Origin: Sphingobium sp. SYK-6
GTDB lineage: Bacteria > Pseudomonadota > Alphaproteobacteria > Sphingomonadales > Sphingomonadaceae
NCBI RefSeq assembly: GCF_000283515.1
Contig: NC_015974.1
Location: forward strand, 62,001-126,000
Direction of reading: 5' to 3'
DNA length: 64,000 bases
The notes beneath the pieces were generated by a model. That model was not told the origin of the DNA. It saw only the letters and a list, made by a program, of their open reading frames with translations, and ran no database searches. Positions 1 to 64,000 of the stretch are shown here, piece after piece. The position numbers and the translations under genes were made by a program. Position 1 is the first letter of the stretch. Each line of letters begins with the position of its first letter.

Positions 1-1
1 C

Positions 2-52
2 ACCGACAGCTTCAACAATATCCGCAAGCGAGGCTGGTATGATCACCATTGA
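2..52 (+). CDS. Possible C-terminal end of an upstream gene (partial)
   Basis: The first bases stay open in frame 2 and end at TGA (50-52), giving a 16-residue tail TDSFNNIRKRGWYDHH. It would overlap the next start by 14 bases, as in a tight operon. The family cannot be named from so short a tail, and it may be chance. Confidence 0.3.
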   Translation, partial: TDSFNNIRKRGWYDHH

Positions 53-482
53 GGCCGACTGGCTGAGCGCCTTCTTCCGGCTCGCCGTGATCGGCCTGGA
101 ACTGGCGGGCACGCTGACCATCCTGGTCGGCGCGGGGCTCGCAACCTTTCTGTTTGCGCGGCGGGCGAGGGCGGGCGACCGAACCGAGGCCTATAGCACG
201 TTCCGCTCGGCGCTCGGCCGCAGCATCCTGCTCGGCCTGGAATTTCTGGTCGCCGGCGACATCGTCAAGTCGCTGGTGATCAACCCGACGCTCGACGATC
301 TCATCGTGCTGGCCGGGCTTGTGCTGGTGCGGACCTTCCTGAGCATCTCGCTCGGGGTCGAGATCAACGGTCACTGGCCCTGGGAGGAAACCCGGATGGC
401 GCGGGAGAAGGCGCGTGCGGCGTCGGATGGGTCGCCGGCGACGGCTGAGGCCGCCGGATGCGGCACACCGCGCAAGGGATAG
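39..482 (+). CDS. DUF1622 family membrane protein
   Basis: This 147-residue protein has an acidic N-terminus and about three hydrophobic segments (roughly residues 14-40, 60-80 and 85-110). The middle reads like DUF1622 proteins, a small inner-membrane family of unknown function, with a conserved LEFLVAGDIVKS stretch. The C-terminal 30 residues are charged and cytoplasmic-looking. It is the first complete gene of the copper island and is followed 14 bases later by the copper-storage-like gene, so the two may be co-transcribed. A link to copper is inferred only from the neighbourhood. Confidence 0.75.
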   Translation: MITIEADWLSAFFRLAVIGLELAGTLTILVGAGLATFLFARRARAGDRTEAYSTFRSALGRSILLGLEFLVAGDIVKSLVINPTLDDLIVLAGLVLVRTFLSISLGVEINGHWPWEETRMAREKARAASDGSPATAEAAGCGTPRKG

Positions 483-496
483 CCGATGGAGGGTGC

Positions 497-937
497 ATGA
501 TGATCGAGAGACGCGAATTGCTGATGGCGGGCGCCGGCCTTGCCGCCGCCGGAACGCTGGCTGCGCCGGCGGCGGGGCAGCAGCATCGAATGGAAGGGAT
601 GGCGATGTCGATGACGGACTGCATCGACGATTGCCTGGCTTCACACCGCATGTGCCTCGAAACCGCCGCCTGGCTGACGAAGCAAAGCAGCGCGCTGGCG
701 AGCGCGTCGTTGATCGCCATGCTGAACGACTGTGCGGAACTGTGCCAGGCGACAGCCAACTCGATGCTGCGGGAATCGGCTCTGCACCGCATCCTGTGCC
801 GCGCCTGCGCCGATGCTTGCGAGCGCTGCGCCGAGGAATGCGGGCGTCATAGCGAGGACCAGCGGATCGCGCGTTGCTCGGCCACCTGCAAGAAATGCGC
901 GGCGAGCTGCCGAATGATGGCGGACATGACCGGCTGA
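497..937 (+). CDS. Tat-exported four-helix-bundle copper-storage-like protein (Csp/DUF326)
   Basis: This 146-residue protein starts with a twin-arginine leader (ERRELLMAGAG) and an Ala-rich hydrophobic stretch, so export folded to the periplasm is likely. The mature part is helical with 14 cysteines at about 42, 46, 53, 79, 83, 101, 104, 108, 111, 115, 127, 131, 134 and 138. Their CxxxC and CxxC spacing matches the DUF326/Csp family, whose four-helix bundles bind many Cu(I) ions inside the bundle. Csp1-type members carry Tat leaders; cytosolic Csp3-type do not. I chose ATG 497 (or 500) over the upstream start because a GGAGGG-like site lies just before it and the leader then begins at residue 1. 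Confidence 0.8.
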   Translation: MMIERRELLMAGAGLAAAGTLAAPAAGQQHRMEGMAMSMTDCIDDCLASHRMCLETAAWLTKQSSALASASLIAMLNDCAELCQATANSMLRESALHRILCRACADACERCAEECGRHSEDQRIARCSATCKKCAASCRMMADMTG

Positions 938-945
938 CCACCCGC

Positions 946-961
946 TTCGCATATTACGTAT
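946..961 (+). promoter_or_regulatory. Candidate regulatory element TTCG-N4-TTACGTAT
   Basis: TTCG, four bases, then TTACGTAT lies 108 bases before the GTG start of the Met/His-rich protein gene. The same arrangement recurs at 1586-1601 and, with TTAG, at 20730-20745, each upstream of a copper-island gene. The bound factor is unknown. Confidence 0.4.
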
Positions 962-1068
962 ACTGCCGGGTCAGGACCGATACCATCTCAAGGGCAAGCT
1001 CCCGGAGGAGCGAGAAACGACCGGATCTGAAGCCGGTCGAACGGAAACCAGACTTGAAGGAATCGATA

Positions 1069-1359
1069 GTGCGCAAGAAAACGGTAGTTATCACTTCGCT
1101 CGCAGCCCTCGGCCTCCTTGCCCTCGGTGCCGGGCCTGTTCTCGCCGATGGCATGCCGTCGGACATGCCGGATCTCGAGGAGACGCTCAAGGCCAAGCCT
1201 GCGCCGGCTCAGTCCGGCACGGCCCATATGGAGGGCATGCGGCACGGCAAGGACCAGATGCACGGTGAGATGATGCGAGGCCACCGGATGGCCATGCGGG
1301 AATCGGGGAGCCAGGAGGGGGCTTCTGACATGTCGCATCGGTCGGGCGGGGGGTGCTGA
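1069..1359 (+). CDS. Small secreted Met/His-rich protein
   Basis: This 96-residue protein starts at GTG 1069, with an AAGG site eight bases upstream. It has a lysine-rich start, a hydrophobic signal (VITSLAALGLLALGAGPVLA) and a mature part rich in Met and His (HMEGMRHGKDQMHGEMM), ending in a Gly run and a terminal Cys. Such composition suits weak binding of Cu(I)/Cu(II) or Ag(I) in the periplasm. No named family is recognised. An earlier in-frame start exists at 874 but would overlap the previous gene and spoil the signal peptide. It resembles the next gene in design. Confidence 0.65.
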   Translation: MRKKTVVITSLAALGLLALGAGPVLADGMPSDMPDLEETLKAKPAPAQSGTAHMEGMRHGKDQMHGEMMRGHRMAMRESGSQEGASDMSHRSGGGC

Positions 1360-1692
1360 ACCAAAAGCCCATCAGAGGTCGGTTGATCAAAGCCTCACCA
1401 TACAAGGCGTTGGTATCGTTTGACCGGGCCGCAACGTTGGTCCGCCGTTTCCCCGGCGGGCCAATTGCGTTTCAGAATAAAGGTCTGCACGAGCTTTAAT
1501 GCGATGCAGTCATGAATCCGCTGGACCCTTGGACCATGGTTTCGCCCGCAAGATCGCGGGCCTGCCAGTCCTGATCCAGTGCGGATTCGTAACTTACGTA
1601 TTCAGACCAAAGGGCCAAGCCCGCATGAGGGGTCGGTATGGTCGCGGTCGCAAACGGCGATCGGGCAAGGACTCATCATGCGGAGAACCACA
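1360..1692. other. Intergenic region before the second Met/His-rich gene
   Basis: About 330 bases without a convincing gene. It contains the TTACGTAT element at 1586-1601; short frames that cross it look like read-through ahead of the gene that starts at 1693. Confidence 0.5.
1586..1601 (+). promoter_or_regulatory. Candidate regulatory element TTCG-N4-TTACGTAT
   Basis: Second copy of the pattern at 946-961, here 92 bases before the start of the second Met/His-rich gene. Both half-elements and their spacing are the same as in the first copy. Confidence 0.4.
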
Positions 1693-2094
1693 ATGCGAAA
1701 GACGAAACTTCTAGTCGGCGCGATCGGCTGCCTGGCGACCCTGAACTTCGCTGGCGCGGGTCTGGCGCAATCGGCACCCGCCGCGCCCCAGCACGCCCCT
1801 GCGCAGCCGAAGCCATCCACCGCCCATGCCCATCAGCAGGGGATGGATCATGGAGGGCAGCAGATGCACGACCAAATGATGCAGGATCACCAAGCCGGCA
1901 TGCAGAAGCCGCAAGGCCAGCAGGGCGCTGCGGGCATGGCCGGAATGTCTGGTGGCTCGTCGCAGGGGAGCGGTTCGAGCAAGGCTGGCAAGCCCAAGAG
2001 CGGTTGCTGCAAGATGCCGATGAAAAAGGCAAAGCCGGCCGCCAAGAAGAAACCGGCCACGCCTATGGCCGACAAGCCGATGAGCGACATGTGA
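1693..2094 (+). CDS. Secreted Met/His/Lys-rich protein of the copper island
   Basis: This 133-residue protein has a clear Sec signal (MRKTKLLVGAIGCLATLNFA, cleavage probably after GLAQ). Next come an Ala/Pro/Gln/His segment, a Met/His-rich stretch (QQGMDHGGQQMHDQMMQDH), a Gly/Ser/Met linker and a Cys-Cys plus lysine-rich tail (SGCCKMPMKKAKPAAKKK). It looks like a periplasmic metal buffer, which is inferred from composition and from the copper neighbours. ATG 1693 has GGAG seven bases upstream; ATG 1678 in the same frame is an alternative. A strong hairpin follows the stop. Confidence 0.65.
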   Translation: MRKTKLLVGAIGCLATLNFAGAGLAQSAPAAPQHAPAQPKPSTAHAHQQGMDHGGQQMHDQMMQDHQAGMQKPQGQQGAAGMAGMSGGSSQGSGSSKAGKPKSGCCKMPMKKAKPAAKKKPATPMADKPMSDM

Positions 2095-2130
2095 GGTTTC
2101 CAGCCCCGAGAACAGACCCCTGGGGCTGAG

Positions 2131-2166
2131 GGCCCGCCGCTGCCCCCGCGGCGGGCCTGTTCTTCA
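2131..2166 (+). terminator. Rho-independent terminator
   Basis: A perfect 10-bp stem (GGCCCGCCGC with GCGGCGGGCC) and a 7-base loop are followed by a short T-rich run (TGTTCTT). It lies 36 bases after the stop of the Met/His/Lys-rich gene and closes the first transcription block. Confidence 0.8.
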
Positions 2167-2536
2167 AGAGGTGTTCCAAGTTTCTAGGATTTCATAACGA
2201 GAAGCAGGCGTCCACCGCGAGAGAGAGGAGCCCGCGATGCGTAAAGCTCCAGGAGTTGGCACCGAGCTGCGGGTCCGCGCTTACGATTAAGAGGTCCGAC
2301 CAAGCATGGCCGGATCAACTTCAGTGACCTCTGCGCCGCGATTGAATGGCGAGAGCCATTGCCTGCTTAGGCGACGAGATAATCTATGAGCTGATGAGAA
2401 AATCATCGGCTTCTTTTGCGTGTCCAGCCTGGCGCTTCGTAAAAACTCTGCCTGATTTTTGTCTGCGGAACTTACTTATAGGCCGTCTCATCAGAAGGCC
2501 TACTTCATCAGGCATCGGTAAAGATGGAGACAGGCG
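2167..2536. other. Intergenic region upstream of the dehydrogenase/copA1 operon
   Basis: About 370 bases with no convincing gene. The right half (2440-2520) is locally AT-richer and probably carries the promoter for the dehydrogenase-copper operon; no specific operator was recognised. A 17-codon open frame at 2237 is too short to support. Confidence 0.4.
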
Positions 2537-4057
2537 ATGTTCGAGAAGGCGATCGGGACCATCAATGCTGCGGCGTCCTTCCGACACCGCTATGATAATT
2601 TCATCGGTGGTCGATGGAGCGCTCCAGCGAGCGGCGAGTATTTCGCGGACACGAGCCCGATCAATGGCGCCCAGATCGCCGAGTTTGCGCTGTCGACGCC
2701 GGAAGATGTCGAGCGCGCGCTCGATGCGGCGCACGCCGCCAAGGATCAATGGGCAAGGATCTCGCCCGCCGACCGCGCCAGGATTCTCAATCGCGTCGCC
2801 GACCGGCTCGAGGATAATATGGAGTTGCTGGCGCTTGCCGAGACGATCGACAACGGCAAGCCGATCCGCGAGACGCGCGCTGCCGACGTTCCGCTCGCGA
2901 TCGACCATTTCCGCTATTTCGCCGGCTGCATCCGGGCCGAGGAAGGCGGGATCTCGACGATCGATGCCGACACCATCGCCTATCATTTTCGCGAGCCGCT
3001 TGGCGTCGTCGGCCAGATCATCCCGTGGAACTTCCCGCTGCTGATGGCGGCGTGGAAGATCGCCCCGGCGCTGGCGGCGGGCAACTGCACCGTCATCAAG
3101 CCCGCATCCCAGACGCCGCTCACCTTGCTGATGTTCGCCGAGCTCACCGCCGACATCCTGCCGCCCGGCGTGCTCAATGTCGTCACCGGCCCGGGACGGA
3201 CCGTCGGCCAGGCGATCGCCGCCAATCCGCGCATCGCCAAGGTCTCGTTCACCGGCGAGACCGTCACCGGCAAGCAGATCATGCATGCGGCCGCCGACCA
3301 TCTGATCCCCCAGACGATGGAGCTTGGCGGCAAGTCGCCCAACATCTTCATGGCGGACGTGCTCGACGAGGACGATGCCTTCTTCGACAAGGCGCTCGAA
3401 GGCTTCACGCTGTTCGCGTTCAACAAGGGCGAGGTCTGCACCTGCCCGTCGCGCGCGCTGATCCATGAGTCGATCTTCGATCGCTTCATCGAGCGCGCCG
3501 TGGCGCGCGTCGCCGCGATCCGCCAGGGCGATCCGCTCGACCCCTCGGTCCAGGTCGGCGCGCAGGCGTCGGAGGACCAGCTCCACAAGATCCTGGGCTA
3601 TATCGATATCGGCAAGGCCGAGGGCGCGCAGTGTCTGGTCGGTGGCGCCAAGGCGCTGCCGGGCGGTGCGCTCGACCAGGGCTATTTCGTACAGCCGACC
3701 GTGTTCGTGGGTCAGAACCACATGCGCATCTTCCAGGAGGAGATCTTCGGTCCCGTCCTGGCGGTCACCACCTTCAAGACGGTCGAGGAGGCGATCGCAC
3801 TTGCCAACGACACCGCCTACGGTCTTGGCGCGGGCGTCTGGACCCGGAGCGGCAACACCGCCTACCGTCTGGGCCGCGCGATCGAGGCCGGGCGGGTCTG
3901 GACCAACTGCTATCACCAGTACCCCGCCCATGCCGCCTTCGGCGGATACAAGGCGTCGGGCTTCGGGCGTGAAAATCACCGGATGATGCTCGACCATTAT
4001 CAGCAGACCAAGAACCTGCTCGTCTCCTATGACGAGCACGCGCTCGGCCTGTTCTGA
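2537..4057 (+). CDS. NAD(P)-dependent aldehyde dehydrogenase (ExaC/AldB-like)
   Basis: This 506-residue protein has the full aldehyde dehydrogenase fold at the usual length. Visible motifs are PWNFP (about 163-167), the nucleotide-binding FTGETVTGK (238-246), the general base Glu in MELGGKSPN (E262) and the catalytic Cys in [10 protein letters not shown] (C301). The N-terminus and the CTCPS context fit the ExaC/AcoD/AldB group, which oxidises short aliphatic aldehydes such as acetaldehyde. It is followed 26 bases later by an alcohol dehydrogenase, then by copA1, so alcohol and aldehyde metabolism seems co-expressed with copper resistance. The substrate is inferred. Confidence 0.9.
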
Positions 4058-4083
4058 CCCCTCGCTCAAAAGGAGAAACGGAC

Positions 4084-5109
4084 ATGGCGAAAACCATGAA
4101 GGCGGCGGTCGTCCGCGAATTCGGCAAGCCCCTGGTCATCGAGGACGCGCCGATCCCGACGGTCGGCCCCGGGCAGATCCTGGTCAAGATTGCGGCAACC
4201 GGCGTGTGCCATACCGACCTGCACGCGGCAGAAGGGGACTGGCCGGTCAAACCCAACCCGCCCTTCATTCCTGGCCATGAAGGCGTCGGGCATGTCGCCG
4301 CCGTCGGTGCGGGCGTCACCCATGTGAAGGAAGGCGACCGGGTCGGCGTGCCCTGGCTCTACACCGCCTGCGGGCATTGCGTGCATTGCCTGGGTGGCTG
4401 GGAGACGCTTTGCCACGAACAGCAGAACACCGGCTATTCGGTCAATGGCAGCTTTGCCGAATATGTCCTCGCCGATCCCAACTATGTTGGTCACCTTCCC
4501 GACAATGTCGACTTCCTCGACATTGCGCCGATCCTCTGCGCGGGCGTCACCGTCTACAAGGGATTGAAGGCCACCGAGGCCCGACCCGGCGAGTGGGTGG
4601 TCGTCTCAGGGATCGGCGGGCTCGGCCACATGGCGGTGCAATATGCCCGTGCCATGGGTCTCAATGTGGCCGCGGTCGACATCGACGATAGCAAGCTCGA
4701 CCTCGCTACACGCCTTGGCGCCACACTGACGGTCAACGCGCACAGCGAGGACCCTTCGGCAGCGCTCAAGAAGGCGATAGGCGGCGCGCACGGAGCGCTC
4801 GTCACCGCCGTTTCGCCCAAGGCGTTCCAGCAGGCGCTCGGCATGGTCCGGCGCGGCGGCACGGTCGCGCTCAATGGTCTGCCGCCGGGCGACTTCCCGC
4901 TGTCGATCTTCGACACCGTGCTGAACGGCATTACCGTGCGAGGCTCGATCGTCGGCACGCGGCTCGATCTGCTCGAGGCACTGGCGTTCGCCGGCGACGG
5001 CAAGGTCAAGGCCACGGTCCATGCAGACAAGCTGGAGAACATCAACGACGTCTTCTCCCGCATGCACCATGGCGACATCGAGGGCCGGATCGTCCTCGAC
5101 CTCGCCTGA
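4084..5109 (+). CDS. adhP: Zinc-dependent alcohol dehydrogenase (AdhP type)
   Basis: This 341-residue medium-chain dehydrogenase has the catalytic zinc ligands (C42 in GVCHTDLH, H65-E66 in GHEGVGH), the four structural-zinc cysteines (about C96, C99, C102, C110) and a Rossmann motif GIGGLGHMA near 176-184. Length and motifs match AdhP, the propanol-preferring or ethanol dehydrogenase. It lies 26 bases after the aldehyde dehydrogenase, with an AAAAGGAG site, and 25 bases before copA1. Together with the aldehyde dehydrogenase it would oxidise short alcohols to acids. Confidence 0.92.
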
Positions 5110-5134
5110 ACCCGACTTCGCGAAAGTACAGTTC

Positions 5135-6841
5135 ATGTCTCCCTTACATATCCGGCCGATCGCACGGCGCCGTTTCGTCCAGGGGCTGGCGATCGGCGGC
5201 GCGGTTGCCGGCTTCGCCCCGGCGCTTCTCGCGCGATCCGCCCCAGTCTCGCCCGCCGAGCTTAGCGGGACCGAGTTCGACCTCGAGATCGCCGAGCTGC
5301 CAGTCAACTTCACCGGCAAACGCCGTATCGCGACCGCCGTGAACGGCAGCGTGCCCGCGCCGGTCCTGCGCCTGCGCGAAGGCGACACGGTCACGCTCCG
5401 TGTGCGCAACGGCCTCAAGGAGATGTCGAGCATCCATTGGCACGGCATCATCGTGCCGGCGGAGATGGACGGCGTGCCCGGCATCAGCTTTGCCGGCATC
5501 GCGCCGGGCGAGACCTTCACCTATCGCTTCGAGGTCCGCCAGAGCGGAACCTACTGGTATCACGCTCACACGCTCGCCGAGCAGACGGGACTCTATGGAG
5601 CGATCATCGTGGAGCCGAAACAGGCGCCGGCGGCGCGGGCGCCCGATCGCGACTATTGCATCGTGCTCAGCGACTGGTCGGACGAGCCGCCGCTGCAGAT
5701 CTTCCTCAATCTCAAGAAGCAGAGCAGCTACTATAATTTTGCGCAGCCGACAGCCGGCGACTTCCTCAAGGATGTCGGCGCCATGGGCCTTGGGAAGGCG
5801 CTCGAGCGGCGGCGGATGTGGAACAGCTCGCGGATGAACCCGACCGACTACAGCGATGTCTCTGCCGCGACCTACACCTATCTGATGAACGGCGCGCCGC
5901 CCGCCGGCAACTGGACCGGTATCGCCGCGCCCGGCGAACGCGTGCGCCTGCGCTTCGTCGGCGCGGGGACGGCGACGTTCTTCGACGTGCGGATCCCGGG
6001 GGTCGAGCTGACGGTCGTATCGGCCGACGGGCAGCCGGTCGAGCCGGTCACGGTCGAGGAATTCCGGATCGGCCCGGGCGAGACCTATGACGTCGAGTTC
6101 ACCATGCCCGAGGGCGGCGCCCGCACCATCTTCGCGCAGGCGATCGATCGGAGCGGCTATGCCCGCGGCACGATCGCACCGGCTCCGGGCATGGCGGCAG
6201 CCGTGCCGCCGCTCGATGCCCGGACCTGGCTCGAGCCGGTCGACATGATGGGCGCGATGGCGACGATGGGCGCAATGGGAGGCGACGCGCATGCCGGGCA
6301 CGGCATGACCGAGATGCCGGCCAGGGCACAGCACGCCCGCACCGAATATGGCGCCAATACCGACATGCGCGTCGACTATCCCCGCACCAATCTGGACGAT
6401 CCCGGCGCCGGGCTGCGCGGGCGCGGCTGGCGCGTGCTGACGCTGGCCGATCTGCGCACGCCGGGCGGCGATCCCGACCCGCGCGAGCCCGAGCGCGACA
6501 TCGAGCTGCATCTGACGGGCAATATGGAACGGTTCATCTGGTCGCTCGACGGCATCAAGCTCAACGATTCCCGGCCGCTGCATTTCAAGCCGAACGAGCG
6601 GCTGCGCGTCACCTTCGTCAACGACACGATGATGGCGCATCCGATGCATCTGCACGGCATGTGGAGCGATGTCGAAGGCCCGGACGGCGCCTTCCAGGTC
6701 CGCAAGCATACGGTCGTGGTCCAGCCCGCCCAGCGGGTGAGCTTCCGCGTCACCGCCGACGCCATGGGCCGATGGGCCTTCCACTGCCATCTGCTCTATC
6801 ACATGGCGGCCGGCATGTTCCGGGAGGTGGTGGTCGCATGA
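5135..6841 (+). CDS. copA: Copper-resistance multicopper oxidase CopA (copy 1)
   Basis: This 568-residue protein has a Tat leader (ARRRFVQGLAIGGAVAG), as expected of periplasmic CopA/PcoA oxidases that convert Cu(I) to less toxic Cu(II). The copper ligands are visible: HWHG (101-104), WYHAH (141-145), HPMHLHG (about 502-508) and HCHLLYHMAAGMF (about 550-562). A Met-rich stretch (DMMGAMATMGAMGGDAHAGHG) lies near 365-390 and is shorter than in copy 2. ATG 5135 was chosen because it places the twin arginines at the N-terminus; upstream codons overlap adhP. It shares an ATGA overlap with copB1. Confidence 0.93.
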   Translation: MSPLHIRPIARRRFVQGLAIGGAVAGFAPALLARSAPVSPAELSGTEFDLEIAELPVNFTGKRRIATAVNGSVPAPVLRLREGDTVTLRVRNGLKEMSSIHWHGIIVPAEMDGVPGISFAGIAPGETFTYRFEVRQSGTYWYHAHTLAEQTGLYGAIIVEPKQAPAARAPDRDYCIVLSDWSDEPPLQIFLNLKKQSSYYNFAQPTAGDFLKDVGAMGLGKALERRRMWNSSRMNPTDYSDVSAATYTYLMNGAPPAGNWTGIAAPGERVRLRFVGAGTATFFDVRIPGVELTVVSADGQPVEPVTVEEFRIGPGETYDVEFTMPEGGARTIFAQAIDRSGYARGTIAPAPGMAAAVPPLDARTWLEPVDMMGAMATMGAMGGDAHAGHGMTEMPARAQHARTEYGANTDMRVDYPRTNLDDPGAGLRGRGWRVLTLADLRTPGGDPDPREPERDIELHLTGNMERFIWSLDGIKLNDSRPLHFKPNERLRVTFVNDTMMAHPMHLHGMWSDVEGPDGAFQVRKHTVVVQPAQRVSFRVTADAMGRWAFHCHLLYHMAAGMFREVVVA

Positions 6842-7824
6842 TCCGGATTATCCCCTCGCGCGGCATTGCTCTTGGCGTTGCCCTCTTCCTGGCGCCGGCG
6901 ATCACGGCTCCCGCCCTCGCGCAGGATGCCTTGCCCCCGTCGCCCGCCGCCACCCCTGCCCAAACGGCCACTCCCGATCCAAACTCACCTTCCGCGCAAG
7001 GCTCTCAGGAGCATGCGGGCATGGACATGCCGGGCATGGATATGACCGACACGAAGGCGTCCGGTAACGGCGCCACGATGGACATGGGCTCGATGCAGGG
7101 TGGCAAGGCCCCGCCGGACGCGCGCAACTCGGACGATTATGCCGACGGCTATCGCAACTCGACGCTGCCGGGCTATGAGATGGCCGACAAGCTCTCGATC
7201 CCCAAGATACTTGTGGATGAGCTCGAGTTCACCAGCGGCAACGAGGGTCAGGGCGTGGGCTGGACCGTGCTCGTCACCAAGGGTCAGGACAATGACAAGC
7301 TCTGGCTGCGCAGCCAGGGGCTCAAGAACTCCCGCGACCAACGTCTCGATCCGGAGAGCAGCGTCGAGGCGCTGTGGTGGCACAGCAAGAACCCGTTCTG
7401 GGGCACGCTGCTCGGGGTCAGGCAGGATCTCGGCAAGGGTGCGACCACCTGGCTCGCCGCCGGCGTCGAGGGACTGGCGCCCTATTGGTTCGACGTCCAG
7501 CTCACCGGCTATGTAGGAACCGATGGGCGTCTCGCGGCGCGCGCCAAGGCCTCCTATGAGGTCCTGTTCACCAATCGGTTGATCCTTACGCCGCAGGTGG
7601 AAACCAATATCTATTCGAAGCGGTCGAGCGATCGGCAGCTCGGCAGCGGCTTCAGCAATGTCGAGCTGAGCGGACGGTTGCGCTACGAGGTGTCGCGCAA
7701 GTTCGCGCCCTATATCGGCTTCGTCTGGGAGCGCGCATTTGACGGCACGGCCGATTTCCGTCGCCTGCGCAGGGAAGGGCCTTCCGAACACAGGCTGGTG
7801 ATCGGCTTGCGCGCCTGGTGGTGA
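6838..7824 (+). CDS. copB: Copper-resistance outer-membrane protein CopB (copy 1)
   Basis: This 328-residue protein has a signal peptide (cleavage near APALAQ), a Met-rich N-terminal stretch (HAGMDMPGMDMTD) and a C-terminal CopB/PcoB domain with alternating beta-strand patterns ending in a terminal Trp (LRAWW), typical of an outer-membrane barrel. CopB works with CopA in periplasmic copper sequestration or export. The start overlaps the copA stop (ATGA), and the end overlaps the GTG start of the MFS gene, so the three are translationally coupled. Confidence 0.9.
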   Translation: MIRIIPSRGIALGVALFLAPAITAPALAQDALPPSPAATPAQTATPDPNSPSAQGSQEHAGMDMPGMDMTDTKASGNGATMDMGSMQGGKAPPDARNSDDYADGYRNSTLPGYEMADKLSIPKILVDELEFTSGNEGQGVGWTVLVTKGQDNDKLWLRSQGLKNSRDQRLDPESSVEALWWHSKNPFWGTLLGVRQDLGKGATTWLAAGVEGLAPYWFDVQLTGYVGTDGRLAARAKASYEVLFTNRLILTPQVETNIYSKRSSDRQLGSGFSNVELSGRLRYEVSRKFAPYIGFVWERAFDGTADFRRLRREGPSEHRLVIGLRAWW

Positions 7825-9059
7825 TCCGCGGATGGCCACTCGAGGGATCGACCGCGAACGCGCCGCGTGACAAGGCTGGATCGCAAGCCAACGGTCGCTG
7901 GCCGGCCTCCTTTTTCGTCTTGTTGCTCGCGGCGGCTGCGGCGTCGGCGGGACAGACGGCCATTCTCGCCTTCCTTCCGGCACTGGTCGACCCGGCTCGT
8001 GGCGCGCTATCGTCAAGCGCTCATGATTTTCACGTCGCGAGCCTGACTGCGGTCCATCCCCTGGCAGCCTTGCTGGCGGCGCCGCTCTGGGGCTGGATCG
8101 CGGACCGGGTCGACTATCGGGCGATGTTGCGCGCAGCGCTGGTCATCCTCGCGCTGGTGACCGCGCCGATCGGCCTCGTCGGGTTGCCTGAGCTTTATGC
8201 ATTGCGTCTGGTGGCGGGGATGGCGTCGGCCGCCATCATACCGTTGGGCTTGCTCTGCGCGAGCTTTGCCGCAAGCGGGCGCGCGGACCAGGCGCGCCGC
8301 TTCACCTGGCTGACCGCCTTCGTGTTTCTGGGCGATCTCGCCGGTCCGCTGGTGGCGGAGGTCTCGGCCGCGATCCTGCCCCGCGCTCCCCTCATGATCC
8401 TCGCTCTCGGCATCGGTGCCGTCGGGGCGGCGCTTTGCGCCGTGCGTCTGCCGCGCTGGTGTGCACCTTGCATCGATGGCGGAGACCTGCCCGCGCCTAC
8501 GCTCGGCGCGACGTTGATCCTGCTTTTTATCACGATCGTCGCGGGCGGCGGGCTGGCGGCGATGCATGTCAATCTCCTGGTGACGCGGAGCGCCATTTCG
8601 CTGAGCCGCGAAGAGATCGCCTGGATGCTCAGTCTCTGCGGATTGGGCATGCTGGCGGCACAGATCTTCCATGCAAAGCTGGATTGGCTGGTCACTGTGC
8701 CGAGGCGGCTTGCCGGATTGACGCTGGGCCTGCTGGCTGTGGCACTTTTCATGTTTCCTGTCGCCGCGAGTATGGCCGAGCTCAGTGGGATCATCGTTGC
8801 TGCCGGCTGGAGCTCGGCAACCCTTCGATTGGTCACCAGCTTCTGGATCAGCGGCGGCGGGGCCCCTTCAGGCGTGAAGCTCGGTTTCCAGCATTCCGCC
8901 GCCAGCATCGGGCAGGCGCTCGCGCCGCTGGCGATAGCCATCGTCGCTCCCGGGGCGCAGCCGCTCGTTCTGTGGGGGATTGGTGGTCTATCGCTAGCGC
9001 TGCTTGTGTCCCTGCCGCTAGCCTGGAGGCCGCCCGCCATCGTAAAATCATCTGCGTGA
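7818..9059 (+). CDS. Major facilitator superfamily transporter
   Basis: This 413-residue protein has about twelve hydrophobic segments and an MFS loop 2-3-like motif (GWIADRVDYRAML, near 94-106). It is most like drug/metabolite efflux members; the substrate cannot be read from sequence. The GTG start overlaps the copB1 stop, which places it at the end of the adh-copA-copB operon. A role in copper or copper-chelate export is only an inference from position. Confidence 0.75.
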   Translation: MVIRGWPLEGSTANAPRDKAGSQANGRWPASFFVLLLAAAAASAGQTAILAFLPALVDPARGALSSSAHDFHVASLTAVHPLAALLAAPLWGWIADRVDYRAMLRAALVILALVTAPIGLVGLPELYALRLVAGMASAAIIPLGLLCASFAASGRADQARRFTWLTAFVFLGDLAGPLVAEVSAAILPRAPLMILALGIGAVGAALCAVRLPRWCAPCIDGGDLPAPTLGATLILLFITIVAGGGLAAMHVNLLVTRSAISLSREEIAWMLSLCGLGMLAAQIFHAKLDWLVTVPRRLAGLTLGLLAVALFMFPVAASMAELSGIIVAAGWSSATLRLVTSFWISGGGAPSGVKLGFQHSAASIGQALAPLAIAIVAPGAQPLVLWGIGGLSLALLVSLPLAWRPPAIVKSSA

Positions 9060-9060
9060 T

Positions 9061-9087
9061 GAGGGGAGGGGCGCATTGATGCGTATA
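9061..9087 (+). promoter_or_regulatory. Candidate ECF-sigma promoter (DUF411 gene)
   Basis: GAGGGG (9061-9066), 13 bases, then TGCGTATA (9080-9087), starting one base after the MFS stop and 52 bases before the DUF411 start. The same hexamer-spacer-octamer occurs before copC and copA2, and nearly so before the sigma operon. Confidence 0.55.
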
Positions 9088-9138
9088 GAAAAGAAGGGGC
9101 CTCTGCCCCATGCTTATCGTTCTTCCGGGAGTCATTTC

Positions 9139-9576
9139 ATGAAGACCCGCCTATTCGTCGCCTTGCTGTTCCTCGCCATGCCCGGCGTAGCGCTTGCGGC
9201 CAGTGATATCGTCGTCCACCGGGATCCGGGATGTGGATGTTGCGAGAAGTGGGCGCAGGCCGTGCGCGCGAAGCTGGGACGCAAGGTCGTCATGCGTGAC
9301 GATGCGTCGCGCAGCGAGCTTCAGCGCAAGGCCGGCATGCCCCGGACGCTGGCATCTTGCCACAGCGCGATCGTCGATGGCTATATGATCGAGGGCCATG
9401 TCCCGATATCCGACGTCAAGCGCTTGCTGGCGACCCGTCCTGCGGGCGTCAAAGGCATTGCGGTTGCGGGGATGCCGATCGGTTCGGAGGGCATGGAAGT
9501 GGCAGGCGCTGCCCGCCAACCCTATACGGTGGTGGCCTTCGGCAGCGCCGGTCAGCGAATTTTCGCCCGCCATTGA
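9139..9576 (+). CDS. DUF411 family periplasmic protein (CopG-like)
   Basis: This 145-residue protein has a Sec signal (LFVALLFLAMPGVALA) and a DUF411 domain with the metal-binding-like CGCC motif (VHRDPGCGCCEKWAQ) near residues 30-44, plus a later Cys/His pair (LASCHSAIV) and MPIGSEGM. DUF411 proteins often travel with copper-resistance genes, and some are annotated CopG. The short start at 9139 has a CGGGAG site; the earlier TTG at 9076 would place about 20 non-signal residues ahead of the signal. It probably has its own promoter at 9061-9087. Confidence 0.82.
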   Translation: MKTRLFVALLFLAMPGVALAASDIVVHRDPGCGCCEKWAQAVRAKLGRKVVMRDDASRSELQRKAGMPRTLASCHSAIVDGYMIEGHVPISDVKRLLATRPAGVKGIAVAGMPIGSEGMEVAGAARQPYTVVAFGSAGQRIFARH

Positions 9577-9837
9577 TATCGCGCGGTTTGCAGCATCCTG
9601 CAGAATTGCCCGGTGGTAGAGGACCCCGCTGTCGAGTGTAGAACCTTGTGTCAAGCGAGCTGATGGCGTCCCTACCCCTACCTACACTGAAAAAGCAACG
9701 ATTTGTCTTGTAAGTTGTTCGCGGTCGTCTCCCTGATTTGCCTGAATTTGGCCCAAAATGTGGGAACGATTGTGGGACCGTTTGCCCACCGAAAGTGTGA
9801 GAACGGCCCCAACATTCCCGATCAGGGCCCCGAACCG
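9577..9837. other. Intergenic region before integrase stub
   Basis: About 260 bases with no gene. Composition shifts to lower GC around 9670-9780. Sequences such as the repeated TGTGGGA near 9760-9776 often sit ahead of phage-type integrase genes, so this may be the remains of an attachment region; no tRNA end is visible. Confidence 0.35.
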
Positions 9838-9909
9838 ATGGCACTCACAGCATTGAAGGTGAAAAACGCGAAGCCCGGTCGCCATGTCGATAGCCGGGGC
9901 TTTGCCTGA
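9838..9909 (+). pseudogene. N-terminal stub of a P4-type tyrosine integrase (DUF4102)
   Basis: Only 23 residues remain (MALTALKVKNAKPGRHVDSR, then a stop). They match the very start of phage/P4-type integrases, where a ...T...VRNAKPGRHAD motif opens the DUF4102 arm-binding domain. The sequence then passes directly into the promoter area of a toxin-antitoxin pair. This looks like an integrase cut by a later rearrangement and marks an old element boundary. Confidence 0.6.
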
Positions 9910-9926
9910 TTGCACTTTGCGTTCGC

Positions 9927-9947
9927 TTGCATTACATCGTCATGCAG
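9927..9947 (+). promoter_or_regulatory. Possible toxin-antitoxin operator
   Basis: TTGCAT and ATGCAG form an imperfect inverted repeat separated by nine bases, 14 bases before the antitoxin start. RelB/DinJ antitoxins usually repress their own operon through such sites; this one is only a weak match to a dyad. Confidence 0.25.
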
Positions 9948-9960
9948 AAAGGAAATCGAC

Positions 9961-10224
9961 ATGGCCGCAAACGCTCTTGTGCAGACCCGGATCGACGGAG
10001 CGGTGAAGGAGGAAGCCGCGACCGTGCTGGCTGCTATGGGGCTGACCGTCTCCGATGCCGTGCGCCTGATGCTGACCCGCGTTGCCCGCGACAAGGCCTT
10101 GCCGTTTGAACCGCTGGTGCCCAATGCCGAGACGATCGAGGCCATGAAGGAAGCGCGCGAGGGAAAGGGCAAGCGGTTCGCCACGGTGGTCGACCTGATG
10201 GCCGACCTCAATGCGGACGATTGA
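9961..10224 (+). CDS. dinJ: DinJ/RelB family antitoxin
   Basis: This 87-residue protein has the ribbon-helix-helix N-terminus of RelB/DinJ antitoxins (ALVQTRIDGAVKEEAATVLAAMGLTVSDAVRLML) and an acidic C-terminal tail that would wrap the toxin. ATG 9961 is preceded by AAAGGAAA. Its last codons overlap the toxin start by 14 bases, the usual antitoxin-first layout. It would neutralise the adjacent YafQ-like toxin and repress the operon. Confidence 0.88.
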   Translation: MAANALVQTRIDGAVKEEAATVLAAMGLTVSDAVRLMLTRVARDKALPFEPLVPNAETIEAMKEAREGKGKRFATVVDLMADLNADD

Positions 10225-10492
10225 ACGCTTCGGGCGGTTCAAGCGCGACTACAAGCGGGAGAAGAAGGGGCAGCACGCCAAGACGCTGGACGCTGACCTG
10301 ATCCCGATCATCGAGGCGCTGGCATCCGACGAGCCGCTTGAACCGCGCCACCGCGACCATGCGCTGACCGGCGACTGGCGCGACCATCGCGATTGCCACA
10401 TAAAGCCCGACCTCGTGCTGATTTACCGCAAGCCCGATGACGACACCTTGCAGCTTGTGCGCTTGGGATCGCACGCGGAATTGGGTTGGTGA
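10211..10492 (+). CDS. yafQ: YafQ/RelE family mRNA interferase toxin
   Basis: This 93-residue basic protein has the YafQ/RelE fold signature: FKRDYKREKKG near the N-terminus, HRDHALTGDWRDHRDCHIKPDLVLIYRK in the middle and a short C-terminus. The HxxH...D...H residues fit YafQ, which cuts mRNA in the ribosomal A site. It overlaps the antitoxin gene and probably stabilises the mobile DNA carrying it. Confidence 0.88.
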   Translation: MRTIERFGRFKRDYKREKKGQHAKTLDADLIPIIEALASDEPLEPRHRDHALTGDWRDHRDCHIKPDLVLIYRKPDDDTLQLVRLGSHAELGW

Positions 10493-10812
10493 CGCCCGCG
10501 CATGGCGAGCTTATACGTTTGTCGGGTATGTCAGCCAGAGGCACGATTACGGGTTAGGTGTGATCAGCGAGCATCCGATGCCAACAAGCTTTTGCAGAAG
10601 ACATCAATCGCAGAGATGCATTCGGCAGGCGCTGCTTGAAACAAAAATGAGGGCCATAAATCACTTTCACCCTCAAATTCTGACAAATTTGCCGTTAGTT
10701 CACGACTGGTGAGCGAGAAATGAGCCGATCGCGTTGGGCTTGAAGAGCCGACCGCTCGCTCCACCGTCGTGACCCCTACGTTGATGACCGGCGGATGCTG
10801 GCCCGGTAGACG
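10493..10812. other. Intergenic scar region
   Basis: About 320 bases without a recognisable gene, with lower GC than the flanks near 10570-10700. It joins the toxin-antitoxin pair to a truncated CorA gene, so it is likely a patchwork left by deletions. Confidence 0.4.
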
Positions 10813-11208
10813 ATGCTGCCGAGAGCGACGACGACGCCCATGATGGCAAAAGATTCCATGCTCGAATGGCTCAAAAGCCAGATCGTGAGAAGGAAACCCT
10901 ATTTCCGTGATTTGCTCGATCACATGCTCAGGGTTGAGAGCGCCATCACCGGCATCCGCGACATCCTGATCTCGGTGTTCGAGGCGAGTCACCTGCTCGA
11001 ACAGCAGCGCCAGGGTGCGATCACGCGTCAGCTTGCCGCCTGGGCCGCGATCCTCGCGGTGCCTACCGCGATTGCCGGAATCTACGGCATGAATTTCGAG
11101 AATATGCCCGAACTGAAGACGCAATGGGGATATTTCGTCATCCTCGGCGTCATCGCTGCGGTCTGCATTGGGCTCTACATCCGGTTCAAACGTAGCCACT
11201 GGCTTTGA
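10813..11208 (+). pseudogene. corA: CorA-type magnesium/metal channel, C-terminal fragment
   Basis: The open frame gives 131 residues, of which about the last 105 match the C-terminus of CorA: a stalk helix (KPYFRDLLDHMLRVESAI), the first transmembrane segment with the YGMNFENMPEL signature and a second transmembrane segment followed by the basic tail RFKRSHWL. The large N-terminal cytoplasmic domain (over 200 residues) is missing, and no room for it exists before the toxin gene. This is a truncated remnant; function as a channel is unlikely. Confidence 0.75.
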
Positions 11209-11270
11209 CGGCGCAGATCGGCTTTCCACATCGCGCCGGGCTGAGGCTGCCGGGGGCCGGCCGCCATAAC

Positions 11271-11678
11271 TCAATGCTTTCGCAGAACCTCGGCGCGGTG
11301 CCGGTCCAACGCATCGAGCAAAGCCCTGCCGATCAAAGGCTTTGCGAGAACGTGATCGAAGCCCGCCTCGGCGGCCCGCCAGGCCAGCAGCGTGTCGTGA
11401 AAGCCTGAGATCATGATGGCGCGTCCCGACCATCCGATCTCGCGAAGGTGACGCAGCATCGCGAATCCGTCGATGTCGGGCATGCGATAGTCGAGGATGA
11501 CGCAGTCTGCCTCCTTCGCGCGGGGGTCGGCCAACAGCGCGTGGCCGGTCGTATATCCCCACACGGCATAGCCGCGCGATCTCAGCAGCAGCTGGAGGCC
11601 ACGCCGCACGCCGGGATCGTCGTCGGAGACGAGGATGGTGTATCTGCCATCATGCTGAGTGGAACGGACCGATGGCAT
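11271..11678 (-). CDS. Single-domain response regulator
   Basis: This roughly 135-residue receiver domain has the acidic pocket (VSDDDPGV), the phospho-acceptor Asp in CVILDYRMPDIDG, a Ser in MISGF and the switch Lys in LAKPL. There is no output domain. It lies beyond the FixJ-like gene in the same direction and may act as a phosphate sink or partner for the FixL-like kinase. A longer start at 11723 is in frame; I prefer 11678 because the extra residues do not look conserved. Confidence 0.75.
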   Translation of the reverse strand: MPSVRSTQHDGRYTILVSDDDPGVRRGLQLLLRSRGYAVWGYTTGHALLADPRAKEADCVILDYRMPDIDGFAMLRHLREIGWSGRAIMISGFHDTLLAWRAAEAGFDHVLAKPLIGRALLDALDRHRAEVLRKH

Positions 11679-11759
11679 TGCGAGAAGCGGACACCCGTGT
11701 GACGATTGCACCATCGATCGCATATCGCGCCTCGTCCCGTCGCTACGTAGAGGTCGCAG

Positions 11760-12383
11760 TCACTTCGGCTTGCGGCCCATGCCCGCGGCAAAGGCGATCC
11801 GCAGGGCTTCGGACAAATTGCGGACCTCGAGCTTGGCCATCAGGCTCGCGCGATGGACCTCGACCGTTCGCGATGAACAGCCCAGGTCATAGGCGATCGT
11901 CTTATTGGGCAGGCCGTTCGCCAGCCCTTCCAGCACTTCACGCTCCCGGGGCGTCAGTGCAGCGACCCGCACGCCGGCTTCAGAGGTTTCCAGAGTGCGA
12001 AAGTCGACATCGTCGAGACGCGCGAACGCGCGGCTGACGGCGCCGAGCAGGGCCGCTTTCTCGAAGGGCTTCTCGAGAAAGTCGACCGCGCCGCCTTTCA
12101 TGGCCTGCACCGCAACCGACACGTCGCCATGGCCGGTCAGGACGATGACCGGCATGTTGACCCCGCGTGCTGCCATGGCGGCCTGAACCTCGAGACCGTC
12201 CATCTCGGGCATGCGCACGTCAAGGATGACGCAGCCGACGGCCGCCGACTTCGCCTCCTTGAGAAACTCCACGCCCGAGGCATAGGTCACGACGTCGTAG
12301 CCCGCGGTCTTGAGCGCAAAGCTCGCCGCCTTGCGGATGCTCTCCTCGTCGTCGACCAGATGGATGACGCGTCTATCCCCCAT
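11760..12383 (-). CDS. fixJ: FixJ-family response regulator (receiver + LuxR HTH)
   Basis: This 207-residue protein has an N-terminal receiver (IHLVDDEESIRKA, phospho-Asp in VILDVRMPEMDG, LTGHGD, EKPF) and a C-terminal LuxR/GerE helix-turn-helix (LTPREREVLEGLANGLPNK, then SSRTVEVHRASLMAKL). This is the FixJ/TodT class that activates transcription when phosphorylated. The start overlaps the end of the FixL-like kinase gene by 11 bases, so the two are a coupled two-component pair. The signal is not evident; copper or oxygen/redox stress are options. Confidence 0.88.
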   Translation of the reverse strand: MGDRRVIHLVDDEESIRKAASFALKTAGYDVVTYASGVEFLKEAKSAAVGCVILDVRMPEMDGLEVQAAMAARGVNMPVIVLTGHGDVSVAVQAMKGGAVDFLEKPFEKAALLGAVSRAFARLDDVDFRTLETSEAGVRVAALTPREREVLEGLANGLPNKTIAYDLGCSSRTVEVHRASLMAKLEVRNLSEALRIAFAAGMGRKPK

Positions 12384-13908
12384 GTTCCTCCTCCGCCCGC
12401 GCATGGATCAAGGTAAAATGAAAGCGGGTGCCGCCGCGGTCGGGGCGCTCCATCCAGATACGGCCGCCATGCGCTTCGATGATGGTCCGGCAGATCGAGA
12501 GGCCGAGGCCCATGCCGTCGGCCTTTGTCGAGTTGAACGCCGTGAAGAGCTGCTCGCGGATTCCGTCCGCGATGCCGGGACCGGTATCCTCCACGGTCAC
12601 CTCGATCAGCCCGTCAGGGCGCAACCTGGTCGCCACCTTGAGGTCGCGAACCGGACACTCCGCCATCGCCTCGATGGCATTGCGCATCAGGTTGACCAGC
12701 ACCTGCTGGATCTGCACCCTGTCGACGAGGACCAGCGTCGCGGCGGGATCGACCGCAAAGAAGCTGCGGATGCCGCGCTCGCGTGCACCGACCAGCGCGA
12801 GCTGGCTCGCCTCGGCGATGACCTGCGGCAGCTCGTGGAGGCTCTTGTCGACCTCGCCGCGGGCGACGAAATCGCGCAGGCGCCGGACGATATGGCCGGC
12901 CCGCAGCGTTTCCTGTGCCGCATCATCCATCACCGACCGTAGCGACACGAAGGGTTCGTCGTCCCGCTCGTCGAGCATGTCGCGGATCGTCTCGAGATAG
13001 AGCGCGACCGCGGCAAGCGGCTGGTTGAGCTCATGCGCGAGCGTCGAGGCCATCGTGCCCATCGCGCTCAGCCGAGAGACATGGACCAGCTCTGCCTGCA
13101 GTTCCTTGAGCCTGAGCTCATCCTGCTCCTTGGCGGTGAGATCCCGGATAAAGCCGGTGAACAACCGCTGCCCGTCTTCACCGGCCTCGCCGACCGACAG
13201 CTGCATCGGGAAGGTTGAGCCGTCGCGGCGCTGGCCGACCACGACGCGACCGAGGCCGATGATCCGGCGCTCGCCGGTCTGCAGATAATGCGCGAGATAT
13301 TCGTCGTGACGGTCGCGATCGGGCTGGGGCATAAGGCAGGAGACGTTGCGGCCGACGAGCTCGGCTTCGCTGTAGCCGAACAGGCGTTGTGCCGCTGCGC
13401 TGAACGACGTGATGGCGCCGGTCTCGTCGATGATGATCATCGCATCCGGCACCGTCGCCAGAATCGATTGCAGATGCTGCTCGCGGGTCTCGATCGATGC
13501 GCGGACCGCCGCCTCGTCGGTGACATCGCGGCTGATGCAGGCGAAGCCGCGATGTGTGTCGCCTTCGAACAGTGCGGTGATCGTCAGGCGCGCCAGATAT
13601 TCCGCGCCGTTCTCGCAGACCCGCCACGCTTCGCGCTCCAGCGTGCCCTCGTGAAGGGCGGCCGCCAGGTCTGCGCCTGGACGCCCCGCCGCAATCTCGT
13701 CGGGCGGGTAGAACAGGTCGTGGGGCTGTCCCAGGACGCGATCGAGCGGCCAGCATTCGGCACGCTCGCCTTCTTCATTATAGCTCAGCACCATCCCGGA
13801 AGGATCGAGCAGCGTCAGGACGTGGCCGCCAGCCTGTCGCAGGAACAGCGGCGCAAGCCGCGCCACCTCCCTGGCAATCTCGTCGGGCCCGCGCCTCGTG
13901 TAGACCAT
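12373..13908 (-). CDS. fixL: FixL-like PAS sensor histidine kinase
   Basis: This 511-residue soluble kinase has two PAS domains (about 20-135 and 140-260; the second carries the FixL-like DAMIIIDETGAITSFSAAA and GRNVSCLMPQPDRDRH), a HisKA helix with the phospho-acceptor His in LAHELNQPLAAV (about 300) and a HATPase domain with NLMRNAIEAM, DTGPGI and GMGLGLS. No transmembrane segments are seen. In true FixL the second PAS binds heme through a His; the sequence here is FixL-like, but heme binding is not proven. It is co-transcribed with the FixJ-like gene. ATG 13908 is preferred to the upstream in-frame start. Confidence 0.85.
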   Translation of the reverse strand: MVYTRRGPDEIAREVARLAPLFLRQAGGHVLTLLDPSGMVLSYNEEGERAECWPLDRVLGQPHDLFYPPDEIAAGRPGADLAAALHEGTLEREAWRVCENGAEYLARLTITALFEGDTHRGFACISRDVTDEAAVRASIETREQHLQSILATVPDAMIIIDETGAITSFSAAAQRLFGYSEAELVGRNVSCLMPQPDRDRHDEYLAHYLQTGERRIIGLGRVVVGQRRDGSTFPMQLSVGEAGEDGQRLFTGFIRDLTAKEQDELRLKELQAELVHVSRLSAMGTMASTLAHELNQPLAAVALYLETIRDMLDERDDEPFVSLRSVMDDAAQETLRAGHIVRRLRDFVARGEVDKSLHELPQVIAEASQLALVGARERGIRSFFAVDPAATLVLVDRVQIQQVLVNLMRNAIEAMAECPVRDLKVATRLRPDGLIEVTVEDTGPGIADGIREQLFTAFNSTKADGMGLGLSICRTIIEAHGGRIWMERPDRGGTRFHFTLIHARAEEEHGG

Positions 13909-13966
13909 CGGCCGGCTCACACGCCCGGCCGGGCGCACGTATCCGGGCGTAGCCGGACCGTGCCAC

Positions 13967-14440
13967 TCAGCGCCGCGCGAGTATGGCCTTCATCTCGTCG
14001 ATTTCCTGCCGCTGCGAGCGCTTGATCGATTCGCAAAGCCGGATGACTTCGGGATCGCTCAGCTTTGCTTCCTGGCACATCAGGATCGCGCCGGAGTGGT
14101 GTGGGATCATCGAGCGCAGAAAGGCCGTGTCGCCGATCGTGGTCTGCGTGCGGATGAACGCGAAGCTGCCCAAGAAGGCGACCAGCGACGCGGCGATCAG
14201 CGCGATGTTGGCGGCCTTCGACGGGAACATGTGCCGCATGGCGAGGATCATGAGCACCACCATCGGTGAGACCATCATCAGCGTCATGTAGAGCATGTTG
14301 AGGTTGTTGTAGAAGCTGTCGAGCCCGTCGATCATGACGAACATCACCAGATACATGATGACGCCGCTGATGACGGTCTGGAAGGCCAGGCTCCAATAGG
14401 CGCCCATCTTCCGTGTGCTCATGTGGGACGAATGATCCAT
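13967..14440 (-). CDS. DUF305 membrane protein
   Basis: This 157-residue protein has three or four hydrophobic segments (about 14-36, 46-66 and 74-94), then a short DUF305 part with MIPHHSGAILMCQEA and a helical tail. DUF305 proteins are ferritin-like helical proteins often found beside copper-resistance genes; the His-His pair and Met-Cys could bind metal. The N-terminus MDHSSHMS is also His/Met rich. It sits between the FixLJ pair and copA2B2, in the same direction. Confidence 0.8.
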   Translation of the reverse strand: MDHSSHMSTRKMGAYWSLAFQTVISGVIMYLVMFVMIDGLDSFYNNLNMLYMTLMMVSPMVVLMILAMRHMFPSKAANIALIAASLVAFLGSFAFIRTQTTIGDTAFLRSMIPHHSGAILMCQEAKLSDPEVIRLCESIKRSQRQEIDEMKAILARR

Positions 14441-14530
14441 GGCGTATCTCCTTCGTTCGGCGCAGGCCGACCTGGGTCTCAGTGTAACGCCCCGCTCTCC
14501 TGTTCGCCCCCGCCATCAGCCGTCCCGATG

Positions 14531-15679
14531 CTAGAACCAGAAGCGGATGCCGGCGACGAAGCTGGTGGCATGGACGTCCTCGCCGGCAAGCCTCGACAGC
14601 CGCGCCGTGTCGCCGGCTTTGCGCAGATAAGAGACGCCGATATAGGGTGCGAACTGGCGGCTGAACTCATAGCGCAGGCGCGCGCCGAGCTCTATGTTGA
14701 CCAGCCCCGAACCGATGTCGTTCTCCGGAATATCCTGCGCGGCGAAATTGACCTCGGCGCGCGGCTGCAAGATCAGGCGCTGGGTAATGCGCTGGTCGTA
14801 ATAGCCCTCGACCCGGCCCAGAACATCGCCCTTGGTCGAGAGGAACAGCGCGCCTTCGACTTCGAACATGCCGGGAGCCAGGCCCTCGACGCCGACCGTC
14901 GCGTAAGTGCGGTCGGGCCCGCGGCCGAAGTCCTGGCGGATACCGCCCTGAAGATTGAAATAGGGGTCGATGGCCCGGCTATAGAGCACCTGCACCTCCG
15001 CGCTGTCGATGCCGCGGCCGAACTCGCCTTCGCCCTCGCTCTTGAGCCAGAGCCGGTTGATATCGCCGCCGTAAAAGCCTTCGCCATCCCAGCGATAGCC
15101 ATCGCGACCGCTATGCGCTTGATACTCGAACAGGTTGAGCAGCACCTGCCCGAAATTGTTGCCGCCGCTGTCCTTCATCATGATGTCGCGTGAGCGCGCC
15201 ATCTCGGCGCCGGGAAAATCACGATCGGCGAAGTGGTCGCTGGGGGGAGGCGGCGGGGGCGCATTGCCGGCCGGAAGCGCCGTGCCGGTCATTTGCATGC
15301 CGGGCATGGCGGTCTGGCCATGCTGCGAATGGTCCATCCCGGGCATGTCCGGCATCGCGCCGTCCTGATGCTGGGAGTGGTCCATGCCCGGCATGTCCGG
15401 CATCGCGGGAGACGCGGGTTGCGGCTGACCGGCCGCATCTCCCTGCGGCGCAGGACTGGCCTGGTGCTGCGAATGGTCCATCGCCGAGGTGGCGTCTGGC
15501 GCTGGTGTCTGAGCGCGCGGCCTGGCGGCGGCCTTGTCCTTCTTCTTCTCCTGCGCCGGCGGCACCTCGCCCGGCGGCGCCATGCCGGGCATGCCGTGCA
15601 TTGAATGATCCTGGGCAAAGGCGGGCGCGGCAGCGAAAAGGGCGATCGCGCTCACCAGCGGCGTGAGGATGCGGGTCAT
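14531..15679 (-). CDS. copB: Copper-resistance outer-membrane protein CopB (copy 2)
   Basis: This 382-residue protein has a signal peptide (ALFAAAPAFAQ), a long linker with repeated MDHSQH and MPDMPG units (about residues 20-160) and a C-terminal PcoB/CopB beta-barrel domain ending in a terminal Phe (IRFWF). The Met/His repeats are more extensive than in copy 1. The start overlaps the copA2 stop (TAATG), so it is coupled to copA2. The two CopB copies differ enough to be separate acquisitions or old duplicates. Confidence 0.92.
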   Translation of the reverse strand: MTRILTPLVSAIALFAAAPAFAQDHSMHGMPGMAPPGEVPPAQEKKKDKAAARPRAQTPAPDATSAMDHSQHQASPAPQGDAAGQPQPASPAMPDMPGMDHSQHQDGAMPDMPGMDHSQHGQTAMPGMQMTGTALPAGNAPPPPPPSDHFADRDFPGAEMARSRDIMMKDSGGNNFGQVLLNLFEYQAHSGRDGYRWDGEGFYGGDINRLWLKSEGEGEFGRGIDSAEVQVLYSRAIDPYFNLQGGIRQDFGRGPDRTYATVGVEGLAPGMFEVEGALFLSTKGDVLGRVEGYYDQRITQRLILQPRAEVNFAAQDIPENDIGSGLVNIELGARLRYEFSRQFAPYIGVSYLRKAGDTARLSRLAGEDVHATSFVAGIRFWF

Positions 15680-17604
15680 TACGCGTCTCCCTTCGGACGG
15701 ACGCTCACGACCCGCATCATCCCGGCATGCATGTGGTAGAGGAGATGACAGTGGAAGGCCCAGTCGCCGACCGCGTCGGCGGTGAAGTCCCAGGTCACCT
15801 TGCCGCCGGGCTGGACGATTACCGTATGCTTGCGTGGCGCATGATCGCCATGCCCCGTCACCAGCTCGAAAAAATGCCCGTGAATATGGATCGGATGCCC
15901 CATCATCGTGTCGTTGATGAGATTGACGCGCACCCGCTCGCCTTCGATGAAGGGGATCGGCTCGTGATGGTCCGACATTTTTTCGCCGTCGAACGACCAC
16001 ATGAACCGCTCCATGTTGCCGGTGAGGTGAATGTCGATGCTGCGGCTCGGCGCGCGCACGTCCGGATTGCGATCGAGCGCCATCAGGTCCCTGTAGACAA
16101 GCACCTTGTGGCCGACGTCGGCGAGGCCCTGGCCGGGCTCGCCGGTGCGGTCGACGGGCATCGGCGAGATGGTCTGGACGCTCGGGTCGCGCTTCACCTG
16201 CGGCGCGTTCGAGAAGTCTCGCATCTTCATCGACCCCATCGCGTGCCCGCCATGGTCCATGCCCGCCATCTGGCCATCGGCGCCCATCGCGCCGTGGTCC
16301 ATCCCGCTCATCGCGGAATGATCCATCCCCGAATGATCCATGCCTGCCATGGCGCTATTGTCCATGGTCGCCATCGCTGCCGCCGCGCCGGTCGCGAGGC
16401 GCGCGGACGCGTTCTTCTCGGCCGTCGGATCGACGCCCCGCATAGCGCCGCCCGACATGTCCATGCCTTCCATGCCCGGCATCGAGGACATGTCCATGCC
16501 CATGTCCTTCATGTCGGCGAGCGGCCGTTTGCGTAAGGGGGGAACCTCGCCGGCCATGCCGGCGCGCGGCGCGAGCGTGGCACGCGCCATGCCCGAGCGG
16601 TCGATCGCCTCGCCGACAAGGGTGTAGGCCTTGTCATCGCCTGGGCTGACAACGACGTCGTAGGTCTCGGCAACACCAACCTGGAACTCGTCGACGGTGA
16701 CCGGCACCACATTCTGCCCGTCGGCCTGGACGATGGTCAGCGGCAGGCCGGGGATGCGGACGTTGAAGGTGGTCATCGCCGACGCATTGATGACCCGCAG
16801 CCGCACCCGTTCGCCCGGGGTGAAGAGCGCGGTCCAGTTGTCCATCGGACCATGGCCGTTGACGAGATAGGTGTAGGTGGATCCGGTCACATCGGAGATG
16901 TCGGCCGGGTCCATCCGCATCTGGCCCCAGTCGAGCCGGTCCTTGAGCGGCTGATCCTTGCCCGACAGGAGCCCGGCCAGGGTCTGGCGCTGGAAATTGA
17001 AATGGCCGGGGTTGACCTTGAGGCGCCGGAAGATCGCCTGCGGCGAGAGCGCGCTGTGATCGGCGAGCACGATGACATGCTCGCGGTCATAGGCGACCGG
17101 ATCGGCACCGGCGGGATCGATGATGATCGGGCCGTAATGGCCTTCCTGTTCCTGCAGGCCTGAATGGCTGTGGTACCAGTAGGTGCCGCTTTGCACGACG
17201 GAGAACTGGTAGAGGTAGTTCGAGCCCGGCTTGATGCCCGGAAAAGACACGCCCGGCACACCGTCCATATTGGCCGGCAGGATCAGCCCGTGCCAGTGGA
17301 TCGAGCTGTCCTCCTCCAGCTGATTGATGACGTTGAGCCGCACGCGCTGGCCCTCGCGCAGCCGGATCAGCGGGGCGGGGACCGTGCCGTTGAGGCCGAT
17401 TGCCCGGAACTTGCGCCCGTCGATGGTCATCGACTGCCGGGCGATGGTGAGCGTAATGTCTTCGCCCGACACGGTCGGCAGCGTCGGTCGCATCCCCGGC
17501 GAGATCGTCTGCGCCCAGGCCGGCAGCCAGGCTGACAATGCTGCGCCGCCGCCGGCGAGGGCCGCGCCGCGGAGGAACTGGCGGCGGTCGAGAGCAGAAA
17601 TCAT
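15679..17604 (-). CDS. copA: Copper-resistance multicopper oxidase CopA (copy 2)
   Basis: This 641-residue protein has a Tat leader (DRRQFLRGAALAGGGAALS) and the copper ligands SIHWHGL, YWYHSHSG, HPIHIHGHF and HCHLLYHMHAGMM. It is longer than copy 1 because of a large Met/His-rich insertion (about residues 360-455, repeated MDHS, GMDH and GMEGMDM units) that may bind several copper ions. The gene leads a copA2-copB2 operon and has a candidate ECF-type promoter 42 bases upstream, directly after the sigma-factor stop. Confidence 0.94.
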   Translation of the reverse strand: MISALDRRQFLRGAALAGGGAALSAWLPAWAQTISPGMRPTLPTVSGEDITLTIARQSMTIDGRKFRAIGLNGTVPAPLIRLREGQRVRLNVINQLEEDSSIHWHGLILPANMDGVPGVSFPGIKPGSNYLYQFSVVQSGTYWYHSHSGLQEQEGHYGPIIIDPAGADPVAYDREHVIVLADHSALSPQAIFRRLKVNPGHFNFQRQTLAGLLSGKDQPLKDRLDWGQMRMDPADISDVTGSTYTYLVNGHGPMDNWTALFTPGERVRLRVINASAMTTFNVRIPGLPLTIVQADGQNVVPVTVDEFQVGVAETYDVVVSPGDDKAYTLVGEAIDRSGMARATLAPRAGMAGEVPPLRKRPLADMKDMGMDMSSMPGMEGMDMSGGAMRGVDPTAEKNASARLATGAAAAMATMDNSAMAGMDHSGMDHSAMSGMDHGAMGADGQMAGMDHGGHAMGSMKMRDFSNAPQVKRDPSVQTISPMPVDRTGEPGQGLADVGHKVLVYRDLMALDRNPDVRAPSRSIDIHLTGNMERFMWSFDGEKMSDHHEPIPFIEGERVRVNLINDTMMGHPIHIHGHFFELVTGHGDHAPRKHTVIVQPGGKVTWDFTADAVGDWAFHCHLLYHMHAGMMRVVSVRPKGDA

Positions 17605-17645
17605 TCGGTTGTCTCAGCTTTAAGAAAGAGGGCGTACCTATTGGG

Positions 17646-17672
17646 AATACGCAGCATGGCCTCATCCCCCTC
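17646..17672 (-). promoter_or_regulatory. Candidate ECF-sigma promoter (copA2)
   Basis: On the minus strand, GAGGGG (17672-17667), 13 bases, then TGCGTATT (17653-17646). The -35-like part overlaps the stop of the sigma gene. It matches the copC and DUF411 promoters in hexamer, spacing and octamer. Confidence 0.6.
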
Positions 17673-18237
17673 AAACTTTCTTTAATATTTCCGAAAGGCG
17701 TGCCCTAGCTCGATAGAGGCGCGTTTCGACCGCCTTCTGGCTGATCCCGAGAATTTCGGCGGTTTCAGCTTCCGATTTCTCGTCGATCGTACGCAAAATA
17801 AGCGTGTCCTTGAGGGAAGACGGCAGGGCAGCAATCGCTTTCATTGCTTGCGCGAGCTGCTGTTCGGCCCCGATCGCCTGATCGGGCAGCGGTGCGTCGT
17901 CGGCGACGCCGTCCGCCTCGCCGAGCGGTAGGGCTAGGGCAAAGAAATTTCGAACCGCTCGCCGACGCCGCCAGTCATGGCATTTGTTGATGACAATCCG
18001 GGACATCCAGACCTGGAAGGGTCGGGTTACGTCATAGCGGTTGAGTGCGGCAAAGGCCGCGACGAAGCTCGCCTGGGTGACATCCAATGCCTCATCCATA
18101 GATCCGACATGGCTGCGCACGAGCCGGTGAACCCAACCTTGATGCCGGCGGACCAGCTCGCCATAGGCCGCTTGCCGGCCTCCAAGCGCCAGAGCCGCGA
18201 GCTCCCCGTCCGAGCAGTCGGGGAGGCACGCGGTCAT
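17671..18237 (-). CDS. ECF sigma factor (CnrH-like)
   Basis: This 188-residue protein has sigma-70 region 2 (YGELVRRHQGWVHRLV ... DEALDVTQASFVAAFAAL ... RPFQVWMSRIVINKCHDW) and region 4 (AIAALPSSLKDTLILR ... EAETAEILGISQKAVETRLYRARARL). It is the last gene of a three-gene operon whose other members look like an anti-sigma factor and a periplasmic metal sensor, the order of cnrYXH. The genes directly around it are copper-resistance genes, so it probably drives a copper regulon through the GAGGGG-N13-TGCGTATW promoters noted here. Confidence 0.9.
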   Translation of the reverse strand: MTACLPDCSDGELAALALGGRQAAYGELVRRHQGWVHRLVRSHVGSMDEALDVTQASFVAAFAALNRYDVTRPFQVWMSRIVINKCHDWRRRRAVRNFFALALPLGEADGVADDAPLPDQAIGAEQQLAQAMKAIAALPSSLKDTLILRTIDEKSEAETAEILGISQKAVETRLYRARARLSEILKKV

Positions 18238-18677
18238 TCGGATTTGGCCGTCAGCGCTTTCACCACGGCGTCGTCGAATTTGTCCGTCTGATCCGGGCGC
18301 AGCACGGCCCGCATCGCGAAGATATGCTCAAGTGTTTCTTTCTGCAGCGCGCCCATGGCCTGGTGCGAGCGATCCACCGCAGTTGCGACTTGCGGGCCAT
18401 AGCCATGCTCCGCTTCGATCGCTTCCGCGAGACGCGCATTGTCGGCGCGCAATTCGGCCTCCAGCGCTTGACGCCGGATCGCGTAGTTCTTCTCGATTGT
18501 CTCGAGTCGGCTGTGTTGCGCTGAATTCAGCTTCAGATCGCGATGGAGCAGCTCGTGCAGCTCATTTTCGACCGGGCGCACTGGAACCACATAGACGCGG
18601 CCAATGACAACGCCAGCGATCGCCGCGGCGAAGGTCACCAGGACGAGGAGCAGGAGCCGGCGGCGGTCGCGCATCAC
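18234..18677 (-). CDS. Periplasmic metal sensor (CnrX-like)
   Basis: This 147-residue protein has one N-terminal transmembrane anchor (LLLLVLVTFAAAIAGVVIG, about 8-26) and a helical periplasmic domain. The metal ligands known in CnrX (H42, H46, E63, H119, M123) have counterparts with the same spacing: H41 and H45 in HELLH, E62 in RLETIE, H118 and M122 in HIFAM. In CnrYXH systems, metal binding to the X protein releases the sigma factor from the Y anti-sigma. The stop overlaps the sigma start by four bases, and the start overlaps the Y-like gene. Confidence 0.85.
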   Translation of the reverse strand: MMRDRRRLLLLVLVTFAAAIAGVVIGRVYVVPVRPVENELHELLHRDLKLNSAQHSRLETIEKNYAIRRQALEAELRADNARLAEAIEAEHGYGPQVATAVDRSHQAMGALQKETLEHIFAMRAVLRPDQTDKFDDAVVKALTAKSE

Positions 18678-18946
18678 TGCGAGCTCAGCAGCGTCGAGGG
18701 CGCAAGCGCGAGCCGAGCATCGAAGGGCGATAGCGGTTTGGCATCAGCAGACCGTGTCGAAACTGCCGAGCCGGCAATTCCGATGAACAGCGCGGTTGCG
18801 GCCGCGATGCCGAACGTCATAGCGCCAAGGCTTGGTATGGCCCGGATGCGCGCTATTTCCGCCATGACCCGGCTTTCCAGGCCGCCGAGCCTGGGATCGA
18901 GAGGCGCATCGCGCAACCGCGAGAGCAGGTGGTCAAGTTCATCCAT
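18674..18946 (-). CDS. Membrane anti-sigma factor (CnrY-like)
   Basis: This 90-residue protein has a cytoplasmic N-terminal helix (MDELDHLLSRLRDAPLDPRL) that would hold the sigma factor, one transmembrane segment (about 43-60, LGAMTFGIAAATALFIGIAG) and a short periplasmic tail. The size and order (Y, X, sigma) match CnrY/NccY. It heads the operon, and a promoter resembling the sigma target lies just upstream, which implies autoregulation. Confidence 0.75.
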   Translation of the reverse strand: MDELDHLLSRLRDAPLDPRLGGLESRVMAEIARIRAIPSLGAMTFGIAAATALFIGIAGSAVSTRSADAKPLSPFDARLALAPSTLLSSQ

Positions 18947-18970
18947 GGTGCTTCTCCGTCTTCATCCATC

Positions 18971-18997
18971 AATACGCACGATGGTCCAGGAACCCTT
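18971..18997 (-). promoter_or_regulatory. Candidate autoregulated ECF promoter of the Y-X-sigma operon
   Basis: On the minus strand, AAGGGT (18997-18992), 13 bases, then TGCGTATT (18978-18971), 25 bases before the anti-sigma start. The octamer is identical to that of copA2 and copC; the hexamer matches GAGGGG at four of six positions. Confidence 0.5.
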
Positions 18998-19022
18998 GCT
19001 GTAGATTGAAAAGAATAATTGC

Positions 19023-19049
19023 GAGGGGTGGGGGCTCGGGCTGCGTATT
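19023..19049 (+). promoter_or_regulatory. Candidate ECF-sigma promoter (copC)
   Basis: GAGGGG (19023-19028), 13 bases, then TGCGTATT (19042-19049), 31 bases before the copC start. It runs divergently from the Y-X-sigma promoter. Confidence 0.6.
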
Positions 19050-19079
19050 GTCTCATGGGATCTACAGGAGAATGTTCCA

Positions 19080-19457
19080 ATGCGTTTCTTTTCGCCTCTC
19101 GCAGTTATCGCCGCCGTCGGCCTGAGTGTTTCTGCTCCGGCCTACGCGCATCCCAAGCTTGTGTCCTCGACGCCCGCCGCGAACGCCAGCGTCTCGGCGC
19201 CGTCGCGTATAACGCTCACCTTCAGTGAAGGTCTGATGCCGAAGCTGTCGGGCGCCGAGATCGTGATGACCGGCATGCCCGGCATGCCCAACCACCGCAT
19301 GGCGGTAACCGGCTTCAAGACGTCCGTCGAAGGCGACAAGACGCTCGTGCTGACGCTCGCCAAGCCGCTCATGGCGGGCAGCTATCAGGTCGCCTGGCAC
19401 GTCGTCTCGACCGACACGCACCGCATCCAGGGCAATCTCGCCTTTACCGTCAAGTGA
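19080..19457 (+). CDS. copC: Periplasmic copper-binding protein CopC
   Basis: This 125-residue protein has a Sec signal cleaved after AYA to expose an N-terminal His (HPKLVSSTPA), the first ligand of the copper-binding histidine brace. The CopC fold follows, with Met-rich MTGMPGMPNHRM (a Cu(I)-type site) and the conserved WHVVSTDTHRIQG near the end. It delivers copper to CopD. An AGGAG site precedes ATG 19080, and copD follows four bases after the stop. Confidence 0.93.
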   Translation: MRFFSPLAVIAAVGLSVSAPAYAHPKLVSSTPAANASVSAPSRITLTFSEGLMPKLSGAEIVMTGMPGMPNHRMAVTGFKTSVEGDKTLVLTLAKPLMAGSYQVAWHVVSTDTHRIQGNLAFTVK

Positions 19458-19461
19458 CGCC

Positions 19462-20406
19462 ATGAACGACGTGGCACTCGTCGCCGTCCGCTGGGCGCTC
19501 TACGTCGATCTCGGCCTGTTGTTCGGCCTGCCGCTGTTCGCGCTCTATGCGCCCGGCGGCGGCCGGATGGTACAGCGGCATCTGCCGATGGTAGCAATGG
19601 TGGCCGGTCTCGCCTGTCTCGCCCTCCTGCTGTCGGCGCTGGGGTTCGCGTTGCAGGCAGCGGCCATGACCGGGCTGCCGCTCACCCAGCCTGATCTTTC
19701 CATGGTCGCAGAGCTGTTCAACGGCACGTCCATGGGAACGGCGCTGAAGGCGCGCCTCGTCGCGCTCCTCGTTCTTCTGCTCTCCATCCCCTTCTATCGC
19801 CGGCAATCCCGTCCTGCCTTCATCGCCTCCACTCTGGCAGGCGCGGTCGCACTCGCGACCCTCGCCTGGAGCGGGCATGGCGCGGCCGGCGAAGGCGAGG
19901 CGGGCTGGCTGCAACTGGGGGCCGATCTCATCCATCTGCTCGCCGCGGGCGCCTGGGTCGGCGCGCTTGCCGCATTCCTTGCGCTGGTTCTTACCAGGCT
20001 CGCAACCGATGATCTCGCCACTGAAGACATGGACCGGGTCATGCTCGCCGAGGAAGCGCTGCGGGGCTTCTCCTTCGTCGGCACGATCATCGTCGCCCTG
20101 CTGATCCTGACCGGGACGGTGAACGGCTGGTTCCTGGTCGGCCCGGGCAACATCGCGTCTCTCGGGCAGTCGACCTACGGCCTGCTGCTCATCGCCAAGC
20201 TGCTGCTCTTCGCCGGCATGCTGGGCCTGGCCGCGCTCAACCGTTATCGCCTGACCCCGGCACTTGCGCAGGCGATCGAGGAAGAGGACGCGCCACGGGC
20301 GCAGGCGCTGCTGCGCGCGAGCCTCGTCGTCGAAGGCGGTCTTGCGATCGTCATTCTCGGGCTGGTCGCCTGGCTGGGGACACTGTCGCCACCCATGTCG
20401 ATGTAG
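19462..20406 (+). CDS. copD: Copper-resistance membrane protein CopD
   Basis: This 314-residue protein has about eight transmembrane segments and the CopD domain in its C-terminal half (LIHLLAAGAWVGALAAF, then GFSFVGTIIVALLILTGTVN and YGLLLIAKLLLF). Conserved His (HLLAAGAW) and other polar residues in the membrane likely bind copper. CopD with CopC is thought to import copper to the cytoplasm or to copper enzymes. It forms a tight pair with copC. Confidence 0.92.
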   Translation: MNDVALVAVRWALYVDLGLLFGLPLFALYAPGGGRMVQRHLPMVAMVAGLACLALLLSALGFALQAAAMTGLPLTQPDLSMVAELFNGTSMGTALKARLVALLVLLLSIPFYRRQSRPAFIASTLAGAVALATLAWSGHGAAGEGEAGWLQLGADLIHLLAAGAWVGALAAFLALVLTRLATDDLATEDMDRVMLAEEALRGFSFVGTIIVALLILTGTVNGWFLVGPGNIASLGQSTYGLLLIAKLLLFAGMLGLAALNRYRLTPALAQAIEEEDAPRAQALLRASLVVEGGLAIVILGLVAWLGTLSPPMSM

Positions 20407-20442
20407 TTTATCGTTTCGAACGCCTCGCGTTGGGAGAAGCCA

Positions 20443-20733
20443 ATGCAATCGTACACCCCGCCGCGCGGGACTGGATCGACGAAAGACTATGATCGCGCGA
20501 TCCGCCTGTGGGCGCGGGAGAAGCGGTGGCGTGCCGCCATGCTTGCCATGCTGCGCCCGGATTGGCGCCTGGTAATCGCCGATTATGGCCGCCAGCACGG
20601 GTCTCATGCGGCTCGCCTTCCGCCTGACCGTGCAGCGGCTCGATGGCATCGACGATACCCAGCCCAATGCCGACGGCGTGCTCCCCGGCCTGATGGCGGC
20701 CAAGCGAACGGGCCCGCCGATTTGGCCACTTAG
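20443..20733 (+). pseudogene. Decayed SAM-dependent methyltransferase (internal deletion + frameshift)
   Basis: The frame from ATG 20443 begins like a class I methyltransferase linked to copper genes (DYDRAIRLWAREKRWRAAML), then jumps to a late segment (VIADYGRQ). From about 20600 the homologous text continues in another frame ([20 protein letters not shown] and PNADGV). The central SAM-binding core (the GxGxG region, about 100 residues) is absent. So an intact gene of about 200 residues seems to have lost its middle and then its frame. The family assignment is from memory of such neighbours; the frame change is visible directly. Confidence 0.6.
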
Positions 20734-20745
20734 GCGATTACGTAT
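20730..20745 (+). promoter_or_regulatory. Candidate regulatory element TTAG-N4-TTACGTAT
   Basis: Third copy of the TTACGTAT arrangement. It abuts the MerR-type -35 sequence of the copper ATPase promoter (the last T is shared), so a second regulator could act here with the MerR protein. Confidence 0.35.
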
Positions 20746-20775
20746 TGACCCTGACACGGTGTCAGACCCTAGATC
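20745..20775 (+). promoter_or_regulatory. CueR/HmrR-type promoter of the copper ATPase
   Basis: The -35 TTGACC (20745-20750) and -10-like TAGATC (20770-20775) are separated by 19 bases, the overlong spacer typical of MerR-activated promoters. Inside the spacer is a perfect dyad, CTGACAC-G-GTGTCAG (20751-20765). The likely regulator is the MerR gene at 23155. Confidence 0.8.
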
Positions 20776-20800
20776 GTCAGGCGTCGAAAGGAGCGAGGCG

Positions 20801-23158
20801 ATGAACGAGACACATGGAGCGGCGCATGGCGGCGGTTGCTGCGGCGGCCACGGCACCGCTAAAGCGGCGACCGGCGTCAAGGACCCGGTCTGCGGCATGA
20901 CCGTCGACCCGGCGACCACGGCGCATCACGCCGAGCATAGCGGTGAAAGCTATCATTTCTGCAGCGCGGGCTGCCGGACCAAATTCATCGCCGATCCCGA
21001 GCGCTATCTCGGCCCGCCGACGCCGCCGGTCGCGGCGCCCGAAGGCACGATCTGGACCTGCCCGATGCATCCCGAGATCCGCCAGGACCATCCCGGGTCC
21101 TGTCCGATCTGCGGCATGGCGCTCGAACCCGCGACCGTGACCGCCGACAGCGGCCCCAGCCACGAGCTAGTCGATTTCACGCGGCGCTTCTGGGTCGGCC
21201 TCGTGCTGGCTCTCCCGGTGCTGATCCTCGAGATGGGCGCGCATGTCTTTCCCGCGATCCATCGCCTCGTGCCGATGTCTATCTCGGTATGGATCCAGTT
21301 CGTGCTGGCGACACCCGTCGTGCTGTGGGCGGGCTGGCCGTTCTTCGAGCGTGGCTGGGCCTCGCTCAAGACCCGCAACTTCAACATGTTCACCCTGATC
21401 GCGATGGGGACCGGGGTCGCCTGGATCTACAGCGTCATCGCGACGCTCGCGCCTCAGCTGTTCCCGCCGGCCTTCCGCGGCGAGGACGGCATGGTTGCCG
21501 TCTATTTCGAGGCGGCCGCGGTGATCACCGTCCTCGTGCTGCTCGGCCAGATGCTCGAACTGCGCGCGCGGGAACGCACCTCGGGCGCGATCAAGGCGCT
21601 GCTCAACCTTGCACCAAAGACCGCGCGCCGGATCGGTTCTGATGGGAACGAAGAGGAAATCAGCCTTGATCTGGTTGCGGTGGGCGACCGCCTGCGGGTG
21701 CGGCCGGGCGAGAAGGTGCCGGTCGACGGCGTAGTCGAGGACGGCCGCTCCTCGCTCGACGAGTCGATGGTCACCGGCGAATCCATGCCCGTCACCAAGG
21801 CAAAGGCCGACACAGTGATCGGCGGCACGCTCAACCAGACCGGTGCGCTGGTGATCGTCGCCGACAAGGTCGGCCGCGATACCATGCTCGCACGCATCGT
21901 CCAGATGGTCGCTGAGGCGCAGCGCTCGCGCGCGCCGATCCAGCGCATGGCCGATCAGGTGTCGGGCTGGTTTGTGCCCGTGGTCATCGCGGTCGCGGCC
22001 GTCGCGTTCATCGCCTGGGGCATCTGGGGTCCCGAGCCGCGCTTCGCCTATGGGCTGGTGGCGGCGGTCGCCGTGCTGATCATCGCCTGTCCCTGCGCAC
22101 TGGGGCTGGCAACGCCGATGTCGATCATGGTCGGGGTCGGCCGCGGCGCCGGGCTCGGTGTCCTCATCAAAAATGCCGAAGCACTCGAGCATATGGAGAA
22201 GGTCGACACTCTCGTCGTCGACAAGACAGGCACGCTGACCGAAGGCCGGCCTGCCGTCACCCAGGTCGTGCCGGCGCCCGGCTTCGACGAAGCCGAGCTG
22301 CTGCGTCTTGCCGCCTCGGTCGAGCGGGCGTCCGAGCATCCGCTCGCGTTGGCAATCGTCGAGGCCGCGAAGGATCGCGGCATCGTCACGAGCGACGTCA
22401 TCGACTTCGACTCGCCGACCGGGCGCGGCGCGCTCGGCACGGTCGAAGGGCGGCGCATCGTCCTCGGCAATGCGCAGTTCCTTGCCGACGAAGGGGTTGC
22501 GACCGATGCGCTCGCCAGCCAGGCCGACGCGCTGCGCCGGGATGGCGCCACCGCGATCTTCATCGGGGTCGACGGCACAGTCGGCGGCGCCTTCGCGATC
22601 GCCGATCCGGTGAAGGCCACGACACCAGAAGCGCTCGCCGCGCTCAAGGCGGAGGGCATTCGCGTGGTCATGCTGACCGGCGACAACCGCACGACCGCGG
22701 AAGCGGTCGCCCGACGCCTGGGCATCGACGAGGTCGAAGCCGAGGTGCTGCCCGATCAGAAGAGCGCCGTGGTCGCCAGGTTCAAGCGCGAGGGGCGGGT
22801 CGTCGCCATGGCCGGCGACGGTGTCAACGACGCCCCCGCGTTGGCCGCCGCCGACGTCGGCATCGCCATGGGTTCCGGCACCGACGTCGCGATCGAGAGC
22901 GCTGGCGTCACGCTGCTCAAGGGCGACCTGACTGGCATCGTCCGGGCGCGGCGGCTCAGCCAAGCGACCATGTCGAACATCCGCCAGAATCTCGTCTTCG
23001 CCTTCATCTACAATGTCGCGGGCGTGCCCGTAGCGGCGGGTGCGCTCTATCCGCTGTTCGGTATTCTGCTCTCGCCCATTATCGCGGCGGCGGCGATGGC
23101 GCTCTCTTCGGTGAGCGTGGTCACCAACGCGCTGCGCCTCAACCGGAAAGCACTGTGA
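20801..23158 (+). CDS. copA: Copper-translocating P1B-type ATPase
   Basis: This 785-residue cytoplasmic-membrane pump opens with a His/Cys-rich patch ([15 protein letters not shown]), a YHS domain ([11 protein letters not shown] ... SYHFCSAGC, about 26-70) and a heavy-metal-binding domain ([21 protein letters not shown], about 85-110) in place of HMA CxxC domains. Next are eight transmembrane helices, the actuator TGES, the CPC metal site in IIACPCALG, the phosphorylation motif [15 protein letters not shown] and [10 protein letters not shown]. This fits P1B-1 copper exporters of the ActP/CopA/SilP group. A strong AAAGGAG site precedes ATG 20801. The gene is translationally coupled to the MerR gene. 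Confidence 0.95.
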
Positions 23159-23553
23159 ACATCGGCGAGACGTCACGGCAGAGCGGCGTCTCTGAGCGGA
23201 TGATCCGCCATTATGAAAAGATCGGCCTCATCCCGGCGCCGGCGCGTCGGGGTGCTGGCTATCGTGACTATGGCGAGCGCGACCTCCATCGCCTCCGGTT
23301 TATCGCCAATGCCCGCGATCTCGGCTTCCCGATCGAGGAGATCCGCACGTTGCTCAGCCTTTGGGCCAATACCGGCCGTGCCAGCGCGGAGGTGAAGCGG
23401 CTTGCCCTTGCCCGCGCCGATGAGTTTCAGCGCAAAGCCGAGGCGTTGACGGCGCTGCGCGACACGCTAATCGACCTGGCTGAGCGCTGCCAAGGCGACG
23501 AGCGGCCGGATTGTCCGATCATCGCCGAACTGGCCGCGGCCCGATCCGCATAG
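23155..23553 (+). CDS. cueR: CueR/HmrR-type Cu(I)-responsive MerR regulator
   Basis: This 132-residue MerR protein has the N-terminal HTH ([20 protein letters not shown]), a dimer helix and a C-terminal metal loop with cysteines at 112 and 120 ([12 protein letters not shown]), the positions that bind Cu(I) in CueR. It starts at GTG overlapping the ATPase stop (GTGA). It should activate the ATPase promoter at 20745-20775 in response to Cu(I), Ag(I) or Au(I). Confidence 0.93.
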
Positions 23554-23579
23554 CATCCGGCATCGCACGGCCGAGAATT

Positions 23580-24215
23580 TTAGGGGTGCCCGTTTTCGGT
23601 CGATTCGTGCAGGTCGACGGCGAAAGCGATCCGCAACAGGTCGGGCAGGCTTTGCGCGTTGAGTTTGATCATCAGACTGGCCCGATGCAGCTCGACCGTG
23701 CGCGACGTGACGCCGAGTTCATCTGCGATAAGGCTATTTGGATAGCCTCGCGAAATTCCTCTCAGAACGGCCCGTTCGCGCTGCGTCAGTCTCGCGGCTT
23801 TCGAAAGAGCGTCGGCCTGTTCGGAGGCACGACGGGCTATACTCTCAAGCCAGCTGAAGCCGCGGTCGATCGCGCCGAGCAATGCGGCCTTCTCGACCGG
23901 TTTGGCGAGAAAGTCGGCAGCGCCCGCCTTCATCGCCTGTACGGCGAGCGTAGGATCGCCATTGCCCGTCAGCACCACGACGGGCATGTCGATACCGCGT
24001 CGCGTCAGCTCCGCCTGAACCTGCAGGCCGTCCATGTCGGGCATGTGCATGTCGAGAACCACGCAGCCTTTCTCGGCGTCCTCTGCGCTCAACAGAAACT
24101 CCGGCCCCGAAGCGTAGGCTTCTACGGCAAACCCTGCGGTCCGCAACGTGAAACTTAGTGCTTTTCGTATTGTCTCTTCGTCATCGACGATATGCACGAC
24201 GCGCTTGTTCCCCAT
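23580..24215 (-). CDS. FixJ-family response regulator (second copy)
   Basis: This 211-residue protein has a receiver (HIVDDEETIRKAL, phospho-Asp in CVVLDMHMPDMDG, LTGNGD, AKPVE) and a LuxR-type HTH (LTQRERAVLRGISRGYPN, then SRTVELHRASLMIKL). It is a paralogue of the gene at 11760, with no kinase next to it, and may be driven by the same FixL-like kinase. A TGCGTATT octamer lies upstream (24240-24233). Confidence 0.85.
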   Translation of the reverse strand: MGNKRVVHIVDDEETIRKALSFTLRTAGFAVEAYASGPEFLLSAEDAEKGCVVLDMHMPDMDGLQVQAELTRRGIDMPVVVLTGNGDPTLAVQAMKAGAADFLAKPVEKAALLGAIDRGFSWLESIARRASEQADALSKAARLTQRERAVLRGISRGYPNSLIADELGVTSRTVELHRASLMIKLNAQSLPDLLRIAFAVDLHESTENGHP

Positions 24216-24232
24216 AGCCCCCGAGATCGATC

Positions 24233-24240
24233 AATACGCA
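24233..24240 (-). promoter_or_regulatory. TGCGTATT octamer upstream of fixJ-like gene
   Basis: Same octamer as in the candidate ECF promoters, 17 bases before the start. The expected GAGGGG is not present at the matching distance (AGCGCT instead), so this is the weakest member of the set. Confidence 0.25.
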
Positions 24241-24467
24241 GTGCCGCGAGGGCAGCGCTTCAAGGGATACTTCTCTGCACGTTGGACTATGGTCCCAGGT
24301 CAAGAGTAAAAATTTGGCGAGGCAAAACGGCGAAGGACAGCGAAACTGTGAGGGTTCGGCTACTCCGCTCACACCAATGCCGCGGTCGCTGCGGCTCATT
24401 GCCGGGTCTCTGCTCCGGACGATGCATGCGAGTTGCCCGCGCCGCCCTCGGCGCGATCGAGCCATCG

Positions 24468-24655
24468 CTACGCTTCCATCACATCGTCGACCGGCAGCGG
24501 GTTACTGGCGCCCGGCGGGCGAGGGGGGCGGGTTGGCCCTTGACGGCTGCGCGATCGGACGCCCAGGATAGCAGGGTGGCGCGCTTTACTTCGGGCTCAA
24601 GCTTCAGGTGCCCAGCAACGTCGAGGGGATCGATGAACGAGCGTGTGTGCGACAC
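24468..24655 (-). pseudogene. Small conserved hypothetical gene with probable frameshift
   Basis: A perfect AAGGAGG site precedes GTG 24655 by seven bases. The frame reads SHTRSFIDPLDVAGHLKL and EPEVKRATLLSWASDRAAV, which looks like a real small soluble protein, then ends 58 residues in. A neighbouring frame across the same C-terminal part reads RPPGASNPLPVDDVMEA and stops at 24468, which fits better as the natural end. The shift would lie in the G-rich run near 24521-24532. I believe relatives exist in sphingomonads, but no function is known. Confidence 0.5.
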
Positions 24656-24777
24656 GACATATCCTCCTTCCCTGCCGCGATTTTCTCCGAAAGGGAGATC
24701 TCAGGAGATTGGTTCGGACTCGTTTAGGGTCAATGGATGAGGACGCGCACAGCGTTTGCCGGGCGTTCATTTCCGTC
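24656..24777. other. Short promoter-containing spacer
   Basis: This spacer lies between the PRPP synthetase-like gene and the small frameshifted gene. It carries the Shine-Dalgarno of the small gene and probably a promoter; no other coding signal is seen. The stretch 24241-24467 on the other side of the small gene likewise holds nothing recognised. Confidence 0.3.
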
Positions 24778-25686
24778 TTAGAACTGACGCGCAGCACGCC
24801 ATTCAATCCGGTGGCGAACGGCCTCCGCGATCGCTGGCATGACGTCTATATCATTCGACGCATGTGCAACCGCGTTCGTGCTGACGATCCTTTCGACAAG
24901 CCCACCCAGAACCTGCTCTGCATCGCCGGCAAAAAGCGGATGCACGACCACGCAATCCGGTCGCGCGAACCCCATGCCGACCAGTTGGCGCGCCGCCTCG
25001 GTGAGGGTCCGACCGGATGAGGCGATATCGTCGACCAGCACCGGCTGGCGATCGAGAAACGCTGGGGCATTCGGAATCGAGATGGTGACGTGACGGTCGC
25101 CGGATCGGATTTTCTCGCACACGAGAAACGGAGCATCGGCATCGGCCGCCACCTGCGAGACCCACTGTTCGCTTTCCAGGTCCGGACCGATGATCAGCGG
25201 GCGAGCGACATTGCGCTTGATCCACGAGGCCAAAAACGGCGCGGCATGAACAACCTGGGTTGGGATGCGGTAGATTTCCGACAATTCATGGTAGCGATGG
25301 AGATGCGGATCGACCGTCACCAGCCAGTCGAGATGGCGAGACAGGATCGCAGCAAAGGTTCGCGACGTCACCGCCTCGCCGGCATGGAAGCGTATGTCCT
25401 GGCGCATGTAAGCGAGGTAAGGGGCGACGAGCCCGATCCTGCGAGCGCCAAGATCGCGCGCGGTGTCGGCTGCGAACAGCAGCGGCAACAGCTTGGCGTC
25501 CGGATGATCGAGACTGGACAGCAGGATGACCTCGCGGTCGCTGACGTCGTTTCCGACCCTGAGATAGGTTTCCCCGTCAGGAAACTGACGATGCTCGATC
25601 GTGCCGACCTCTGCATCGAGCGCGGCGGATAGCGGCTGTGCCAGGGCCTCGCTGCCAGACAGCGCGAACAGCACGGGACGGTTCAT
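24778..25686 (-). CDS. prs: Ribose-phosphate pyrophosphokinase-like protein
   Basis: This 302-residue protein has the PRPP synthetase fold: FPDGETYLRV near 36-45, RQDIRFHAGEAVTSRTFA near 95-112, the metal/flexible region VDPHLHRYHEL and the PRPP-binding loop VLVDDIASSGRTL (about 217-229). It would make PRPP from ribose 5-phosphate and ATP, but the sequence departs from housekeeping Prs, so it is probably an accessory paralogue with altered regulation. It overlaps the phosphorylase gene by four bases. Confidence 0.85.
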   Translation of the reverse strand: MNRPVLFALSGSEALAQPLSAALDAEVGTIEHRQFPDGETYLRVGNDVSDREVILLSSLDHPDAKLLPLLFAADTARDLGARRIGLVAPYLAYMRQDIRFHAGEAVTSRTFAAILSRHLDWLVTVDPHLHRYHELSEIYRIPTQVVHAAPFLASWIKRNVARPLIIGPDLESEQWVSQVAADADAPFLVCEKIRSGDRHVTISIPNAPAFLDRQPVLVDDIASSGRTLTEAARQLVGMGFARPDCVVVHPLFAGDAEQVLGGLVERIVSTNAVAHASNDIDVMPAIAEAVRHRIEWRAARQF

Positions 25687-27221
25687 AGCGCTTCAATCCC
25701 GAAGATCGGCCCGTCGCTCACCGCATAGGCCGCCGCATAGTCGAGCTCGCCCGGGCTCTCGGCATGAATGCTACACAAGGGAGCCCCGGCATCCACCATC
25801 TGGTTCAGCCGACACTGCAGCGCGACGCCGGCGGCCTTGGCCATCGGCGCGCCGGCAAGCTTCGCGACCGTCGCGAGCTTGCGATTGTCGATACTCACCA
25901 GGCGGCCGCTATAGGGAGCGATCATATCCTGTTGGAACCGGGCGACCGGTGGAGCCCGCATGCCGCCCTGCGCTTCGCAGATACGTTGGAACTTGGCCCA
26001 GGCCCGGCCGCTTTCGAGGCACGCCCGCGCACGCGCATAACCTTCGCGGGCCGGGGCTGCGTCCGCGAGCTCAAGCAGTCCTCCCGCCAGCTCGCAGGCC
26101 CGGTGGGCGAGATCCTCGGCGCCCGGCTGCCCCTGGAGCACGGCAAGGATATCCTGCGCCTCGAGCGCCGGACCGATGCCCCGTCCGATCGGCTCGGCGC
26201 CGGGGCCGCGCATCACGCGCGTGCGAAGCCCGAAGGCTTGGGCGACAGAGCTCAGCGCCCGCTCGAGCGTGTCGGCGGCATCGGCGCCGCGTACCTTGGC
26301 GGTCGGCCCGACCGGGATGTCGATGACCAGATGGGTCGCACCGGCCGCGATTTTCTTGGACAGCACCGAGGCGACCATCTGCCCGACGGCATCGATATCG
26401 AGCACCCGTTCCACGCCGATGATCACATCGTCGGCAGGGCTGAGGTTGACGGCGCCGCCCCAGGCGATGCAGCCGCCTTCGCGCTCGACCACCTTGCGGA
26501 TTGCGGAAACGTCGAGGTCGACAGGTGCCAGCACCTCCATCGTGTCCGCCGTGCCGGCCGGTGAGGTGATCGCCCGCGACGATGTCTTGGGCATGATCAG
26601 GCCCTCCGCGGCCATGATCGAGACGATGATCGGCGTGGTGCGATTGCCCGGCAAGCCACCGACGCTATGCTTGTCGACGATGACCGTTCCGGGCCACTGC
26701 AATCGCTCGCCGACATCGACCATCGCCCTGGTCAGGCTGATCGTTTCGTCCGTATCGAGCGGGACCGCTGAGCAGGCCGTGACGAACGCCGAGAGATGGA
26801 CATCGCTATAGCGTCGCTCGGCGATGTCGGTGATGATCGCTGAAAAAGCCCCGTCACTGAGACGATTGCCATAGATGCGCCGACGCACTTCGGCGAGCGA
26901 GGCGAGAGGCTGGGCGTGCGCGATCTCGACCGGATCGCCATCGCTGACGCCGAGCCGCTGCCATGCGGATTCGGAGAGGCCGATCTCGCCGGGCGCTGGA
27001 GTCTCCGCGGAGCTGTGCAGCAGCGAGACGACGATTTCCCGCCCGCCGGCGCGCAGCGCGACCTGCGCGCGGGACGCAAGACCTTCCGAGCGGCAGACGG
27101 GACAGTCGTGGCGCATGACCGCGATCAGATCGCTTCCGGCAGCCGACAGGCCGATGCGGCGTGCCCGCAGCGTCGTCGCGACAGGCTCTGCTTCGGCGTC
27201 CTCGATGATCCCGGGCTTCAC
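25683..27221 (-). CDS. deoA: AMP/thymidine phosphorylase family protein (long form)
   Basis: This 512-residue protein has an extra N-terminal domain of about 90 residues followed by the phosphorylase core: GNRLSDGAFSAIITDIAERR, DKHSVGGLPGNRTTP, the conserved SSRAITSPAGTADTMEVLA, and a C-terminal barrel-sandwich domain. The long N-terminus is typical of archaeal AMP phosphorylase (AMP + Pi to adenine + ribose 1,5-bisphosphate) and of bacterial proteins of that group, while short forms are thymidine phosphorylases. A CPVC pair near residues 40-43 is unusual. It sits between PRPP synthetase-like and beta-CASP genes, all coupled by overlaps, so a nucleotide-salvage role is likely. Confidence 0.85.
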   Translation of the reverse strand: MKPGIIEDAEAEPVATTLRARRIGLSAAGSDLIAVMRHDCPVCRSEGLASRAQVALRAGGREIVVSLLHSSAETPAPGEIGLSESAWQRLGVSDGDPVEIAHAQPLASLAEVRRRIYGNRLSDGAFSAIITDIAERRYSDVHLSAFVTACSAVPLDTDETISLTRAMVDVGERLQWPGTVIVDKHSVGGLPGNRTTPIIVSIMAAEGLIMPKTSSRAITSPAGTADTMEVLAPVDLDVSAIRKVVEREGGCIAWGGAVNLSPADDVIIGVERVLDIDAVGQMVASVLSKKIAAGATHLVIDIPVGPTAKVRGADAADTLERALSSVAQAFGLRTRVMRGPGAEPIGRGIGPALEAQDILAVLQGQPGAEDLAHRACELAGGLLELADAAPAREGYARARACLESGRAWAKFQRICEAQGGMRAPPVARFQQDMIAPYSGRLVSIDNRKLATVAKLAGAPMAKAAGVALQCRLNQMVDAGAPLCSIHAESPGELDYAAAYAVSDGPIFGIEAL

Positions 27222-28666
27222 GCGAGCATGCCCCAGCTACCCAGCGCCGGTACGCTGCATGCCCAACCCAGTTCCTCCGAGACACGCTTCGCCAGGACCT
27301 GGGCGCCGGTCGGCTCGCCATGGGTGACATAGACGTGGCGCGGGGCCTCGTGCAGCGACCCGAGCCAGCGCATGAGTTCGTCGCTGTCGGCATGCGCCGA
27401 GAGCATCGTCAGGTTGGCGACCTCGGCTTCGACCGGGATATACTCGCCGTGGATCTTGATCGTCCGGGCGCCGCCGATCATGGCGGCGCCGCGGGTGCCC
27501 GCCGCCTGGAAGCCCGAGAAGAGGATGAGGTTCTTCCCATCCGGCGCGAAGCGCTTGAGATGGTGGAGCACGCGGCCGCCCGTTGCCATTCCACTGGCCG
27601 AGATGATGACCTTGGGGGTGGGGTTGGCGGTGAGTTCCTTGGATTCCTCCACTTCGCGCACATAGTGCGCGACGCTGCACGCCGCTTCGCACTCGGCGCG
27701 AGCCAGGCGATGCTCGTCCATGAAATCGCACATCAGCCCGCTCGCGTTGATCGCCATCGGGCTGTCGAGGAAGATCGGGATGTCGCGGAGGCGTCCCTGC
27801 GCGCGCAGACGCGAGAAATGATAGAGAAGCGACTGAACCCGTCCCACGGCGAAGGCCGGGATCACCACCGTCCCGCCTCTCTCGACGCATCGCTCGACAT
27901 GATCTCCAAGCGTCTTTGTCGGATCGACCTGCTCGTGGCGCCGATCGCCATAGGTCGATTCCACCAGGACATAGTCGGCGCGCGCGGGCGGCTCGGGATC
28001 CTTCATCACCGCATCGCCGTAACGGCCGATATCGCCTGAGAAGAGGATTGTCCGCCCCTTCCAGTCGATCTCGATCGACGCCGCGCCGAGGATGTGGCCG
28101 GCGCGATGGTAGCGCACCCTGATGCCGTCCGTGACTGCATGCCACGCTCCGAACTCGATCGGGCGGAAGAGCTGCAATGCCAGACGCGCGTCGGCCTGGG
28201 TGTAGAGGGGCAGCGCCGGCTGGTGCCTGGAGAAGCCGTGCTGGTTGGCGAACTCCGCATCCTTTTCCTGCAGATGGCCGCTGTCGGGAAGAAGGAGCTC
28301 GCACAGGGCCGCGGTCGCCCGCGTGGCAAGGACGGTCCCGTCCCAGCCCAGGCGCGCCATGCGCGGTAGTGCGCCCGAGTGATCGAGATGGGCGTGGGTC
28401 AGCAGCACCTGGCCGACATCCGCGACTTCGGGTGGGATCGATGCCCAATTAAGGCGGCGCAGATCCCTGGGTCCCTGAAACAGGCCGGAATCGACCACGA
28501 TCTGAGTTTCACCATCGTCCACCAGATAACGCGACCCTGTGACCGTTCCCGATGCGCCGAGAAAGGCAACGCCGAGACCATCGGCCGGGCGCTTGGCCAG
28601 ATCGATCCTTGCTTCACGCTCGAAGATGGTCACGCGGGAATGGTGCCGTTTCTTTCTCTTTTGCAT
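27218..28666 (-). CDS. Beta-CASP metallo-beta-lactamase-fold RNase-like protein
   Basis: This roughly 482-residue protein has the metal site HAHLDHSGALP (from TGSRYLV onward), later His/Asp ligands (AGHILGAAS, FSGDIGR), the beta-CASP region and the RNA-processing C-terminal motif (GYIPVEA-like GEYIPVEAEV, LSAHAD, VYVTHGEP). This matches YSH1/CPSF-like exonucleases of bacteria. It probably acts on RNA. ATG 28666 was chosen; an in-frame upstream start (28753) adds a basic, unconserved stretch. Coupled by overlap to the phosphorylase. Confidence 0.88.
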   Translation of the reverse strand: MQKRKKRHHSRVTIFEREARIDLAKRPADGLGVAFLGASGTVTGSRYLVDDGETQIVVDSGLFQGPRDLRRLNWASIPPEVADVGQVLLTHAHLDHSGALPRMARLGWDGTVLATRATAALCELLLPDSGHLQEKDAEFANQHGFSRHQPALPLYTQADARLALQLFRPIEFGAWHAVTDGIRVRYHRAGHILGAASIEIDWKGRTILFSGDIGRYGDAVMKDPEPPARADYVLVESTYGDRRHEQVDPTKTLGDHVERCVERGGTVVIPAFAVGRVQSLLYHFSRLRAQGRLRDIPIFLDSPMAINASGLMCDFMDEHRLARAECEAACSVAHYVREVEESKELTANPTPKVIISASGMATGGRVLHHLKRFAPDGKNLILFSGFQAAGTRGAAMIGGARTIKIHGEYIPVEAEVANLTMLSAHADSDELMRWLGSLHEAPRHVYVTHGEPTGAQVLAKRVSEELGWACSVPALGSWGMLA

Positions 28667-28918
28667 GGACGCGGGCCTGCCTCTCACGATTATGTTCGTG
28701 AGCGCAGCATTGGTTCGCGGACGCCGCACGCCTATACGCAAAATCCGCAGCACGACTGCTGCTCCCCGACAGCTGCGTCGCCCGAACGCCGATGGCCGAT
28801 CCCATCGATCGCCTTACCCATGCCTGCGCGATGCCCGGGGGACTTCGGTCTCTACTTATACCTTGCTCCTTGGACTCGAGCCTATGCTGCCCGGACGTTG
28901 ACCAGAAGAGGACGGCAT

Positions 28919-29182
28919 ATGGGCGAACATGACCATCGCATGCGCAAGCGCGGCAAGATCGTTCTGATCGGCTTCCTGCTCGTCGCTAGCTTCTTCCTCC
29001 TCACCGAGCATACCGCGCACTTCCTGGGTGTGCTGCCCTATCTCATCCTGCTCGCCTGCCCGCTCATGCACCTGTTCATGCACCGCGGCCATGGTGGGCA
29101 TCAGCATGGCCATGAGCCCGGTCAGGCACCCGCCGGCTTACCGGCCAATCCCAACGGCCGCATCGAAGGAGAGTCGCGATGA
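28919..29182 (+). CDS. DUF2933 family small membrane protein
   Basis: This 87-residue protein has a basic N-terminus (HDHRMRKRGK), two transmembrane segments (about 13-30 and 33-52) and a His-rich tail (HLFMHRGHGGHQHGHEPG). This is the DUF2933 pattern, common beside heavy-metal resistance and methyltransferase genes. An AGAGGA site precedes the start. Its stop overlaps the next start (ATGA), so the two are co-translated. Metal binding by the tail is inferred. Confidence 0.82.
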   Translation: MGEHDHRMRKRGKIVLIGFLLVASFFLLTEHTAHFLGVLPYLILLACPLMHLFMHRGHGGHQHGHEPGQAPAGLPANPNGRIEGESR

Positions 29183-30033
29183 CGCACGCCGACTATGGCT
29201 ATGGTCTGTGGGGGCTCGCGCTGGTTAACGCCGCCGTTTTCATCCTCTTTGCGTTCAGCTTCTTCAAGCCGGCAACTAAACGAGACTGGCGCAGTTTGGG
29301 GGCGTTCAGCGCTTTCATCATAGCGCTCTTCGCGGAAATGTATGGCTTCCCGCTCACGATCTTCGTGCTTTCGGGGTGGCTCCAGTCGTATTTCCCCGCT
29401 GTCGACTGGTGGAGCCACGATGCTGGACATCTCCTGGAGATGATGTTCGGCTGGCGAGTTAATCCCCATTACGGTCCATTCCACATCGCCAGCTTTGTGC
29501 TGATCGGCGTGGGTTACTGGCTGATCTCGGTTGCATGGACGGCCCTTCACTTGAGTCAGCGCAAACACCAATTGGCCCTTACTGGGATTTATGCCCGGAT
29601 CCGGCACCCGCAATATGTCGGCTTCATTCTCGTCATGCTCGGCTTTTTGCTACAATGGCCGACCCTTTTGACCCTTGCTATGTTTCCGGTGCTCGTCGTG
29701 ATGTATATTCGGCTGGCTCGGCATGAGGAAAAGGAGGCGCTAGCCAACTTCGGCGAGGTTTACCGCGATTATATGGCTCGCGTGCCCGGCTTCATTCCGA
29801 ATCTGACAATCCATTCGCGTCGAAGAAGGCCATGGCGATCCTTGACGGGAATGGCTGATGTAATTGCCGGCAAGGTCAATGCTGACGTTCTGACTGGCCT
29901 TATTATTCGGACATCGTTACCCGACCTCACAGCACACTACTGCAGCAATCCCGGTTCGACTGCGCAATCATCTTGGGAGGGCAAGTTCGCCTTGCACGGG
30001 CAGATTCGGTGTGGAGCTGATGCCCGGCACTAG
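29179..30033 (+). CDS. Isoprenylcysteine methyltransferase-like membrane protein, with odd C-terminal extension
   Basis: The first 210 or so residues form an ICMT/PEMT-like membrane methyltransferase: about five transmembrane segments and the conserved RHPQYVGFILVMLGF plus RHEEKEALANFGEVYRDY. The usual end is soon after VPGFIPNL. Here the frame runs another 75 residues of low-complexity basic then unconserved sequence (SRRRRPWRSLTGMADV onward) into the 3' end of an opposing gene. This suggests that the native stop was lost at a rearrangement near 29815-29840. Such proteins often pair with DUF2933. The substrate is unknown. Confidence 0.75.
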   Translation: MTHADYGYGLWGLALVNAAVFILFAFSFFKPATKRDWRSLGAFSAFIIALFAEMYGFPLTIFVLSGWLQSYFPAVDWWSHDAGHLLEMMFGWRVNPHYGPFHIASFVLIGVGYWLISVAWTALHLSQRKHQLALTGIYARIRHPQYVGFILVMLGFLLQWPTLLTLAMFPVLVVMYIRLARHEEKEALANFGEVYRDYMARVPGFIPNLTIHSRRRRPWRSLTGMADVIAGKVNADVLTGLIIRTSLPDLTAHYCSNPGSTAQSSWEGKFALHGQIRCGADARH

Positions 30034-30537
30034 ACGCAGAGCATCGCCGATCAAGGTATAGACGGCGTGGCGCTGGCCGCCACGGTTCCGATGGTCGACG
30101 CGATAGCCCTGATAATGTCGGCGGAGCAGGCCTGCATTCACCAGTTCGGAAACGGCGCGACTGAGATTACTCTTGCCGGCTGTGCGAATGCGTGCCCGCA
30201 TTTCCTCCGCGATCACGCCGCGCCTTTTCTCCGGATCGCCGGGGAGCAGTCCGTTTCTAGCGAGGTCGCTCTCGACCCGCTCGGCCAGCGTAATGCTGCG
30301 CGGACCACGCTGGGCCATCGGGGTCAATGCGTCGCATAGCCAATCGCGCAGGGAAACGAGCCCATCGTTCCGCCTGACCCAGGGACCGGCGCTTCCATCT
30401 GGCCCCGCCACCTGGGCGATCAGGTTGAGCAGCATGAAGGCATAACGGGGCCGGCTCGATACGGTCGCCAGCGTCTCGAGCACGGCCGCGACATCACAGC
30501 CAATGGAGGGTTCAAGAGGCTTGCCTGCATGAAACAT
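29968..30537 (-). CDS. Hypothetical winged-helix-like DNA-binding protein
   Basis: No family recognised. This 189-residue protein has an N-terminal helical part (AAVLETLATVSSRPRYAFML), a middle basic part and a likely winged-helix segment (MRARIRTAGKSNLSRAVSEL, then VNAGLLRRHYQGYRVDHRNR, like helix-turn-helix plus wing). It faces away from the quorum-sensing genes, and its promoter region contains a perfect 12-bp inverted repeat (30609-30642). It might regulate the transfer region or the luxR gene. Its 3' end overlaps the extended methyltransferase frame on the other strand. Confidence 0.6.
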   Translation of the reverse strand: MFHAGKPLEPSIGCDVAAVLETLATVSSRPRYAFMLLNLIAQVAGPDGSAGPWVRRNDGLVSLRDWLCDALTPMAQRGPRSITLAERVESDLARNGLLPGDPEKRRGVIAEEMRARIRTAGKSNLSRAVSELVNAGLLRRHYQGYRVDHRNRGGQRHAVYTLIGDALRLVPGISSTPNLPVQGELALPR

Positions 30538-30608
30538 AACATGATGGAATCAAGCACAAAGCAGGATCAATGTGAATCCCAAATCGGCGGCCACAGACGG
30601 GTTGTCAG

Positions 30609-30642
30609 CTATGACACTTTGCCGGCGGATAAAGTGTCATAG
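30609..30642. promoter_or_regulatory. Perfect 12-bp inverted repeat (operator-like)
   Basis: CTATGACACTTT (30609-30620) and AAAGTGTCATAG (30631-30642) are perfect inverses with a 10-base spacer, in the divergent interval between the winged-helix gene and the first luxR gene. No T-run follows, so a dimeric regulator site or recombination site is more likely than a terminator. Confidence 0.6.
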
Positions 30643-30758
30643 GCGATCCATTCTAATCGTAGATTGTTGCGAATCGTTCTCAACTCATCCTGATAATCAT
30701 GGCGCTCGCCGCTTAGGTGTGGACGAGCCGTCTCCTCGCGAACGAGCTTCCGTCGCCT

Positions 30759-31520
30759 ATGGCGAACAGGATAAAAGACTGCGGCCGCCTTGATGATCTC
30801 ACGCGCTTTGCGACGGACTGTCAGCGTGCTGAAACCCTTGGCGATCTGCATGGCACGATCGATGCCGCCGTGCGCGATCTTGGCTTCCGCTGGTTCACGC
30901 TGCTTCACAATATCGACCTTCGGCGCGGCGACGAGCAAAGCCTGTTCCTCACAACCTATCCGTCGGCCTGGCTCGAGGAAGTGCTCGAAGAGCGCCATTA
31001 TCTCGAAGATCCCATCCATGCGGCCTGCGCACGTACGCCCTCTGGACTGGCCTGGGACCGTGTCGGCGACGTGCTGGAGCTCACGCCGCGCCAGCGAGGC
31101 ATCCTTGACCGCGCCCGGGATCATGACCTTGCATCGGGCTACAGTTTGCCGATCCGGACCCCGGGCGAGCCCGAGGCGATCTTCACTGCGGCCCGATCAC
31201 GCGACGAGCCGCTGAGTGCAGAAGAGGTTCTGACCGCCCGTCTGCTCGGCTCGGTCGCTTATGATCGGGCGCGCGAGCTGCTTGGCGAAAGGGCAGGGCC
31301 ATTGGCCTGCGTCCCTCTCAGTCCTCGCCAGGTCGAATGCATCGCGCTCGTCGCGCAAGGCAAAAGCGACTGGGAGATCGGCCAGATCCTCGGCCTCAGC
31401 CGCGATACCGTGCACGAATATGTTGAATCGGCCCGCAGGCGTTATGGCGTGCGACGACGCACGCAGCTGGTGCTGCGCGCGGTTCGCGATGGTCATCTCA
31501 ACATGGAAGCGCTGCTCTGA
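30759..31520 (+). CDS. LuxR-family quorum-sensing regulator (copy 1)
   Basis: This 253-residue protein has an N-terminal autoinducer-binding domain (about 10-165: FRWFTLLHNIDL, YPSAWLEEVLEERHYLEDPIH with the W, Y and D ligand residues, then SGLAWDRV and SGYSLPI) and a C-terminal LuxR HTH (LSPRQVECIALVAQGKSDW, then LGLSRDTVHEYVESARRRYG). It should bind an N-acyl-homoserine lactone. I chose ATG 30759; a GTG at 30717 would add 14 residues. The partner synthase is the LuxI-type gene at 32355. Confidence 0.9.
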   Translation: MANRIKDCGRLDDLTRFATDCQRAETLGDLHGTIDAAVRDLGFRWFTLLHNIDLRRGDEQSLFLTTYPSAWLEEVLEERHYLEDPIHAACARTPSGLAWDRVGDVLELTPRQRGILDRARDHDLASGYSLPIRTPGEPEAIFTAARSRDEPLSAEEVLTARLLGSVAYDRARELLGERAGPLACVPLSPRQVECIALVAQGKSDWEIGQILGLSRDTVHEYVESARRRYGVRRRTQLVLRAVRDGHLNMEALL

Positions 31521-31533
31521 TCTCGCCGGCCAT

Positions 31534-32280
31534 ATGATGATCGGGCTTGGGCAAGTTCAGGATTTCTGCGCTGTCGCTGGCGCGATCAAGGACGCTACGG
31601 CCTTGTCTGACCTGATGGCCGAAATCACGAAGGCCATGGGCTTTCGGCACTATGCCCTGGTCCATCATGTCGACCTGAAGCCTGCGGTTCGCTCGGTCCA
31701 CATCGTCGACTATCCGCAAGACTGGGTGGAGCGCTTCCAGGCGAGACGCCTCTATGCGAGCGACCCGATCCACCGCGCCAGCCATCGCACCAATGTGGGC
31801 TTTGCCTGGTCGGCGGTTCAGTCGATCATCTCTCTGACGGCCGCCGATCGCTCGATCCTGGCAGAAGCCTACGAGGCCGGGCTGGGCGACGGCTTCACCG
31901 TTCCGGCCCATATTCCTGGCGAGCTCAATGGATCCTGTTCCTTCGCGATGGCGGCGGGCGAGATGCTCGACCATCGGCAGCTGCCGTTCGTGCAGCTCGT
32001 CGGCAGCTTCGCGTTCGAAGCGGCACGCAAGATTTCCCGGATCCACGCGCCGCAATCCGAATGCCCGAGCCTGACCGAAAGGCAGGCCGAATGCGTGGCG
32101 CTGGTCGCGCGGGGCAAGACCGATTGGGAGATCAGCCAGATCCTCGGCATCGGCCAGGAAACGGTGATCCAGCATGTGAAGGATGCGCGCGACCGCTATG
32201 GCGTCACCAAGCGCACCCTCCTCGCCATTCGCGCCTTGTTCGAAGGGCAAATCAGCTTTGCCGATGTGTTCGGCCGATGA
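31534..32280 (+). CDS. LuxR-family quorum-sensing regulator (copy 2)
   Basis: This 248-residue paralogue of the previous gene has the same architecture: autoinducer-binding domain (FRHYALVHHVDLK, YPQDWVERFQARRLYASDPIH, VGFAWSAV, DGFTVPAHIPGE) and LuxR HTH (LTERQAECVALVARGKTDW, ISQILGIGQETVIQHVKDAR). It starts 13 bases after the first copy ends. Tandem luxR copies suggest one activator and one modulator, or different ligands. Two dyads lie between its stop and luxI. Confidence 0.9.
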   Translation: MMIGLGQVQDFCAVAGAIKDATALSDLMAEITKAMGFRHYALVHHVDLKPAVRSVHIVDYPQDWVERFQARRLYASDPIHRASHRTNVGFAWSAVQSIISLTAADRSILAEAYEAGLGDGFTVPAHIPGELNGSCSFAMAAGEMLDHRQLPFVQLVGSFAFEAARKISRIHAPQSECPSLTERQAECVALVARGKTDWEISQILGIGQETVIQHVKDARDRYGVTKRTLLAIRALFEGQISFADVFGR

Positions 32281-32281
32281 T

Positions 32282-32298
32282 CTCCCCAGAACTGGGGA
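32282..32298 (+). promoter_or_regulatory. Dyad upstream of luxI (possible LuxR site 1)
   Basis: The dyad TCCCCAG-AA-CTGGGGA lies just after the luxR stop and about 57 bases before luxI. The loop would be too small for a terminator, so an operator is plausible, although it does not match the classical lux box. Confidence 0.4.
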
Positions 32299-32314
32299 TA
32301 ACGCAAAAAAGCCG

Positions 32315-32333
32315 CCTCTGATCGACTGACAGG
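32315..32333 (+). promoter_or_regulatory. Lux-box-like dyad upstream of luxI (possible LuxR site 2)
   Basis: A 19-base imperfect dyad with outer arms CCTCT and ACAGG, close to the CCTGT/ACAGG arms of lux boxes, 22 bases before the luxI start. Confidence 0.4.
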
Positions 32334-32354
32334 CCTCACCAAAAGGAGGCTGTC

Positions 32355-32966
32355 ATGCACATCGGGACCGGCTTTTCGCAAGCCATGGAACACCGCCTGT
32401 TTCGCTCCATGTTCGAGGAGCGCAAGCGGGTCTTCGTCGATCTTCTTCGCTGGGACGTTCCGGTCATCGCCGGTCGCTACGAGATCGATCAGTTCGACAA
32501 TGATCGCGCCGTCTACATCGTTGTTACCGGGGACGACGGGGAACACCGGGCCTCCGCACGGCTTCTGCCGACCACGCACGAGCATATTCTCGGCACGATC
32601 TTCCCGGATCTTTGCGAGGAAGCGCCGCCGCGCGGCAGTGCTATCCTGGAAATCACCCGCTTTTGCCTTGCGCGAAAATTGCGCGCCCGGGAGCGTCTCG
32701 AGCTGCGCAATCAGCTGGTCACCGCGCTCGTCGAATATGCCCTCGCCAACCAGATCCACAGCTTCACCGGGGTCGCCGAGTGGCCGTGGTTCCAGCAGAT
32801 CCTGGGTTTCGGCTGGACTTGCCGACCATTGGGTCTTCCCACGTCCGAGCAAGGGCGAAGTCTCGTCGCCTTGCAAATCGATGTGGACGACCGAACGCGC
32901 GAGCAGCTGCGCGCGAGCGGCATTTTCCGCCCTGTCGGCCTTGCCGATCTTCCCGCCGCAGCATGA
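32355..32966 (+). CDS. LuxI-family N-acyl-homoserine lactone synthase
   Basis: This 203-residue protein has the LuxI conserved residues in place: R25, F27, W33 (RKRVFVDLLRW), D45 and D48 (YEIDQFDND), R69 (ASARLLPTT), the ILGTIFPDL block and E99/R102 (LEITRFCL). It makes an AHL signal from SAM and an acylated carrier protein. AAAAGGAGG precedes the ATG. The gene follows two luxR copies and precedes a PhyH-type gene and a conjugation operon, so the signal may control transfer. Confidence 0.93.
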   Translation: MHIGTGFSQAMEHRLFRSMFEERKRVFVDLLRWDVPVIAGRYEIDQFDNDRAVYIVVTGDDGEHRASARLLPTTHEHILGTIFPDLCEEAPPRGSAILEITRFCLARKLRARERLELRNQLVTALVEYALANQIHSFTGVAEWPWFQQILGFGWTCRPLGLPTSEQGRSLVALQIDVDDRTREQLRASGIFRPVGLADLPAAA

Positions 32967-32977
32967 GGAGGGCGATC

Positions 32978-33910
32978 ATGGCCACGATCGCACGGCGCGG
33001 CGTCTCCGCCGCGACCAAAGCCGACGAAAATCTGCGGCAGCACGGCTTCTGCATCCTGCGGGATGTCGAGTCTCGGTCACGCATCGAGGAGATCAATCGA
33101 TCCCTCCATCCGCGTTTTGCCGCCACGCCTTTCTGCCAGGGCGGATTCTACGGCCCTCGGACAAAACGCTTCGGTGGCCTGCTGAAGCGCGCGCCGACGG
33201 TTGAAAGTCTTGTCCAAAACCCTGCCGTCATGCGCCTCGTCCACGCTATCCTCGAGCCCTGGTGCGACACGGTCCAGCTCAACCTCACGCAAGCGCTCGA
33301 GCTGCACCCGGGGGCGCCAGCGCAATTTCCGCACCGGGATCAGGACATGTGGCGCGGTCCGACCGGCGAGCTCGAATATCTCGTCAACGTCATGTGGCCG
33401 ATTTCGCCGTTCAAGGCCGAAAATGGGGCGACGCTGGTCTGGCCGGGGAGCCACAATGGCGGGCAGGGCGACGACGGCGCGGAGCCGGTCGCCATCGAAG
33501 CGGATCCGGGATCGGCGATCATATTCCTGGGATCGACCCTCCATGGCGCCGGCGCGAATCGTTCAAACGCGGTGCGCCGAGGCATCATCGTCAGCTACTG
33601 CCTCGGCTGGCTGAAGCCCTATGAGAACCAGTGGCTGACCTATCCGCCCGAGGTGGCCAGCGCATTCTATCCCGAGCTTGCCGCGCTGGTCGGCTACCAG
33701 CAGCACCGCCCCAATCTCGGCAATTATGACGGGCAGTGCCCGTCCATCCTGCTCGGCGGCGATCCGCCAGACCATCTCGCCGCAATCGATGCTCTCCGGC
33801 CCGACCAGGAAGGCGCTCTGTCCGAATTCCTGCGGCAGCAAACCGATCAACTCCCCCCCCGGCTAGGGGGATTGCCGAAATCGAGCGCGGTCGGAACAAA
33901 AGAGAGGTGA
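32978..33910 (+). CDS. Phytanoyl-CoA dioxygenase (PhyH) family protein
   Basis: This 310-residue protein has the Fe(II)/2-oxoglutarate dioxygenase core: the HxD motif in QFPHRDQDMWRG, a distal His in GSTLHGAGANRS and an Arg for 2-oxoglutarate (VRRGIIVSY). It starts 11 bases after luxI with a GAGGAGG site, so it is co-transcribed with the signal synthase. Sphingomonads are known to place phyH beside luxI; a role in modifying or tuning the signal is a hypothesis. A C9 run near 33852 close to the 3' end could be a sequencing or frameshift-prone site. Confidence 0.87.
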   Translation: MATIARRGVSAATKADENLRQHGFCILRDVESRSRIEEINRSLHPRFAATPFCQGGFYGPRTKRFGGLLKRAPTVESLVQNPAVMRLVHAILEPWCDTVQLNLTQALELHPGAPAQFPHRDQDMWRGPTGELEYLVNVMWPISPFKAENGATLVWPGSHNGGQGDDGAEPVAIEADPGSAIIFLGSTLHGAGANRSNAVRRGIIVSYCLGWLKPYENQWLTYPPEVASAFYPELAALVGYQQHRPNLGNYDGQCPSILLGGDPPDHLAAIDALRPDQEGALSEFLRQQTDQLPPRLGGLPKSSAVGTKER

Positions 33911-33973
33911 AATCCAACGGATAGCTGACGGCATTTCCCGACGCGGGAGCTGTCTCTCGCGGGGGAAGACCCG

Positions 33974-34312
33974 ATGCAACGTGCAATATTCGGCATGGCG
34001 ATGCTCGCCCTCGCCACAGCCCTTCCAAGCGCACCGGCAGCGGCGAATGACCTGGGCTGCCAGGTTCTCCTGTGTCTTTCCAATCCCGGTGGCGCGACCC
34101 AATACGCGCAATGCGTGTCGCCGATGACCAAGCTATGGCAACGCTTGGCCACCGGCGGCGCCTTTCCCGGCTGTAGCGGCGGCGTCGCCCGCACGAAGGT
34201 CTATGATCGCGATTCCACAACTCGCCGCCGGGTGGTCATCACGTTCAACGACGGCCGCAGCCAGACCTTCTCGCTGGCCGGCATCGAGCGTTTGGACGGC
34301 GGCCGCCGATGA
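33974..34312 (+). CDS. TrbM/KikA-like conjugal transfer protein
   Basis: This 112-residue exported protein has a Sec signal (AMLALATALPSAPAAA) and a Cys-rich mature part (LGCQVLLCLSNPGG, YAQCVSPM, FPGCSGG), a pattern seen in TrbM/KikA-type proteins at the start of T4SS operons. It probably acts in the periplasm during mating-channel assembly. Its stop overlaps the next start (ATGA), which places it first in the virB operon. Confidence 0.7.
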   Translation: MQRAIFGMAMLALATALPSAPAAANDLGCQVLLCLSNPGGATQYAQCVSPMTKLWQRLATGGAFPGCSGGVARTKVYDRDSTTRRRVVITFNDGRSQTFSLAGIERLDGGRR

Positions 34313-34974
34313 TCCTCGATGTCGCCACCCTTCTTTCGCTTGCAGGAGCTTGCGCACCGACGGTGGCGCCTGAGACGCTCATTTCGATCGTCCACACGGA
34401 GAGCCGGTTCAACAGTCTCGCAATCGGGGTCAATAGTCCCGGCGTGCGCGCGCCAAAGCCCGCGACCAAGGCGCAGGCAATCGCTGCGGCGCGCAGCCTG
34501 ATTGGTCGAGGCTACAACATCGATCTCGGCCTGGGACAGATTAACAGCGCCAATCTCGGCTGGCTGGGGCTTTCGGTCGAAAATGCGTTCGAACCCTGCT
34601 CCAATCTGGCCGCCGCCGCGCGTGTCCTCGCGACCAACTACCAGGCGGTCGCGCGCCTTGCCCCGAGCCGGGATCATGCGATCGCGACCGCCCTGTCGAT
34701 GTACAATACCGGCGACCGGCAGCGCGGCTTTCGCAATGGCTATGTCGCCAGGGTCTATGCCAGCGCGTCGGCCGTCATTCCGCTGATCCGTGGCACGGCG
34801 CCGGTGGCTGCCGCACCAGCGATTCCTCAATCTCTGCCCACCTTCGCTCCGCCACCCGACACCCCTGTTTCGCCACCGGCCGCAGCTGGGTGGAATACAG
34901 CGGCGAGGGCGAGCCAGGCCTCGCTCATGGTGTTCGGCGACGGGGCCGCATCTCAGAAAGGACAGCATCCATGA
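34309..34974 (+). CDS. virB1: VirB1-like lytic transglycosylase
   Basis: This 221-residue protein has an SLT/goose-type lysozyme domain: the catalytic Glu in IVHTESRFNSLAIGVN, then GLGQINSANLG and ALSMYNTGD. It would cut peptidoglycan so that the secretion channel can cross the wall. The C-terminal third is Pro/Ala-rich. No typical Sec signal, but a hydrophobic start (MILDVATLLSLAGACA). It overlaps TrbM by four bases and virB2 by four. Confidence 0.88.
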   Translation: MILDVATLLSLAGACAPTVAPETLISIVHTESRFNSLAIGVNSPGVRAPKPATKAQAIAAARSLIGRGYNIDLGLGQINSANLGWLGLSVENAFEPCSNLAAAARVLATNYQAVARLAPSRDHAIATALSMYNTGDRQRGFRNGYVARVYASASAVIPLIRGTAPVAAAPAIPQSLPTFAPPPDTPVSPPAAAGWNTAARASQASLMVFGDGAASQKGQHP

Positions 34975-35309
34975 CAGCAATCACCGCCCACCCGGGCGGA
35001 CGGCCCCAATGGGCGCGACTTCTGCTGCGCGTCATCGGCGTGATGGCATTGGCGCTGCTTGTCTCGATGCTGCTGAGCGATCCTGCACACGCGCAAGGTG
35101 CCGACGGCATCACGTCCATGGCGGAGAACATCAAGACCTGGCTCACCGGGACCTTCGCCAAGACCATCGCGGTGATCGCGGTCGTGATCGTTGGGTTCAT
35201 GTTTTTCACCGGGCGCGCCAGCCTCGGCCTTCTGGTGACGGTCATCGTTGGCATCTTCATCGTCTTCAGTGCGCAGTGGATCGTCGACACCATCACAGGT
35301 GGTGCGTGA
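34971..35309 (+). CDS. virB2: VirB2/TrbC-like pilin
   Basis: This 112-residue protein has a long signal-type N-terminus (WARLLLRVIGVMALALLVS, cleavage near PAHAQ) and two hydrophobic helices (about 60-80 and 84-102) separated by a short basic loop, the VirB2/TrbC pilin pattern. It polymerises into the T4SS pilus. The stop overlaps the virB3 GTG start. Confidence 0.88.
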   Translation: MTAITAHPGGRPQWARLLLRVIGVMALALLVSMLLSDPAHAQGADGITSMAENIKTWLTGTFAKTIAVIAVVIVGFMFFTGRASLGLLVTVIVGIFIVFSAQWIVDTITGGA

Positions 35310-35656
35310 AGGAGAGCGCCGCCCTGGACGAGCGGCTGCGCGAGGAGACGCTGTTCCTGGCGGTCACGCGGCCGACGATGTGGCTCGGCGTGCCGCTCGA
35401 AGCCTCGTTGCCGATCGCGCTTGCCGCCTGTCTCACTTTGATCGTCAGCGGCAACCCGCTCTATGCCGGCGCCATCGGAGGCGCCTGTCTTGCCGTGGCG
35501 CGGCTCATCGTGCGGCACGATGCCAATGCCTTCCGGCTGCTGTGGCTGTGGACCATGACCAAGGCGCGCAGCCGGAACCGCGCCTGGTGGGGCGGCAGTT
35601 CCTATTCGCCGCTCCCGGTTGCCGGGCTGAAACGCAAGGGCTTTGCGCGTGGCTAG
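35306..35656 (+). CDS. virB3: VirB3-like inner-membrane protein
   Basis: This 116-residue protein has the VirB3 opening (LFLAVTRPTMWLGVPLEA) followed by two close transmembrane segments and a basic tail. It helps anchor VirB4. The GTG start overlaps the virB2 stop; its end overlaps the virB4 start. Confidence 0.88.
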   Translation: MKESAALDERLREETLFLAVTRPTMWLGVPLEASLPIALAACLTLIVSGNPLYAGAIGGACLAVARLIVRHDANAFRLLWLWTMTKARSRNRAWWGGSSYSPLPVAGLKRKGFARG

Positions 35657-38060
35657 CGCGGCTGCCCAGCTTCCGCCGCGCAAGACGCCGTGGCGCATAT
35701 TGCGGCAAGAGGCCGAGCCGGGTCGCTATCTGCCCTACGTGCGCCACGTGACATCGGAGGTGATCGCGCTCGATAGCGGCGACCTCATGATGATGTTCCG
35801 CCTTGAAGGGCTTGCGTTCGAGACCGCGGATCCGATCCACCTCAATGACTGGCACGAGAAGCTCAACGGCACCTGGCGCAACATTGCCGACGATCGGCTC
35901 GCGCTCTGGACGCACATCGTTCGCCGCCCGGTCGATGACTATCCCGAAGGCCAATTCCGCTCGGACTTCGCGGCCGATCTGGACGAAAAATATCGCGCGC
36001 GGGTGACTGCCAAGCGCATGTTCGTCAACGAGCATTATCTGACGCTGATCATGCGGCCGGCGGTCGGCTCGGCCGATCGGACCGGGCTTCTCCTCAAGCG
36101 CATCGCCAAGGCCAGGGCGGCCGATGAGGAAGTCGACCCCGACGAGTTGGCCCGCTTCGAGGAGAAGGCGCGCGATATCGAAAAGCTGCTTCGGCGGTGC
36201 AGCCCCGCGCGGCTCGCTCTTTATGAGCAGAATGGCCTCCTATTCTCCAGGCCGCTCGAAGTGCTCGAGCAAGTCATGATGGGCGCAAAGGCCAAGGTCC
36301 CGCTGGTCCGAGGCCATCTTGGATCAGCCCTCTACGGCGAGCGGGTGATCTTCGGACGCGAGACGGTCGAGATCCGCGCCCATGATGCGAGCCGCTGGTT
36401 GGGCATTTTCGGCATCCGGGAATATCCCGCGCTCACCCGTCCCGGTCAGATGAACGCTCTGCTCGGCCAGGATTTCGCGTTCGTCGTCTCGCAGTCCTTC
36501 ACCTTCATGGGGAAGGCGCGCGCAGCCGAAAGGCTGCGCCGGCGACAGAACCAGATGGCTTCGACCGAGGACGCGGCAGCAAGCCAGGCGCTCGACCTCG
36601 AAGACGCCGCCGACGATCTTCAAAGCAATCGGTTCGTCCTTGGCGAACATCATTTCTCGCTTGGGGTGTTTGCCGAAAGCCAGAGGCGACTCGCCGATAA
36701 TCTGTCGGCCGCGCGGGCGGCGCTCGCGGACGCTGGTTTGGTATCAGCGAGGGAAGGGCCGGCGCTCGAAGCAGCCTTCTGGGCTCAGCTTCCCGGTAAC
36801 TTCGCGTGGCGGGCGCGGCCGGCGGCAATCACATCGCGGAATTTCGCCGCATTGGCACCTTTTCATACCTACCCCGCAGGCCGGCCGAGCGGAAATCATT
36901 GGGGTCCGGCGATCGCGCTGATGAAAACGGCCGCGCAATCGCCCTACTATTTCAACTTCCATGTCGGGGATCTCGGCCACACGCTCATCATCGGTCCCTC
37001 GGGCGCGGGCAAAACGGTCGTTCAGAACTTCCTGATGGCGCAGCTCGAGAAGACGGGCGCGCAGCAGATCTTCATCGACAAGGATCGCGGCGCCGAGATC
37101 TACGTGCGGTCTGCTGGCGGGATCTATCTGACGCTGAAGAACGGGGAGCCAACCGGCTTCGCGCCGCTGCGGGCGCTCGAATATGGGCCGCGCAACCTCG
37201 TCTTTCTCGGTCGTCTGATCCGGCAGCTGGTGACGCCGCCCGGCGGCACGCTGGGCGTCACCCAGGAGCGCATGATCGACGAAGGCTTGGCGTCGCTCGG
37301 GCGGCTCGCACCGGAGAACCGATCCATTCTGGCCCTGCGCCAGCTGCTCGGCCAGCGCGATCCGGAAGGCATCGGCGCTCGGCTTGAGAAATGGTCGCGA
37401 GGCGGATCGCTGGGTTGGGTGTTCGACAACGAGATCGATGCTTTGTCGCTCGATGCGCCGTTCCTCGGCTTCGACATGACCGACTTCCTCGACAATCCGG
37501 AAGTTCGCACGCCGATCATGATGTACATGTTCCATCGCATCGACGGCCTTCTGGATGGCCGACGACTGGTGATCGACATCGATGAGTTCTGGAAGGCGCT
37601 GGGTGATGACGCTTTCCGCGCCTTTGCCCAGGATGGCCTGAAGACCTACCGCAAGCAGAACGCCTTCCTGGTTTTCGGCACGCAGAGCCCGGCCGATGCG
37701 CTGCGCTCGGATATCTCGCACAGTATCATGGAGCAGGTCGCGACCAAGATCCTGCTGCCCAACCCCTATGGGCGTGAAACGGATTATATCGACGGGCTGG
37801 GCCTGACCCAGGCGGAATTCAAGCTCGTCCGTCACGACCTGAACCCGGAATCTCGCCGCTTCCTCATCAAGCAGGGTCATGACTCGATCGTGGTGGAACT
37901 GGACCTGGGCGGCCTCTCCGACGAGCTCGCGGTGCTCTCGGGCACCACGGAAACCGTGACGCTCCTCGATGCCATTCGCGCTGATGTCGGCGACGACCCG
38001 GCGAAATGGTTGGCTCTTTTTCACCAGCAGCGTCGGTCTGCATCGATCAGGAAAGGATGA
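35649..38060 (+). CDS. virB4: VirB4-like T4SS ATPase
   Basis: This 803-residue ATPase has the CagE/TrbE/VirB N-terminal domain (residues about 1-400) and a C-terminal motor with Walker A GPSGAGKTV (about 448-456) and Walker B VIDIDEFW (about 640-647). It powers pilus assembly and substrate transfer. I chose GTG 35649, two codons after a TTG. It overlaps virB3 by eight bases. Confidence 0.95.
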   Translation: MASAAAQLPPRKTPWRILRQEAEPGRYLPYVRHVTSEVIALDSGDLMMMFRLEGLAFETADPIHLNDWHEKLNGTWRNIADDRLALWTHIVRRPVDDYPEGQFRSDFAADLDEKYRARVTAKRMFVNEHYLTLIMRPAVGSADRTGLLLKRIAKARAADEEVDPDELARFEEKARDIEKLLRRCSPARLALYEQNGLLFSRPLEVLEQVMMGAKAKVPLVRGHLGSALYGERVIFGRETVEIRAHDASRWLGIFGIREYPALTRPGQMNALLGQDFAFVVSQSFTFMGKARAAERLRRRQNQMASTEDAAASQALDLEDAADDLQSNRFVLGEHHFSLGVFAESQRRLADNLSAARAALADAGLVSAREGPALEAAFWAQLPGNFAWRARPAAITSRNFAALAPFHTYPAGRPSGNHWGPAIALMKTAAQSPYYFNFHVGDLGHTLIIGPSGAGKTVVQNFLMAQLEKTGAQQIFIDKDRGAEIYVRSAGGIYLTLKNGEPTGFAPLRALEYGPRNLVFLGRLIRQLVTPPGGTLGVTQERMIDEGLASLGRLAPENRSILALRQLLGQRDPEGIGARLEKWSRGGSLGWVFDNEIDALSLDAPFLGFDMTDFLDNPEVRTPIMMYMFHRIDGLLDGRRLVIDIDEFWKALGDDAFRAFAQDGLKTYRKQNAFLVFGTQSPADALRSDISHSIMEQVATKILLPNPYGRETDYIDGLGLTQAEFKLVRHDLNPESRRFLIKQGHDSIVVELDLGGLSDELAVLSGTTETVTLLDAIRADVGDDPAKWLALFHQQRRSASIRKG

Positions 38061-38063
38061 GCT

Positions 38064-38777
38064 ATGGGTAAGGGCATATACGCAGCACTTGGCGCCATCG
38101 CCCTTGGAATGGCGGGGCCTGCAGTCGCGCAAGGTATCCCCGTCTACGACAGCTCCGGCTATCTGCAGGCGCTGGCCACGGTGAAGAACACCCTGTCGAT
38201 GATCGATCAGGGGAAGGAGCAGATCGCAGAAGCGAAGCAGCTCTATGGCAGCTTCAACCAGGTCACCGACGTCAACGGCATCGCATCATCTCTTTCCACC
38301 GATGCCATGCGCCACCTTCTGCCGCGGGAGGCCCGTGACATCAGCCGGCTGATGTCGTCGGACAATGCCAGCCTGGGCTCGCTCGGGAGCTCCGCGACCC
38401 GTATCCGGGACGCCAACCGTATCGCTTTGCCGGAATTGCGACCAGGTGCGTCGGCGTATGAGCGCGCTTCCCGCGACAACCTCTTGCGGAACGGCGACCT
38501 CGCAGCGCGCGATGCCGCGATCGCGGAGGCGGCCTATGGCGTGTCGGCCCAGCGTACCGCCGGGCTCGAAGAACTGAGAACCTCGCTGGATACGGCTTCG
38601 GACGCCAAGCAGGTCATGGATATCCAGGCGAGGGTAGGGGTCGAGAATGCCCATATCCAGAACGACGCCTTGCAATTGCAGGCGCTGCGAATGCGGCAAG
38701 AAGCAGACGTCCAGTTGCGATCACAGCGCGAAAGCGAAGCGATACTGGCGACGAAGCTAGAAAGCTTGTCGCAATGA
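38064..38777 (+). CDS. virB5: VirB5-like minor pilin
   Basis: This 237-residue exported protein has a signal (AALGAIALGMAGPAVAQ) and long alpha-helical segments (SGYLQALATVKNTLSMIDQG and LQALRMRQEADVQLRSQRES) as in VirB5/TraC tip proteins. Position between virB4 and virB6 supports the call. It shares an ATGA overlap with the next gene. Confidence 0.83.
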   Translation: MGKGIYAALGAIALGMAGPAVAQGIPVYDSSGYLQALATVKNTLSMIDQGKEQIAEAKQLYGSFNQVTDVNGIASSLSTDAMRHLLPREARDISRLMSSDNASLGSLGSSATRIRDANRIALPELRPGASAYERASRDNLLRNGDLAARDAAIAEAAYGVSAQRTAGLEELRTSLDTASDAKQVMDIQARVGVENAHIQNDALQLQALRMRQEADVQLRSQRESEAILATKLESLSQ

Positions 38778-38992
38778 CCGCGAGAGCTTTGCTGCTTGGG
38801 TTTGCCGCAGCGGGAATGCTCGCAGGATGCGAGCGGGCACCGCGCGGGAAGGACTATCTAACCTCTCACCCGGAAGAGCTCAGAGGACTCGTCAAGGCCT
38901 GTGCCGACGGATCACATCCCAACGAACAGGAGTGTTCCAACGCTGAAAGCCTCCGGATTCTCGACAACAAGATGCGGTCGCTTTCGAAATAA
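38774..38992 (+). CDS. EexN-like entry-exclusion lipoprotein
   Basis: This 72-residue protein has a lipobox (GMLAGCERAP, Cys at 19), two further Cys (KACADG, QECSNAES) and the C...C-NA spacing of EexN. Such proteins block redundant transfer into cells that already hold the element. The gene lies between virB5 and virB6 as in other VirB operons. Confidence 0.78.
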   Translation: MTARALLLGFAAAGMLAGCERAPRGKDYLTSHPEELRGLVKACADGSHPNEQECSNAESLRILDNKMRSLSK

Positions 38993-39013
38993 TCCAGCGC
39001 CTTGGAGCTTCGC

Positions 39014-39958
39014 ATGGCCACGGACATGTTCAATTCACTTTACGCGAACGTTGATGGGAAGCTTGATCTTTTCCTCAACGAGCGTCTCCAAAACGTCGTA
39101 GAGGTTGTCCGTGGTCCGCTCGCTGTCGGGCTGGTTATCTACATCGCCCTGTTCGGCTACATGGTGATGCGGGGCATCATCAGCGAACCATGGGGTGAGC
39201 TATTCTATCGGATGGTGAAGCTCTGTCTGCTGTATGTTGCTGCGACGACGGTCGCCTATTCCGATTGGATCACGACGCCGCTCTTCCACGGAATGCCCGA
39301 TGCGATCTCCCAAGCTCTCGCCGGTAAGACGATCGACACAGTAGGAGAGGCCTTCGACGACTATTACACTCAAAGTGATGCTATAGTTGCACGGATAGAG
39401 ACTGAAGCCGCAACGTACAGCGACATTAACCCATATAAACTGGTCCTCTATGCGCTGAGCCTGGGGCTGAAGGCATTAGCTGGGCTCTCGGCAGCGGTTG
39501 GATTTGCTATTACTATATTTGCCAAAGTTGCGTTGGCGATCATTATCGCACTTGGCCCCATCTTCATCGCTCTAGCTCTCTTCGAGCCAACGAGGCGTTT
39601 TTTCCACGGCTGGCTGGGGCAAGTATTCAACTATATCGTTCTCCTTGCTGTAATCATAGCCATCACGACCCTGATCACAGACCTCGGAGCGGCTGCAACA
39701 GCAGCATCTGAAGGCGTCGTGGATACGGCTTTCGGTGCTGTCCTGTTTGCAGCGTACATATTTTTGGGCACGATCTTCTTCTTCCAGGCTCCAGCCATTG
39801 CAACGGGAATAGCCGGGGGAGCCGCTGCCGGCGTGGGTGCCTTCGCCGGAACGGCCTGGGGCACGATGGCATCTCCCTTCCGACAGCGTCGCGTCATGCG
39901 CAACAGCCGCAACTTGGAGCGCGCCGCTCACCGCGGCGGCACCATCGAAGCGGCGTAG
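39014..39958 (+). CDS. virB6: VirB6/TrbL-like polytopic channel protein
   Basis: This 314-residue protein has a periplasmic N-terminus, at least five transmembrane segments (about 35-55, 60-80, 150-185, 200-225 and 235-265) and the VirB6-type core. The DNA is visibly less GC-rich than its neighbours (codons such as ATT, ATA, AGT and TTT are common around 39360-39740), which suggests a different history. I chose ATG 39014 over a TTG 12 bases earlier. Confidence 0.87.
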   Translation: MATDMFNSLYANVDGKLDLFLNERLQNVVEVVRGPLAVGLVIYIALFGYMVMRGIISEPWGELFYRMVKLCLLYVAATTVAYSDWITTPLFHGMPDAISQALAGKTIDTVGEAFDDYYTQSDAIVARIETEAATYSDINPYKLVLYALSLGLKALAGLSAAVGFAITIFAKVALAIIIALGPIFIALALFEPTRRFFHGWLGQVFNYIVLLAVIIAITTLITDLGAAATAASEGVVDTAFGAVLFAAYIFLGTIFFFQAPAIATGIAGGAAAGVGAFAGTAWGTMASPFRQRRVMRNSRNLERAAHRGGTIEAA

Positions 39959-39969
39959 CGAGGCATCTC

Positions 39970-40308
39970 ATGGCTTTTTCTTCACCAATATTCGCGCCTA
40001 GCTTCCGCCGTAGCGTCACCTGCCTGGGCGTTGTTCTGGCTGCGCTCGGCGTCGTCGGCTGTGCATCCGGTCCAAAGAAGCTCGCGGTTTGCAATGGCCA
40101 TCACCTGCGCGACGTGAACATCTATGGAAGCGTCTTACCGGGCTCACCTGTGCCTGCGACCACGGCGCCGAGAGCTGCGCCGCCCATACCGCCGCTATCG
40201 CATCCAAGAGACGGCGATCCACCCCCACCGCCCGCCGTGCCTTCCGCGTCATCTTCCGGAGACAAAGTATCGTTCGCACCAAGGGGACCGCATTATGCGA
40301 GCTGCTGA
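39970..40308 (+). CDS. VirB7-position lipoprotein
   Basis: This 112-residue protein has a basic N-terminus, a hydrophobic stretch and a lipobox (LGVVGCASGP, Cys near 31), then KLAVCNGHHLRDVNIYGSV and a Pro-rich tail. It is in the virB7 position, before virB8, and may be the outer-membrane lipoprotein of the channel, although it is longer than classical VirB7. Its 3' end overlaps virB8 by 14 bases. Confidence 0.65.
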   Translation: MAFSSPIFAPSFRRSVTCLGVVLAALGVVGCASGPKKLAVCNGHHLRDVNIYGSVLPGSPVPATTAPRAAPPIPPLSHPRDGDPPPPPAVPSASSSGDKVSFAPRGPHYASC

Positions 40309-40993
40309 TGACCGCTCGGAGGCGGTGCCGGCATCGGGGCTGCAGCGCTATTTCCGGGACGCACGAAGCTGGGATCAGGACAGGATCCGGAACGCGCTGC
40401 GCTCGACCCGCATCGCTTGGAGCATCGCGGCCATCGCCTCACTCCTGGCCGCGGCCTCGATCTTCGCAGTTGCGGCTCTGACGCCTCTCAAGACTGTCGT
40501 GCCCTATGTTATTCGCGTCAACCAGACCACCGGCGCGGTGGATGTCCAGACCGCGCTCACGCAGCGGCCGATGCGCTACGATGAGGCGGTCACCAAATAC
40601 TTCCTCGCCCAGTATGTGAGAACCCGCGAAAGCTGGATCCCGGCAGCGGCCGAAGAAAATTTTCGGTTCGTGACGATCCTCTCGCAGCCGACCGAACAGC
40701 AGCGCTGGGCGCGCTTCTACAGTAGCAACAATGGTGCCAGTCCCCAAAATGTCTGGGGCAAGAACGCAGTTGTGCAGGCGCGCGTGCGCAACATCGCCTT
40801 CATCAACGATCGCGTCGCCAATGTCCGGTTCACGCGGACAGTCCAGACCGAGACCGACATCCAGAACAGCGATTGGATCGCCACGATCACGTTCGCCTAC
40901 GCCAACGCGCCCATGGCGGAAGGCGATCGCTACCGGAACCCGCTGGGATTCCAGGTCGAAAACTATCGTGCCGATCCGGAGGTGATCCGATGA
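40295..40993 (+). CDS. virB8: VirB8-like assembly factor
   Basis: This 232-residue protein has a cytoplasmic N-terminus (RYFRDARSWDQDRIR), one transmembrane segment (about 41-63) and the periplasmic VirB8 domain (VVPYVIRVNQTTGAVDV, VTKYFLAQYVRTRESW, FRNPLGFQV-like YRNPLGFQVENYRADPE). ATG 40295 has AAGGGG eight bases upstream. The stop overlaps the virB9 start. Confidence 0.93.
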   Translation: MRAADDRSEAVPASGLQRYFRDARSWDQDRIRNALRSTRIAWSIAAIASLLAAASIFAVAALTPLKTVVPYVIRVNQTTGAVDVQTALTQRPMRYDEAVTKYFLAQYVRTRESWIPAAAEENFRFVTILSQPTEQQRWARFYSSNNGASPQNVWGKNAVVQARVRNIAFINDRVANVRFTRTVQTETDIQNSDWIATITFAYANAPMAEGDRYRNPLGFQVENYRADPEVIR

Positions 40994-41847
40994 GGGCGCT
41001 CTCCGCCGCCATCATTTGCGCGCTGGTGCCTGTAACGGCGGCGCACGCGGTCGAAGTTCCGCGAGGTGGTCCGTCCGACCCGCGCGTCAAGTTCGTCGAA
41101 TATGAAGAGACCGAGGTCTATCGGATCGTCGGCACGTTCCGGACCGCAACACAGATTGTCCTGAGCGACGATGAGACGATCCAGCACGTCGCGCTGGGCG
41201 ACACCGTATCTTGGGAGGTCGCCGTCGCCGGGCACATCCTGTTCCTCAAGCCGCGTGAGCGTGCCGGACCGACCAATCTCATCGTCACCACGTCGCGCGG
41301 AGGCGAATTGCGCAGCTATGCGTTCGAGTTGACCGCTCGCAGCGGTCCGATCACGGGCCGCAACGGCCAAGCCTATTTTCAGGTGCGGTTCCGATATCCC
41401 AGGGACGATGCAGACCGCGCCGCGCGTCTCAGGGCCGCGCAGATTGCCATGCAGGCGGCTGCCCTGGAGAGCCGGGCCGTTCGCGGCGCTCTCGATCATG
41501 GGGTCGTCGAAGGGCCTCGCAACATGAACTACAAGGTGCAGGGCTCCAGCGAGCTTCAGCCGTCGGAGGTCTCCGATAACGGGCAGTTCACGGTGTTGCG
41601 TTTCCCAGCGAACCGCGAGGTGCCGGCTATATATCTGGTGCGACCAGACGGGTCTGAGACGCTGGTTCCCTTCGACGTCCGTGACGAATTCGTCGTCGTC
41701 CATCTGGTGGCGCGTCAGCTGCGCCTTCGGCGGGGCGGCGAGGTGCTGTGCATCTATAATCAGGCGCCAGAACCCTATGGGGTCGATCATGGGACGAACA
41801 CCGGGTCGCCCCATGTCGAGCGCACCATCACACATCCGCAGGAATGA
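40990..41847 (+). CDS. virB9: VirB9-like outer-channel protein
   Basis: This 285-residue protein has a Sec signal (LSAAIICALVPVTAAHA), the VirB9 N-lobe (RVKFVEYEETEVYRIVG, GDTVSWEVAVAGHILFLKPR) and a C-terminal lobe (PREVPAIYLV-like ANREVPAIYLVRPDG, EFVVVHLVARQLRLRRG). It builds the outer-membrane core complex with VirB7 and VirB10. It overlaps virB8 by four bases. Confidence 0.94.
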   Translation: MRALSAAIICALVPVTAAHAVEVPRGGPSDPRVKFVEYEETEVYRIVGTFRTATQIVLSDDETIQHVALGDTVSWEVAVAGHILFLKPRERAGPTNLIVTTSRGGELRSYAFELTARSGPITGRNGQAYFQVRFRYPRDDADRAARLRAAQIAMQAAALESRAVRGALDHGVVEGPRNMNYKVQGSSELQPSEVSDNGQFTVLRFPANREVPAIYLVRPDGSETLVPFDVRDEFVVVHLVARQLRLRRGGEVLCIYNQAPEPYGVDHGTNTGSPHVERTITHPQE

Positions 41848-41850
41848 GCC

Positions 41851-43068
41851 ATGGTTGAAGATCCATCCTCCGTTTCGCGCCCTCTGCCGAGCGCCGATCT
41901 CACGCCAGAAAAAGACGAGATCCTGCACGAGCGCGGTATCGAGCCGATCGGGGGGATGACGCCTTCCAAGCGTAATACCGCCCTCATCTTTGCCGGCACG
42001 GCGATGGTACTCGGCATCCTGTGGGTTAATTCCGGAACGAGCCAACAGGCCTCCAATCGTGACCTCACTGCACCGGGCGGGGCGGCCCAAGAGCGGCGCG
42101 ATATCGTGGCCCGGGAAACCGTCGATTACGCGGCGGTCGCGCCGCAGCCGAGACCGCTCGGCGCAGGCGGGAACGATCCCAACGCACCGGTGCTCAATCC
42201 CGCAGCCGGGGTTCCTGGCCCCGACGGTCAGATCGTCCCTGCCATGCAGCCCGGTGCAGCGCCCGGCCCGTCAGGCGCCCGGCCGAACCTGGCCGACCAG
42301 GCGCGACGGTCGACACTCATCGCCTATGGCGGGCGCGATCTCGGTGGAGAGACCTCGCAAGGCCCGGCGGCGGCCTCGAGCGCGCAACCGACCGAAAATT
42401 CAGGAACGCCAGGGAGTACGGAGGGCGGTGCGCCCAATGCGCTGGACTTGCTGCGACAAAGCTCAGCCGTAGGCGAAGCGCGAGCCTCGATGCTCCCCAA
42501 TCGCAATTTTCTGATCACTGCGGGGACATTGATTCCCTGCACCCTTCAGACGGCCATCAATTCCGCACAGCCTGGATACACGTCCTGCCTGATTCCACGG
42601 GACGTGTATTCCGAGAATGGCCGGGTCGTGCTCATGGAAAAGGGCACGCGCGTACTCGGCGAGTATCGCGGGGGCATCCAACAGGGGCAGAACCGCCTCT
42701 TTGTGCTTTGGACCCGGGCGGTGACGCCACAAGGCGTCCGCATCGACCTTGCCTCGCCTGGGTCAGACGCGCTCGGCCGCGCCGGGCTCGCCGGAGCGGT
42801 CGACAGCTTCTTCTGGGCACGGTTCGGCGGCGCGCTCCTACTCTCGCTCGTCGATGACGCCGCCTATATTGCCGGGCAGGCCGCATCGAGCGGCAACGGC
42901 AATTTCAACAATGTCACGCGTGCGCCGAGCGAAGGGGCCGCGATCGCGCTCCAGAACAACATCAACATCCGGCCGGTGCTGAAAAAGAACCAGGGCGAGG
43001 AGGTCGGTATCTTCGTCGCCAAGGACTTCAACTTCGCCGATGTCTACAATCTGGAGCTGCGGCGGTAA
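41851..43068 (+). CDS. virB10: VirB10-like core-complex protein
   Basis: This 405-residue protein has a short cytoplasmic N-terminus, one transmembrane segment (about 43-60), a Pro/Gly/Ala-rich periplasmic linker (about 65-200) and the VirB10 C-terminal domain (ITAGTLIPCTLQTAINSAQP, SCLIPRDVYSENGRVV, KGTRVLGEYRG, GVRIDLASPG, LGRAGLAGAVDSFFWARFGG). It spans both membranes and gates the channel. Confidence 0.95.
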   Translation: MVEDPSSVSRPLPSADLTPEKDEILHERGIEPIGGMTPSKRNTALIFAGTAMVLGILWVNSGTSQQASNRDLTAPGGAAQERRDIVARETVDYAAVAPQPRPLGAGGNDPNAPVLNPAAGVPGPDGQIVPAMQPGAAPGPSGARPNLADQARRSTLIAYGGRDLGGETSQGPAAASSAQPTENSGTPGSTEGGAPNALDLLRQSSAVGEARASMLPNRNFLITAGTLIPCTLQTAINSAQPGYTSCLIPRDVYSENGRVVLMEKGTRVLGEYRGGIQQGQNRLFVLWTRAVTPQGVRIDLASPGSDALGRAGLAGAVDSFFWARFGGALLLSLVDDAAYIAGQAASSGNGNFNNVTRAPSEGAAIALQNNINIRPVLKKNQGEEVGIFVAKDFNFADVYNLELRR

Positions 43069-43071
43069 GCC

Positions 43072-44076
43072 ATGCGCGATACCGCCGTCCTCCGCCATTA
43101 TCTCGAACCGCTTCTTCCGTTGCTGGAGCCGGATGATGTAACCGAGCTCGTCATCAACCGCCCGGGCGAGGCGGGGATCGAGGACCGGCAGGGGTGGCGA
43201 TGGCATGAGTTGCCTGAACTGGACAGCGAGTGGCTTGGAACGCTCGCCGTCGCCGCGGCAAGCTTCACGCACCAGGACATCGATGGGCAGACGCCGATCT
43301 GTTCGACCGTCCTCCCAGGCGGCGAGCGCTGCCAGATCGTGATCCCGTCGGTGACGCCGAGCGGCTGCCCGTCCTTTACGATACGCAAGCCCTCGACCGT
43401 AACCCTGCCGATCGACCAGCTCGCACGCGCTGGCCTCTTTGACACGACGCGCGCGAGCGCCCGGGACCTTACCGAAACCGACGCCGAGTTGGTGGCACTT
43501 CGCGACGCGGGCGACTGGCCAGCCTTTTTCAAGGTCGCGGTCGCCGCGCGCAAGAATATCCTGGTCAGCGGGGCGACCGGGTCCGGCAAGACGACCTTGG
43601 CGAAAGCGCTTATCCAGCTCATCCCGCCCGACGAGCGGCTGCTTACGATCGAGGACACGCGCGAACTCATCGTGCCCCATCGCAATGTCGTTCACATGGT
43701 CTATTCGGGCGAAGGGCAGGGCCGTGCGAAGGTCGGTCCCAAGCAGCTGCTCGAGAGCGCGCTGCGCATGCGCCCGGACCGGATCCTGCTGCAGGAGCTG
43801 CGCGACGGCACCGCCTTCTTCTACCTGCGCAACGTCAACTCGGGGCACCCTGGGTCGATCACCACCGTCCATGCTGGCTCTGCGGCGGGCGCCTTCGAGC
43901 AGCTGACATTGCTCGTCAAGGAATCCGAGGGCGGCCGCGATCTCGCGCGCGATGATATCCGCGGACTTTTGCGAATGCTCATCGATGTGGTCGTCCAGAC
44001 CCGGCGCCATGGCGGTCGCTTTGAGGTCGAAGAGGTCTACTTCCACCCGAAGGTGGGCGATGCCGGTGCAGCGTAA
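43072..44076 (+). CDS. virB11: VirB11-like traffic ATPase
   Basis: This 334-residue hexameric ATPase has the N-terminal domain, Walker A (VSGATGSGKTTLAKAL, about 164-179), the Asp box (TIEDTREL), Walker B-like DRILLQELRDGTAFFYLR and the His box (NSGHPGSITTVHAGS). It powers substrate transfer and pilus assembly with VirB4 and VirD4. It overlaps virD4 by 17 bases. Confidence 0.95.
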   Translation: MRDTAVLRHYLEPLLPLLEPDDVTELVINRPGEAGIEDRQGWRWHELPELDSEWLGTLAVAAASFTHQDIDGQTPICSTVLPGGERCQIVIPSVTPSGCPSFTIRKPSTVTLPIDQLARAGLFDTTRASARDLTETDAELVALRDAGDWPAFFKVAVAARKNILVSGATGSGKTTLAKALIQLIPPDERLLTIEDTRELIVPHRNVVHMVYSGEGQGRAKVGPKQLLESALRMRPDRILLQELRDGTAFFYLRNVNSGHPGSITTVHAGSAAGAFEQLTLLVKESEGGRDLARDDIRGLLRMLIDVVVQTRRHGGRFEVEEVYFHPKVGDAGAA

Positions 44077-46024
44077 CTTCTGGATCATCGGCCTGTCCGT
44101 TGCCGGCGGCACCTTATTGTGCTGCGCCATCGCCGTGCCAGTTGCCCTCTTTGGGATGGGCCAGATCGGCCCGAACACCGACATCACGGCCTTGCCCGCA
44201 TGGTTGTGGTACTATCGGGCGGACCCGCTGCTTATTCTTTGGCTAAAGCGCGGGGCTCTGGCGGGCGCTGTTGTGGTCGGGCTCCTCGCAATCGGGATTC
44301 TGCGCCGCGGGCCGGCATTGCACGGCACCGCCCGGTTTGCGCGCGAAGGCGAGATCCGGCGGGAGGGCCTTCGCGACGCTGCCGGCATCGTTGTCGGCCG
44401 CAAGGCTGGACGTTTCCTGATATTCGGCGGGAGCGAGCATGTTCTGCTCGAGGCGCCCACGCGAGCGGGCAAGGGCGTGGGCGTCGTCATTCCCAATCTG
44501 CTGACCTGGCCAGATTCGGTGATCGTGCTCGACGTGAAGCGGGAGAACTGGGGCGCAAGCGCCGGCTATCGGGCACGGGCCGGCCAAGCAGTGCATCTGT
44601 TCGATCCGCTCGACGCGGAGGGGCGGACGGCGCGGTACAACCCCCTGGCGCACATCAGGCGGACTGATGACACCGAAGTCATCAACGAGCTGCAGAAGAT
44701 CGCGGGCATGCTGTTCCCCGCGCCCGAGCGATCCGATCCCTTCTGGGCGGAGGCCGCGCGAGCGGCCTTTGTCGGCGTCGGCGCCCTGGTCGCATCCAAC
44801 CCGGGCCTGCCCTTCACCATCGGCGAGATATACCGCCGCCTCACGAGCGGGGATCCCAAGAGCGACCTTCCCGCAGCGCTTCAGGAAGCTCGCAGGGTGG
44901 GCCAGCGCCTCAGCCAAGCTTGCGTGTCCGCGATCCAAGATTTCACCTCGGCCTCGGACAACACCTTTTCCGGGATCAAGCAGACCATCACCGCACGGCT
45001 CAATCTCTGGCTCAACCCCATGGTGGATACCGCCACCTCGGAGAGCGACTTCGACCTGCGCGAGGTGCGGCGTCGGCGCATGTCGATTTACCTTGGCGTG
45101 TCGCCTGACAATATCGACCGCATCGCGCCGATCTACAGTCTGTTCCTGCAGCAACTCGTGGATCTCAACACCCGCGACCTTCCTGAGGGCGCTAGCAATG
45201 TCCCGGTCCTGGTCCTGCTCGACGAGTTCGCCAGGCTCGGCAAAGCCTCGGTGATTGCGAGCGGCTTCTCCTACGTCGCCGGCTATGGCCTGCGCCTGGT
45301 TCCGGTCATTCAGAGCCGATCCCAGCTTCGCGCAATCTACGGTCCCGATGTCACCGACGAGATCATCGCCAATTGCGGCCTCGAGGTTGTCTTCACGCCT
45401 AAGGAGCTGAAGGTCGCGAACGAACTTTCCGAACGGCTCGGCTTTTTCACGATGAACGTGAAATCCCGCAGCCGTACCATCCACGGGCTACTGGCGAACC
45501 GGAGCATCTCGGAATCTGATCAGCGCCGCGCGCTCCTGCTGCCGCAAGAGCTCATGCAGCTGCCGAAGAACGAGCTCCTGCTCCTTCGCGCCGGCATCCC
45601 CCCAATTCGAGGGCGCAAGATCGCCTATTACCGGATGCCGCGCTTCACTCGGCGGGTGGTTGCTCCGCCTGTGCCGTCCGCCCGTCCAATCGCGGCAATG
45701 CTTTCCCCACCTACGCCGGCTTCAGCGCGGCAGGGCGCTGGTACACCCGGTCTGAGCGGCGCCCCACAGCAGCCGGCGACAAGCTCGGGCGAGACCATAC
45801 AGGAGGAAATTGTGATGCGGGAAATGACCGACGCCGAGCTGGCAGGTGCGGCCAAGATCACGGATGACATGCTGGTTCTGGGCGACCTGGCCGAACTGCC
45901 GCCCCCGGGCGACGAGGCCGCCGCGATCGCGTTCGTGTCGGCGATGGTCGAGCGGGCACTTTTGCCATCGGTCGGGCAGCCATCCACATCCATTATCCAG
46001 GAAAGGACAGCCCATGTCCGCTGA
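44060..46024 (+). CDS. virD4: VirD4/TraG coupling protein
   Basis: This 654-residue protein has two N-terminal transmembrane segments, Walker A (APTRAGKGVGVVIPNLL, about 131-147) and Walker B (VLVLLDEFARLG, about 380-391). It links the relaxosome to the channel. The C-terminal 110 residues are Pro/Ala then acidic. An in-frame earlier start exists, but ATG 44060 gives the usual TraG N-terminus (RNFWIIGLSVAGGTLL). Confidence 0.94.
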   Translation: MPVQRNFWIIGLSVAGGTLLCCAIAVPVALFGMGQIGPNTDITALPAWLWYYRADPLLILWLKRGALAGAVVVGLLAIGILRRGPALHGTARFAREGEIRREGLRDAAGIVVGRKAGRFLIFGGSEHVLLEAPTRAGKGVGVVIPNLLTWPDSVIVLDVKRENWGASAGYRARAGQAVHLFDPLDAEGRTARYNPLAHIRRTDDTEVINELQKIAGMLFPAPERSDPFWAEAARAAFVGVGALVASNPGLPFTIGEIYRRLTSGDPKSDLPAALQEARRVGQRLSQACVSAIQDFTSASDNTFSGIKQTITARLNLWLNPMVDTATSESDFDLREVRRRRMSIYLGVSPDNIDRIAPIYSLFLQQLVDLNTRDLPEGASNVPVLVLLDEFARLGKASVIASGFSYVAGYGLRLVPVIQSRSQLRAIYGPDVTDEIIANCGLEVVFTPKELKVANELSERLGFFTMNVKSRSRTIHGLLANRSISESDQRRALLLPQELMQLPKNELLLLRAGIPPIRGRKIAYYRMPRFTRRVVAPPVPSARPIAAMLSPPTPASARQGAGTPGLSGAPQQPATSSGETIQEEIVMREMTDAELAGAAKITDDMLVLGDLAELPPPGDEAAAIAFVSAMVERALLPSVGQPSTSIIQERTAHVR

Positions 46025-46898
46025 GAAGTCCGAGAATTCGCGGGGCGCCAGGAAGCGCGCCAATGCCATTTCAATCGGTGAAGGTCAGTCCGCACCGCGT
46101 TCTGGGAAAGACACGCGGGACGACATTCCCAAGGATCCCGGCACCCCTAACAAAGGCAAGGAGGGGGCAGGGGTCGAGCCCCGATCAATTTCTGCCGGCG
46201 ACATACCGGAGCCCCTGCGAAAGCGCTACTTTTCGTCGACCGGCAAATGGTCGGGCGAACCGGCCTACTTCACGACGGCGCAGGCAAAAGAGCCTGCATT
46301 TCGGGACCAAGGGCGGCGTCTTGTCACCTCGAGCGAGAGTGAGGAGGTCGTGCGTGATCTCGTCGCCATCGCCCGGCATCGCGGATGGTCGAATGTTCAT
46401 CTTACTGGCAGCGAAGCCTTCCGCCGGGCAGCATGGCTCGAGGCCAGTCGCCAAGGATTGGAAGTACGAGGATATCGGCCGAACGAACGCGACCTACAAG
46501 AATTGGATCGGCTACGGCGAGACAAGAGCCGCAACAGTATTGCGCCGGCTGCCGTTCCATCAATCAGCCTGGAGTCCGGCCGAGGTCAGTCACAGGCTCG
46601 CGAGCGACCGACGCGATCCCGACCTGAGGCGCCCGGAGACAGAAACGAGCGAGCCGCGCAAAGTCAGTTGCGAGTGATCGAGGCGGTCGTGCGAACCGCA
46701 TTGTTCGACAATCCCGAAGCGATCTCGCGTGTTATGAAGGTCGCGACCACGAAACTGCGAAACCACGTCGAACAGGGTCATCAAATTCGTCCTGCCACGG
46801 TCAGGGATACACGGGAACGGGGGCCTGTCAAAGTCGCGTCCGGCCGACAGGAATCGTCTAAGGTTCACCCACCTATCCAGCGATCTCGCAGTCGATAG
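46014..46898 (+). CDS. LPD7-domain mobilisation-associated protein
   Basis: This 294-residue soluble protein has an LPD7-like domain (FRDQGRRLVTSSESEEVVRD, VHLTGSEAFRRAAWLEASRQ, GLEVRGYRPNERDLQEL, about 105-185), normally found at the C-terminus of MobA/TraI relaxases. The relaxase catalytic domain is not present here. It follows virD4 with a 11-base overlap and a GGAAAGGA site. Possibly a stand-alone accessory of a relaxase encoded elsewhere on the element. Confidence 0.78.
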   Translation: MSAEKSENSRGARKRANAISIGEGQSAPRSGKDTRDDIPKDPGTPNKGKEGAGVEPRSISAGDIPEPLRKRYFSSTGKWSGEPAYFTTAQAKEPAFRDQGRRLVTSSESEEVVRDLVAIARHRGWSNVHLTGSEAFRRAAWLEASRQGLEVRGYRPNERDLQELDRLRRDKSRNSIAPAAVPSISLESGRGQSQARERPTRSRPEAPGDRNERAAQSQLRVIEAVVRTALFDNPEAISRVMKVATTKLRNHVEQGHQIRPATVRDTRERGPVKVASGRQESSKVHPPIQRSRSR

Positions 46899-49261
46899 GC
46901 GCGACTGAAACCGCTCGCACGGAATAGCTTGATCCTCATCGTCCTGAGCCCCAAAAGACTCAGAGCAAGGGGGGCCTGTGGACGTCGAAGATTTTATTGC
47001 GAAGTGGGCACCCGCAGGTGGCAACGAGCGAGCCAACACACAATTGTTTCTAACCGATCTGTGTCAACTGCTCGGCGTAGAGGCCCCGCGGCCAACGCTA
47101 AGTGACACAGCGCAGAATGATTACGTCTTCGAACGTCATGTCATCAAAACCGAGATTGATGGCGCTACATCCAACGGCTGGATTGATTGCTATAAGCGTG
47201 GCAGTTTCATCTTAGAGGCTAAGCAAGGTAGCAGTGCCGACCTGGCGGCAGTCGACGCTGGTCAAGGTTACTCGCTTCGCGACTTCTTTGGCCAGACTGC
47301 GGAGGACCGCTTCAAGCGCGGCATGGCTCGTCGAGACACCGCTGCATGGACCGGCGCTATGCAGCGAGCTGCAAGTCAAGCGGAGGGCTACGCTAAGAAT
47401 TTGCCCCGCTCACATGGCTGGCCACCTTTCCTGCTGGTCAGCGACGTTGGATATTGCATCGACGTCTATGCGGACTTTCAACGCAACGGGAAAGGCTATG
47501 CGCCATTTCCCGACCGTCGTCGGTATCGAATTACCCTCGATGAACTGCGCGACAAGACAGTCCGGGAGCGCCTGGCGGCAATTTGGACCATGCCAATGTC
47601 GCTCGACCCCTCGGCCGAGGCGGCACGGGTTACGCGAAAAATTGCGGATCATCTGGCTGTTCTAGCCCAGGGTATCGAAGCTCGAGAGCAGGACCCGGAT
47701 CGCGTGGCGGCCTTCCTTATGCGTCTCCTCTTTACCATGTTCGCGGAGGACACTGGTCTTATTCCGAAGGCGAGTTTCAGCGCGCTCTTGAAAAAAGTCC
47801 GCGATCGCCCCGAACTCCTGGCCCCCCAACTCAGTCAGCTATGGGAGGCGATGGATACCGGTGGCCTTGCGTTTGGCCTTGGTGAGGCAGGGGAGGTTGT
47901 GCGTCAGTTCAATGGATACCTCTTTAAGGATGCCAGTGCGCTGGCGCTTGATCAGCGTGAGATCAACGTCCTCATCGACGCAGCGGCATCGGACTGGCGC
48001 CAGGTCGAGCCAGCAATTTTCGGAACCTTGCTTGAGCGTGCGCTGAATGCCAAAGAACGCGCCAAGCTTGGCGCGCATTTCACTCCGCGCGCCTATGTAG
48101 AGCGACTGGTCGGCCCCACCGTAATGGAACCCCTGCGCGCTGATTGGGAAGGTGCGCGAACCGCAGCAACCTTGGCTGCGGAAGCAGGCGACAAGGAGAC
48201 CGCGCGTCTTGAGGTCGAACGCTTTCACACCAAGCTCGCAAACATCGTCATTCTAGACCCGGCCTGCGGAACGGGCAATTTCCTTTATGTCGCGCTTGCG
48301 CGACTTAAGGAGTTGGAAGGAGAGGTGCTCGAATTGCTCGAAGCACTCGGCGATGAGCGCTATCTTCTTGAGCTCGGCAGCCACACGATTACTCCTGCCA
48401 ACTTCCATGGCCTCGAAATCAATCCTCGGGCTGCACAGATCGCTCAACTCGTGCTCTGGATTGGCTATCTTCAATGGCATTTTCGTGTGAACGGAGAAGA
48501 TCGGATGCCCGAGCCCCCCGTTTTGCGTGATGTCAGAACGATCATCCCAGCCGATGCCCTGCTTGATTGGGACGAGAAGCTTCCTGAGATGGAGAACGGC
48601 GAGCCAAAGACGATCTGGGATGGTACGTCGATGAAGCCGCATCCAGTGACCGGGCGACCCGTTCCCGATCACTCCGGTCGGCTAACGGTATATCGGTACG
48701 TCAATCCGCGGCGGCAAGTCTGGCCGGAGGCAGACTTCATCATCGGGAACCCGCCCTTCATCGGATGCCGCCGAATGCGCAAGCGCCTCGGGTCGCCCTA
48801 CGTCGATACGCTCCGGAGCGTGTACGGCGACCTTTCTGGCGAGATCGATTTCGTGACCTATTGGTGGGCACGAAGTGCCGAGCAGGTAGCGAATGGCTCT
48901 GTTCGAGGATTTGGTCTCATCACGACGAAGACTATTGCCCAATCGAGTAATCGCTCGGTGCTTAGCCGCTATCTCGATCCTGAGCGCGGTGGCAAACTCT
49001 ACCTGACCTTCGCGATTCCGAACCATCCGTGGCACGATCAGGAAACAACCGCTGCGGTGCGGATCGCGATGACTGCGGCTGCTGCCGGACAAGGCGCAGG
49101 ACGGCTGTCGAGCGTTTCACTGGAGAAGCGCAAAAAAGGTGAAACACTGCTCGAGTTTGAGGAGCAAGTTGCGCCGATTAACATCGATCTGACTACCGGC
49201 GCTAACGTCGCCGGCGCCACCTCACTCAGAGCCAACGGCAACATCTGTCGTATGGGTGTGA

Positions 49262-49269
49262 AAATGTCC
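49262..49269 (+). repeat. Target-site duplication, left copy
   Basis: AAATGTCC, repeated exactly at 51750-51757 on the other side of the IS66-family element. Eight bases is the usual duplication length for this family. Confidence 0.88.
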
Positions 49270-49291
49270 GTAACCGTGGGCTGCAGGCCGC
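49270..49291 (+). repeat. IS66 left inverted repeat
   Basis: It begins GTAACCGTGG and matches the reverse complement of the right end at 19 of 22 positions. Confidence 0.88.
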
Positions 49292-49348
49292 CTTGCACGG
49301 CGCGGGATTGAGGCGCTGATAGCCGCTCCTTTTGATGGGGTGGCCTGG

Positions 49349-49780
49349 ATGGACGGTAGCGAGGCGGAGCGAGCAAGTAGTCATATGAGTGGTCATATGA
49401 CTACTCGGATTGAGGTCGTGGGCCGGGTGTCCGGCCGCCGTCGCTGGACGGTGGAGCAGAAGCTGGCGATCCTGCGGGATGCGTTTGGGCCGGAGGGTTC
49501 GGTCCGCGCAGCGTGCGACCGGCATGAGGTTGGCAGCGGCTCGATCTACACGTGGCGCCGACAGGCGATGTCGGGAGAACTGACCGGCGTCCGGCCACCG
49601 GCCTTGCCGGCATTCTCCGAGGTTGAGGTTGCGGATCCGGTCGTCCGCGATGTTGCACCGTCGGTGCCATCGCGTTGCGGGCAGATCGGCATCGAACTGC
49701 CGACGGGTGTCCGCCTGACCGTGGATGCGATGGTCGATGCCGACGCCCTTGCCCGGGTGATCGCCGTGCTCGGCCGATGA
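49349..49780 (+). CDS. tnpA: IS66-family TnpA (accessory transposition protein)
   Basis: This 143-residue protein has a basic helix-turn-helix (RRRWTVEQKLAILRDAFGPE and SVRAACDRHEVGSGSIYTWR) as in IS66 TnpA (OrfA). It is first of the three genes, its last codons overlapping tnpB. An upstream GTG at 49340 is in frame; internal ATGs at 49385 or 49397 are also possible. Confidence 0.88.
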   Translation: MDGSEAERASSHMSGHMTTRIEVVGRVSGRRRWTVEQKLAILRDAFGPEGSVRAACDRHEVGSGSIYTWRRQAMSGELTGVRPPALPAFSEVEVADPVVRDVAPSVPSRCGQIGIELPTGVRLTVDAMVDADALARVIAVLGR

Positions 49781-50124
49781 TCCCGCTGCCACCTTCGACG
49801 CGGGTTTACCTGGCCTGCGGCGCGACAGACATGAGGAAGGGTTTTGACGGGCTGGCGGTACTGGTCCAGCAGGTGCTGGAGCAGTCTCCGCATTCCGGCG
49901 CGCTGTTTGCCTTCCGCGGCAAGCGCGGCGATCTGATCAAGCTGCTCTGGTTCGACGGCCAGGGGATGTGCCTGTTTTCCAAGCGCATGGATCGCGGCAA
50001 ATTTGTCTGGCCGGTGACGAAGGCAGGCAAGGTCAGCCTTACCTCGGCCCAGCTTTCCATGCTGCTCGAAGGCATCGACTGGCGCCGTCCCGAACGCACC
50101 GCTGCGCCGCTTCTGGCAGGATAA
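49777..50124 (+). CDS. tnpB: IS66-family TnpB
   Basis: This 115-residue protein has the IS66 Orf2 pattern (VYLACGATDMRKGFDGLAVL, LFAFRGKRGDLIKLLWFDGQ, GMCLFSKRMDRGKFVWP). It is required for IS66 transposition along with TnpA and TnpC; its mechanism is unclear. It overlaps tnpA by four bases. Confidence 0.93.
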   Translation: MIPLPPSTRVYLACGATDMRKGFDGLAVLVQQVLEQSPHSGALFAFRGKRGDLIKLLWFDGQGMCLFSKRMDRGKFVWPVTKAGKVSLTSAQLSMLLEGIDWRRPERTAAPLLAG

Positions 50125-50185
50125 AAAGTCCCAGATTTGCGCGGTTTTTCTGGTGCGGGATGGCCCACTTTGCTAGTGGGTCACG

Positions 50186-51724
50186 GTGTCGGACACAGCC
50201 ACTTCCAACCTTGATAAAGATGCCCGGATCGCCGAGCTGGAAGCAGCCTTGGCAGCTCGTGACACGCTGATCGACACGCTGCGTTTCCAGCTGGCGCAGT
50301 TGCGCCGCATGACGTTCGGCCAATCGTCGGAGAAGATGTCGGCCCAGATCGAGCAGCTCGAACTGACACTCGAGGAGCTCGAAGGCGAAGCCGCTGTCGC
50401 CGATGCCCGCAAGGATGCGCCAGCAGCCAAGCCCGAACGGCCAGCGCCGGTCCGCAGCCTTCCGCTCCATCTTCCTCGTGCCGAGCAGCGGATCGAACCG
50501 GAGGCAGGCCACTGCAATTGCCCCGATTGTGGCGGCGTCCTGCGCCCGCTGGGTGAGGACAGCGACGAGATGCTCGACGTCCTGCCGGTGCAGTGGCGCG
50601 TGATCCGCACCATCCGCCCCAAGTACAGCTGCCGGTCCTGCGAGAAGATCGTGCAGGCGCCGGCCCCGGCGAAGGCCATTGCCCGCGGCAAGGCGAGCTT
50701 CGCCACGCTCGCCCATGTGGTCGTGTCCAAGTTCGACCATCATCTCCCGCTCTACCGGCAGGCCGAGATGATGGCAGCGCAGGGCCTCGACATCGACCGC
50801 TCGACGCTGGCCGGGTGGGCAGGACAAGCCGCACATCTGCTCGACCCGGTCGTCTCCCGGATCCGCGAGGAAGGCCTGAAGGCCGGCAAGATCCACAGCG
50901 ACGATACGCCCGTGCCGATGCTGATCCCCGGCAAGGGCAAGACCGCGCAGGGCCGGTTGTGGACCTATGTCGTCGATGACCGGGCCTGCGGATCAACCGC
51001 TCCGGCGCTGGTGTGGTACAAGTTCACGCCCGACCGTAGCGGCATTCATCCGCAGACCGAGCTGAAGAGCTTCACCGGCCTCCTCCAGGCCGATGGCTAT
51101 GCCGGGTACGAGAAGCTCTATGCCGGCAATCGTATCCAGGAGGTGGCCTGCTGGGCCCACTTCCGGCGCAAGATATTCGACAACCACCAGACCAGCCCGA
51201 CGCCGTTGACTACCGACCTGCTCGGGCGGATCGCCGCGCTCTACCGGATTGAGGACGAGGTTCGCGGCCAACCACCGGATATGCGCCGGCAACGGCGGCA
51301 GGAGAAAACCAGGCCGCTGGTCGATGAGCTGCGCGCGGCCATCGACGATGCCTCGCGCCGCCTGTCGCCCAAGTCCGCGATGGCCAAGGCGCTCGCCTAT
51401 GGTCGCAAGCGCTGGATTGCGCTCACACGCTTCCTCGATGACGGCCTGGCCGAGATCGACAACAACATTGCGGAACGCGCGATGCGCGGCGTCGCAATCG
51501 GCCGGAAAAACTGGCTCTTCGCAGGATCGAAGGCTGGCGGTGAGCGCGCCGCCGCCATTTATTCGGTCGTCGAAACGGCAAAGCTCAACGGCATCGAGCC
51601 GCAGGCCTACATCGCCGATGTCATCGCAAAGATTGCGGGTGGTTGGCCAGCCTCGCGCTGGGATGAACTCATGCCGTGGAATTGGGTTGCCACCGAGCAA
51701 CCGCTGATTGCTGAGGCAGCATAA
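50186..51724 (+). CDS. tnpC: IS66-family transposase TnpC (DDE)
   Basis: This 512-residue transposase has an N-terminal coiled coil (AELEAALAARDTLIDTLRFQ), a zinc-ribbon (CNCPDCGGVLRPLGED, YSCRSCEKIV) and the DDE core: Asp in IHSDDTPVPML, Asp in LLQADGYAGYEKLY and Glu in DNNIAERAMRG. GTG start. It catalyses cut or copy of the element. Confidence 0.95.
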   Translation: MSDTATSNLDKDARIAELEAALAARDTLIDTLRFQLAQLRRMTFGQSSEKMSAQIEQLELTLEELEGEAAVADARKDAPAAKPERPAPVRSLPLHLPRAEQRIEPEAGHCNCPDCGGVLRPLGEDSDEMLDVLPVQWRVIRTIRPKYSCRSCEKIVQAPAPAKAIARGKASFATLAHVVVSKFDHHLPLYRQAEMMAAQGLDIDRSTLAGWAGQAAHLLDPVVSRIREEGLKAGKIHSDDTPVPMLIPGKGKTAQGRLWTYVVDDRACGSTAPALVWYKFTPDRSGIHPQTELKSFTGLLQADGYAGYEKLYAGNRIQEVACWAHFRRKIFDNHQTSPTPLTTDLLGRIAALYRIEDEVRGQPPDMRRQRRQEKTRPLVDELRAAIDDASRRLSPKSAMAKALAYGRKRWIALTRFLDDGLAEIDNNIAERAMRGVAIGRKNWLFAGSKAGGERAAAIYSVVETAKLNGIEPQAYIADVIAKIAGGWPASRWDELMPWNWVATEQPLIAEAA

Positions 51725-51727
51725 CCT

Positions 51728-51749
51728 GCGGCCTTCAGGCCACGCTTAC
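51728..51749 (+). repeat. IS66 right inverted repeat
   Basis: The reverse complement begins GTAAGCGTGG and pairs with the left end; the target duplication AAATGTCC follows at 51750-51757. Confidence 0.88.
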
Positions 51750-51751
51750 AA

Positions 51752-52936
51752 ATGTCCGGTGACGGATTCAAAATCAATACCGAGCAGCGAGCCCGCTTCA
51801 TCGCCGATGGCGTGCCGCCGGAACGAATGCCGCTGGTTGTGGCCGGCACGGATGTGACTGAGTCTCAAAGTAACACTTACGCTCTCGACTTCTTCGACAT
51901 CGAGACTGAGGACGAGTTGCATGATCGCTTCCCTGGCGTGCACCGCTACCTGTTCGATCATGTGAAGCCAGAGCGCGATGAAAACGACAGGGAGCAGTAC
52001 CGCCTCAATTGGTGGCGCTTCGCAGAACCTCGACCGAGGCTTCGTGCAGCCATCAGCGGTCTCCGGCGCTACATCGTCACCAGCGAAACAGCTACGGAGA
52101 GGTTCTTCAAGTTTATTCCCAGTGCGGGCCGTCTCGTGGATGGCTCAGTTATAGCGATTGCGTCCGACGACCCCTATGTTCTCGGCGTGGTCTCGAGCAC
52201 AGCGCACACCGTGTGGGCGCTTCGTGCGGGCGGGCGGATGGGGTCGGGCGACGATCCGCGTTATCAAAATGAAACCTGTTTTGATCCGTTTCCCTTTCCG
52301 CCGAGCGTGCCGGAACTGGAGCAGAGGATTCGGATTGCAGCGCGCAAATTGGACAGGTTGCGCCGGAAGGTTCTAGCGCGCCATTCGGATCTGACCCTGA
52401 CAGCACTTTATACCACGCTCGCCCGTATGCGAGATGCCAAGGGTGGAGTTCTTGATCCCAAATACCGGTCCATCGCCGAACGCGGCGAAGTCTCGCTCAT
52501 CCGCCATTATCACCAACAGATAGATGAGGCTGTCGCTGAAGCATACGGTTGGCCGCGCGACTTGGAACATGAGGAAATGCTGGTCAGGCTTGTTGCTTTG
52601 AATGACGAGCGAGCCGAGGAGGAGCGTGCGGGGCAGATCCGGTGGGTTCGGCCCTCTTTCCAGGCGAAATCCCTCCGAAAGAAGCCGGCCCAAGTCGTCC
52701 TGCAACTTCGCAGAGGCACCAAGGCAAAGAAGGTGGAGCGGGATTGGCCAAGCGCCCTTCCAGAACAAGTGGTTGCCGTCGCAAGCGTCGTGGCGCGGTC
52801 CGCCAAACCATTGGCGCCCAAAGATGTTGCCCGTGCATTCAAAGGGAAACGCGCCTCTACAGTCGCGCCAGTGCTTGATGCGCTTGCAGGAATGGGGATG
52901 GTACGAAAGCTTGAGGACGGCCGCTATGCGGCCTGA
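51752..52936 (+). pseudogene. MmeI-like restriction-modification enzyme, 3' part
   Basis: This 394-residue remainder of the gene starting at 46978 has the target-recognition/C-terminal region (GDGFKINTEQRARFIADGV, YRLNWWRFAEPRPRLRAAI, ETCFDPFPFPPSVPELEQRI) then a helical spacer and a winged-helix-like end (KPLAPKDVARAFKGKRASTV, APVLDALAGMGMV). Without the element, the codons join as ...VKMS-GDGFKI... in one frame. On its own this part has no catalytic motifs and no proper start. The intact protein would cut and methylate DNA from one chain. Confidence 0.85.
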
Positions 52937-52948
52937 GAAGCTGCGCTT

Positions 52949-52987
52949 CGGCAAATGGCCAACGTCTCCATTTGCCGCTCTTATCTT
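52949..52987 (+). terminator. Possible terminator after restriction-modification gene
   Basis: A perfect 10-bp stem (CGGCAAATGG with CCATTTGCCG) and a 9-base loop are followed by a T-rich stretch (CTCTTATCTT). It lies between the restriction-modification gene and the nuclease gene. Confidence 0.5.
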
Positions 52988-53027
52988 CATAAACGGTAGG
53001 CACTGACTGCCAGGGGGGAACATCACC

Positions 53028-54281
53028 GTGTCGAGTTTCCGCTTCCTGCATGCTGCGGACATCCATTTGGACAGTCCATTGCATGGCCTATCGCGGTACG
53101 ATGGACTTCCCGTCGAGGAGATCCGGTCGGCCACGCGATCCGCGTTTGACAACCTCATCCAATGCGCGATCGACGAGGCGGTGGACTTTGTCGTCATCGC
53201 CGGCGATCTATTCGATGGCGACTGGCGCGATATGGGGACGGGACTCTACTTTGCCCGGGCCATGGGCCGTCTCGATCAGGCCGGCATTCCAGCGTTCATT
53301 ATTGCCGGCAACCACGACGCCGCCTCGGCGATCTCGCGGACGTTGACTTGGCCGCCAAACGTTCGCCAATTCGGACCGAGGCGTCCCGAAACCCACAGGC
53401 TGCCGAACCTCGCTGTGGCGCTGCACGGCCAGAGCTTTTCCACGCCGGCCGTCACCGACAACCTCGTCCTCTCCTATCCGGCCGCAGAAGCGAACTCGTT
53501 CAACATCGGCGTACTCCACACCGCCTTGGCGGGGCGGCCGGGGCACGCCAAATACGCGCCCTGTGGCGTCGAAGATTTACGCGGGAAGGGCTACGACTAC
53601 TGGGCACTCGGCCATGTGCACGAGTTCGAAATCGTCAACGACAACCCCTATGTCGTCTTTCCAGGCAACGTGCAGGGCCGCACTATACGCGAGGCGGGCG
53701 CAAAGGGTGCAGTCATCGTGACGGTGGTGGATGGCGAGGTTTCGTCCATTGATCGCATCGATCTGGACGTTGTGCGCTGGATCCGCCTCGACATCGATTG
53801 CGCCGGCTCATCGCCGGGCGGCCTCCCGGACCTGATCCGCGCCGAACTGACGCGCATCCACGGCGCCGATGGCTCCGGTCGGCCAATGATCGTCCGCGTG
53901 AGCCTGAGGGGCGAGCTCGCAGGCGCAGGCGCGCTCATCGACAAGGCTGGGGCCATTCGGGACGACGTGCGCGCCATCGCCACGTCGATCTCGCCAGACC
54001 TTCATGTCGAGAAGGTGAAGGTACTGGTGTCGGAGCCGACCACGGAACAACACGCCGTGCTCGGCGAGGATCTCGATGAATTGATCGGCGAGGGCTCCTC
54101 GGACCTCGGACTAGCGGCGGCGATTGAGGCGGATCTGGAGCGCTTCATGGTTCTGGCGAAGAGCGCGCTCGGTGAGTCGGAGGACGGTGAATTGCGTCTG
54201 TTAGCGGCACAGGGCGACTGGGCAGGAATCCTCGGCACCGCATCAACGGCGTTGCGGTCGCGCCTGACGCCGGAAGCCTGA
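53028..54281 (+). CDS. SbcD/Mre11-like (YhaO-like) metallophosphoesterase nuclease
   Basis: This 417-residue protein has the calcineurin-type metal motifs: AADIHLDSPLHG (D11, H13), VIAGDLFDGDWRD, IAGNHDAAS and GHVHEFEIV, with an inserted capping region and a C-terminal helical tail that would bind the partner ATPase. It is YhaO/SbcD-like. It starts at GTG with a GGGGGG-rich site and ends two bases before the ATPase gene, so the two form a complex like Mre11-Rad50. The location between a restriction-modification gene and a Gabija-like pair suggests a defence role. Confidence 0.88.
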   Translation: MSSFRFLHAADIHLDSPLHGLSRYDGLPVEEIRSATRSAFDNLIQCAIDEAVDFVVIAGDLFDGDWRDMGTGLYFARAMGRLDQAGIPAFIIAGNHDAASAISRTLTWPPNVRQFGPRRPETHRLPNLAVALHGQSFSTPAVTDNLVLSYPAAEANSFNIGVLHTALAGRPGHAKYAPCGVEDLRGKGYDYWALGHVHEFEIVNDNPYVVFPGNVQGRTIREAGAKGAVIVTVVDGEVSSIDRIDLDVVRWIRLDIDCAGSSPGGLPDLIRAELTRIHGADGSGRPMIVRVSLRGELAGAGALIDKAGAIRDDVRAIATSISPDLHVEKVKVLVSEPTTEQHAVLGEDLDELIGEGSSDLGLAAAIEADLERFMVLAKSALGESEDGELRLLAAQGDWAGILGTASTALRSRLTPEA

Positions 54282-54283
54282 CA

Positions 54284-57200
54284 ATGCGTTTCTCCCGCCT
54301 TTCCCTCGAACGTTACGGCCGCTTCGCGGACTGCGAGCTAAACTTTCGGTCCGGCGACCCCGACCTCCACATCATCTATGGGGCGAACGAAGCCGGCAAG
54401 ACGACCTCGCTGGCGGCGGTGTCAGACCTCCTTTTCGGATTCCCCCAGCGGTCGCCGTACAACTTCATGTTCGATTACATCCTCCTCAGGGTCGGTGCGG
54501 TACTGGAGGACGGTAGTCGGACGTTCGCGTGCCGCCGGAAAAAGGGTACGGCCGGCACGCTGCTTGACACGAATGACGCAGCGATCGACGAGGCTCCCCT
54601 TGCCTCGATGCTGAAAGGGCAGACCCGCGAAACCTTCAGCCTCTCCTTCAGTCTCGACCAGGATGCCCTGCGCTCGGGAGGCAAGGCAATGGTAGAAGCC
54701 AAGAACGACCTCGGCCGCACGTTGTTCGCCGCGGGTTCTGGCCTCACCGGCGTCGCCGACGAGCTCAAGAAGCTCGAAGGCGAGGCCGATGCCATCTGGG
54801 CGCCTACGACGTCCCAGCGACGCAGCTTTACCTTCGCGCACCGCCAGCTCGCCGAAGCCACCAAGACGATCCGAGACGCAGCTCTCAAGCCCAAGTCCTG
54901 GTCTGACGCACGGAACGCGATGCTGGAGGCACAGGCCGCACTCAATCTGGCTCGAGACGCCCGCGACGTGGTCCAAACGGAGCTGAGGGCTGCAGACCGC
55001 GTAAGGCGGCTCGCCCCGCTCGTACGGCTGCGCGACGAGCAGACCGAGACCCTGCTCGGCTACGAAACCATCGTTGATCTCAGTGTGCAACGCGAGGACG
55101 AGGCGGAACGCGTGATCCGCGAGGCCGAGGAGGCCCAGCGCCAGAGGTCGACCGCAGAGCAGCTAAAGGCTGACGCGGAAAACCGTCGGGACAAAATCGA
55201 GGCCGATCCGACCCTTTTGGAAAAGGCGGACGAGATCGACCAGCTCATCGCGGACGGGGGCTCCGTCGCGAAGGCCGCGCAGGATCTAGTCCGGCGCGAG
55301 GCGGAGCTCGTCGTCGCGGAGGCGCTGACTCGCCGTTTGAGGGCCGAAGCGGGACCCAACGCGGACGCCACACCTTCACGCGCTTTGGCGGCAAAGTTGC
55401 GCGACCTCTCCCGGACTCACGGCGAGAACGCCGCCGCGAGAAGGCAGATCGCCGAGAGCCGGAACGATCTCGACGACCGAAGGAAGCGCGCGCAGGACCG
55501 GCTCGATGGTGCATCGGCCGCCGCGGCTTCCGAGGCGCTCATTGATGCGGTCGACGCCGCACGCGCGCTCGGATCGGATGCCGACGCTCGTTGCGAAGGA
55601 GCCGGCCTTAGGGTCGAAGCGTTGGCATCGTCGCTGCCCGCCCTGCTCACCCGCCTTTCGCCGTGGACGGGCGGAATCGACGAGCTGCTGGTGCTACCCG
55701 AGGTGGGCGACGAGGAGATCGAGTCCGCACGTAGCGAACTGGCCGAAATTCTCGGCCAAGTTCGCCGTGAAGAGGAGCAGCTCCGGCACTGGACCGAAGA
55801 GGCCGAGAAGGTTGCGCTGGAGATTGGCCAACTCGCGACCGGCACCGTCGTGTCCGAGGACGAGATCGCATCGGTCCGTTTGAGCCGCCAGGACTGCTGG
55901 CAACCCATCCGTGAGAATGTCCTTGCGGGGACCCCACTCGGGTCTCCAGAAGCGGCCGTAGCCGACTACGAGACAAGCGTGTCCCGTGTGGACGAGAAGA
56001 TGGTCCTCCGTTTTTCGCTGGCCGAGGAGTCGAGCCGCCTCTCCGTGCTCGAGCGGTCCAAGGCGTCGCACGATCTTCAGGCCAAACAAGCGCAGGGCCG
56101 GATTGAAGATGCCCGCAAGCGTTATGGAGAAGCAGCGGAGGCATGGGCGGCGCGATTGACCGCGGCCGGCCTGCCAGCCCTCGAGCCCACCCGTTTCCTA
56201 ACCTGGCGGTCGGCGCGGGACGCGGCGGTCGAGGCCCATCGCGATGGCTTGACGTTGCGGGCCGATCTCGCTTCCATTGTCGGACGGCGTGACCGGTGCC
56301 GGGCCGCGCTGGCGCAGGCGTTGGAGGTTGCGGACGCCGGCGGACCGTTAACGCCGGTACTCGCGGCAGCCGAGCGGAAGCGGGCTGAATACGAGGATTT
56401 TACGCAACAGCGCCGTCTTGCCGCAGAACAGTTGGACCAGATCGCCGCGGAGGCCTCCGCCCTCGACCGGCGGCACCAGCGCCTCGACGATGAGGACGCG
56501 TCGAACGTCACCTCCTGGCGAGAAGTAATGGACGAAGCCGGTCTGCAGCTGGACATCGTCACTTGCGGTGCGGTTCTGGAACTACTCGATGATCTTCGTG
56601 GCGCCATCGCGGCAGAGGCAGACCTGCGCAGGAGGGTCGAGACGATCCGCAGGGACGCCAGCAATCACATGGAGCGGGTAGAGAAGTTGTCCGATGGCTC
56701 CAACGTTCCCGCGGGCGACACGGCGACGCGGCTTGGCGCTCTAAGGAATTGCCTCACGGCGGCCAGGTCGGCCGCCACGCTGATCGATTCGCTGGATGAG
56801 GAAGCGCGCCGCCGCGCGGATCAGTTCGAGGAGGCTTCGGCGAAGCTCGCCACGGCCGACGCGGCGCTGGCCCCCGCGCTCGCTGAAACCAAATCGACGG
56901 ATCGCGCGGAATTATCGGAAGCGATCGAACGGTCGCGCGCGAAGCGCCGGCTGACGGTGGAGCGGGCCGCCATAGAACGCAGGATCGTCGAGGAAGGGGA
57001 CGGCTTCACGCTGGACGAACTCGTCGCCGCAGTCGCCGCTTCTAATCCTGACCAAATCGCGAGCCACGTCTCGTCGCTGGATGCACGGTTGGGGGAATTG
57101 AACGACGAGGTGGCCGCAGCGGCTACGGCGCATGGCCACGCCAGATCTGCTTTCACCGCCCTCGACGCGGGCGGGACAGCCGCGGTGGACGCGGCATCGG

Positions 57201-57724
57201 ACGCGGAACAGGCGAAGGCCGAGCTTGAAGTCCTTGCCGAACAGTACATCCTGAAGCGTGCTCAGGCGCTGACGTTGAAGTGGGCGATCGAGAAATACCG
57301 CGAAAGACATCAAGATCCGTTGCTGTTGCGCGCCGGCGATTTGTTCTCGATTCTGACCGCCGGCCGCTATGCCGCGCTACGAGTGGACGCCGACGGAAGC
57401 GTCCCGCGGCTGCTGGGCCTGAGGGACGATCGACGCACAATGGTGGAGGTGGGCGCCATGAGCGAGGGCACCACCGACCAGCTCTTCCTCGCCCTTAGGC
57501 TGGCGGCGCTGGAGCAATCGGTGAAGGCTGGGGTCAACCTGCCGTTTCTCGCCGATGACTTGTTCGTGAACTTCGACGACGAGCGCGCCGAAGCGGGGTT
57601 CAGGGTGCTCGCCGAGGTGGCCTGTTCCACGCAGGTCCTGTTCTTCACGCACCATCCCCACCTTGTCGAGATTGCCAAGTCCGTTGTCGGTGACGACCTC
57701 CACTCGAAGTGCGAGCTCGCTTGA
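54284..57724 (+). CDS. Rad50/SbcC-like (YhaN-like) AAA ATPase
   Basis: This 1146-residue ABC-type ATPase has Walker A near the N-terminus (YGANEAGKTTSLAAV, about 31-45), long coiled-coil arms rich in Ala, Glu and Arg (about 170-1000), an ABC signature-like region (MSEGTTDQLFLALRL, about 1057) and Walker B (LADDLFVNFDDE, about 1088). It matches YhaN in lacking an obvious zinc hook. It pairs with the preceding nuclease for ATP-driven DNA end processing. Confidence 0.88.
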   Translation: MRFSRLSLERYGRFADCELNFRSGDPDLHIIYGANEAGKTTSLAAVSDLLFGFPQRSPYNFMFDYILLRVGAVLEDGSRTFACRRKKGTAGTLLDTNDAAIDEAPLASMLKGQTRETFSLSFSLDQDALRSGGKAMVEAKNDLGRTLFAAGSGLTGVADELKKLEGEADAIWAPTTSQRRSFTFAHRQLAEATKTIRDAALKPKSWSDARNAMLEAQAALNLARDARDVVQTELRAADRVRRLAPLVRLRDEQTETLLGYETIVDLSVQREDEAERVIREAEEAQRQRSTAEQLKADAENRRDKIEADPTLLEKADEIDQLIADGGSVAKAAQDLVRREAELVVAEALTRRLRAEAGPNADATPSRALAAKLRDLSRTHGENAAARRQIAESRNDLDDRRKRAQDRLDGASAAAASEALIDAVDAARALGSDADARCEGAGLRVEALASSLPALLTRLSPWTGGIDELLVLPEVGDEEIESARSELAEILGQVRREEEQLRHWTEEAEKVALEIGQLATGTVVSEDEIASVRLSRQDCWQPIRENVLAGTPLGSPEAAVADYETSVSRVDEKMVLRFSLAEESSRLSVLERSKASHDLQAKQAQGRIEDARKRYGEAAEAWAARLTAAGLPALEPTRFLTWRSARDAAVEAHRDGLTLRADLASIVGRRDRCRAALAQALEVADAGGPLTPVLAAAERKRAEYEDFTQQRRLAAEQLDQIAAEASALDRRHQRLDDEDASNVTSWREVMDEAGLQLDIVTCGAVLELLDDLRGAIAAEADLRRRVETIRRDASNHMERVEKLSDGSNVPAGDTATRLGALRNCLTAARSAATLIDSLDEEARRRADQFEEASAKLATADAALAPALAETKSTDRAELSEAIERSRAKRRLTVERAAIERRIVEEGDGFTLDELVAAVAASNPDQIASHVSSLDARLGELNDEVAAAATAHGHARSAFTALDAGGTAAVDAASDAEQAKAELEVLAEQYILKRAQALTLKWAIEKYRERHQDPLLLRAGDLFSILTAGRYAALRVDADGSVPRLLGLRDDRRTMVEVGAMSEGTTDQLFLALRLAALEQSVKAGVNLPFLADDLFVNFDDERAEAGFRVLAEVACSTQVLFFTHHPHLVEIAKSVVGDDLHSKCELA

Positions 57725-57883
57725 CGCGATGCGGCTAGAGGACAGCGCCATGATCATCTTCGGGACCGATCCTTGGTTCCGCCGTGCGGACGTCCAGGTG
57801 ATCGGCGCCCAAGCCGATGGCGTCGGGCGCGCTGACGCTAGGGTTCATCGCCCGGGTTATATAGCGCCAAAATAGGGGGGAAA
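57725..57883. other. Spacer between ATPase and OLD nuclease genes
   Basis: About 160 bases. A 48-codon frame from ATG 57729 (MRLEDSAMIIFGTDPWFRRA...) exists, but nothing marks it as a gene. A GGGGGG site lies just before the next start. Confidence 0.3.
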
Positions 57884-59950
57884 ATGCGCATCAACCGAGC
57901 TAAGATTGAAAACTTCAGGCTCCTCCGCGACGTGGAGATCGGTTTCGAAGAACAGACGACGCTCATCGTTGGCCGCAACAACAGCGGCAAGACGTCGATC
58001 GCCGAGCTGTTCCGGCGCTTGCTGTCCGATCGCGCCCTGAGTTTCCGCCTCGAAGATTTTTCGCTCGGGTGTCACGAATGCTTTTGGACATCGCTTGTGT
58101 CTTTCCGCGCGCAGCAAGATTCGTCCGAGACGCTCGGACAGTTGCCAGCAATCAAGCTCGTGCTCGATATCGGCTATGACGTCGATGCGGCCGATCTTGG
58201 GCCGCTTAGCGAGTGCATCATCGACTTGAATCCCGATTGCCACGAGGCCCGGCTGGAGTTCCGGTTCGCGCCGAAGGCCAATGCGCTACAGGCGTTGTTC
58301 GTTGATTTAACGGAGCCGCTCGAAGATCCGGAGGCGGACCGCGCCCGGCTCTACCGCGAACTCGGAAATCGCATTGCCTCGGCCTATGCCGGATCGCTGG
58401 AAGCGGTCGATCCGAACGACCCGACCAACCGGAAGACACTGGAACCAAAGATCCTGTCCGCGCTCGTCGGCGGCGGCTTCATCAATGCCCAGCGCGGGCT
58501 GGATGACGATACATTCCGCGAGCGCGACGTGCTCGGCAAGGTGGTCGAGGTGCTCTTCCAATCGGCATTGACGGACGAACTGGATCCAACGCGACGCAGC
58601 ACCGCCGAGCAGCTCAAGGAGGCGGTCGATCAGATCCAGGGCGATCTGCATATCGGTTTTAACGCCAAGCTGACCTCACTGCTGCCCACGTTCGACCTGT
58701 TTGGATATCCTGGCCTTGTAGACCCGGGATTGGTGACAGAGACCAGCTTCGACGTCGACAAGCTGCTCAGCAACCACACGCGCCTGCGCTACCGGGGCGT
58801 GAACGGCGTAACCCTGCCCGAAACCTACAATGGCCTCGGCGCGCGCAACCTCGTTTACATGCTACTACAGCTCCTGCGCTTCTTCCGCGAGTTCCAGGGA
58901 ACGCCAACAGCGGCCGGCGTGCATCTAATCTTTATCGAGGAGCCCGAGGCGCATCTGCATCCCCAGATGCAGGAGGTGTTCATACGCCAGCTGGAGTACA
59001 TCGCCAACGCGTTCGTCGCCCAATTGAACGCCGACCGTCCGTGGCCGGTCCAGTTCGTCGTCACCACCCACTCGCCCCACATGGCGAACGAAGCCCGCTT
59101 CGAGAGCCTCCGCTATTTTCTGTCGGTTACCGACGGCCCGGGCCTCCGGCGCTCAGTTGTGAAGGATCTCCGGCAGGGTATGGGCGGCGCGCCGGAAGAG
59201 GATCGCAATTTTCTTCATCAATATCTCACGCTATCCCGCTGCGACCTTTTCTTTGCGGACAAGGCGGTGCTGATCGAAGGAACCGCTGAACGCCTTCTCC
59301 TTCCGGCGATGATCCGCAAGACCGACGCTGCCGCGCAAGGCGAGCCGCAACTAAGCAGTCAGTACCTCACTGTCATGGAGGTCGGCGGCGCCTACGCCCA
59401 TCGCTTCTTCGGCCTGCTGGCGTTCCTCGAGTTGCGCACGCTGATCATCACCGATATCGATTCCGTTGCGCCCGGGGCCAAGAACAAGCGCGTGGCGGTT
59501 CGTGTGGCCGAGGGCACATTCACCAGCAATGCCTGTATCAAAAGCTGGTACGAGCCCGACGTGAGCCCAGCCCAGCTGCTCGACAAGTCGACCGAGGAGA
59601 AGACCGACGGCGGACGACGGCTCGCCTATCAGATCCCCGAGCAGGATGGCGGTCCATGTGCTCGCAGCTTTGAGGATGCCTTCATCCTCGCCAATCCAGA
59701 ACTCTTCGATCTCGGCGAGGGCGACCAGGCGACGCTCGCCTATGAGCATGCGGCCGAACAGAAAAAGTCCAGCTTTGCGCTTGAACATGCGATCGTAAAC
59801 ACCGAGTGGCGGACGCCGCGCTACATCGGCGAAGGGTTGCGGTGGCTTGCCCAAGGCAATCCAGCGCCGACCCTCGGGCCAGACGCGATCGCCGCCGAGT
59901 TGGTCGCCGAAGTGATTGACGCGGCTGATGGGGCCCAGGTCGATGGCTGA
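57884..59950 (+). CDS. gajA: OLD-family ATP-dependent nuclease (GajA-like)
   Basis: This 688-residue protein has an N-terminal ABC-type ATPase with Walker A GRNNSGKTS (about 29-37), a central insert, the signature-like NGLGARNLVYMLLQL and Walker B IFIEEPEAHLHPQ (about 349-361), then a C-terminal TOPRIM nuclease (AVLIEGTAERLLLPAM, LIITDIDSV). It is directly followed by a UvrD-type helicase gene with an eight-base overlap, as in class 2 OLD and Gabija systems. GajA nicks DNA when nucleotide levels fall during infection. The protein is longer than typical GajA (about 580), so Gabija-like is safer than Gabija proper. Confidence 0.85.
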   Translation: MRINRAKIENFRLLRDVEIGFEEQTTLIVGRNNSGKTSIAELFRRLLSDRALSFRLEDFSLGCHECFWTSLVSFRAQQDSSETLGQLPAIKLVLDIGYDVDAADLGPLSECIIDLNPDCHEARLEFRFAPKANALQALFVDLTEPLEDPEADRARLYRELGNRIASAYAGSLEAVDPNDPTNRKTLEPKILSALVGGGFINAQRGLDDDTFRERDVLGKVVEVLFQSALTDELDPTRRSTAEQLKEAVDQIQGDLHIGFNAKLTSLLPTFDLFGYPGLVDPGLVTETSFDVDKLLSNHTRLRYRGVNGVTLPETYNGLGARNLVYMLLQLLRFFREFQGTPTAAGVHLIFIEEPEAHLHPQMQEVFIRQLEYIANAFVAQLNADRPWPVQFVVTTHSPHMANEARFESLRYFLSVTDGPGLRRSVVKDLRQGMGGAPEEDRNFLHQYLTLSRCDLFFADKAVLIEGTAERLLLPAMIRKTDAAAQGEPQLSSQYLTVMEVGGAYAHRFFGLLAFLELRTLIITDIDSVAPGAKNKRVAVRVAEGTFTSNACIKSWYEPDVSPAQLLDKSTEEKTDGGRRLAYQIPEQDGGPCARSFEDAFILANPELFDLGEGDQATLAYEHAAEQKKSSFALEHAIVNTEWRTPRYIGEGLRWLAQGNPAPTLGPDAIAAELVAEVIDAADGAQVDG

Positions 59951-61715
59951 CGAAGAGACCGCCGCCGACGCGGCCGGCCGCCTTGCACTTGAGCGTGTCT
60001 ATGCGTGCTTCGATGCCGGACAAAGCTTCCGGCTCGAGGCAGGCGCGGGCGCAGGCAAGACATATTCCCTAGAAAAGGCGCTGCGCCGCCTGATCGAACT
60101 TCGCGGTACGGAACTTGTGCGTAAGCGCCAACAGATTGGTTGCATCACGTTCACGAACGTGGCGAAGGATGAGATTATCGCGCGCGTTCAGGCCCACCCG
60201 GCGGTTCGGCCGGAGACCATTCACGGATTTTGTTGGTCAGTATTGCAGGACTTTCAGCCCCAGCTCCGCGCGATCGTGCCTGACTTGCCGGGATGGGGAG
60301 AACGTCTCGCCGATGCCGGGGTGGGGGGGCTAGGCGCGAGGAAGGTCAATTACGACCTCGGCTATCCCCGGGTGACGCCAGACGAGGTGTCATTGAAGCA
60401 CGAAGACGTGCTGACGCTGATGACGGAGCTGCTGGCACGGCCCAAGTTTCGCTTAGTGCTAGCGAAGCGCTATCCCGTGCTGCTGATTGACGAATATCAG
60501 GACACCGATGCGGGCTTCGTAGAGGCTCTAAAGCAGCATTTCCTAGGTACGGGTACGGGGCCTATCATTGGCCTGTTCGGCGACCATTGGCAGAAGATCT
60601 ACGGTGAGGGATGCGGTGCGGTCGAGCACGCAGCACTCGAGGTGATCGACAAAAACGCCAATTTCCGATCCGCCGAACCCATCGTCGCGGTGCTCAATCG
60701 CATGCGACCCGATCTCGAACAGATCCCCAGCGACCCGGATGCGCCGGGTGAGGCTCGAATCTTTCACACGAATGCATGGCCGGGCCAGCGCCGAACGGGC
60801 CAGGGCGGTGGTCACTGGACTGGCGACACGAGCCCCGAGGCGGCACGCGCCTATCTCGATCACCTGAAGCAGCGATTGTCGGATGAGGGCTGGGACTTTG
60901 CCGTCGAACGCACCAAGATCCTGATGCTCAGCCACAGCGTGCTGGCGAAGGAACAGGGCTATCCGACCATCCAGAGCATTTATGGCCAGTTCAACGATGC
61001 CTGGCTCAAGAAAGAAGACCCCCACATCAAATTTCTGGCCGACCAGCTCGAGCCAGCATGCGCGGCCTTTCAGGCGAAGCGCTATGGCGAGATGTTTGAG
61101 AGCCTAGGCGCCGGCAGGCCGTGCATCCGTCGGCATCACGACAAGGTCGCATGGACGCAGTCTCTCGAACAGCTTATCCAATTGCGAGCGACCGGCACGA
61201 TCGGCGCCGTCATCGACCTCATCAAAGGCCAGGCTCACATGCATCTGCCCGAGGCGGTGCTGGACCGCGAGCAACGCTTGGCCGACGCCGGACCCGAACC
61301 GGTCGAAGGCGAGTCTCGGAGGATCGCCCAGCTGCGAAGGCTACGGGACGTCGCCTACACCGAGCTGATGGCGGTGGATGCGTTCATCGATGGTCACACG
61401 CCCTTCGCCACCAAGCACGGCGTGAAGGGTGCGGAGTTCGAGAACGTGCTCGTCATCGTCGGCCGTGGCTGGAACAAGTATAATTTCGCGCAGATGCTGG
61501 AACGGCTCGACCCAGGCCCCCCGGCAGACAAGGTCGAATCCTTCGAGAGCAATCGCAACCTGTTCTACGTCGCGTGCTCCAGACCGAAGCGCCGATTGGC
61601 GCTGTTGTTCACCCAGATTCTAAGCGAGCTCGCGATGGCGAAGGTGACAGCTTTGTTCGGCGAGGCCAATGTGATCCCGCTTCCAGCAGATCCCGCGGGC
61701 GGGGCCGCGCCATGA
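59943..61715 (+). CDS. gajB: UvrD/Rep-family helicase (GajB-like)
   Basis: This 590-residue superfamily 1 helicase has motif I (EAGAGAGKTYSLEKAL, about 31-46), motif Ia (CITFTNVAKDEI), motif II (LLIDEYQDTDAGF, about 180), motif III (FGDHWQKIY) and motif VI (NLFYVACSRPKRRL, near 540). The start at 59943 gives the usual N-terminus and overlaps the OLD gene. Together they form a Gabija-like anti-phage pair in which the helicase senses DNA ends or ssDNA. Confidence 0.87.
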   Translation: MADEETAADAAGRLALERVYACFDAGQSFRLEAGAGAGKTYSLEKALRRLIELRGTELVRKRQQIGCITFTNVAKDEIIARVQAHPAVRPETIHGFCWSVLQDFQPQLRAIVPDLPGWGERLADAGVGGLGARKVNYDLGYPRVTPDEVSLKHEDVLTLMTELLARPKFRLVLAKRYPVLLIDEYQDTDAGFVEALKQHFLGTGTGPIIGLFGDHWQKIYGEGCGAVEHAALEVIDKNANFRSAEPIVAVLNRMRPDLEQIPSDPDAPGEARIFHTNAWPGQRRTGQGGGHWTGDTSPEAARAYLDHLKQRLSDEGWDFAVERTKILMLSHSVLAKEQGYPTIQSIYGQFNDAWLKKEDPHIKFLADQLEPACAAFQAKRYGEMFESLGAGRPCIRRHHDKVAWTQSLEQLIQLRATGTIGAVIDLIKGQAHMHLPEAVLDREQRLADAGPEPVEGESRRIAQLRRLRDVAYTELMAVDAFIDGHTPFATKHGVKGAEFENVLVIVGRGWNKYNFAQMLERLDPGPPADKVESFESNRNLFYVACSRPKRRLALLFTQILSELAMAKVTALFGEANVIPLPADPAGGAAP

Positions 61716-61998
61716 CCAAGGGAGAGGCACCACCGATGGTGACGATCGCTGCCTAAACGGACCACGATCTTAGCCAGATTTTCTCTTGGCTCGAAGCGGA
61801 GCCGCCGCGGGAGACAGCACCTCTCATCCCAACAACAGCATGATCGCGAAGAGACACAATGCCGGCGAGCTCATCGTCCTGAAGGCCGGCAACGACATCG
61901 CGGCTTTCGCGCTCGGCGCTTTCGATCTCATCGATATCTTTAAGACCAAGCCGCCGTTCAGACGGATCGGCATCGGCCGGACGCTGGCGCACTATTGA
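61712..61998 (+). pseudogene. Decayed GNAT-like acetyltransferase
   Basis: A start overlaps the helicase stop (ATGA). The frame reads MTKGEAPPMVTIAA, a TAA stop (61754-61756), then TDHDLSQIFSWLEAEPPRET and a TGA; the homologous text continues in another frame as MIAKRHNAGELIVLKAGNDI and FKTKPPFRRIGIGRTLAHY. The latter carries the acetyl-CoA loop-like RRIGIGR. So one gene of about 95 residues (itself short for GNAT) has an in-frame stop and a frameshift. The family call rests on the R-x-G-I-G-R motif and flanks. Confidence 0.55.
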
Positions 61999-62046
61999 AT
62001 CAGTCGAACTGCGGATACCGATAAGTAACCCCTTCCTATCCACTCA

Positions 62047-62250
62047 TCACACGGGTGGGGTGATGTCGGCCCAGTAGATGACTTCTTCCAGGATATGCAT
62101 GCTTTCGGGATTTTCCCAGCCCTCACGGTCGCTATCCCATCGCCCGATCACAGGGAGGTCAACCTCCCAGAGCAGCAAGCGACGGCCGTCTTTCCGGTCT
62201 TCCGGCAAAGTGCCGATCGGCTCCCAAGGGATGTGCTTGGCGGTGATCAT
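62047..62250 (-). CDS. Small Trp-rich hypothetical protein
   Basis: This 67-residue protein (WEPIGTLPEDRKDGRRLLLW, VIGRWDSDREGWENPESM, VIYWADI) has the W-x-P-I...DG-R-x-LLW...W pattern of small phage or plasmid proteins of unknown role (DUF551-like). ATG 62250 has GAGGGA six bases upstream; the frame stays open further upstream but without a good site. It is in the direction of the AbiE pair but separated by 264 bases. Confidence 0.6.
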   Translation of the reverse strand: MITAKHIPWEPIGTLPEDRKDGRRLLLWEVDLPVIGRWDSDREGWENPESMHILEEVIYWADITPPV

Positions 62251-62441
62251 GCAAGTTCCCTCGCTCGATTCCATTGGTCCCGCATTTAGCCCATCTTTGT
62301 GCAGGCACGAAACCCAGCTGGTTGCCAACCTGTCGGGTTTCGGCAGCCCGAGCAGCTTTTCGGTGCGCCTTCGGCTTATGACGCCAGACTTCGGTGCGTG
62401 AGCCGCCACTCGCTTGTGCGATGCTGGCACTGATTTAACAT

Positions 62442-62460
62442 AAGATTGATTATCAGTCTT
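62442..62460. promoter_or_regulatory. Palindromic operator-like site in AT-rich spacer
   Basis: AAGATTGAT-T-ATCAGTCTT is a near-perfect 19-bp dyad (8 of 9 pairs) inside the most AT-rich stretch of this end of the window (62430-62500), upstream of the small Trp-rich gene. The rest of 62251-62513 holds no gene that I can support. Confidence 0.4.
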
Positions 62461-62513
62461 TTATCGTTCTATTTCAAATACTTAGATTACTTGCTCATTC
62501 GCGGTCTCCGGCA

Positions 62514-63563
62514 TCAACGCCCGTTGATCGTCCCCTCGATCGCCGCCAGACCCTTCATCAACGCCTCGAATTTCGGCGGCGCGGCCATGAACATCTCCGA
62601 CATCGCGCCATAGTCCCGCTCAAGCTTCTCCCAAGTCGCGCCATCGGGCGACAGGCGCAGCGTTCCAACCACGGCGGTGTCATAGGAGGCCGACCTGTCC
62701 GCGAACATCAGGCTCTTGTTGTGCACGACCTGCTCGAGCAGATCGATCCGCCCCATCGCCTCGTTCGTGATGCCCGCCTGGTCGAGCATCAGCACGTCAT
62801 AATAATGGCGCGACATGCCCTCGCGCAGCTTGCCGTTATGATGGAGCGCATGAAGGATCGTGACCTTTTCCCAGAAGGTCCGCGCAACGGCCAGCGTCGG
62901 CACCTCGGTCACCGGATCCGGCAGTTCCTCGGGAAAGTCTTCGGCCAGATAGGGCAAGATCGGTCGAAGCGCGAACGGTTCCGTGTCGCCGCGGGCGCCA
63001 AATTCCAGCTTGATGCGCGGCTTGATGTAACCGCTTTCATCCGCGCCGCCGTAATTCTCGCCATAGGCGAGCCCGTAACCCGAGGTGCGCGGATAGACGA
63101 AGAGCAGCGTCTGCTGGTCCTTGTCGTCGGGATCGAGCGCCAGGCTCCAGCCCTCGGCCGTGCCGAGAGCGACTTCGATTTCGCGCGCCAGGATCGGCAT
63201 GGCGACCGTGGCGACATAAGCCTGTGCCGCCGCCTTGAGCGCCTTGGTCCGGCGCTCGCGCTCCTTGCCGGTAATGTCGCTGTCCATCGGCGAGGCGACT
63301 TCGCTGAGCAGCGGCGCCGCGCGGCTGATGGTGAGGTCGATATCTTCGGAGAAGCGCGCGATGATCCCATAGGCTTTCGACAGCGAGGTCCCGCCCTTGA
63401 AGGTCATGTGACCGGCGAGGTCGGGACACATGACGAGGCGGCGTAGCGTCCAGCAGACCCAGAAATCCTTCTCGATGATGATCGGCGTCAGATCCCGCCG
63501 CGCCGCCGCTTCATCGATAAAGGCGCGCCGATCCTCGGCTGGTCTGCGTGCGAACTCATCCAT
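62514..63563 (-). CDS. abiEii: AbiEii/AbiGii family nucleotidyltransferase toxin
   Basis: This 349-residue protein has the AbiEii motifs: IIEKDFWVCWTLRRL (about 29-43), FKGGTSLSKAYGIIARFSED with IDL (about 55-77, the GGTSL and SxDxD nucleotidyltransferase motifs) and a C-terminal helical part with a conserved HYYDVLML. AbiEii-type toxins block growth, by tRNA modification in studied homologues, as an abortive-infection response. The start overlaps the upstream antitoxin-like gene by eight bases, the usual AbiEi-AbiEii order. Confidence 0.93.
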   Translation of the reverse strand: MDEFARRPAEDRRAFIDEAAARRDLTPIIIEKDFWVCWTLRRLVMCPDLAGHMTFKGGTSLSKAYGIIARFSEDIDLTISRAAPLLSEVASPMDSDITGKERERRTKALKAAAQAYVATVAMPILAREIEVALGTAEGWSLALDPDDKDQQTLLFVYPRTSGYGLAYGENYGGADESGYIKPRIKLEFGARGDTEPFALRPILPYLAEDFPEELPDPVTEVPTLAVARTFWEKVTILHALHHNGKLREGMSRHYYDVLMLDQAGITNEAMGRIDLLEQVVHNKSLMFADRSASYDTAVVGTLRLSPDGATWEKLERDYGAMSEMFMAAPPKFEALMKGLAAIEGTINGR

Positions 63564-64000
63564 TGCGGGCGGCGCCGATCTTTAAGACGACGTCGCCCAT
63601 CCATCCGGGCATCTCGGCCCTGGCCCGGGCGAGCATCCGCATGTCGCGATCATCGAGGCGGGCGGCGAAGTGCCGGATCTTGTCGCTATCGATATTGTCC
63701 TTCCCCAGATGCGCGAGCGCCTGCACGACCGCGTTGACCGAGTCCGGCGCATTGTCGAGCACCGGTGCGCGGCTGTGCTTGAGCGTCAGGCTGCGCCCGC
63801 CCGCTTGCCTGACCCGGGTGCGGCCGGTCGTGGCATAGCTGGCCCGGGCGGGAACCTGGGTCGATAGCCCGAGCCTGTTCGCCGCCGCCGCGCCCGACGG
63901 TGCGAGCTTGTCCCCGCTCTGCGTCGAGAGGGCCTTGGCGACATTGGCGGGATCGGGACTGAGCGCACCGAGCTTGTCATGCTGGCGCGGATAGTCATAA
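63556..64000 (-). CDS. DUF6088/AbiEi-like antitoxin (partial, cut by window end)
   Basis: The frame has no start inside the window and runs to base 64000. The 147 visible residues read YDYPRQHDKLGALSPDPANV, LAPSGAAAANRLGLSTQVPA, TGRTRVRQAGGRSLTLKHSR, a DUF6088 pattern found in proteins encoded next to AbiEii toxins. A GTG at 63762 gives a shorter open frame but would remove conserved sequence. It is the probable antitoxin and transcriptional repressor of the pair. Confidence 0.8.
   Translation of the reverse strand, partial: YDYPRQHDKLGALSPDPANVAKALSTQSGDKLAPSGAAAANRLGLSTQVPARASYATTGRTRVRQAGGRSLTLKHSRAPVLDNAPDSVNAVVQALAHLGKDNIDSDKIRHFAARLDDRDMRMLARARAEMPGWMGDVVLKIGAARNG

What the first reader, a model, noticed from the sequence alone, without database searches (positions are those of the whole stretch)
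9061..24240. A candidate ECF-sigma copper regulon sharing GAGGGG-N13-TGCGTATW
Three copper-island promoters carry the same hexamer, the same 13-base spacer and the same octamer: DUF411 gene (9061-9087), copA2 (17646-17672, minus) and copC (19023-19049). The Y-X-sigma operon itself has AAGGGT-N13-TGCGTATT (18971-18997, minus), which predicts autoregulation. A second fixJ-like gene has the octamer alone (24233-24240, minus). All lie 17-52 bases before the start codon. The simplest reading is that the sigma factor at 17671 recognises this pattern and unites the periplasmic copper genes, while the ATPase has its own MerR promoter.
Basis: seen in the sequence. Interest (0 to 1): 0.8.

Follow-up and report, generated by a model that had tools for sequence, protein, structure and literature searches.

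The report
Copper genes run by nickel-style switch
Sphingomonad bacteria appear to switch on their periplasmic copper-defence genes with a three-protein sigma-factor switch of the kind known from nickel and cobalt resistance, whose predicted targets share one two-part promoter.

Summary
The motif is real. In the 4.35-Mb genome GAGGGG-N13-TGCGTATW occurs three times, all in this copper cluster; the reversed control never. The looser RAGGG-N14-YGCGTAT occurs six times: four here, one at a second, chromosomal Y-X-sigma-copA-copB locus, one elsewhere; control one. In 67 diverged loci such a promoter precedes Y (64/67), copA (57/60) and copC (44/48), but copB in 0/62 and copD in 0/44. Nearest solved relatives: CnrH for sigma, NccX and CnrX for X. 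The cnrY and cnrC promoters of Cupriavidus have the same boxes with one more spacer base. So this is a CnrYXH-type module wired to copper genes. Its sensors keep all five CnrX nickel/cobalt ligands and add an invariant His105/Met108 pair (68/68), absent from the eight pump-linked CnrX-type records seen (four distinct sequences). The DUF411 site is lineage-specific. The octamer before the second fixJ-like gene is not conserved and should be dropped. Copper as the signal is inferred; published nickel induction of the same gene set suggests nickel may also signal.

The parts
9061..9087 (+). ECF promoter GAGGGG-N13-TGCGTATA before DUF411 (51 bases to ATG)
   Evidence: a DUF411 site with other spacer letters, the same in L076 and L078
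9139..9576 (+). DUF411 protein, candidate periplasmic metal-binding protein
   Evidence: Pfam DUF411 3.4e-24
17646..17672 (-). ECF promoter GAGGGG-N13-TGCGTATT before copA, overlapping the 3' end of the sigma gene
   Evidence: copA site in 57 of 60 diverged loci
15679..17604 (-). copA, multicopper oxidase
   Evidence: TIGR01480 809 bits
14531..15688 (-). copB, outer-membrane copper resistance protein; start chosen by me; one unit with copA by overlap (inferred)
   Evidence: Pfam CopB 8.5e-88; a promoter of this kind before copB in 0 of 62 loci
17671..18237 (-). ECF sigma factor of CnrH type
   Evidence: best solved relative CnrH 4cxf, 3.9e-32, against 6.3e-17 for the next
18234..18677 (-). X, membrane-anchored periplasmic metal sensor of CnrX type
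   Evidence: NccX/CnrX 6.7e-19 and 2.1e-18; predicted fold matches CnrX, TM 0.90 by target length; five ligands plus H105/M108
18674..18946 (-). Y, small protein with one hydrophobic span, presumed anti-sigma factor
   Evidence: position and size only; no Pfam, PDB or significant CnrY match
18971..18997 (-). ECF promoter AAGGGT-N13-TGCGTATT of the Y-X-sigma operon (autoregulation)
   Evidence: Y site in 64 of 67 diverged loci
19023..19049 (+). ECF promoter GAGGGG-N13-TGCGTATT of copC-copD
   Evidence: copC site in 44 of 48 diverged loci
19080..19457 (+). copC
   Evidence: NF033814 132.8 bits
19462..20406 (+). copD
   Evidence: NF033808 283.3 bits
20795..23158 (+). copper-exporting P-type ATPase, judged outside the sigma regulon (start chosen by me)
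   Evidence: TIGR01511 596 bits; a site in only 4 of 30 loci; TTGACC and a dyad at about 20745-20765
24233..24240 (-). octamer TGCGTATT alone before the second fixJ-like gene: judged chance
   Evidence: no -35 box; missing in diverged orthologues while a MerR-type dyad at 24284-24303 is kept

Best explanation
A CnrYXH-type signalling module controls the periplasmic copper-resistance genes. At rest Y holds the sigma factor at the inner membrane. When the periplasmic domain of X binds metal (most likely copper, perhaps also nickel or cobalt), Y lets go, and the sigma factor leads RNA polymerase to tGAGGG-nT-N12-yGCGTAT promoters in front of copAB, copCD, DUF411 and its own operon. Starts are predicted about 7 bases after the CGTATW box. 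Cytoplasmic copper(I) is handled apart by CueR and the ATPase. Shown here: the promoters, their conservation and specificity, the CnrH/CnrX kinship, the ligand residues. Inferred: that this sigma reads these promoters, that Y is the anti-sigma factor, and that copper is the signal.
For: Genome-wide exclusivity of the exact motif. A second copy of the module on the chromosome with sites at the same two places. Footprint: the boxes stay while the spacer changes over 159 distinct sites, and T at -1 and T at +6, which the scan did not ask for, appear in 133 and 110 of 159. Right genes only: Y 64/67, copA 57/60, copC 44/48; copB 0/62, copD 0/44, sigma 1/67, CueR 1/19, ATPase 4/30. With gaps of 14-17 allowed, 119 of 122 sites found have 15. 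Co-occurrence with the sigma gene. CnrH and CnrX/NccX as nearest solved relatives. The CnrH-dependent promoters cnrYp and cnrCp hold RAGGGG-N16-CGTATA, and their published starts, 24 and 25 bases before the genes (PMC9045368, passage seen), fall by my count 7 bases after CGTATA. 57 of the 60 diverged sigma loci that I picked carry copA, copB or copC within about 7.5 kb.
Against: No expression, binding or start-site data for any of these copper loci. Y has no significant sequence likeness to CnrY. The five Ni/Co ligands of CnrX are all kept, so the sensor could be a nickel or cobalt sensor; in Sphingobium sp. ba1 nickel does induce CopA, CopB, an MFS protein, a putative metal-binding protein and CopC (PMC5557971, section 8 read). 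27 of 83 exact sites in the order lie away from a detected sigma relative, against 14 control hits in all, and 63 of 103 sigma-bearing genomes have no exact site. The one pump-linked locus outside the Cupriavidus type, L195, shows no site of this kind.
Confidence: 0.83

Rival explanations
1. Same module and promoters, but the natural signal is nickel or cobalt, and the copper proteins are induced as part of a wider metal response.
For: All five CnrX Ni/Co ligands are kept in 68 of 68 sensors. Nickel induces the set ALDH-AdhP-CopA-CopB-MFS-putative metal-binding protein, and CopC, in Sphingobium sp. ba1; the same gene order, ending in DUF411, stands in pSPHCH01, which is 100% identical to window 3674-9600 over 5,927 bases.
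Against: The neighbours are copper proteins in 57 of 60 loci. Copper-linked sensors carry H105/M108, Q54 and Q130; the pump-linked ones carry E, A, E and H there, which points to a changed specificity. Whether ba1 has this module was not testable.
Confidence: 0.2
2. The motif is an operator of a response regulator or other activator (a CopRS-like or the FixJ-like pair nearby), with a housekeeping promoter.
For: A PAS-domain sensor kinase and FixJ-like regulators are encoded nearby. Two-component CopRS is a usual regulator of copABCD elsewhere (recalled).
Against: The element is asymmetric and read in the direction of the gene, its gap is 15 in 119 of 122 sites found with 14-17 allowed, and it matches the CnrH promoters. 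Whether the kinase and regulators are constant neighbours in the diverged loci was not tested.
Confidence: 0.05
3. The likeness of the sites reflects recent copying of one mobile copper island, not function.
For: Sixteen genomes carry a sigma protein given as 100% identical (L031-L046), and 15 plasmids hold one at 99% or more.
Against: In loci with sigma identity of 35-71% the boxes stay while the spacer is scrambled. In the unnamed family f12, probably Caulobacteraceae, copper-linked loci have a site before Y in 23 of 25 and before copA in 17 of 19 (counted from the rows, gaps 14-17, one mismatch allowed).
Confidence: 0.01

Closest known systems
CnrYXH of Cupriavidus metallidurans pMOL28 (and NccYXH)
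   Same: Gene order Y-X-sigma with short overlaps, nearest solved relatives of sigma and X, all five metal ligands of CnrX, a promoter of the same kind before the Y operon and the targets, RAGGGG and CGTATA boxes.
   Different: Targets are copABCD and DUF411, not an RND nickel pump; gap of 15 instead of 16 in most sites (119 of 122; 32 of 37 Y sites of copper-linked loci); extra H105/M108, Q54, Q130 in X; Y without recognisable likeness to CnrY.
CorE of Myxococcus xanthus (copper-dependent ECF sigma)
   Same: An ECF sigma factor linked to copper genes (PMC3107203, start of abstract in a listing; PMC10141476, passages).
   Different: CorE senses copper itself through a Cys-rich C-terminal extension, a mechanism other than an anti-sigma factor; the sigma here ends after region 4 (188 aa) and comes with X and Y.
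SigF/NrsF of Caulobacter crescentus
   Same: An ECF sigma/anti-sigma pair induced by copper (PMC8224329, passages).
   Different: The regulon listed there is DUF692, DUF2282, sulfoxide-reductase and other genes; PcoAB is described apart and was induced in only one condition.
CopRS/CusRS two-component control of copABCD
   Same: Same target genes.
   Different: Two-component system instead of sigma/anti-sigma; recalled, not compared here.

Membership tests
CnrYXH-type ECF sigma module | Three-gene operon Y-X-sigma with sigma nearest to CnrH | tested here: met
   CnrH 114.6 bits against 65.1 for the next solved sigma factor
CnrYXH-type ECF sigma module | X is a CnrX-fold periplasmic sensor with ligands H42, H46, E63, H119, M123 | tested here: met
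   (68 of 68 keep all five); that these are the ligands is recalled, M123 also from PMC7689651 passages
CnrYXH-type ECF sigma module | Y is an anti-sigma factor like CnrY | tested here: inconclusive
   size, place and one hydrophobic span fit; hhalign of a profile of 68 Y proteins (picked by script) against CnrY gave probability 1.1%
CnrYXH-type ECF sigma module | CnrH-type promoter, RAGGGG and CGTATA boxes, before the Y operon and the target | tested here: met
   gap shorter by one base
CnrYXH-type ECF sigma module | Controls an RND efflux pump for Ni/Co and answers to Ni or Co | tested here: not met
   neighbours are copper genes in 57 of 60 loci; the inducer is not testable here. Hence filed as a variant that works like CnrYXH, not as a Cnr system
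CorE-type copper sigma | Cys-rich C-terminal extension, CxC between regions 2 and 4 | tested here: not met
   the 188-aa sequence has Pfam regions 2 and 4 at 28-94 and 130-181, no CxC between them and no extension
ECF sigma factor | Regions 2 and 4 only | tested here: met
   Sigma70_r2 2.8e-14, Sigma70_r4_2 5.5e-13; TIGR02937 80.7 bits

The most novel reading that the evidence does not exclude
The copper form is the main and possibly older form of the whole CnrYXH family: in a CnrX-seeded scan of 398 Pseudomonadota genomes, 16 of 17 genomes with a hit held the H105/M108 type and 2 the pump-linked CnrX type, one of them both (9 of the 17 are of the window's own family), and the four distinct pump-linked sequences form one branch at 100/100 support. 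The H105-x2-M108 pair would be a second, copper-specific site about 15-25 angstroms up the same long helix from the nickel site, so that a few residues decide which metal fires the switch.
Probability: 0.3. Interest if true: 0.8.

Novelty: new variant of a known kind. Interest (0 to 1): 0.62.

Why it matters
copABCD in these alphaproteobacteria would have a regulator of another kind besides CueR and CopRS, predicted from sequence down to the base. It offers an explanation for a published observation, the induction of CopA, CopB and CopC by nickel in Sphingobium sp. ba1, which its authors say had not been reported before (PMC5557971, passage), because the sensor keeps the nickel ligands. It also makes metal selectivity in the CnrX fold directly testable by exchanging residues 54, 105, 108 and 130, and supplies a compact metal-inducible promoter set for environmental bacteria.

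Tried and rejected
Relaxed matching (2 mismatches) in the own genome: 44 hits against 60 in the backward control, no signal. The window-only scan at 3 mismatches: 13 seen against 7.24 expected, not significant. First promoter scan with RAGGGK and CGTATW, gaps 14-17: Y 44/67, copA 34/60, copC 40/48, DUF411 4/32, against 1.25, 0.95, 0.15 and 0.1 in letter-shuffled regions. The last letter of each box proved not to be needed, and one search uses looser ends with a gap of 15 only. That refinement was made on the same loci, so the counts are partly fitted; its controls (copB 0/62, copD 0/44, sigma 1/67) were scored with the same pattern.

Octamer before the second fixJ-like gene: rejected. A promoter of this type before the six-gene ALDH operon: none found in window 1901-2560. 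Hit C1:1492183 (TGCGAATT): dropped, no copper gene recognised by eye among the neighbouring ORFs. Hit C1:1636204 was not followed. Y against CnrY: no likeness. Rooting of the X tree: midpoint only, with a 2.0 branch to the nickel group, so no direction of change is claimed as shown. Metal-site distances were not measured: the model's coordinates were not at hand, and distances are counted at 1.5 angstroms a residue. Published promoter consensus of CnrH: recalled only (the 2000 cnr paper and the 2021 ECF classification are not held); I read the boxes from the pMOL28 record instead.

Literature: no paper describing a CnrYXH-type control of copper genes was noticed in the listings, which cover only openly licensed PMC papers and were capped (one search listed 40 of 95, 20 of 30, 15 of 16, 15 of 31). 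A claim of absence from print goes no further than that.

Full report
Observation. The window lies in a 148.8-kb contig of a 4.35-Mb genome. There, GAGGGG-N13-TGCGTATW occurs three times, all in the copper cluster, and its backward control never. RAGGGK-N13-TGCGTATW without mismatch occurs four times, all here. With one mismatch come three more: two of them sit 1.3 kb apart on the chromosome. That stretch encodes a second Y-X-sigma operon followed by copA and copB, sigma 60% and X 69% identical to the window's, with one site before Y and one before copA, again at the end of the sigma gene. The third, at C1:1492183, has no copper gene that I recognised among the neighbouring ORFs. Up to two mismatches the signal drowns (44 against 60 control hits). 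The refined RAGGG-N14-YGCGTAT occurs six times, five at the two modules, with one control hit.

Conservation. Loci with a relative of the sigma gene were drawn from named genomes (62 loci, of which 48, L031-L078, at 66-100% identity and 14 distant ones). All 48 had at least two sites at one mismatch or less; none of the 14 distant loci had any. Sixteen of the 48 are given as 100% identical in sigma, so I turned to diverged loci: 60 stretches that I picked from the places (not all of them) plus seven more, with sigma identities from 35% to 71%. Of the 60, 57 hold copA, copB or copC; the exceptions are L177, L178 and L179. RAGGGN-N15-CGTATN with at most one mismatch stands before Y in 64 of 67, copA in 57 of 60 and copC in 44 of 48, but before DUF411 in 5 of 32, the ATPase in 4 of 30, CueR in 1 of 19, sigma in 1 of 67, copB in 0 of 62 and copD in 0 of 44. 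The stricter first pattern gave 44/67, 34/60, 40/48 and, for DUF411, 4/32, against 1.25, 0.95, 0.15 and 0.1 in letter-shuffled regions; of the 122 sites it found, 119 have the gap of 15 although 14-17 were allowed. Over 159 distinct sites the boxes read tGAGGG-nT-N12-yGCGTAT and the bases between are near random.

Co-occurrence. In 296 genomes of the order, 56 had an exact site, 83 sites in all against 14 for the backward pattern; 103 had a sigma relative at 1e-20. Of the 83 sites, 56 lie within 12 kb of a sigma relative; 40 of 103 genomes with and 16 of 193 without a sigma relative have a site, p = 5.6e-10, not corrected for kinship of the genomes. So 63 sigma-bearing genomes lack an exact site; the looser scan suggests that many have weaker ones.

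What the system is. Sigma: nearest solved structure CnrH, 3.9e-32. X: NccX and CnrX, 6.7e-19 and 2.1e-18; the predicted structure of X (mean pLDDT 77.8) matches CnrX entries in ranks 1-14 and NccX in rank 15. Y: no match, and a profile of 68 Y proteins does not match CnrY (1.1% probability), so its role as anti-sigma factor rests on place, size and one hydrophobic span. On pMOL28 the cnrY and cnrC promoters read AAGGGG-N16-CGTATA and GAGGGG-N16-CGTATA. A passage of PMC9045368 puts their starts 24 and 25 bases before the genes; by my count these lie 7 bases after CGTATA. In one search, which scanned further loci with gaps of 14-17, the loci labelled as pump-linked gave a gap of 16 in 6 of 7 Y regions and 5 of 6 cnrC regions. 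One of the seven, L268, got the label from a distant RND hit, and its annotation is that of a copper locus; without it the count is 5 of 6 for Y. L195 shows no site at either gene. Loci labelled copper-linked gave sites in 37 of 40 Y regions (gap 15 in 32, 16 in 5) and 29 of 31 copA regions (15 in 26, 16 in 2, 14 in 1). X relatives were found in 30 of 80 genomes of that family.

The sensor. In 68 of 68 X proteins (67 loci and the window) the five ligands of CnrX are kept (window H41, H45, E62, H118, M122), and H105, M108, Q54, E90 and Q130 are invariant; CnrX has E, A, E, N and H there. In further loci, the eight X records next to a Cnr pump (pMOL28, G540, G629, G853, G855, G861, G876, G897; four distinct sequences) all have E105 and A108, and those with copA, copB, copC or copD beside them have H105 and M108. 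One genome, G629, has both kinds. Departures: D41 in L210, L250, L251 and L253, I122 in L210 and L252, L108 in L234 (no copper gene seen beside it), and four f12 proteins (L256, L257, L259, L261) without H105, H118 or M122 and with no copper gene found in their short loci. Both pairs lie on one predicted helix, 95-124. Being 10 to 17 residues from H118 and M122, H105 and M108 should lie some 15-25 angstroms away, so a second site is more likely than an addition to the nickel site; this was not measured. A copper-bound crystal form of CnrX itself exists (title of 3epv). The tree puts the pump-linked sequences on one fully supported but very long branch; its root is a drawing choice.

Signal. 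Copper is the likely signal from the targets and from the His/Met pair. Nickel may also act: in Sphingobium sp. [quoted passage not shown] the authors say that a part of these proteins in adaptation to nickel had not been reported (PMC5557971, section 8 read, other passages). The same order, with DUF411 in the last place, stands in pSPHCH01 and in this window. Whether ba1 carries Y-X-sigma I could not check.

Corrections to the finding. TGCGTATT before the second fixJ-like gene is one of three octamers left in the window besides the four sites (7 seen, 0.93 expected). It lacks a GAGGG box, and it is missing in six loci that share one diverged upstream sequence and in two more, while a TTGACC-GGACCATAGTCC-like element is kept. 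DUF411 sites are real here and, with other spacer letters, in L076 and L078, but not general. The ATPase has TTGACCCTGACACGGTGTCAG upstream, a MerR-type arrangement by inspection.

Verdict. It is a new variant of a known kind. No paper describing it was noticed in the searches named in Tried and rejected.

Noticed in passing
window 954-961, 1594-1601, 20738-20745: TTACGTAT occurs three times, all on the + strand and all upstream of copper-island genes (two small Met/His-rich proteins, by eye, and the ATPase); 0.13 expected, 0 of 100 shuffles reach three. Possibly part of a second shared control element.
   Followed up: partly
window 24284-24303 (-): The second fixJ-like gene has TTGACCTGGGACCATAGTCC upstream, kept in diverged orthologues; it looks like a MerR/CueR-type promoter.
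   Followed up: partly
window 3674-9600: 5,927 bases are 100% identical to plasmid pSPHCH01 of Sphingobium chlorophenolicum (the match ends where the fetched stretch ends); sigma proteins given as 100% identical occur in 16 named genomes. The island moves as a block.
   Followed up: partly
L256, L257, L259, L261: X-like proteins of family f12 beside a sigma gene lack H105, H118 and M122; possibly a third branch with another signal.
   Followed up: no
L267 (pASTEX02), L268 (Caulobacter sp. FWC26 p1): Y-X-sigma modules on Caulobacteraceae plasmids beside CopA and CopB, or beside CueR, ATPase and a copper-binding protein; X carries an H-x2-M pair at the place of H105/M108.
   Followed up: partly
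window 18674-18946: The Y family is conserved at both ends (..dlD..L..Lr at the start, aLAPStLL at the end) but Y matched no Pfam family; an undescribed anti-sigma family if the role is confirmed.
   Followed up: partly
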